Assembly (NCBI GenBank): GCA_004000155.1
Contig: RCSS01000809.1
Location: 6,337 to 38,708 of the forward strand
DNA: 32,372 nt
Direction of reading: 5' to 3'
Origin: Tubulinosema ratisbonensis
Taxonomy: Eukaryota > Microsporidia > Tubulinosematidae
Shown: in pieces, positions 1 through 32,372 of the stretch
Layout: every line of letters starts with the position of its first letter
How positions within the stretch are numbered: position 1 is the stretch's first letter
Translations under genes and position numbers: made by a program
The notes under the pieces: generated by a model
What the model was told of the DNA's origin: nothing
Seen by the model: only the letters and a program-made list of their open reading frames with translations
Database searches by the model: none

Positions 1-37
1 GGTCTTTGTCGCGTTCGGATTTGACTATTGTTATCAT
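1..37 (-). CDS. 5' end of an unidentified gene, cut by the left edge
   Basis: Reading the minus strand from an ATG at 37-35, twelve codons are open to the window edge (MITIVKSERDKD). The codons are clearly less AT-biased (GTC, TCC, CGC, GAC) than the surrounding spacer, as in the conserved genes here. An ACCTTA block lies 4 bases before the ATG (41-46 on the plus strand), resembling the ACCCTTA and TCCTTA blocks directly before eS17 and the gene at 28834. The product cannot be guessed from 12 residues. The start and direction are an inference from composition and motif. Confidence 0.35.
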   Translation of the reverse strand, partial: MITIVKSERDKD

Positions 38-342
38 TTTTAAGGTTTTAAAAAAATTTTTCAAATATACTAAATTAAATTAATTTCCCTAACAAAAATA
101 TAAATAATCATTATCGCGGGGACGAATTTACATAGAACCAAAATATTATCTTTATTTTTAAATTACTATGAAAAAAACTTATCTTTTCTAAATATTTCAA
201 AATTTGTTGATTAAATTACAAAATAATTTAAATTTTTTTTGCTGCAAACAAACAAATATTTTTTTTATTAAAAAATAAATTAATTAAAATATTAACATCT
301 TAAAATAAATTAAGTAAAATAATTAATTTGTTTTATTTTATC

Positions 343-573
343 ATGAAAAACAGAAAGAAGAAAGAAAAAAATATAAATTTAGATTCTTTAATTATAAGAT
401 CTAAACTATTTAAACAATCAGATATTAGTTTGAATGATAAGACAGAGGAAAATTACAGTGATGCCTGTCATAGTATAACAGAATATAATGATTATAATTC
501 AGATTTGTTTGAGAGTGAATCTGATTTGTCAGAAAGGAAATATTTTTATAGAAAAAGAGATTTTAGAAATTAA
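343..573 (+). CDS. Small hypothetical protein, basic head and acidic-serine tail
   Basis: An open frame of 76 codons from the first ATG (343); an upstream TTG at 328 is in frame but is a less likely start. The protein begins with a strongly basic stretch (residues 2-9, KNRKKKEK), then a polar middle, then a Ser/Asp/Glu-rich segment (about residues 39-65) and a basic end (YRKRDF). No signal peptide or membrane segment is visible, and I recognise no family. The charge layout is more protein-like than the surrounding AT-rich spacer. It stands alone, with no C-rich start block, so it could be a chance frame or a remnant. Confidence 0.3.
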   Translation: MKNRKKKEKNINLDSLIIRSKLFKQSDISLNDKTEENYSDACHSITEYNDYNSDLFESESDLSERKYFYRKRDFRN

Positions 574-1526
574 ATAAAATTATTAAAAAATTTAAAAAAA
601 TTTTTATTTAATAAAAAATATTTTAATTAAAATTTTTTTAAATTTAGAAGTGCTGGTAAAATTAGTTTATAAAAATATTAAAACAAAAATTATTTATTTG
701 TTTAAAGAAAATTATTACTATTTTCAAAGAAATTAACGAATTTAAAACTATAATGACCTTCTTATTAAAAACACTAAGAATCAACAAAAAATATCTAATG
801 TTTTAATTTTGAATTTTCTCTTTTTTTTATAATTTTAAATTTCTAAAAAGAAAATTTAGTTTTAAACACTAAAAAATTTAAAGTTAATAAAAATATATTT
901 TTATTGCATATATAGGAATTCTAGAAAAATGACTTAATGTTTATACTTTTACATGATCTAATAAATTTATATATCAGTTAATTTTGTGTATAATTTCTGT
1001 TTTAGATTATTATAGTGTGCTGTGTAATTTGATAAATTTATTTTAACTTTAAAAATGTAAAATAACCCGTAATATCATAAACTCTCTTTTTTCAAACAAT
1101 TTATTTAAATCACTCTCAGTTTTATAAAACGATTATCAATATTTTGAATTGATGAGCATTACAAACAATATAAAAACAAAGAGTCTTTATCATTTTAATA
1201 ATTTAAATTATCAATTAAAAATACTTGCAGTTTTTTATTTGCTGTATCTTATAAGCTAATATGGGTATTTCCTTTGATATATTTTAAAATTTTTAAGAAA
1301 AAGATTACTTGATTATTTTTTTTTAAAATCTAAAGTTCATTTTAGCTAAAAAATCTGATCAACATACTTAAAAAATTAATTTATAACTATTCTTTTTGCA
1401 AAGTTACTCTAAACTTCATTTAAAATTAGATTATCAGAGTGGTTAATTGATATTAATAAAAAAACAAAAAAAAGATTACTTAAGAACTTAAAAAACCAAT
1501 GCATTTGAAGTTACAAACATGACCAT

Positions 1527-1640
1527 TTAGTCGAAATAAATGCTCTCCTTAGCCAATACTAGATCATTTTTCCCATATAAATTCTGTAAACCAGCTTTGT
1601 TAGGTAAATTAGAACAAATAGCCTTTTTGAATAGTTTTCA
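1527..1640 (-). pseudogene. Short decayed coding remnant, family not identified
   Basis: On the minus strand, 36 codons are open between a TGA (1640-1638) and a TAA (1529-1527). The reading contains CSNLPNKAGLQNLYGKNDL and continues with LVLAKESI. The amino-acid mix (Gly, Pro, Leu, Asn, Asp, no long Lys/Asn/Ile runs) differs from chance translation of AT-rich DNA. It has no start codon or flanking open frame, so if real it is a fragment of a dead gene or mobile element. I do not recognise it. Confidence 0.2.
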
Positions 1641-2505
1641 ATTCCAAGCTTTTAAAGAAAAAAAGGAAATATAATTATAAAATGGTTTTAAAATTTCTTT
1701 AAATACTTTTAAAAAGTAGAATATTTTAATACAAAATAATTTTATTTTTTTTCACATTAATACATCTCTAATGCCATAACAAAACTATGTTTTTGTCAGT
1801 GTTTAAGAAATCATTTTTGTTTACATTGTTTAAAAAAAAAGTTATTTTATGAAAACATTTTTTTTGTTTTTAAACGTATTTATACTTTTAATGTTTCAGA
1901 TGTTTAATCATTACATCAGTTTATCACCTAAACATATAAAAGTCAAAGTCAAACCACCATTATCCGAATATACCTGACACAATCTGTATTTATAATTTTT
2001 GCTTGATTTTCAATAACTTAAAAATACTCTTCATTTTTCATACCTAATTTTTAAGGAAAAGATTTCTTTTTAAAAATTTATATAAAAACTCATTTTATAT
2101 TTATACTTTTTTTAGAAATTTTAGTTTTTTGTGATTTTATTTATAAATTTCTACATAATCATCGTGACCAAATTATTATTGTAATTGTTAAATATTCTTT
2201 TTTAATTACATTACTATTCTACCAAAAATATTTTCAAGATTTTACTTTAAAGTTAAATAATTTCAAACTTCTTTCGCCATCTAATATTTAAAATAATGTA
2301 TAAATAACATGTTAACCAGTAAAATAAGTATACTTTACAAAAATAAAATTGTAACAAAAAATTTATCCTACTATAAATTAAACATTTTATTATCATAAAC
2401 ATAAAGTATTACCTGCAAAACATTTTATTTTAATAGGCTAAAAAATTTTTAATTTGTTTTTTCTTATCGTTTTTTATCTTTTTTATATAGTGATCTGAAA
2501 CGCTG

Positions 2506-2509
2506 CCCC
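2506..2509 (+). promoter_or_regulatory. C-rich start-proximal block (CCCC)
   Basis: CCCC sits 7 bases before the ATG at 2517 in a long AT-rich leader. Microsporidian genes are known to carry C-rich blocks just before the start. The comparable positions in this window are 3747, 15728 and 28826 (plus strand) and 28693 (minus strand). Confidence 0.4.
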
Positions 2510-2516
2510 TATCAAA

Positions 2517-2978
2517 ATGCTATTGTTATTTTTTACATCTCTTATAAAAGCCGCAAACAAAAGAATGGCTAAAGATTATATTAATCAAACAAACAAAACT
2601 ACTAATCGTACAGACCAAAACTCCGTTCAAGTATGTAATAACAGGAAACGTAAACTCAAAGATTCTGATTTTACAGATCGATCTATGATTTCTGAATCAA
2701 AACGAATTCGGTGCAAAAAAGAAATCAACAAATCAAATTTAAAAAATAAAAAGAATGCTACTGAGCAACATGAGTTTAATAACATTCCTTTGTTTGTACA
2801 CGAATATACTCTTGAAGATTCAGATGAAGAATACCGACCGATAAGTAGTCAGCAGATTCATAATAAAGAAGAACTAGAAGTAGGTTCACAACCTAGAAAA
2901 AATAATACAAACAATTCAGTAAACACCAATTCATCTCTAGATACAAAAGAGAAAAATAAATTTTCTTTTCTTTATTAA
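2517..2978 (+). CDS. Short member of the C-x-K-R secreted-type family (N-terminal block only)
   Basis: This encodes 153 residues. It opens with a hydrophobic leader (MLLLFFTSLIKAA) followed immediately by Asn-Lys-Arg, matching the leader plus Lys-Arg layout of the larger proteins starting at 7929, 15736, 18260 and 25252, although Ala replaces the usual Cys. Basic patches follow (RKRKLKD near residue 43, SKRIRCKKE near 60), then an acidic run (LEDSDEEY near 98) and an Asn/Ser/Thr-rich tail ending at a clean TAA. The conserved C-terminal domain with LFPE and F-I-F-E-x-[RK]-C is absent, and I see no continuation in other frames downstream. It may be a truncated paralogue or a naturally short one. 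Export is inferred from the leader. Confidence 0.55.
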   Translation: MLLLFFTSLIKAANKRMAKDYINQTNKTTNRTDQNSVQVCNNRKRKLKDSDFTDRSMISESKRIRCKKEINKSNLKNKKNATEQHEFNNIPLFVHEYTLEDSDEEYRPISSQQIHNKEELEVGSQPRKNNTNNSVNTNSSLDTKEKNKFSFLY

Positions 2979-3758
2979 GTAAATTTACATAAAAAAATTG
3001 GTAAAGTAAAATATTAAATGAACATTATTTCGTAAATTTAAAAAAAGATAGTTAAATAATAAATGATTATTTCATCTTAAAGTTTCTTTTGGTTTATTTT
3101 TTATTCACTGACTAATCAATATTTTTATTGATTTTTAATTCTTAAACAATAAAAAAACTAAACATCATTTTAATGGTGTAATTTGTTTATATTTATTTTT
3201 GATTATTATTTTTTACCAAGCAACAATATTTTACTTCATTAAAGTATATGTTCAAAAAAATAATAAAATAAATATTTTTAATTTAACCAAATCAATTAGT
3301 AAAATTTGTATATTTTTTAGAAAAACTTCATTACATTTAATTTTATTTTCTTGGAAATATAATTTTAAAAATTGTGTGTTTTATTTTATAATCTTTTATA
3401 TTCAAAATTAAATTTTACATTTTTAAAATATTTTATTTATTTTTACAGTGTATGAAATTAATTAAATATTTTTTATTTTTAAAAAAAATAAAAAATATTC
3501 TATTTTAAAATAAACTAAGCATTGAATTTTAAACAAAACTATTTAAAAATTTTTTGCATTTTAAATACACTTATTTTTTAGATTACTCTTTTACGTTCTA
3601 AAACAAAAAAAATGAGTTTTTTTCATGCATTGAAAATACAAAAAATTAATTTTTTTATTATTTTTATAAATTTATTTTTAAATTTTTATAATTAATTTTA
3701 TTTTTATTTGATTGGTCATTTCTAGATTTATTGTTTTTATTTACTACCCCAATACAAA
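2979..3758. other. AT-rich spacer
   Basis: Almost pure A/T with homopolymer runs. Open frames here begin at TTG and translate to Ile/Phe/Tyr/Asn-rich chance sequence. A CCCC block at 3747-3750 belongs to the E2 gene. Confidence 0.7.
3747..3750 (+). promoter_or_regulatory. C-rich start-proximal block (CCCC) of the E2 gene
   Basis: CCCC lies 8 bases upstream of the ATG at 3759, in otherwise C-poor sequence. It supports 3759 as the start rather than an internal Met. Confidence 0.45.
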
Positions 3759-4232
3759 ATGTCTACAAACCAAATGCAATCCAGGCTTTTCAGAGAAAAA
3801 AAGAACTTTGAGACTAATCCACCACCAAATGTCATGGCAGGATTACATAACGAGGATGACTATACTAGGTGGTGGGGGTGTATATTTGGTCCTTTAGANA
3901 CCCCTTACGAAAACGGAATGTTTAAATTAGAAATCAATATTCCTGCCACATACCCATTCAAACCACCTGATGTTAAGTTTATTACCCCAATATTCCATCC
4001 TAATATCTACGAAGGAAATATTTGTTTAGATATTCTAAAAGATAAATGGTCACCAGCCTTGAACATAGAGAAGGTTTTACTTTCTATATCCTCTCTTTTA
4101 TGTGAACCTAATCCTGAGGATCCTTTAGATAATAATGCAGCACAACTTTATAAATTTAACAGAGAGAAGTTTAATGCGAAGGCAAAGGAAATTACTTGGC
4201 AGCATGCGATTTCTAAAGATGATTGTAATTAA
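3759..4232 (+). CDS. Ubiquitin-conjugating enzyme E2, UBC4/5-like
   Basis: A full-length single-domain E2 of 157 residues (family core about 150). It receives ubiquitin from E1 as a thioester and passes it on with an E3. Visible hallmarks in order: the TPYENG turn (residues 48-53), [10 protein letters not shown] (65-74), the HPN triad (80-82) that stabilises the oxyanion, catalytic Cys89 in GNICLDIL, the following KWSPAL, then LLSISSLL and EPNPEDPL, and a C-terminal helix (YKFNREKFN). The SPAL and PNPEDPL segments favour the UBC4/5 class over UBC1/UBE2K. Base 3899 is n; the codon is GAN, so residue 47 is Asp or Glu. It lies 76 bp upstream of the Rvb2-like gene on the same strand. The fold call is firm; the subclass is likely. 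Confidence 0.95.
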
Positions 4233-4308
4233 ATGGTTTAAATAAATTAAATAAAAAATAAATAAATTAAATAAAAAAATTAAATAAAAAACAAATTAGA
4301 TTTTAACC
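4233..4308. repeat. Degenerate AT tandem repeat between E2 and the Rvb2-like gene
   Basis: The 76-bp spacer consists mainly of about three imperfect units of the type AAATAAATTAAATAAAAA (roughly 4240-4291). It must hold the E2 mRNA end and the start region of the next gene. The start is preceded by TTTTAACC, a weaker C-bearing block than those of eS17 or E2. Confidence 0.5.
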
Positions 4309-5226
4309 ATGTCTCTTGAAAAAACAACAAAATTTCCTTTAATCATATCAGGTCCTACTTGTTGCGGTAAATCAGTTTTAGCCTCTAAATACACAGGTCA
4401 AACAATCCACTCAACACAACTAAAAAGAAAAGACATGTACCACTACCTGTTAAACATATTTAGGGACAACGTAATACTAAACTACTCTTCTGTCTACGAA
4501 GTGATTGAAGGGAAGGTTATTAACATTAATAATAATTCAATCACACTAAAAAATGACGAGGTAGAGTCTGTTTACTCAACAGGGCCACTTTTTAGAGCTG
4601 CTTTGATCAAAGAAAATGTTAATTTAGGTGATAATATTAGATTTAACATTTCTACAGGTAAACTTAACAAAGTAGAAGAGATCGAAAAGGATGGCGANAT
4701 GCAAAAAAATAAAACAATTGTCTCAGAAGTTTCTCTTTTAACTATCGATAACCTCAACTCAAACACAAACATTTTATCTTTAAACAAAATAAGTGACTCA
4801 ATAAGAAAAACAACCAACAAAAATGTAAAAAACAGTTTAAAAAACACAAGCTCTCTAAAATTAAATTACTTAAAAATAGAAGATATTCATTTATTAAACT
4901 TAGAAGAATTAAATGTAATTAATGATTTATTGTACGAAGATTACAAACCTAATNTAATTTTTACAATCAATTTTGATAAACTAAGCNTAGAAAAAAAAGA
5001 TACAAAATTGTTTAGCAAGTGTGAAGAGATTAGTTTAAAAAAGGAAGATTTGATTGAAAAAATTTTGAATGAAAAGAAGGTTGGAGATGTTAACTTGGAT
5101 GAGAATATTAGGTTATTTTTGAAGAATCATTCTGATAGGTTAGATGATGTTATTGATTGTGCTAAGATTGTTAGTGTTGATAAGAAGAAAGGATTTGAGA
5201 AGCTGATTAGTGAGNTTAAAAAATAA
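4309..5226 (+). CDS. Reduced Rvb2/RuvBL2-like AAA+ protein with altered ATPase motifs
   Basis: The 305 residues align in order with eukaryotic Rvb2 (Reptin), an AAA+ subunit of INO80/SWR1-type remodellers and R2TP, but the protein is about a third shorter (relatives about 450-470). It starts almost at the P-loop (GPTCCGKS, residues 15-22), so the usual N-terminal ~60 residues are missing. Next come HSTQLKR (34-40), the start of the OB-type insertion (VIEGKV, 65-70), VESVYSTG and LGDNIRFNISTGKL (85-119; Rvb2 relatives have a similar GD...TGK stretch), then VSLLTID (141-147). The Walker B site reads KIEDIH (189-194) where Rvb proteins have a DEVH core, so the acidic pair is swapped. Sensor 1 would be FTIN (218-221). 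The Leu-Asp-Arg of the Arg-finger region reads FSKC (235-238). ATPase activity is therefore doubtful. Four n bases (4698, 4954, 4987, 5215) leave residues 130, 216, 227 and 303 uncertain. The start is the first ATG after the spacer. Confidence 0.75.
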   Translation: MSLEKTTKFPLIISGPTCCGKSVLASKYTGQTIHSTQLKRKDMYHYLLNIFRDNVILNYSSVYEVIEGKVININNNSITLKNDEVESVYSTGPLFRAALIKENVNLGDNIRFNISTGKLNKVEEIEKDGXMQKNKTIVSEVSLLTIDNLNSNTNILSLNKISDSIRKTTNKNVKNSLKNTSSLKLNYLKIEDIHLLNLEELNVINDLLYEDYKPNXIFTINFDKLSXEKKDTKLFSKCEEISLKKEDLIEKILNEKKVGDVNLDENIRLFLKNHSDRLDDVIDCAKIVSVDKKKGFEKLISEXKK

Positions 5227-5279
5227 ATTTATTTTTAAANTTTTATTTTTTTAAATCATTGAAATAGATAAATTAATTA

Positions 5280-5326
5280 AAAGATCTTTGTGTGGTTTTC
5301 TCATCCTTAGGCAACAAAAAAAGATA
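5280..5326 (-). repeat. Fragment of the 212-bp dispersed repeat
   Basis: The segment from AAGATCTTTGTGTGG to TTAGGCAACAAAAAAAG matches the reverse complement of the first ~45 bases of the copy at 9842-10056 (which reads TTGTTGCCTAGGGATGGG and then ACGAAGATCTT). The match stops abruptly at AAGATCTT, so only this end is kept. It starts about 50 bp after the stop of the Rvb2-like gene. Orientation is the same as the copy at 14908-15118. Confidence 0.6.
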
Positions 5327-5408
5327 AAGTATTTTTAAAATAACTATCGTAGAAAATAATATTAATTATTTTCTAGAAAAAAGATTATATTTAAATAAAT
5401 TTAAAAAT

Positions 5409-5552
5409 CCCCCATACGTTTATGGAGGACAGAAAGAAAACAACATTAATAAATAAATAATTAATCAGTAACTTTTTAATCCACAACAAGGTTGTACCTG
5501 ACAGGTACGGCAATAAGTATAAATGCATTGTAAAAGAACTTTAATATTGCCG
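5409..5552. other. Cluster of GC-bearing inverted repeats
   Basis: Four stem candidates lie within 145 bases of AT-rich spacer: CCCCCATA / TATGGAGG with a CGTT loop (5409-5428, one mismatch); ACAAC / GTTGT (about 5482-5495); a perfect GTACCT / AGGTAC with a 3-base loop (5494-5508); and a perfect 8-bp CGGCAATA / TATTGCCG (5508-5515 with 5545-5552). The last stem encloses sequence like the middle of the dispersed repeat (AAGTATAAAT near 5515, TTGTAAA near 5529; compare 15048 and 15061). It could be a structured RNA, a rearranged repeat fragment, or chance. Confidence 0.35.
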
Positions 5553-7928
5553 GTAGTTAAAAATAAAAACATTTAAAATCTTTCTAAGAAAAGTTATTTT
5601 GAGGCAATTAAACAAAAGTTTTTACCAATTTTATGTGATGTTTATAATTTATAAAATAAAATCAAAAAAACACGTTTTAGGATTGATTGAGAAAATAAAC
5701 TTATGAGCAAAAAAAGAGAAAGATATGAAGATTACTTAACATCATTTGATAAAAATACTAATAAAAATTTAATTTAAAAACAAAAGTTAACGAGAACGCA
5801 ATAATTAAATTAATTATAATTTTAGTTGAAAAGTAACAACGTACTTTTCTGAGAAAAAATCGTAGGGAAATATTTATTTACAATATTTTTTAATTATTAA
5901 AAATTCTTTTATTTTTAAGTTGTTTTTTAATATAATTGTGTGTTTTAAGATTATAAAATTCAAATAATAAGATGAAACTCTTTATTTCTAATGTAAAAGT
6001 AATACCTGTCTTTTAGTTTATTTATTATTGTTATCTCCTTTAACTGTTTATTCCATACTCTGTCTTATTTGTTAATTATTCTTGGGGGATTAGTTTTTTT
6101 TTCTAATATTTATCATTAAGCTTTAAAAAACATGTCATAATTTCACGACAAAAAATGAGTTAAATCTATAAAAAATTACATATTTGAAGTTAGGAATGAA
6201 AAGGTTAGAAATATTTTGAAAATAAAGCAAATATTACGAATCAAAAGATTTTTAATGTTTTAATGAAAAGTTTAAATTAAAATAAAGTTATAAAACTAAG
6301 TCTTGAAATCTTCTTTTTTGACTTGTAGCATAAAGATATCTTGTATACTAAAATATAAATAAAAGAGTATTTACTTTTTAATTGTTTGTTGCAAAGAGAA
6401 ATTATGTTTTGATTAAATTTAAAAAATTATTACATATTTGAAAATTCAATTTTTTACCAGAAAATTTATAAATATTTTTGACAAGATTAATGAATTTTCT
6501 TTAACCACTTGACGTTTATAAAAACATCAGTTGATTTACTAAATTTATTGCGTTTAAGTAGTGCAAAGCAAAAAATTGTCTAGAAACTTCAACAAATGCA
6601 TCAAGTGTGGTTTTAATGATTTAAAAATATTCATATACCTTAATATTCTTATTCTTTGCATTTTTAAAGATTAACATAAAAATTGATAGCTCATTTATAT
6701 AATGTATTTTTAAACAAAAAATTAAAGTAAAATTGCAATTATTCGTTTTTCGCTTTCAAATTTAAACATAAAAGACGTTTTAAATTTTACTATATTAAGA
6801 ACATTTTGTTAAACTTTAAACGTTCATAAATGTTTTATTGAGTATTTTTTATAAAATAATTTTAGAATTTTTAAATGGGAGTAGATTACATCAAACTTAA
6901 AAAAACAATAATACATATAAAAATTGAATGCCTTTAAATTTTTAAAGATTGAGTTAAAGATTTTATTACTGTAATATCATCTAAGAAATTATATTTGATA
7001 AATTGTTTAAAGCTTTTAATTTTTTTTTTGAATTTAAAATCATATTGGAATCAAATATTAGGAAATATAAAGGAAACTTAAACTATGTAATTATACTGAT
7101 TTATGTACAATGTTTAAAAGCATAGGTTTTATAAAAAATAAGAACCTTTAAAAATTTTACACGAACAATTCAAAAATATAGAAGATTGAAAAATATAAGG
7201 GTTGACCAACCCTGATCAATCCGTTTAAAATTATTAAATTTAAAAGAAGCATGATTAATTTAAAATTTTGATTAAATCCTTTTATCTTATCAATCTGACC
7301 AATTTTTATATACCCACAATAGCGATAATCTATAACTCAAAAACGGAAATACCCCTTATTCTCCATAGTTGACCTTGATTCACATATTACAATATAAGTT
7401 CGAAAACAATTATGTGCGTTATATTTTATTTCTTACCTTTAAGAATTTTTCAGACACAAAACTTTGAACACAGAAATGCTGTCGGCATAAAAATATTTGA
7501 AAATTTTACTTAATTTCTATATTTAAAGAGGTTTTCTTGAATAATTTAATTAATTTAAACTTTTATTGGTAAATGATATTATTTATTGTGTTTCTAATAA
7601 TTTATGACAAAATTGTTCTTATGACTGTTTAAGTATTCCCATGAAACAAATTAATACGGTTAATATTTAAAAACTATTATTAATGAACAATTGGGTTAAA
7701 GTTTTGGTGTAAATTTAAATTGTAATTTTACTCAATAAATATTGTTTTTATTTCTAAAAACTGTTAAATTAGTTAAAGATTCATTTTTCTTATAAAAAAG
7801 TTTCGTTTTTTGCAAGAAATTCTTTAAGCATTTAAAAAAATAGACGTTTTCGATTTTTCTAAACAATTTTTTCAAATTTACGCTTATCGATAAAAAACAA
7901 ATATTTATAAAAAAATTGCTTTGTGTGT

Positions 7929-9778
7929 ATGATTCTAAACTTTCTAACTATAATCTTTTGTTCTAAACGCTTATGCGATAACAAAAAAGAAACTTTAACA
8001 AAAAGAATTAAGTACGATCATAGTAATTTTTTAGGGAATAGTGAACAGAATGCATCTACCATTGACTTGATGTTGTTAGATGAAATTCCGGATATTAATA
8101 AAGGCTTTTTGGATAATCAACCAAGCAAAATAAATAGCCAGCCAAACGTAAACTATGATGCCCCTCATAACTCTCAATATTTACCAAGTATTGAATGTTT
8201 GGTCAATAACAAAGACAATCCTTTAGTTGAATGTTTCAATGAATTTAATACTCCTGTTTCTAAAAATGAATCAGAACCAGCAAATAATTTTATTTCTATT
8301 ATAATTCAATCTAATCTACTAACCGAATCAAACATAGTAATTGAAAAAGGTTCGTCTGAATTTACTGGTCAATCTATCGAACAAGATAAATGTATTTCAA
8401 AGGATGCAAGAATTGATAGGAATAATATTATCGATTTGGAAACAATAGGACTTAGTCGTGAAGATTTACCATGTAATTATGGCTTAGATGAAACTAATAG
8501 CTTGCAACAACCTCAAAATCAAACTTTCGTAAATTTCCCAGGCTTCTCATCATTAATAGAAAATTTAGAACAACTTCCATTAAATTTTTTAAAAGATAAA
8601 ATCTCAAATACATTTACATCTTATAATGAAAAAGCAAAATACCCTTGTTTAGATTTGCTTTTGTATGAAAAAATTGATATTGCAAAGGAATGTAATTATT
8701 TAGAATCAGACTTGTCAATCAGATTCAGCAAAATCTATCTTTTTTCTTTAAAGTTACAATTCCCCGCTTTTGACTTTGAACAAGATATTATCAATGATAA
8801 TGATCGAATTGAAAAGTTAGTAGGATTTTTAGATATACTGATTTTTAATAAAACACTAAAACAAGCGCTTTTAATAAACAACGATGAGTTAAAATTACAT
8901 AGAAATGAGATAAACGAAGATTCGAATGATAAATTATTACATAATATAATTGAAAACTTTAACAAAAATATGAGGATATATGTTTGTGAGATGGAAAAAT
9001 GTTTTTCTCGCTGTTTTTCCTCATATTTTGTTGAATTAAGTTCAGAATTTTATGTTTTAATGAAGTTTCTTTCAGAGATAGACTTTTTAATTATGTAAAC
9101 AGTTTTTTTAATCATAAAAAAAATTCTATTATGTTAGTATTATTTCCGGAAATGGGAGTGTTCATTGAATATTTACTCAAAGCATCTCCTAGATACATCT
9201 ACAAAAAATTGCATTTATTTATTTCTTCTTTTGCCTTTAAATTTCACTTGCTAAAAGGAAACCTTAAACACGTATTTAATCAACAAAATAATAACTCTTC
9301 GTTCAGAATTACAGACTCCAACTTTATAAATTTTTTTATTTTTGAAATGCGATGTTTTATATGTTATTGGTCATTTATTATTTTTAACAAATCTAAGCCA
9401 AAAATTAAGTTTTTTATGTACATAACATTTATAAGTTTTCTTAGGTTGAATAAAATGGAAATTTTTAAAGATACCAAATTCGATGATTATATTACTCCCG
9501 AAGATTTTTTTAACTCAAAAGCGTCCAAAAGAATAGGTATAGAACGCATTAAATTCCTAGAAGAACATGACAAAAAAAATGAATCTGTGTTTCATGAACT
9601 TTTATCTCTGAAAAATAGTGATATTGATTCGTTTTTTGATTTTAAAAAATTTTTATTAGATAACAATATTGATAATACCTATACACAAAGTGTGATTAGT
9701 AAATATTATGAAAATTCTAAATTTGATGAAAAAATTACTAAAATTACAACTAAACTCAAAGAATATCTTTCAGATTAA
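7929..9778 (+). pseudogene. C-x-K-R secreted-type family member interrupted by one frameshift
   Basis: The start is the ATG at 7929; a GTG two codons earlier is in frame but less likely. The leader MILNFLTIIFCSKR matches the family signature (hydrophobic run, Cys-Ser-Lys-Arg), followed by the basic patch TKRIKYD and a polar acidic middle. The frame ends at a TAA at 9096-9098. A second frame then carries the rest of the conserved C-terminal domain: SIMLVLFPEMG, later FIFEMRC (near 9336-9356), ending at 9778. Aligning both parts to the proteins at 18260 and 25252 places the break at about 9055-9075, and the offset equals one lost base. The two halves together are about the size of the intact paralogues (roughly 615 residues). 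There is no other lesion, so an assembly error is as likely as a dead gene. I do not recognise the family. Confidence 0.7.
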
Positions 9779-10870
9779 TATAAAGACCTCCTTTATTTTC
9801 ATTTTAATTAAAAGTTTAATTATTTTTTAAACAATTTTTTTTTGTTGCCTAGGGATGGGAAATCCATACGAAGATCTTTTCGTTCTACCTTCTTTATAAG
9901 AATGTTTATACCTAGTTGACGGAAACATACGGTAAAATATGTTTCCCATACTTAGGTAGAGCTGAAGATACTGTGAGCTTTTCACCCGCTAAAACCTACC
10001 CCCGTGCACTCTATTGACTGCCTAAGTCTACCTTACCTTGCAGGCTTTGGTTACAATTTTTAAAACCATTATCATAAATTAATTAAGCTATAAACATAGA
10101 TTTAAAAATCATAAAATAAATGATTGAAAATTTTTGTCTGATTTTAAATGTAGCAACTAGAAATCTTCTTTTATTTGTTTTATGATTTTAAAAAATAGCA
10201 TATAATTTATTTTAGATATTTGTTTACCTTTGTAATTTTCTATATTTTTTTGTCTTTAAAGGCGAGAAGTTTATTTTTTCCAAGTTTTATATAAATTTTA
10301 AAAACAACTCCTTTTTATATAATTTTCAATGATCATTTGACAAATAAACGATTTTGCTGATATAAATACAAGATGAAAAACTAAATTCTAAATAGATTAG
10401 ATTTATACAAAAAATTATTTAAAAATCTTTATCTTTCTAAAGAGAGTAAATGTTTTTATTTCTTTTATACGCCAAAATAACGTCTGAGTTTTTTTAAAAT
10501 AATCCTTTGGTATTTAGTCAAAAATTAATGCCTTAAAAATAGATCTCCTAATATTAAATTGATTAAATTTAATTAAACATTAAAAAGATTTTTTTGACTA
10601 TTTTTTTAATAAAATATAATGAAAATTTGTAAAATTATTTTGTTATTTGAGTGAAAACCAATAAACTAAAAAAGAAATGTTAAATTTTTTCATTTGTTAT
10701 TTTGTTTGAAGTATCTAAAAAATTTAAATATTTTTTTATTATTTATTTTAATCTTTTTAAAATCATAAATATCAAAAATCAAGTTTTTTATTGATTAAAA
10801 AAAATAATAAAAAAATATTTAAATTTTCTGTTTCAGATTAAAATAAAAAACAAATGTATTTGTTTATAAA
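9779..10870. other. Spacer holding one full copy of the dispersed repeat
   Basis: The repeat occupies 9842-10056. A short stretch before it (AAAGACCTCCTTTATT near 9782) resembles sequence beyond the same end of the inverted copy (GAGAGGTCTGTATA, 15151-15164), so the shared homology may start about 40 bp further out. The remaining 800 bp are AT-rich, with nothing recognisable. Confidence 0.6.
9842..10056 (+). mobile_element. 212-bp dispersed repeat, copy 1 (MITE-like)
   Basis: A 215-bp block that is visibly richer in G and C than its surroundings. It matches the reverse complement of 14908-15118 along its whole length and a diverged copy at 22322-22553. Shared landmarks include ACGAAGATC, CATACGGTAAAAT, TTCACCCGCTAAAACC and CTTTGGTTACA. 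The ends read TTGTTGCC and GGTTACAA. In copy 2 the matching end is TTGTTACC, which is a near inverted repeat of GGTTACAA, so very short terminal inverted repeats are possible. It has no coding capacity. It lies 63 bp after the stop codon of the family member at 7929. Most likely a non-autonomous DNA element; a SINE or other repeat remains possible. Confidence 0.65.
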
Positions 10871-11164
10871 ATGATAATCATAGCTTTGTTTCTTTTTTTG
10901 ACATTCTTTTATTCCTTAATTATCTCATTAGCATTTGCTTTGCTATTATTACTAGAATTGAATTTAGAAAATATCAACACAAAAATTAAAGAAAAATTTA
11001 ACAAAAAATTAGAAAAATATAAACATTTATTCTCTTTTAGATACAGATTGGAGAAGAGACAAAGGTTTTATTATGATTCTATTAACCAGAAGATACCAAA
11101 AAAATCTTTATTACAAAAAATTACAAGAATTCTTTGTTGTTACAAGGTAAATAATTCTGTATAA
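10871..11164 (+). CDS. Small hypothetical membrane or secreted protein, lysine-rich tail
   Basis: An ATG-started frame of 97 codons ending in TAA. Residues 1-30 form one long hydrophobic segment (LFLFLTFFYSLIISLAFALLL), long enough for a signal anchor. The rest is strongly basic (KIKEKFNKKLEKYKH, YRLEKRQRFYY) and ends with ILCCYKVNNSV. If made, it would be a single-pass membrane protein with a basic soluble part. It lacks the Cys-x-Lys-Arg junction of the large family, and no C-rich block precedes the start. No homologue is recognised. The sharp switch from hydrophobic to basic is more protein-like than the chance frames here. Confidence 0.4.
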   Translation: MIIIALFLFLTFFYSLIISLAFALLLLLELNLENINTKIKEKFNKKLEKYKHLFSFRYRLEKRQRFYYDSINQKIPKKSLLQKITRILCCYKVNNSV

Positions 11165-12697
11165 GTGTAAATTATAAATAAAATATTATTTTTATTCCTT
11201 GAAAAAATAATAAAATTAAAATATTTATTTTTTTAAAAACATATTTTATGATTTATGAATTAAAAAAAAATAATAAGTTATCAAAATTAATAAAAGTATT
11301 TTCTAATTTTTTCATTGTAAACAAACTTGATATTTATAGTGTAAGAATACTCATTTGTTTATCTAATTATATATTTTGAAAAGATAAGAAGTAAAAATAT
11401 TACAGAGAAATTTAAACAAAAAGGTTATTTTTAAAATATTTTTGATCACAATTTGAAATTAAAAAAAAGCCAAATGAAGAGTTTGTTTGAAAATTTTGCC
11501 ATTTAATTTATGTTTGTAATATCTTATTATCGTACCTTGCACTATCAATGTTTTAATATTGATTAAACTTCAGTAAAAGATTTTTTTTGATTATTTTCTT
11601 TATTATTTTTTTCCTTGTGAAAGTTTGAGTACAAGTTAAAAATCAGATTATTTTTGAATAATTATCATTATTTCAATAACTATGTAAGAAGAGGTTATTT
11701 TATTTATTTATTTCTTCTTTCTGCAAATTAATTTTTTTACGACAATAAAAATTCATACTAAACACCCTATAATCTGCGAAAAATTACTTAAAAATTTAAA
11801 AAAATTACAAACAAGAAATATTATATGATTTCTTAAAAAAGTTAATAAATCAAAAACTAAATATAATTTTAAAAATCTAATTTATTTACAATAAAAATAT
11901 TATAAATTAATAACAAATTACATAAAAATCTAATTTAAAATTTCTTTATTTTTTCTTAAAGAAGCTCCCTAAAGAGTATTCCAAAGCCTTCCAGCTTATT
12001 TAATAGCATTATCTGACCACTAAGTCACCTTTTTGTATATTTTAAAACATGTTTACAATCTTTTTCAAAAATTCATAACATTAAAAACTTACATTTGCAA
12101 AGCTTAAAACATTTTTTTGAAATTTTAACAAGTTAAATCAATTATTTTAAAAAAATCTTAAAATTCTCAGAGTCAAACAAAAAATATTTCTTTTGATGCT
12201 TAAAATGGCTTCTAACCAACACATTCTTTGATGCTTAAAACAAATAGCAATTTTTAATCTCAAATCCAAAGAAAATTATGTGTAATTCTTTATCATTGTA
12301 CTATTTTTTATAACATTTAACAAAAGTAAAATAAATCAATAACATCTAATTTTTAATGCCATATCGTTTTGATTTTCTTCATAGACGGGAAATAAATTAA
12401 AAACTCTTTTATAGTTAAAAGACTTGTCTTTTAATATTTTAATAAAAAATTTTAAGAAGTTATTTAAAAGATTGTGAGATATTTTTGCTTCAACAAAGTG
12501 TTATTTTTTTGTGAAATTTATAAAACAGTATCAAAAACAACAAAACCATTTATATTTTTTTAAAAATAAACTTTCCGTGCTAAATTGCTGTTTACAGATA
12601 AGAATTCCAAACAAAGAAATCTAAGATAACTCTTTAAATTTTTTAGCGATTGAGTAGCGTAATTTTGTGATATTTTTCAGCATGAAGACAGAAAATT
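11165..12697. other. AT-rich spacer
   Basis: No gene is supported. Less AT-biased stretches at 11964-12030 and 12190-12260 give only short interrupted frames. The 14-mer TTTGATGCTTAAAA occurs twice about 36 bases apart (near 12192 and 12228). Confidence 0.65.
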
Positions 12698-12898
12698 TTG
12701 TGCTTCTTTAAACCATTTGATATTCATAGAGTAGAAATTGAAAGAGCATCGTTAGAAATCAAACTTCTGGACAATAATTTACATATTGGATTTTTAAATT
12801 CTTTACTAAATCAAGGAAATTTATCTGCCGTTTTTTCAGATCCAATGCTATTGCTACCAAATAGAATTTGCTATTTTTGTCAACAAAACCTTATATAA
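12698..12898 (+). other. Open frame without ATG, possible coding remnant
   Basis: 66 codons are open from a TTG to TAA, with a TGA only five codons upstream and no ATG until residue 50. The translation has a balanced composition (for example HRVEIERASLEIKLL, then AVFSDPMLLLPNRICYF) unlike chance AT-rich frames. It could be a fragment of a dead gene or an exon-like piece. I recognise no family, and no neighbouring frame continues it. Confidence 0.2.
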
Positions 12899-13206
12899 AT
12901 ACATGATAATTTGGTTTTTAAGACGATACGTTGTATTTAAATTAGTATTTTGATTTTTTTTGTGTATTCAATTAATAAAGTTTGATTAAAATTAATTTAT
13001 TTGCTAATTTAATGTTCCATAAATAACAATCAATGAGTTGTCTTCATCTTTCAACTATTAGAATTATTTAATAATTGTTTGATTTCTTTTTTCTTCGTTT
13101 ATTACAAATACTTTAATTTTATATTTTCGCTTGTATAAAGTCATGTTTATGATTTTTTATAATATGGCGCTGCAGTATATTGTATTTAAATTACATATAA
13201 AATTGA

Positions 13207-13419
13207 TTATAAATTTTTTCCTTTTAGAAGTTTGTAGGTTTTGTTATACACAACAACAGCTGCTTTAATAAATACAGGCCAATTCATAAATCTACATGAG
13301 ATTCTAAAATCTTTATTATTGTGCTTATTTCTTCCTCTTATAAATATAACAGGAGTAGTTGCATCTTTGTTCTTTGTATCGTTGTTGAAGCCACCAAATT
13401 TCAACTCATATCTTTTCAT
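13207..13419 (-). CDS. Small hypothetical protein (70 residues), strand not certain
   Basis: An ATG-started minus-strand frame of 70 codons ending in TAA. The translation includes ELKFGGFNND, TTPVIFIRGRNKHNN, SCRFMNWPVFIKAAVVV and a basic end (KLLKGKNL). Trp, Pro, Gly and Ala residues and an even hydrophobic pattern suggest a small folded protein. No family is assigned; a distant similarity to small RNA-binding SRP-type proteins was considered but is too weak to claim. The plus strand is open across nearly the same interval (13241-13435, from a TTG) but is less protein-like. No C-rich start block is present. Confidence 0.35.
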   Translation of the reverse strand: MKRYELKFGGFNNDTKNKDATTPVIFIRGRNKHNNKDFRISCRFMNWPVFIKAAVVVYNKTYKLLKGKNL

Positions 13420-14907
13420 AAATCTAAATTTCTGATATTTTTACAAAATACTCATGCTTTAAAATCTGGAATATTTTTATTCAATAAGGAAAATAGTTAA
13501 AATTCATTTTTAAATTTTTAAAAATTTTTTTGTATGAAAATTATTAAATTTGAGGGTAATCTTTAAATATTATTAGGTATTTTTTATGTTGGTTTTATAT
13601 TTTGTAAATTTATAATGTTTTTGAGTAGATTAGAAATATTCAGTTATTTTAGAAAATTTTAGAAAATTTTAGTTTTATCTTTATTTCTTTTTACAAAAAA
13701 AAATTTAACTAATAAGCACCCAAGAGAAATAAAATTTAATGATTAAATAAAACAAAAAACATTATATTTGAAAAATAAAAGACTTTTTTGGAACCTCTTA
13801 GAAATCAGAAAGCGTCGTGAACACCGCATTGTTATCTGGAAAATTCTTTTATTTTAATTTTTTATAAATTGTCACTATAGGATGAAAATTTAGATTTTCA
13901 AATGAAAGTTGTAAAAACATGTGTTTATGTATGTTTAATCATTATTGTTTTTTCCTTAATATCTTCTCTTTTATAAAACTAAAGTATTTTTTATTTAAAA
14001 GGTATTGTTAAGTTTAGAAGTAGGTCACATTTTATGACACAAATATTTTTAGACTTTTATATAAATTTTGTTGTGGCCTTGAAAAATTACATAAAAAATG
14101 AATAAGTTGGTTATTTTTTGCTAAAAATAAATTATTTTCTTGCTTTTTAAAATCCACTGTTATAAAAAACATTTTACTTTTGCAAGTAATTGCTAAGAAT
14201 ATTAAATAGAAAAAAGATAAATTTACTCAGTCAATAAATACAAATGTCTTGAATTAAAACGGAAAATTTTTCTACAAAACGGCTAAATACACTTATAATA
14301 AAGAGACAATAAATTAGTTTATATTTTTGATGGGTGTGAAATAAACTTATGGCTTGTTATGAGTACTCAACTGCTCTCTAATTTTAATAAGACACAAACC
14401 AATATAAAATAACAATTTATTTAAATTCTTTTTTTTATTTAATTATTGTAACGGAATAAATGCTCTAAATGAAATTCTGTATATTTTAGATTTAGATCAC
14501 ACTCTTTTATTTTATACAAAAACAAAATTTGTTTAAAATGGTTGTCGCATGTATGTTTTTATTGTTAAATAAAATTTTTGTATAAATTTTATATTTAGCA
14601 CTATTTCTTACAAACAATTGTTCTTAAGAAAAATTCTATAATAAAATTTAAAAATTGAAGCTGAAAGACTTATTTGCTTAAATAAAGAACCAATAATAAA
14701 ATATAAAAATTTTAACTAAATGCATTAATAAATTTAAGTTTTAGTAAATAAATGGATGGATAAAAAATTTTTATTTTAGTTGTTTGTAAAATTAAAACCA
14801 TCAAAACACAAAAGATTGAATACTGATGGGTATATGCTCTTTTATAGAAAAAAAAAGATTTAAAAGAGTACTTTAAATATTTATTTGATAAATGATGTCT
14901 TAATCCT

Positions 14908-15118
14908 GTAACCAAAGCCTGAAAGGTAAGGCAAACTTAGACAATTAATAGAGTACACGGAGTGGGTTTTAGCGGGTGAAAGGCTTGCTGTATCTTGAAC
15001 TATATCTACATATTGGAAACAATTTTACCGTATGTTTCTGTCGACGAAGTATAAATATTCTTGTAAAGAAGGTATAGCGAAAAGATCTTCGTGCGGATTT
15101 CCCATCTCACGGTAACAA
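14908..15118 (-). mobile_element. 212-bp dispersed repeat, copy 2, inverted
   Basis: The reverse complement of copy 1 (9842-10056), aligned end to end with scattered substitutions and short indels. Landmarks on the plus strand are GTAACCAAAGCCTGAAAGGT, TTTTAGCGGGTGAAAG, TTTTACCGTATGTTTC, AAAAGATCTTCGTG and GGTAACAA. The similar total length of the two copies, with no shared sequence beyond GTAACC on one side, supports a defined element boundary. Copies 1 and 2 lie on either side of the 10-15 kb spacer in opposite orientation, so pairing or inversion between them is conceivable. Confidence 0.65.
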
Positions 15119-15727
15119 AAAAATGATTTCTTAAGAAATAATAGATTTGAGAGAGGTCTGTATAAATAAAACGACGTTCAGTTGTCATTCTTATCAAATT
15201 ATAGAAGAAATTCAATATGATTTAGAACATTAAAAAATTTGTCAATATTTAGTTAACGTATCATCATAAATATGCCATATTACTTAGCTAAAATAATTAT
15301 TTAAAACAATAGTAATATGTGACTTATACAATTTTTATTTCCAAATAAATAAAACAAAGATTTATTTATATTCACAATTTCTATCCGCAAGTAATCTATA
15401 AACAGCCAAAATCAAACTGCATTTGCTAAAAATCTTTAAAACAAATATTTTTTTTAGTTTAATGACAAAGAAAACTAAAATAAATATATATCAAAAATAT
15501 ATTTAAACCATTTAGAACATCTTTAATTTTATAAATAATATCCTTTTATGATATGAATTGTTTTTCACATTTTTTTCTATTGATAAAGTGATAAAAATAA
15601 AAAGAATATATAATAAAATTTTAAAATTTTTGTGCTAAAAATAAAAAACTAACAAAAATTATATGAATTTTTTAGAAAATTATTTTACATTTTTATCTTT
15701 TATCACTGATTGATTGAGACATTCCAT

Positions 15728-15733
15728 ACCCTT
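15728..15733 (+). promoter_or_regulatory. C-rich start-proximal block (ACCCTT)
   Basis: ACCCTT ends 2 bases before the ATG at 15736 and is nearly identical to the ACCCTTA directly before the eS17 start. This supports 15736, not a downstream codon, as the original start of the broken family member. Confidence 0.4.
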
Positions 15734-15735
15734 CC

Positions 15736-17582
15736 ATGTTTATCAGTATTATAGTCTTAAAAATACTATTTTGCACAAAAAGAAAAAAAGCTGATTCAGA
15801 AAGTGAAATCCTAGGATTATTACAACCAATTGATGAATATGAAAAAGTAGAAACTATTGATTGGGAAACTTTAAAAGCATCTGTTTAGGAACATGTGGTT
15901 CGCCCAATCAAAACACGAATAATGACAATGAATACATATCGCTAATTGATACTTCCTTCGATTGGCCGATAATAAACAATGGTGATAAGATTGTGAATGA
16001 ATGTAATGATAAAAATTTTGATAATTCTGAAGTAAGCTGAACAAGTTCCTTTTCTTCCACAGAAACTATTTCACCAGAGATAACCAATACTTTGTATGTA
16101 ATTATTGAAAAAATGAGTGACGAAGAAATTCAACCATCTACATCATTAAATGATCAGAATTCGCCATATTTAAAATTTTATAACCCCCTTTCTGACTTAG
16201 AATTGACGCCCAAAGCTGCTATTGTAACTGCTGAAAAAGAAGAGGAAATACTCCAAAACCAAGATACCACTCCAAATCAACCAATGAGCAAAAACAAAAA
16301 AATTAAACTTAATGATGATAACGAAAACATCAATTCTGATGCCGAAACCAATCGAAATATTTTAATTAATTCAGAAAATAAAGAAAGTAAAAGTTTAAAC
16401 TTTACTAAACTTAATAGCTCTTCATTTGAAAAAACCTTTAGCAAACTTTACAAGTTCGATCAGAACATTAAAATTTCACTTTCCGAAAACATAAAAATAA
16501 AATTAGTAAATAAAACATATAATGTGGAATCTTATTATTTTTTAAGAATGAATAGATTGTATAAATTTTTAACAGGATCATTTTTTCCGTATAGAATATT
16601 TTTTAAAAGCAAAAAAGATAAGGGTTCAAAAGAAAAAGAAAGAGAGCTACAAAAAATAACTGCGTTTTTTCGAAAGTACATTAAAAATTACAAATTTCAA
16701 AAAGAAACAGAATATTACATGAATACAGTCGATAAGAATATCTCAATTTCAGATCTTACAAATATATTTAACACATTGATTATGAACTATTTTAAAGATA
16801 TTGAGAAGACTATATCTTTAAATAAAAGATCGTATTTTGAAACAATGTCCCAAGACTTACGTAAAAACAAAGAAATCGAAAAAAAGGAAGTCTTAGTAAA
16901 CTATTTTATAAAATTTTTTGAAGATGAAAAATATAGCATTTTTAAGACTCTTTTTCCTGAAATTTCTATTTTTATAACTAAACTATCATCACTTAGCAGC
17001 CTTAAATATGTCTTTAAAAGATATCAAATCTTTTTAAATTTAGTCGTCTTTAAATTTATTTATCTTAAAGGGATGATAAAGTTTATAGTTCAGAAAAACA
17101 GAAATATTCCTAATTGGTTAATATCAGATTCAAAAATGATATTACGATTTATATTCGAAATGAGATGTACCTTTGCTTTTTTTGGATTTAATTTAGTAAT
17201 AAGTGAAAACAACCAGAGATTTTTGGTTTATAGAGCCTTTGTTACATTTTTAAGATTGCTTAACTTTGATGTAGCCAAAGATACAGCAATATTTTATGAG
17301 ACTTTTGATCCAATTATGCCGGATTTGAAAAATTATAAGTTGATCTTTTTAGAAAACGGATTGGAAGAAAGACAAAAAAGTAGATGCAGATATTTAAAAA
17401 TTAAGAAAGTAAACGACTACCGAATACTTTTGTTTTTTGAAGCAGATTCCAATAATATCTGAAAAGAATATTACGAAGTTAGTTATCTCATACTTGAAAA
17501 TATAAAAAAAGCGGGTATAAAATCTAAAGAATTATTAGTAAAGACAACATCTGAATGTAAAAGATATTTCTCAAATAATTAA
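15736..17582 (+). pseudogene. C-x-K-R secreted-type family member with a frameshift and two in-frame TGA
   Basis: The ATG at 15736 opens a leader of family type (MFISIIVLKILFCTKRKK) that runs 50 codons to a TAG at 15886. Homologous reading resumes one frame over (offset equal to one missing base), is stopped by TGA at 16038-16040, continues past it through NKKIKLND and the conserved C-terminal domain (TLFPEIS, then FIFEMRC at about 17150-17170), meets TGA at 17460-17462, and runs 39 more codons to TAA at 17580-17582. That tail matches the C-terminal ends of the paralogues in position and composition. The longest single frame (16092-17462) begins at a TTG and has no leader, so on its own it is not a credible gene. 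Dead gene is the simplest reading. The absence of decay elsewhere, and both internal stops being TGA, are worth noting. Confidence 0.75.
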
Positions 17583-18259
17583 ATCTTTTGACTTAAAACA
17601 AAATTTATTTTCAACTTATTAAGTTTCATTAGTATTTTTATATTTGTAAAAAATATTTTCTAAATATGATTTCTAATTTTTGTTTTCTATGGTTTAGAAG
17701 ATATGAATATACGTAAAATTTTATTATATTTATTTTTATAATCTTAACTTGAAATAAATATCTAAAAAGTTAAATTTTATGGTTGACAATAGATTTAACG
17801 ATGAATCAGATTATTGTTGTATTTTTTGTTTGAAATATTAAAATTGACTAAAGAAGTCAATCTTTATATTAACTCTTCATTGTTATATGTAAAAAAAATT
17901 CAAATGGTAATTTAAGTTATAAATTAACTTTCGACTAAAAAATGTTATACTAAATGAAAAAATCTTAAATTTGCATCTAAATTCCTTGTAGTTACTATAA
18001 AGTTTTTCATTTTAATAATTTTTGAAAACAGAAAATTTTTTAAATCATATAAAACTTACTATATTTTTTAGTTTTTATAATTGCATCTTTATGACAACCC
18101 ATACTATAAAAGAGCAAATATATGAAAAAAATTTCTAAATTTAACATCAATTTTTATATTGTAGTTAAAAAGTTTACTAAATCCTTATCTTAACAATCTT
18201 TATCAATTATTAAAAAGAATTCTGATAAGCTCATATATAAACTGAAAAATTTTGATACC
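17583..18259. other. AT-rich spacer
   Basis: 677 bp between two family members, with no repeat copy, coding remnant or clear motif. TACC lies directly before the next ATG. Confidence 0.65.
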
Positions 18260-20539
18260 ATGAAATTGATTATGTATTTTATAATTGAGATAATTTGTCC
18301 AAAAAGAAAAGAAATAAAAGGTTTAGACGAAGCGGCTAAAAAAATAAAACTTTCAGAACAAGAGCTAGAAAATTCATTTAACCTTAGTGTCTACCCTAAA
18401 CAGACACTTATTGACTGTGTAAATGGTATAGAAACAAATTTACAAGACGAAATATTTCCATTTTTTCAAGTGAATCTAATACTATTGAATAACGAGGCTT
18501 TAGATGATCTCTTTGATATTTTATCACGATTGGATTACGAAAATTACAACCACTTATACAGCTCGGAAAAAATAGAAAATGAAATCACAACTATAGATGA
18601 AAACAATCAAACAATAAATGCAAATGAAGAACTTTGTGTGAATTTTTCATGTAAAGTTAGTGAGAAAAGCAACCAAAGATCTGAAAGTATACATATCGAC
18701 TCTGAACTTTTATCAGAAAATGAAAAAAATTCACCTCAACAAGACATTGAAACTACAGATCTAAAATATGTTATGGAAAATTCTCATAATAAACACGTAC
18801 AAGATGAAATTAAAACAACAAATCTATGTGAATTAATATCAGATAGAAATCGTATATCTTGTAGAGGAGTTAACAACAGCGTACAAAATTTAAGTAATAA
18901 TACTTTTTTGGCTTCCGAACAAGAAGAAAATGTTCCTGTAAATTTGAATTGTAATAAAACAAATGATCCCAATTTAGTAAAATTAGATAATGGTAATTTA
19001 TCTGCTAACAAAAAACTTGTAGAAATCTCAAAATCTAGATTAGAAGATCTAGATTTAGATAACCAAGATGTTACTGTAAAACTAATAAAAAATTCCACGG
19101 CTACTGAAAATAATTCCGAACAAAAATTTTTTAGATCAGCATTTAAGAAAACTGATTTTTCAGATAAAAGCAGAAAAAATACCCCTGATTTTGTAAATCT
19201 AAACAATGATAACAAAACTGCTAAAATTAAACTCAAAGAAATGTTAATAAAAAAATTAAAATCTAAATTAGAAGATCCTAATTTGAGGAAAAAGGATGAT
19301 ATAAAAGAAATTATAGAGAATGTCGTGCCTCTAGGCGATATCTCCAAGCGAAAATTTTTTAGACCAAGTTTCTCTGATAATGATAGATTAAACGAAAACG
19401 CCGAAATAAACATTAAATTATACTCTAATATTAAAATTATAAAAGAAATAAATTATCTCGAAGAAAAAACATTCATTGTCTTTAATGAATATTACCACCA
19501 TCTATGTGGATTAAAGTTTCCTGTTGAAATTTTTAATAAAAACTTCAACACATCCTCTGCCGAATATGTTGAAGGCATTGACGAAATTAAAAATTTTTTC
19601 TATAAATATATAATTAACATGCCAATGTTGAGGTCCATAGCAAGTTTGAATAAATCAATTAGCCAAAATGTAGGAGTTACACTTGAATTTTTAATCAATC
19701 AATTTAATCAAATATTTATCAAATATGTTGAAAACATACAGAAAGTAATATTTTCATGTAAAAAAGAATATTTAAAAAAAATAGAAAGAGAATATACTGA
19801 TAACAATAAACACATAAAGATTAAAAACTTAAGAAGTATATATGATAGTTTTCTTATGCAAAAAGAAAATTCAATTTTGCTTATATTGTTTCCTGAACTA
19901 AAAAAATTCATATTTGAACATAAGAAAAAAATTAACAAAGTTGAGGCATTTAAAACACTTCATATTTTTCTAACAATGCTCGCAACTAAATTTCATTTCT
20001 TAAAAGATAATTTTCGGTCTTTGTTTCTAAAACTAGAGCAAAATCCTTCCTGGCATATATTTCAATCTAATTTTATAAGTTATTTTATTTTTGAAATGAA
20101 ATGCACAATAATCTTTTTTTCCTTTTATTTTATACAAAAAATTAATTTTAGCAGAAAATTGCTCCTCAGAACGTTTATAATTTTTTTAAAGCTCTTAGAT
20201 TTAGAAAATTTAAAAAAAGCATATTTTTATCGCAATATATTTGACCCAACGGGTGATTGCAAAAAATATTTTGAAAATATTGAACTACTTACACTTCCAA
20301 TATTTAATCAGCAACATATAAAGATTTTTGACTTTTTTAAAATTAAATCAATATCGTATCCTCATATTAGAAAATATTTTGACTTTTGTAAAAATGATTT
20401 GAATAAAAACATAGACGAAGAAAATTATTTAAAAAAAGAAAAAAATTTATTAAAATCAAGCTATTCAAAAAACCCCTATTTGGCTAAACTTAAGTATATT
20501 ACTCAAAAGCTTAAAAATTACCTTTTTCAACTTGATTAA
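18260..20539 (+). CDS. Large intact member of the C-x-K-R secreted-type family, with internal duplication
   Basis: A single frame of 759 residues from ATG to TAA. The leader MKLIMYFIIEIICPKR has the family Cys-Pro-Lys-Arg junction at residues 13-16, followed by the basic patch AAKKIKLSE (25-33). Residues 40-380 are polar, acidic and Asn/Ser/Lys-rich, and contain two diverged copies of a ~72-residue unit (235-306 and 307-378). Each copy has a KSRLED- or KSKLED-type core and an S-x-[QR]-KFFR motif. The conserved domain follows: LFPE at 543-546, FHFLKDNF near 577, FIFEMKC at 609-615, then a Lys/Leu-rich C-terminal helix. The same-strand neighbours are paralogues. A secreted or host-directed role would fit but is not shown. 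Homologues outside this window are not recognised. Confidence 0.8.
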   Translation: MKLIMYFIIEIICPKRKEIKGLDEAAKKIKLSEQELENSFNLSVYPKQTLIDCVNGIETNLQDEIFPFFQVNLILLNNEALDDLFDILSRLDYENYNHLYSSEKIENEITTIDENNQTINANEELCVNFSCKVSEKSNQRSESIHIDSELLSENEKNSPQQDIETTDLKYVMENSHNKHVQDEIKTTNLCELISDRNRISCRGVNNSVQNLSNNTFLASEQEENVPVNLNCNKTNDPNLVKLDNGNLSANKKLVEISKSRLEDLDLDNQDVTVKLIKNSTATENNSEQKFFRSAFKKTDFSDKSRKNTPDFVNLNNDNKTAKIKLKEMLIKKLKSKLEDPNLRKKDDIKEIIENVVPLGDISKRKFFRPSFSDNDRLNENAEINIKLYSNIKIIKEINYLEEKTFIVFNEYYHHLCGLKFPVEIFNKNFNTSSAEYVEGIDEIKNFFYKYIINMPMLRSIASLNKSISQNVGVTLEFLINQFNQIFIKYVENIQKVIFSCKKEYLKKIEREYTDNNKHIKIKNLRSIYDSFLMQKENSILLILFPELKKFIFEHKKKINKVEAFKTLHIFLTMLATKFHFLKDNFRSLFLKLEQNPSWHIFQSNFISYFIFEMKCTIIFFSFYFIQKINFSRKLLLRTFIIFLKLLDLENLKKAYFYRNIFDPTGDCKKYFENIELLTLPIFNQQHIKIFDFFKIKSISYPHIRKYFDFCKNDLNKNIDEENYLKKEKNLLKSSYSKNPYLAKLKYITQKLKNYLFQLD
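18962..19395 (+). repeat. Internal tandem duplication inside the 759-residue protein
   Basis: Two adjacent ~216-bp units (18962-19177 and 19178-about 19395) encode related 72-residue segments. Shared features in order: Asn-x-Pro-[NDF] near the start, a Leu/Asn-Asn-x-Asn segment, KSRLED or KSKLED, an acidic or Ile-rich stretch, then KFFR-[SP]-[AS]-F. At DNA level the best match is the TTAGAAGATC region (near 19039 and 19268). The unit is not seen in the other paralogues, so the expansion is specific to this copy. Confidence 0.55.
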
Positions 20540-22321
20540 ACTTTATTGTTTGGATATTTTTTAAAAAATTTTTTATTAATCAATAAATTTCACTAGTAAA
20601 AACCTTTTTCTACATTGCTTTACTTCTTAAATGTTTCGTATATGAAAACAGATGTTTATAAGTAAACGAAAACATAATTTTTTAATTTAAAATTACAGAT
20701 ATTAATTATTATCTACAAAGAATAAAGACGGTTGACCATTTTAAAAAGAACACTGTTGAATATATGTTTTTAAGCTAAATTTCTGTTTTAAGTTCTTGAA
20801 AATAAACAGGGTTTAATTTAATTATAATAAACATCTCTTATTTTGTGCCAATAATTAAGAGTCATATGCAAATTTATCTCAATTAAATAAACTAAAAAAT
20901 TATAAAAATACTTTAAAGATTTAAATGAGTCATAAATCACCATGCTTGTGAAAATTACAGTACTAAAGATTTATATATTTGATTTTTTTTGTTAAAATTT
21001 ATTTTTTTAGAATAAAGTTGATTTTTATCAAGTTAAATGTTCGAGATTTTTCCCTATTGTTTATGTAAATAAAAATTTATATTCTGTTTTAATAAATATA
21101 TTATACTCTCTTCTTAACATTTTTTTAATTCATAGGTTTTACTCCTTTTTTTGCATCTAATCAAAAACCTTCCACTGCTCTTTTACTTACTTGAAAGGTT
21201 GAGGTAATTGTAAATTGACATACTATTTTGTTAACTCTAAAAAACTTTGTTTTAAATAGAAAAAATTAATTTAAAATAATAAATTTGTAAAGCTAACAGA
21301 AAAACCATATGAAGATTAATATTTCATTTGCAAAATAACCAAAAGATTTATATATTTGATAAATTAGAAAAATAGCACTATCGTAATTCCTTGTTTTGTT
21401 TTTTAGTATATTGTTTATTCAATTTTTTGTAAAAGTTCTCATTTTATTAATTTTTTACATCTCCTCTTTATCTTAATGATTTCGAAAATTTAAATTGGTT
21501 TAAGATTAAAGACGTAAAGTTTTTACAATTTCACAAAGTTAAAATAAACTTTTTCAAAATTATTATATATACTGTTAGATAAATAATTATCATGGTCTTT
21601 ACTGCTATAATTTTATACAATACAGAATTAAATAAAGACCTTCTATTTATTTTTAATGGTATTACAAAATGCAAACCTAAGTTTACAGATAAAAAGAAAA
21701 ATCATCTATAAAGTAAGTTTACGTTAAATAACAAAGTCGAACACAAATTTACTCATTTATGCCAATCTGACTTACCTTAAAACAGTAACATAAGATATTG
21801 TTTAGCTGAGCAGTAAGATAGCGTCTTGAAAATACCCTGATTTTAATAATTCATGTTGAGTATAAATATAAACCAAAGATTATTTAAAAGATTATACATT
21901 AAAATATCTAAGAGTCAAATTGATATTTTAATAACGAAGGCAGTAAAAAAATATTGATATAATGTACGCATTTTTATAGTTCAATTATCGCCTTTAATAT
22001 ATTGCGCTGTTAAAAAATTTATTTTTAAAAAGCTGTTTTTTATTTTTTTATAAATCATAACCAATGTTTTAATCATTAAAAAATTTTCTTTTCAAATATT
22101 TTATAGAGACGATTATGAATATAAGAGTTTAGATAAAAAACCTACTAAAACTATTTTTAAAATAAGTAAATAAAATACTTTTACGTAATGTTTGATTGTT
22201 GAATTTTTTTTTATATAAGATTTTTTATCTTATCTTGGCTCTCTCCTCATCTTTAGTATTATCTGTTAACACTCTCTATTTTTTTTATTTTCCAAACACT
22301 TTATGATAATATTTTTTGCTA
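20540..22321. other. AT-rich spacer
   Basis: 1.8 kb with no open frame of note on either strand. Slightly GC-richer spots (21120-21210, 21750-21840) give no readable protein, and any likeness of the second to the end of the dispersed repeat is too short to call. Confidence 0.6.
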
Positions 22322-22553
22322 TTGTTGACGAGAAGTTTGTACGAAGATCCTTTGCTCTGCCTTCTATGTGTAATATAAATAGCTATTCATAATAAATATA
22401 GTATAGAATATAATTCTATATAATTAGGCATATAGCAAAATACTGCTAGCCTTTCACTCACTAAATATTTTGGTAAATAAACAGTATTTTTTCTTTATTC
22501 TAAAATTTCAAAAGAAATATAAATCCTACCTACTACATTGCCTTGGTAAAAAC
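22322..22553 (+). mobile_element. 212-bp dispersed repeat, copy 3, strongly diverged
   Basis: This aligns in order with copy 1: TTGTTG, then TACGAAGATC, CTCTGCCTTCT, GCTAGCCTTTCACTCACTAAA, and finally TACCT...CCTTGGTAAAAAC. The central part has drifted to AT-rich sequence and there are indels, so this is an older insertion. Orientation is as copy 1. Confidence 0.5.
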
Positions 22554-22989
22554 TTAATTTCTTTGAAACACGGTAGTAAAAAAAGACATACTTCTTAATA
22601 AACTCTAGTGAATTAAATATACTACTCAAAAAAATATAAGAGCGATAAGAATGTTTTTTTAAAAATAAAAATTTTTAACATTTTTTGAAAAGATTCGATG
22701 AATTTAGCATGTATTCTTTACTTAAATATCAAGAATTTGTTTGAAGGCTTAGTATGTATTTGCTTATCATTACCAATTACACTTGATATATGTAATGCCG
22801 TAGATACAGAAGATATTAATTAGTTAAATTATAAATTTTATATAAAAATGATTTTCATTTAGTTGTGAAAATGTTTAAAGTTTTTCTTCTAAGGATTAAG
22901 AGTGATTTTTTAAGGTTATAATGGAAATAAAATGATTTGTTAGATTATCTGTGAAAAAAGTTTTTGAACATCATTTTTAAAAACGAGGC

Positions 22990-23127
22990 GTTTCTCTGCC
23001 TTAAAAAAATTCAAACCAGAGAATTCAGGGGTACCCAACCTAATATAATATCAAACTTTAAAAAATATTGAGTGTTCGGACGATTTATACCAAAGACACC
23101 GGTTCAAATCCCAGAAACAGTTTTTTT
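22990..23127 (+). other. tRNA-like or Pol III-like fragment (B box plus T run)
   Basis: GGTTCAAATCC at 23101-23111 matches the internal B-box / T-arm consensus, and a run of seven T (23121-23127) follows after nine bases, as after a Pol III transcript. Upstream at 22990 lies GTTTCTC, which can pair over six bases with the AGAAAC before the T run. However, the T stem does not pair well, no A box is visible, and the span is too long for a normal tRNA. At best it is a degenerate tRNA or tRNA-derived repeat. Confidence 0.2.
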
Positions 23128-23242
23128 ATTTCTATATAAAAAATCATTAGTTATCATTTAATAAAATAATATTCTTGTTAGCTCAAATAAAAACTCTTTG
23201 CCGTAATTATTGTCTGAGTTTTCGATTAAAAAATCATTAAAT

Positions 23243-24572
23243 TTAATATCCATATTTAAATATTTTTTTTCTTATAATGTTATAACCAAGCTGAAATCTT
23301 GTGTGTTTTATCCTAGTAATATCTTCTTCGTCTTTTAGTTTCTTAATTAGTAATGGTAAGCTATAACGGGCGGTATTGAAAGAAGAATTTAAAACGCTAG
23401 CTAATCTTCAATGGAGTTATTCGTCTTTGATTTATTTTCTTCAACTCAGTGTCATGCATGCCATAATTCTGGTTAAAATCTTGGGGTAGAATTAAAATTT
23501 AAAAATTTATCATAAAAATATTCATATAATGGTTTAGGGCTAAGGAAAACCTAAGACTTTCTTTTAGTTCATTAAAAGTCATTTGTAACTTATTATATTG
23601 AACAAAAGACATGAAAGGTAAGGCTTTAGTTTATGATTTAAATGTGTAATATGGTTTTGTATAAAGAAGTGAGTTTTAGGCTCTGAACTTTTCTACATAT
23701 AAAAGTGATAGTGAAAAATACAGCCAGAAATACTTATATTAGAAAAAACCTACTATAGAGTGGAAATCGACGCGTGCTCAAAGTCACATTTGATCAAGGA
23801 TGGTCTTAGATTGTTAATTAAATTATTTAAAGTTATAAAGGCTATACTGTATGTCGACTTTAGTCTATTCTTCATAACCAAAAATTCACTCAGAAATTCG
23901 TGATGATCAACTAAAGCGCTGATAGTGTATAGTTGTTGATATGAGGTAGGTACTGTCTTTAGTGTTCGGTCAACAGACCATATAAGATTGTTTAAAAGTA
24001 AAAATTATCCATATTCGAAAAAAATTTTAAAATCATTATTGTAAGTCAATGTTCTTAAATTTTCAGGCCCGTGTTGATAAAAAGGAGAGAACAAATATGT
24101 TACGCTAAGTTGCTGACTTAATTTGATAGAAAGATATATATAGAGATTAAGATTAAACACGCGGTTCTAACCTTCTTAAAGCCCTTTAAATTTTTTCAAA
24201 GTATTCCACCAATATTATTGTGTTTATATCACTTTCAACTGAAACTGAATTTATAATACTTCTGATGGAGTCTAAGATTCGGTAATTTTTTTTTCATTCT
24301 TTTAATTTCACCTTTTTACAATAAGATTATGAGAGGTCAGTGATTATGCTCAATAATCGAGCTTTCAATGTTATATGTAGTGTTTCTTTTAATTATAACA
24401 TTGCAGTTAAGATTAATATCCTTCCAAATTGATTTCTTGAGCTCAATCGTTTATTATTATGGACAAAATCATCTAAGATTAGCTGGTCGTTTTTTTGTTT
24501 TTTCTTAGTAATATACTTTATTATAAAAAATTTAAAATTATTAAAAAGTGTGACTTTTGGAACTCGAAATTA
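23243..24572 (-). pseudogene. Decayed MULE-type transposase with FLYWCH zinc finger
   Basis: Read on the minus strand, pieces in alternating frames follow the order of a Mutator-like transposase. An N-terminal FLYWCH-like part includes LILDDFVHNN, a Cys at 24405 and IIEHNH (24340-24360). The catalytic domain begins WSVDRTLKT (WSVD at 23969-23980, first acidic residue of the DDE triad) and continues YQQLYTL, VMKNRLKSTYS and IKCDFEHASIS (CDFE at 23777-23788, second Asp). It is followed by the SGCIFHYH signature (about 23708-23730), and a C-terminal part LPLLIKKLKDEED ends at TAA 23245-23243. In-frame stops and frameshifts occur throughout, so it cannot make a transposase. No clear terminal inverted repeats were found. 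The block is noticeably less AT-rich than its flanks, consistent with an inserted element. Confidence 0.7.
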
Positions 24573-25251
24573 TGCTGTGGGGATAAATATTCCGGGAACC
24601 ATATATTGTATTTTTAATTTATATTACAAACGTATTAGAGAATTATTAGCTAAAAACAAGTTGTTCTTAAATGCTTCATCTAACTAAACTACAAATTCAT
24701 CATGAGATTTACATCGCCAAAAGTTTAAGGTTATTTTAAATTCAGCATTTAAGTATAAATATTGATGCCGTTGTAAATAATTCTTAGAAATTTGAGACAG
24801 GTTTTGTTTATGTAAATATTAAATTATACAAAAATTAAGAAAAAATCCAATTGGATACTTTAAGTCTTCTTTCTAGATAATTAAGTGTTTATTAACGTAG
24901 AAAAATTCGCAAAGCAAAAAAGGGAATACTTTTATTAGTTCTAGTAAATTGTATGATTTGTTTAATTTTTATTTGTATAATTTCTTAATTCTTCATCTTA
25001 ATCAATAAAAGCACTTGCCTATTCTGCTTAAATGATATTTTCACATTCAAAAAGACCCAATAAATAAAAAAAAACATACAATATTAACTTATATCATTTT
25101 AAATTATGTTAGACTAGTGATTTTGTTTTTAAAAAATAAATAAAAATATAAACATTTTGGAATTCATCTTAATATCTAATTTAAAAAAAGAACTTAAAAA
25201 TTTTCTTGATAAGAGATAACAAAAGTATAAATTTTGAAATTTAAAGCAGCC
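24573..25251. other. Spacer between the MULE remnant and the next family member
   Basis: 680 bp of mainly AT-rich sequence. The first ~40 bases (CTGTGGGGATAAATATTCC near 24575) are GC-richer and may still be part of the MULE, either its 5' region or its end, but no inverted partner is seen near 23.1-23.2 kb. Nothing else is supported. Confidence 0.5.
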
Positions 25252-27069
25252 ATGCTTCTGCTCATGATTATAATAAACAAAAGTATTTGTTCCAAAAGAA
25301 ATTTCAGATCTTCCGAGGAAGAAATGTCTAAAAAAATAAAATATGATTATACAACAAATTCTAGCAATACAGAATATAGCGAAAGTTTGGATAAATATGC
25401 TCCGAATCTGTATCAAAGCCTTCCATTAGCATCTATTTCAAGAGAAGAATCTTTAAAAAGTAAAAAACACTCAATAAATATAGAAATTACATATGACGAA
25501 GTAGTTGAAGCAATTTTAAAAGTTGACCCAGAATTTTCTTTTATTTTTGAAAAGTCGCCAGAAGCTTGTACGTCACAAGAAATGTATCCCAATGAAAAAA
25601 CATCGTTTAATATTCAATCTAAAGATCATTTATTATCATCAACAGAAGTATCTCAAAATGAAAAAACCACAAATTTGTATCAAAATAATGATCACCAAAA
25701 CATAAGTTTAAAGGCCACAAATCAAGATTCAGAAGACTCTTTTGAATCTGATAGCAAAGAAAGTAGCGATTCAGATGAATTACAGGAAGACGATAATGAA
25801 TTTATTATAGTTGAAAATGAAGAATTAAGTATGACGGGTATAGCATCAGAAAACAACGAGAATAGTTGCGGTAAAGATAATATCCTTAGTTCAACTAATC
25901 CACAAATATCAGTTTCGAATAATAACGAAATATCGTTTAACAAAACATTCAATAGAAACACAAAATATAATAACGAAATAACAGTTGAATTATCTAAAAT
26001 TATAAAAATAAAAATTGTCGAGGCCACCAAAGCATTTGAGGACAATTTCTTTTTTAGATTAAACAAAGTTTACTTTTTTTTAACTAAGACATTGTTTTTT
26101 GATCTTGTTTTTTGGAGTGAAAAGTCACAAGATAATGAAAACTCAAGGTCGTTTCAAGAAATAACCCAGTTTTTTCAACTCTACATTAAAAACAAAAGCT
26201 TAGAAGAAAACCTAATAAAAATCATAGAAGAAAGAAAAGAAGAAACGAATTTTAATGATTCGATAAAAAATTTTAACACACTGTTTAAAATGTTTATGGA
26301 AAAAATAAAATATTTGATCAGCACTAAAAGAAAGAATTATTTTCAAATTAAAACTACAGATAAACATGGGAATAAAAAAATCGATATTAATAAATATATT
26401 CTAATGCAGATGACTAAGCTGAAAAAAGATAAGAAAACGAGCATTTTATTTTTACTTTTCCCTGAATTGGATTATTTTTTCCAAGAAATAACTTCTCTTG
26501 ACAAATTTAATGATTGTTTTAGACTATGTCATTTGGTTTTTTCAATTGTTATCATGAAATTTTATTATATGAGAGATACTCTAAAAAGTACTGTTTTGGA
26601 AGGAAGTCAAATTACTCAATGGCTAATAACAGATTCTGACATTATTATGACATTCATTTTTGAAACCAGGTGTGTTCTTGCATTTTTTGGATTCAATTTA
26701 TTTACTGATAGATCAAAACAAAAGATTTTATTATCTAGAGCCTTTATTGCATTCTTAAAGGTTACAAAAATGAGAGTTTCAGAGGACACGAGCATATTTT
26801 ATGGTAATTTTTTAACAATAAAAGATGAACAGGGGACTAAATTATTTGACAATTTTGTAAAAGCAAAGAAAGACTATAAATATTATGAAATCATATCATT
26901 CTTTGATCAAGAAATTAATATTTTTTATAAAATAAACTCAACAAATCAAACAGAAACAGAACGGTTTAAAAATAATGTTGTATTAAATAATATTAAAAGA
27001 AAGGCGGAGAATTCTAAGAAAGATTTAAGAGAATTAACTACAGTATTTATAGATTATTTTTTACAGTAA
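25252..27069 (+). CDS. Intact member of the C-x-K-R secreted-type family (605 residues)
   Basis: The start is taken at ATG 25252. An upstream in-frame TTG (25234) would add six residues before the leader and is unlikely. The leader MLLLMIIINKSICSKR has the family Cys-Ser-Lys-Arg at residues 13-16, followed by EEEMSKKIKYDY with the basic patch. A polar region leads to a dense acidic-serine tract from residue 159 to about 184 (DSKESSDSDELQEDD), typical of casein-kinase-2-like sites. The conserved domain runs from about residue 245: LFPE at 402-405, FIFETRC at 468-474, AFFGFNLF at about 477, RAFIAFL at about 496, and a Lys/Leu-rich C-terminal helix. It is most similar to the broken copy at 15736 (shared WLI-[ST]-DS and FFGFNL). 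Function unknown. The leader suggests entry into the secretory pathway, and Lys-Arg could be a kexin-type processing site. Confidence 0.8.
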   Translation: MLLLMIIINKSICSKRNFRSSEEEMSKKIKYDYTTNSSNTEYSESLDKYAPNLYQSLPLASISREESLKSKKHSINIEITYDEVVEAILKVDPEFSFIFEKSPEACTSQEMYPNEKTSFNIQSKDHLLSSTEVSQNEKTTNLYQNNDHQNISLKATNQDSEDSFESDSKESSDSDELQEDDNEFIIVENEELSMTGIASENNENSCGKDNILSSTNPQISVSNNNEISFNKTFNRNTKYNNEITVELSKIIKIKIVEATKAFEDNFFFRLNKVYFFLTKTLFFDLVFWSEKSQDNENSRSFQEITQFFQLYIKNKSLEENLIKIIEERKEETNFNDSIKNFNTLFKMFMEKIKYLISTKRKNYFQIKTTDKHGNKKIDINKYILMQMTKLKKDKKTSILFLLFPELDYFFQEITSLDKFNDCFRLCHLVFSIVIMKFYYMRDTLKSTVLEGSQITQWLITDSDIIMTFIFETRCVLAFFGFNLFTDRSKQKILLSRAFIAFLKVTKMRVSEDTSIFYGNFLTIKDEQGTKLFDNFVKAKKDYKYYEIISFFDQEINIFYKINSTNQTETERFKNNVVLNNIKRKAENSKKDLRELTTVFIDYFLQ

Positions 27070-28317
27070 TTAAACAGGTATTTCACGTACCTTTTTTAAG
27101 AAAATATTAACTAAAGTATTTTTTCACATAAGATATAATAAAATTATAATTTCTAATAAAATTTAAAACCCATTAAGTCAGATGTATTATAAACCCCAAA
27201 TTTTAACTTAAACCCCTGAAAAATTTCATTTAAATATAACATTGTATAAATTATATCTTTTTGGTAGTTTTGACTTAAAACTTATTTTTGTTTTTTTATT
27301 TTACAGGTTTCATCAGGTATTTCATAAATTATAAATTATCTAGCATAGTAATTTTTCACTATTTTTTTTAATTTATTTCAAATATAAAATATAACACCCA
27401 TACAACCCTAATTGATCGAAAATATTAATTTTTTGCTGTTGATACATTATGTAACATAAGTAATTGTCTAGAATATCATATTCTGAATAAATTGTGTTCT
27501 ATAAATTAATGTTTAAAAATGGTTTGTCTAAATTGAAATAACAACACCTCATTTTTAGCATTTTGACAAAAAAAATATAATTTTATTTAGCTATTAATAT
27601 ATTTGTTTTTTCTAATTCTTGCTATTCTATATTTTTTAAATATCATTTTATTTGTCTAATAAAATAATTACTCTGTTACAAACTTTTTAAAATCTTTTTT
27701 TATTCCATCATGCAGGAATTATAAGTATTTATATCCTTATATAAACCAAGTCCTTATGGCCAGATTGTAATTTTTGTTGACATTTTTTTACTAGTTAGAT
27801 TACACATGTTCCTTTCAAACGGAACATTCTTTTATAATTAACTGACTAAGGTAAAATAATCTATATTTATGGTTTAAAATGTGATCTTGGTTATTATTTA
27901 TTCAATTTGTCTCTCTTATTCTTCCACGATAAATTCTTAGGGTAAGAACTAAATTTTATCGATAATGAAATAACTCGATTAAAATTTAAAACCTTCTATT
28001 TTAAGACATTTTATAAATCTAAAGTTATGTAAAACGTTAACGTCTTAAATATTTTTATTTTAAAAACTTATTTATTTTTTGAATGAAATATAAAACTACT
28101 ATTTTTAAATCTAAAATTATAATTTAAGGGATAATTCGAGCGTACCAATGAAAGTTTAAAATAACTTTTAGATTTATAAATACACACTAATTCAAAACAA
28201 TTATAATTGTTATTTAATGGTTAAAAAATAAGCATACTATATCAAGATAAGAGCCATTTTAAAATACTAGTATTTTTAACTTAATTAAAAAATAAATTTA
28301 AAAATTATTATTTTTTA
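27070..28317. other. AT-rich spacer
   Basis: 1.25 kb without a readable gene. A small hairpin, ATGTTCC / GGAACAT with an 8-base loop, lies at 27806-27827. This spacer separates the gene-family region from the eS17 region. Confidence 0.6.
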
Positions 28318-28686
28318 TTAATTTTTTGTCTCTGGTAAAACATAATTACCCATATAACAGTAATCCTTAATCATTTGCATGGTGACAGGATCTACTTCTA
28401 CCTTATCAACATCCATAACAGACTTAGAAGGAACAAGATTCTCCTTTTTAATCCTCTCTTCCTCATGTTTCTTAATATAAATACTCTTCACTGTTCCTTT
28501 TTGGATACGTTTGTAAAGCCTTGTCACATATCCTATGACCTGGTTACGAAGTTTCTTAGTGTGAATCTGGGTAACATCCCTGACTACCAATTTGTTATGG
28601 TAGAAATCGTTGCTAAGTTTTGAGTAAAATTTTTCTACGATTGTGGCTGCTGCATTTTTAACTGTTTTATTTTTAACTTGGCCCAT
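28318..28686 (-). CDS. RPS17: 40S ribosomal protein eS17 (RPS17)
   Basis: 122 residues, a normal length for compact eukaryotic eS17 (about 120-135). The small-subunit protein eS17 sits near the beak and head of the 40S. Recognisable segments: the start GQVKNKTVKNAA, the VEKFYSKLSNDFYHNK region, KKLRNQVIGYVTRLYKRIQKG (central helix and turn), EEERIKKENLVP, and VDPVTMQMI near the end. The ATG at 28686-28684 directly follows ACCCTTA (28693-28687 on the minus strand), which fixes the start. It is transcribed away from the gene at 28834, with 147 bp between the two starts. The antisense open frame across it is a shadow. Confidence 0.95.
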   Translation of the reverse strand: MGQVKNKTVKNAAATIVEKFYSKLSNDFYHNKLVVRDVTQIHTKKLRNQVIGYVTRLYKRIQKGTVKSIYIKKHEEERIKKENLVPSKSVMDVDKVEVDPVTMQMIKDYCYMGNYVLPETKN

Positions 28687-28693
28687 TAAGGGT
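28687..28693 (-). promoter_or_regulatory. ACCCTTA block directly before the eS17 start
   Basis: ACCCTTA abuts the ATG with no gap. Blocks of this kind before ribosomal protein genes are an established microsporidian feature. The diverging gene at 28834 has TATCCTTA in the same place. Confidence 0.55.
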
Positions 28694-28730
28694 AAAAAAT
28701 ATTTTATTACAAAAAAATAATTAATAGATT

Positions 28731-28824
28731 ATTTTTTTATTTTTTTATTTTTTTATTTTTTTATTTTTTATTTTTTATTTTTTATTTTTTATTTTTTATT
28801 TTTTATTTTTTATTTTTTATTTTT
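28731..28824. repeat. T-rich minisatellite in the shared eS17 / 28834 upstream region
   Basis: Four units of ATTTTTTT (8 bp) are followed by about eight units of ATTTTTT (7 bp). The unit-length switch occurs at about 28763. The tract fills most of the 147-bp divergent spacer and ends about 10 bases before the plus-strand start. It may be a nucleosome-excluding poly(dA:dT) promoter element and is likely to vary in length between isolates. Confidence 0.7.
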
Positions 28825-28825
28825 C

Positions 28826-28833
28826 TATCCTTA
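28826..28833 (+). promoter_or_regulatory. TATCCTTA block directly before the start at 28834
   Basis: TATCCTTA abuts the ATG at 28834 as ACCCTTA abuts that of eS17 on the other strand, supporting this start and the gene's expression. Confidence 0.5.
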
Positions 28834-29550
28834 ATGTATTTTCTAAAAAATATAAAAACAAATGAAAATTTAAAAATAAAAGAAGTATCAAACAGAACAT
28901 TTCTCACATCAGAGAAAATGAAATCAAAAGAAAGTATCCTTCCATACAACCTATTTTACTTTGATACACAAGAAATACTTCCTAATAAATTTATAAAACT
29001 AAAACACTTTCTTTTTCAACCAAAAATAGGCCCATCTTGTGAGACTGATAGATCTATAAATAATTTCAGGGTACTTCCTAAAAAATCAAAAATACCATCA
29101 GAGAAATCTACTAATGCATTAATCCCAGTAGAAGTTTATTCCCAAGTACTTCCTTCTTTGGATTACTCTTCTGACACATTGGAAGGATACTTCAAAATAG
29201 AAAAAATGTTATCAAAGAAATTGTTAAAATCAATCAAAAAACATTCTTTTGATGAAGAATTATCACTGAAACAAAAAATACTATTTTTCTTCCAAGAGGC
29301 AGAAAAAAATGTTTTTTTAAGTAAAGAAATGAAGGAAGAATACGGCACTAAAAGTAAACTTAATAAAGATAGGATTAATGTTATGATAATTATATTTACA
29401 CTTATGGTTAATGGTTGGGAGTGTGATTTAGAAAAGTTTAGTAAAATAAGAAGATTGAATGATTTACTTAAATTAGTGGGATGTAAAGTGATAAATAATA
29501 AAGTAAAACTTACATCAGCACCTAAGTATAAGACTATTAGAAAGAAATAA
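28834..29550 (+). CDS. Conserved-looking protein of 238 residues, possibly a reduced Pol I A49-like subunit
   Basis: An intact ATG-to-TAA frame with balanced codons, preceded directly by TATCCTTA and divergent from eS17. It has no signal peptide or membrane segment, so it is probably intracellular. The N-terminal half has SILPYNLFYFDTQ and a Pro-rich part. The C-terminal half (from about residue 125) is helical and basic, with INVMIIIFTLMVNGWECD, LEKFSKIRRLNDLLKLVGC and VKLTSAPKYK. That C-terminal order (long hydrophobic helix, short acidic loop, a helix, Leu-x-Gly-Cys, Lys-Leu-Thr-x-Pro) recalls the tandem winged-helix end of the RNA polymerase I subunit A49. This is pattern likeness only; the gene being real is much surer than the name. 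Confidence 0.7.
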   Translation: MYFLKNIKTNENLKIKEVSNRTFLTSEKMKSKESILPYNLFYFDTQEILPNKFIKLKHFLFQPKIGPSCETDRSINNFRVLPKKSKIPSEKSTNALIPVEVYSQVLPSLDYSSDTLEGYFKIEKMLSKKLLKSIKKHSFDEELSLKQKILFFFQEAEKNVFLSKEMKEEYGTKSKLNKDRINVMIIIFTLMVNGWECDLEKFSKIRRLNDLLKLVGCKVINNKVKLTSAPKYKTIRKK

Positions 29551-30113
29551 TAATAAATAAATAATAAAACATANAAATTTAAATAAAATTAATTTTTAAA
29601 ATATTTTTTATTAAAAATCAAAATAAAATCTTAAATTTTTAATGTAAATAAATTGATCTTGATTCTAATTGATTTAAATATTTTAAGGTTATAAATTAAA
29701 ACCTAATTTGAGGTTTAATGAAAAATTTTGTAATTATTTAAAATTTGATCTTTAAAAATTGATTATGAATAAAAAATTTTAAAATTTTTTTAGATATTCT
29801 AACCAAGAAATGAGGTAAAAAAGATTTTTTATAATCACTCAGAGTTTGTTTAATTTTAACAAATGATTCTTAAAATTAAGAATTCTTCTTTAAAAATTTT
29901 TTTTATTTTAAGTATCATAAAAAATTTTATTTTTTTATGATACTTAAAAGTTTTATTCAAACCTTAATTTAGACAACTTTTAATAATGAAATGATGTAAA
30001 AAAGAATTTGAGTGTGTTTTGCTAATAGATTTTCTTTAGATCACATTTAATTGTATTATGATTTAAAAATTTTTATAGATCTAAAGATATAAAGTATTAT
30101 AAAAAATAATTTA
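29551..30113. other. AT-rich spacer with a perfect 19-bp hairpin
   Basis: 563 bp without a gene. It contains the hairpin at 29906-29949 (listed separately) and a diverged direct repeat: GAAATGAGGTAAAAAAGA near 29808 and GAAATGATGTAAAAAAGA near 29988, each followed by a GAGT-x-TGTTT segment. Base 29574 is n. Confidence 0.6.
29906..29949. repeat. Perfect 19-bp inverted repeat, 6-base loop
   Basis: TTTTAAGTATCATAAAAAA (29906-29924) is exactly repeated in reverse complement at 29931-29949, with a loop of six bases. A perfect 19-bp stem is notable even in AT-rich DNA because the core AAGTATCAT is of mixed sequence. It lies between two convergent genes (28834 plus strand, 30114 minus strand), where it could act at mRNA ends. 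It could also be a foldback from a recent inverted duplication. Confidence 0.6.
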
Positions 30114-31833
30114 TTAGTGTATTAATTTAAATCTTAACAGATCCTGATACACTAAAAACATATATTCTTTTCTAAATAAACATGAAACTTTACTATCTAA
30201 AACTGTTTCAATATATTCAAATCTTTCTTTAAAATTTTAAAATATAAATTCTGATTCTGGTAATGTTTTGTAAAATTGGTTTATAAATGATAAAAATGAT
30301 CTTCTTAAGTGAAAACTAAATACAAAATTGTCATATAATTCAATTAAATTGATCTGACTTTTATTTGATAAATAAATATATTTCATGAATGATATTTCTT
30401 CTAACTCATTTTTATTCCAAAGTATATTTGTTTTAGGTATTTTTAGAATAAAAGCTTTTATTTTTGTTTCTTTTTCTTTTCTTACAGTTTTAAATACTAT
30501 TTTGTCATTAAAAGTTATAATTTCTTTTGAAAATCAAAATAAAATTTATCTTTTGTTGAAAAAATTTCATTATATATCTTAAAATCATAGTTTTGTGTAT
30601 AAACATCAATCATTTGTCTTAAAGGATCTATTGGATTCATGTGATGATAGTATTCATTTATAAAAAAATCAATTGGATTTATTGAATATATTCTTTCTTC
30701 TTTATCTTTGAAATTCTGATCACAATAAACTAATGCGTGAATTTCTGATCTCAACAATTCTTTATTAAAAAATATTGTCTTAAATTGTAATAAATATAAT
30801 TTTTCTTCTCTCATTATATCATCTAAAAAATCTACTGTTTTTATAAAATTTTCTAGAACTTCATAATGTTCATCTGATTCTACTATTCTAAGAAAAAACT
30901 CTTCTTCAATTACTCTAAAATTATTCAACCACATACTTCTTACTGTTCCTCTTAACATTGGAGTAGAAAATGGCATTTTAAATATATCACCTCTCAAAAA
31001 ACATGAAATTAAAATAGTTTCAAATATCACAAACTTACCTATGTTAACTAAACCTTTTTTAATCTTATTAAATATTTTTAACATTGTATTAGTATTCTTA
31101 AAGATCACATCCAAAAATTCACTCCTATTAAAATAAAAAAATGATTCAACTTTTAGTAAATTTAAAAGCTTAAAATTTATTTTATTAACTTCTTCATATG
31201 GTATTCGAAATTCAAATCGATAACTTGGTAATGTATGCACAGTTGTTAATGATTTTTTTTTGTTTTTAATTTTATTTAATTCTTTTAAATATTTATGATA
31301 TTATTCAAAATTATTCTTTGTTAAAATGTCATTCATTAAATTCTTACTTAGAATAGGATAATATCCAAAAACGCATAATTCATCAAAGTAATCTTGTGTA
31401 GAAGAATAGAAATTTAATTTATTAATTTTGTTTTCTGAAAAAAATTTTGAACATAAAACATATTTAGATCTAAATATACTAACACATGAATTTTTTAGAG
31501 AAAAGAATTGAAAATAGTTGGGTCTTTCACCATTTTAAGTAAAACAGAATTTTTAGGATAAATAACATTGCCACTAAGATCAAAATAACTCATACAAAAA
31601 TCAATCAAAATTGTATTATGTTTTACATTAATGTATTTTTCTAATTCTAAAAAAACATAATTTTTCATACTACTACAAAATATTTTTTTGGTTCCAAAAC
31701 ATTCAAAATAAATATAAACTTTTTCATCAGGAACAACTTGTGATATTACAAAACTTAAGATTGATAAACATGAATTAGGTATTCTTCCTTTATATTCATT
31801 TTTAATACTGTCAATNTTTATTAAAGATAAGTC
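30114..31833 (-). pseudogene. Broken gene for an unrecognised protein of about 570 residues
   Basis: Read on the minus strand, coding-like sequence runs from about 31833 to TAA at 30116-30114 with four interruptions: a one-base shift at about 31495-31508 (TAA at 31497-31495), an in-frame TAA at 31303-31301, a one-base shift at about 30517-30530, and an in-frame TAA at 30239-30237. The longest piece (31240-30515) starts at a GTG inside the reading, so it is not a true N-terminus. Segments include KNEYKGRIPNSCLSILSF, KMPFSTPMLRGTVRSMWL, INPIDFFINEYYHHMNPID and FSFHLRRSFLSFINQFYKTL. No signal peptide or motif is recognised. The upstream end meets the LINE reverse transcriptase, and no start codon is seen; base 31816 is n. 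It is either a decaying gene or sequence with base-calling errors. Confidence 0.55.
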
Positions 31834-31837
31834 CTAC

Positions 31838-32372
31838 GGACAAACCAAATATCTTTACATATAAATTGAACTAATTTAATATAAGGCTTAAAAAGATTGT
31901 TATTATTCATTTTTTGTAAATATAATCTTTGCACACAGTATCATAAGCTTTTTTTATGTCTAAAAATATTAGACATCTATTTTTTGCATTTCTGTTGCTA
32001 AAGTAAAATAACTGTAGATTAAATTTTACCTGTATGTATTCTTCCTTTTTAATAATCAGGATTGAGTATTATTAAGACTATGAATTTTTTCTAACATATT
32101 TAGAAAGATTTTTTAAACAATTTTCTAAATGTATTAATTTCTGATGTTGACCTGTATTTATTATTCACTTTATTAATTGGCACTGTCAATATTTATTTCC
32201 ACAAGTCAGGAAACATACCATCGTTTAAACATTTTTTATAACAATAGTAATAATTTTTTACTACTTTCAGGCAAACTTTTTATAATATCTATTCCTATGC
32301 CATCACATCCCTGGGAAATCTTTTCTTTTAACTCTTTTACAGACATTTTGAGCTCATTCATTCCTATTCCTT
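31838..32372 (-). pseudogene. Degenerate LINE-type reverse transcriptase, cut by the right edge
   Basis: On the minus strand, entering from 32372, the order is that of a non-LTR retrotransposon RT. First comes VKELKEKISQGCDGIGIDII followed by KSLP (the finger region with the usual DGI), then, one frame over, CLNDGMFPDLWK and VPINKVNNKYRS. Motif A follows as LIFLDIKKAYDTV (DIKKAYD at 31940-31960), with Asp as the first catalytic residue. Several stops and frameshifts separate these parts. Motif B and the YADD box of motif C do not follow; the RT likeness ends near 31850, where the unknown broken gene begins, so the element is truncated at its 3' side. It is not functional. Confidence 0.65.

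Follow-up and report, generated by a model that had tools for sequence, protein, structure and literature searches.

The window analysed here is a stretch of 32,372 nucleotides from the AT-rich genome of Tubulinosema ratisbonensis, a microsporidian that is pathogenic to Drosophila melanogaster (PMC6675976). It contains plus-strand loci starting at 2517, 7929, 15736, 18260 and 25252 (Table 1), of which the last four had been predicted to be full-length members of one gene family. Loci 18260 and 25252 are indeed intact, but the frame of 7929 is broken and 15736 is interrupted by stops: its leader ORF terminates at 15888, a further stop lies at 16038-16040, between the leader ORF and the domain ORF, and the family match extends past the stop at 17462 (1 TGA within the match). 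The predicted leader ends were borne out (CSKR in 25252 and 7929, CPKR in 18260, CTKR in 15736, ANKR in 2517), as were LFPE and F-I-F-E-x-[RK]-C in the domain ORFs 9131, 16113, 18260 and 25252. The basic patch expected near the Lys-Arg is present as KKIKYD, KKIKLS or KRIKYD, but 15736 lacks a second patch at 10-20 residues; there, a KKIK patch comes later, within the 16113 ORF. The 2517 ORF, proposed as a short member, has the leader, Lys-Arg and basic clusters but not the domain, and a protein search found no relative of it in this genome at E<=1; its link to the family is made through the leader and the common promoter element. A match of this protein to GxGYxYP_C (E 0.0038) fell under the family cut-off and was discarded as chance.

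Table 1. Features of the family loci in the window (positions count from its first nucleotide)
Feature	Positions	Strand	Match
153-aa ORF: leader, NKR junction, basic clusters KRKLK and KRIRCKK; without domain; candidate member	2517..2978	+	
CTTATC, -54 relative to 2517 start	2463..2468	+	
7929 member: leader, motif, middle, domain start; frame broken before domain end	7929..9098	+	family profile, E 8e-22
KR-x10-KRIK bipartite NLS-like motif, residues 13-28 of 7929	7965..8012	+	
CTTATC (GATAAG reversed), -46 relative to 7929 start	7883..7888	+	
Remainder of 7929 member's domain, different frame	9131..9778	+	41% to C116b
Broken member's leader ORF, CTKRKK junction, terminated by stop	15736..15888	+	
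Two TTATC pentamers (-43, -36) upstream of 15736; hexamer absent	15693..15704	+	
Domain ORF of 15736 member; KKIK patch in middle part	16113..17462	+	
Intact family member, 759 aa	18260..20539	+	
KR-x10-KKIK bipartite NLS-like motif, residues 15-30 of 18260 protein	18302..18349	+	
GATAAG, -36 relative to 18260 start	18224..18229	+	
Conserved C-terminal domain of 18260, start ~residue 388	19421..20536	+	
Intact 605-aa family member with leader, bipartite basic motif, variable middle and C-terminal domain	25252..27069	+	
KR-x10-KKIK bipartite NLS-like motif, residues 15-30 of 25252 protein	25294..25341	+	
GATAAG, -44 relative to 25252 start	25208..25213	+	
Conserved C-terminal domain of 25252, start ~residue 250	25999..27066	+	

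Homology among these loci is far beyond chance. E values for the 25252 protein are 3.9e-49 against the 16113 region, 3.3e-16 against 18260 and 1.3e-10 against the 9131 ORF, and the N-terminal ORF of 7929 is recognized by the family profile (Table 1). Across the genome contigs searched (4.12 Mb of an incomplete genome), we found at least 27 domain loci, of which 18 are intact, 4 are broken, 4 are relics and 1 is truncated at a contig end; for comparison, a large gene family in microsporidia has been defined as having 10 or more homologous members within a species (PMC5423893). Family genes do not stand out as lying in unusually gene-poor DNA: coding fractions of 0.14-0.53 in the window and family stretches (a range that excludes L011, which has no coding) overlap those of 0.23-0.67 in six background stretches. 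That 4 of the 27 loci are broken and 4 more are relics could mean that most copies are decaying and functionless, their common features being leftovers of duplication. This appears very improbable, as 18 ORFs are still open despite identities of only ~16-39% in the pairs compared, and the domain, motif and promoter site are retained while spacers and middles look random. Diversifying selection, suggested earlier from the variable middle and conserved tail, may act on the family, but identity does not exceed 41% even in the closest pairs compared, so that saturation is to be expected at synonymous sites.

The family also appears to be unnamed, as had been supposed, with sequence searches returning no named relative. 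Both a single-sequence and a 16-sequence profile search of 5.8 billion proteins, a collection that includes Anncaliia algerae and other microsporidia, returned only the query itself among the best 7995 candidates, for which shared 5-residue words were required. A Pfam scan of 16 members (the C191, C193a, C193b and C107 proteins lay outside it) reached a best E of 0.011, with three unrelated families matched by one member apiece, and a search of PDB sequences matched no named family. An AlphaFold2 prediction for the 25252 protein, using an alignment of the five window ORFs, gave no usable fold (mean pLDDT 34), and this single prediction therefore offers no pointer to action in the nucleus.

Leaders were assessed by hydropathy alone. 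The best 9-residue hydropathy is at least 2.0 in 20 of the 22 visible family leaders, compared with 9 of 31 other ORFs searched over a slightly shorter range; no leader is visible in C202, which meets a contig end, or in the four relics, and 2517 is counted neither among these 22 leaders nor among the 15 junctions with Lys-Arg. Such hydropathy supports the original prediction of an exported protein as far as "probably". Basic residues directly after the leader, on the other hand, are unusual for cleaved signal peptides, which counts against secretion. The leader might instead be a membrane anchor that keeps the protein in the parasite with its basic motif in the cytosol, where it would serve as a nuclear localization signal (NLS) for the parasite nucleus or inner nuclear membrane. 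A Lys-Arg immediately following a hydrophobic stretch would fit the positive-inside rule, by which flanking positive residues favour the cytosolic side, and the domain contains borderline hydrophobic helices, judged by hydropathy, that are compatible with membrane insertion. However, the longest leader stretch without any K, R, D, E, N, Q or H covers 4-11 residues in 14 of 15 cases (14 residues in C7), which is short for a membrane span, and diverged families that are lineage-specific and carry targeting signals are described as typical of host-exposed proteins (PMC5423893). Retention in the parasite thus seems quite improbable, and the locus is best read as belonging to a lineage-specific microsporidian secreted protein family.

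Lys-Arg follows the leader at one fixed place in 15 of the 22 visible leaders, preceded by 12-14 residues in 11 of these 15 junctions. In the remaining seven leaders, which limit the earlier proposal of a nuclear import signal, C226 has KKK and the other six have no basic pair there. Judged by pattern, the basic patch combines with the Lys-Arg at the junction into a classical bipartite nuclear import motif. The strict form, KR-x10-12-K[KR](x)[KR], follows the published patterns KRX10-12K(K/R)(K/R) and KRX10-12K(K/R)X(K/R) (PMC3812174) and occurs at 8 of the 15 junctions; a classical bipartite NLS of this kind would act through importin-alpha. For the strict form, 20000 shuffles, which disregard common ancestry, gave a mean of 0.12 and a maximum of 3. 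Shuffled sequences likewise rarely produced a looser bipartite pattern (12 of 15 junctions; shuffle mean 0.70, maximum 5) or the published X10-12(K/R)3/5 form (11 of 15; mean 0.46, maximum 4). Past residue 60 of the 22 family sequences, the strict pattern follows just 1 of 42 KR dipeptides, in C8, a member without the junction KR. Pairs drawn from the 12 looser matches are on average 51% identical across the second cluster, against 10% across the spacer and 9% over the 20 residues that follow. W15736, C157N and C195b have the KR but not the full second cluster.

Several other roles for this motif in a secreted protein were considered, namely processing after Lys-Arg, export in the manner of a PEXEL/RXLR element, or binding to nucleic acid or acidic lipid. 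Dibasic KR is the kexin consensus, and the host-targeting motifs of other parasites sit in a comparable position behind the leader. Nevertheless, two basic clusters held at fixed spacing around an unconserved spacer resemble a bipartite NLS, and a kexin site is disfavoured because the spacer is unconserved while the second cluster and the spacing are kept. The kexin-type cut that had been proposed would moreover take almost nothing off the mature protein, stripping just a few residues after the probable leader end, whereas the feature retained is the spacing to the second cluster. The proprotein convertase P-domain (PF01483) was not found in the 4.12 Mb of incomplete genome, in a search that did not extend to the S8 catalytic domain. 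A processing or export site would also leave unexplained the dense basic stretches located elsewhere in the clade lacking junction KR, though a 4-of-6 cluster test of that clade is unremarkable. On balance, we consider these other roles unlikely.

That clade comprises C8, C116a and C116b (support 96/93). Dense basic stretches in their middles have shuffle P values of 0.022, 0.028 and 0.0014, respectively (uncorrected), and none of the other 12 proteins tested falls below 0.05. Having one or more 4-of-6 basic clusters in the middle is ordinary for the same three proteins (shuffle P 0.54, 0.41 and 0.34), and such clusters also occur in the middles of W18260, W16113, C193a and C193b; for both reasons, the idea that the import signal moved to the middle in this clade is suggestive only. 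In the three C107 proteins, a 4-of-6 basic cluster is entirely absent beyond residue 20.

Family genes also have a promoter element in common. GATAAG or its reverse, CTTATC, lies between -65 and -25 of the ATG at 17 of 23 starts but at only 1 of 31 other ORFs (Fisher 3e-8), and the GATA pentamer at 23 of 23 compared with 4 of 31 (Fisher 3e-11), with the caveat that the background is these 31 ORFs and that site sharing may be inherited. C67dist, which has just 7 upstream bases, and L036, for which no start could be used, are excluded from these counts. The starts of C127, C191 and C193b were set at an inner Met, picked by leader spacing before GATA sites were counted; using the outermost Met for these three genes gives 15 of 23 for the hexamer and 21 of 23 for the pentamer, and removing W2517 leaves the hexamer at 16 of 22. 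The genome contigs yielded one GATA zinc finger (E 4.6e-13), and one such factor could switch on most family genes together.

Taken with the leaders and the bipartite motif, this element leads us to favour, with reasonable though not firm confidence, a family secreted into the host cytosol, imported into the host nucleus and placed under GATA control. The short hydrophobic leader would direct the protein into the parasite secretory pathway and then be removed. The mature N-terminus would be the predicted bipartite NLS, with KR, ~10-12 mostly acidic or polar residues and K[KR]xK. Behind it lie the long variable middle, which is disordered-like in composition, and the conserved C-terminal domain. 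Such a protein may enter the host nucleus and act there, and the GATA site ~45 bases upstream of the ATG in most genes may allow co-activation by one zinc-finger factor.

A broader evolutionary scheme is more tentative and, in our view, somewhat short of an even chance: one GATA factor would drive a superfamily of secreted proteins in this microsporidian lineage. A shorter leader-plus-domain ancestor, resembling the C107 clade and a 350-410 aa sister family, would have given rise to one branch that acquired both its long disordered middle and, at the start of the mature protein, a bipartite NLS, and that then radiated as host-nucleus proteins. A tree including the sister family (midpoint root, long branches) did not place the C107 clade and so does not date the gain of the motif. 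Microsporidian host-acting proteins are hard to spot from sequence. If the nuclear reading is right, the leader-NLS junction would allow host-nucleus proteins of microsporidia to be recognized from sequence, and the fixed-place motif behind the leader and the common promoter site would make two sequence tests for them. With Drosophila as the host, localization is directly testable in fly cells.

Host-nuclear proteins and expanded secreted families have precedents in other microsporidia. In Nematocida parisii, signal peptides are predicted for three of the four host-exposed proteins that are specific to the nucleus, but the account given of NemLGF1 and NemLGF5 describes neither a nuclear import motif nor a promoter element common to the whole family, unlike the family here, a comparison made by description only (PMC5423893). 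The leucine-rich-repeat family of Spraguea lophii is likewise expanded, with predicted signal peptides in 37 of 52 members, but the paper describing it notes that a conserved peptide motif for host targeting is not obvious (PMC3749934), and the members scanned here have no LRR match in Pfam. A similar layout of leader, unstructured variable part and conserved C-terminus without known relatives is described for the SVSP proteins of the apicomplexan Theileria parva, where an NLS is predicted in 78% of members and was shown to function in one protein (PMC2657828). The NLSs of that tested protein lie in its C-terminal region (PMC2657828), however, and we found neither a FAINT domain match in the members scanned nor homology to SVSP. 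A further comparable system is the NbRBL family of Nosema bombycis. It differs in its ricin-B-lectin domain, unmatched in the members scanned here, and the present family stands apart by the KR at one fixed place behind 15 of 22 visible leaders, but NbRBL is also large and secreted (52 members), with signal peptide and NLS together in nine members and entry of NbRBL28 into the host nucleus (PMC9224602).

The family found in this window, in which a hydrophobic leader is joined through a Lys-Arg (KR) junction to a variable middle and a conserved C-terminal domain, is here less complete than originally described. All five named loci (2517, 7929, 15736, 18260 and 25252) do lie on the plus strand, as ORF inspection bore out. 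Of the four taken to be full-length, only 18260 and 25252 are intact; 7929 is frame-broken and 15736 is interrupted by stops, which may reflect true decay or in part sequencing error. The 2517 locus lacks the family domain, and a search of the genome's contigs found no protein relative of it; it may be a truncated copy of a family gene, or else an independent gene under shared regulation. The GC content of the window is 22%.

Features of the window (coordinates from the window start)
Feature	Coordinates	Strand	Length	Remark
Intact member	18260-20539	+	759 aa	
Intact member	25252-27069	+	605 aa	
7929 member, first ORF	end at 9098	+		
7929 member, domain remainder	9131-9778	+		in another frame
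15736 member, leader ORF	end at 15888	+		
15736 member, further stop	16038-16040	+		
15736 member, domain ORF	16113-17462	+		
Orphan leader-bearing ORF	2517-2978	+	153 aa	two basic clusters and a GATA site
ORF	10871-11164		97 aa	long hydrophobic N-terminus; Pfam scan without match
ORF	28834-29550		238 aa	RNA polymerase I A49 family match, E 6e-4, below cut-off
Reverse-transcriptase-like fragments	30237-32372	-		several frames; presumably a decayed retroelement
Dispersed repeat	9835-10055	+	~220 bases	
Dispersed repeat	14907-15148	inverted		
Dispersed repeat, part	5279-5325			

Seven own-genome queries with family proteins, together with a profile search of the examined stretches, located at least 27 loci with the domain, spread over 15 contigs. 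Of these, 18 are intact ORFs and 4 are broken (7929, 15736, and C157 and C193b on other contigs, the last with its C-terminal tail in another frame); one more, C202, is truncated where its contig stops, and the remaining 4 are relics. This count is a lower bound because the genome is incomplete and only the best candidates were scored; our searches covered 4.12 Mb in 236 contigs, and the Tubulinosema ratisbonensis draft is described as 7.56 Mb in 952 contigs (N50 12,152, 23.2% GC, 454 and Illumina reads; PMC6675976). When aligned with the 25252 protein, fifteen other members show 16-32% identity. A Pfam scan of 16 members gave no match beyond chance, the family profile had no significant PDB hit (best E 0.58), and a 16-sequence profile run against 5.8 billion proteins, Anncaliia and other microsporidia included, retrieved the query alone in a search that needs shared exact words. 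A UDP-N-acetylglucosamine pyrophosphorylase adjoining one family gene is 67% identical to that of Anncaliia algerae and at most 43% identical to the other matches listed, which places the organism among the microsporidia close to Anncaliia. The family proteins are presumably 'hypothetical proteins' in the deposited annotation.

A KR follows the leader in 15 of the 22 visible cases; C226 has KKK instead, and C116a, C116b, C8 and the three C107 proteins lack a KR at this junction. Among the 15 junctions, basic residues occupy position 1 after the KR in 47%, positions 2-10 in 0-13% and position 11 in 20%, rising to 53, 60 and 47% at positions 12, 13 and 14. The leader junction looks like half of a bipartite nuclear localisation signal (NLS), whose pattern is given as KRX10-12K(K/R)(K/R) or KRX10-12K(K/R)X(K/R) (PMC3812174). 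This strict pattern occurs at 8 of the 15 junctions (mean 0.12, maximum 3 when the 40 residues behind the KR were shuffled in 20000 draws), a looser form at 12 (shuffle mean 0.70, maximum 5) and a (K/R)3/5 form at 11 (0.46, maximum 4). Across the 12 looser matches, identity between members is 10% in the spacer and 51% in the second cluster: spacing and charge are conserved, and little else. W15736 (the 15736 leader), C157N and C195b keep the KR and lack the full second cluster.

Three of the members without the motif, C8, C116a and C116b, form a clade (support 96/93) whose sister is the domain of 7929 (96/93); the 7929 member itself has kept the junction motif. Their middle parts contain 9-11 basic residues per 22, a density with uncorrected shuffle P values of 0.022, 0.028 and 0.0014, respectively; in the 12 further proteins tested, P was never below 0.05 (W18260 was nearest, at 0.058). 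The C8 middle also holds a strict bipartite pattern, the only one among 42 KRs past residue 60 in 22 sequences. These features suggest that the NLS may have moved into the middle in this clade. They do not prove it, because a 4-of-6 basic cluster is in itself unexceptional in the three (P 0.34-0.54) and is also present in W18260, W16113, C226, C193a and C193b. At 456-460 aa, the C107 proteins are short and have neither a long middle nor such a cluster.

Leaders were judged by their best 9-residue hydropathy, which reached 2.0 or more in 20/22 family leaders versus 9/31 other ORFs. The leader measures 12-14 residues before the KR in 11 of 15 cases, and also in C127, C191 and C193b given an inner Met start; predicted signal peptides of Nosema bombycis RBL proteins span 12 to 27 residues (PMC9224602). 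Its longest run without K, R, D, E, N, Q or H is 4-11 residues in 14/15 and 14 in C7, which is short for a membrane span. Secretion is thus predicted from hydropathy, and the main weak point of this reading is the basic residues that follow the leader at once, an uncommon arrangement for signal peptides. S, N and E abound in the middle, where 65.6% of residues are disorder-promoting versus 50.6% in the domain. The helices of the domain have borderline hydrophobicity, and in many members they contain a conserved E-x-[RK]; an unsuccessful fold model, mostly helical in the domain, carries no evidential weight.

The family also shares a promoter element. Between -65 and -25, the hexamer GATAAG/CTTATC precedes 17/23 starts (22 family starts plus 2517) versus 1/31 other ORFs (100 aa or longer) from the same DNA stretches (Fisher 3e-8), and the pentamer GATAA/TTATC precedes 23/23 versus 4/31 (3e-11). 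Shuffled family upstreams gave means of 0.40 (maximum 5) and 4.35 (maximum 11), respectively. Three family starts were placed at an inner Met according to leader spacing; with outermost Mets, the counts are 15/23 and 21/23. Several hydrophobic-start ORFs lack the site (among them L019:780-1586, L019:6011-6412, L030:2390-3745 and L031:1872-2639, on other genomic stretches), and it is therefore not simply a mark of all secreted proteins. The two L019 ORFs adjoin a family gene and give no match to the family profile. The single GATA zinc-finger match in the genome contigs (E 4.6e-13), in a short ORF of 150 aa (C144, on stretch L034), is a candidate regulator. In its available text, a paper on microsporidian promoters describes CCC-, GGG- and AAATTT-like signals, with its sole 'GATA' in a primer list (PMC2803860), and literature searches found no GATA link in the titles or abstract openings of the papers listed.

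Starting from the ORF at L016:8-1249, a second protein group of ~350-410 aa came to light (C67, C190, C84, C89 and C181; stretches L016, L035, L036, L037, L038 and L039). In profile comparison, the C-terminal half of this sister family aligns to the family domain (probability 94.4%, identity 15%). Of its starts, 3/6 reach hydropathy 2.0, and none shows a leader-KR junction; among members with a usable start, the hexamer is found in 3/4 and the pentamer in 4/4. This suggests an older secreted fold to which the middle and NLS would have been added later, although a tree of the two families does not prove this order.

Microsporidia are already known to have secreted families restricted to one lineage, as well as individual proteins that reach the host nucleus (PMC5423893, PMC9224602, PMC3976299), and a Theileria family is comparable in layout (PMC2657828). 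The literature searched, as far as its accessible text goes, yielded no family that combines a GATA site common to its members with an NLS at a constant position after the leader.

The ~220-base repeat, without a match in an Rfam search, has at least 40 near-full-length places in the genome contigs, window copy included, the others being 88-94% identical (best 40 of 285 candidates).
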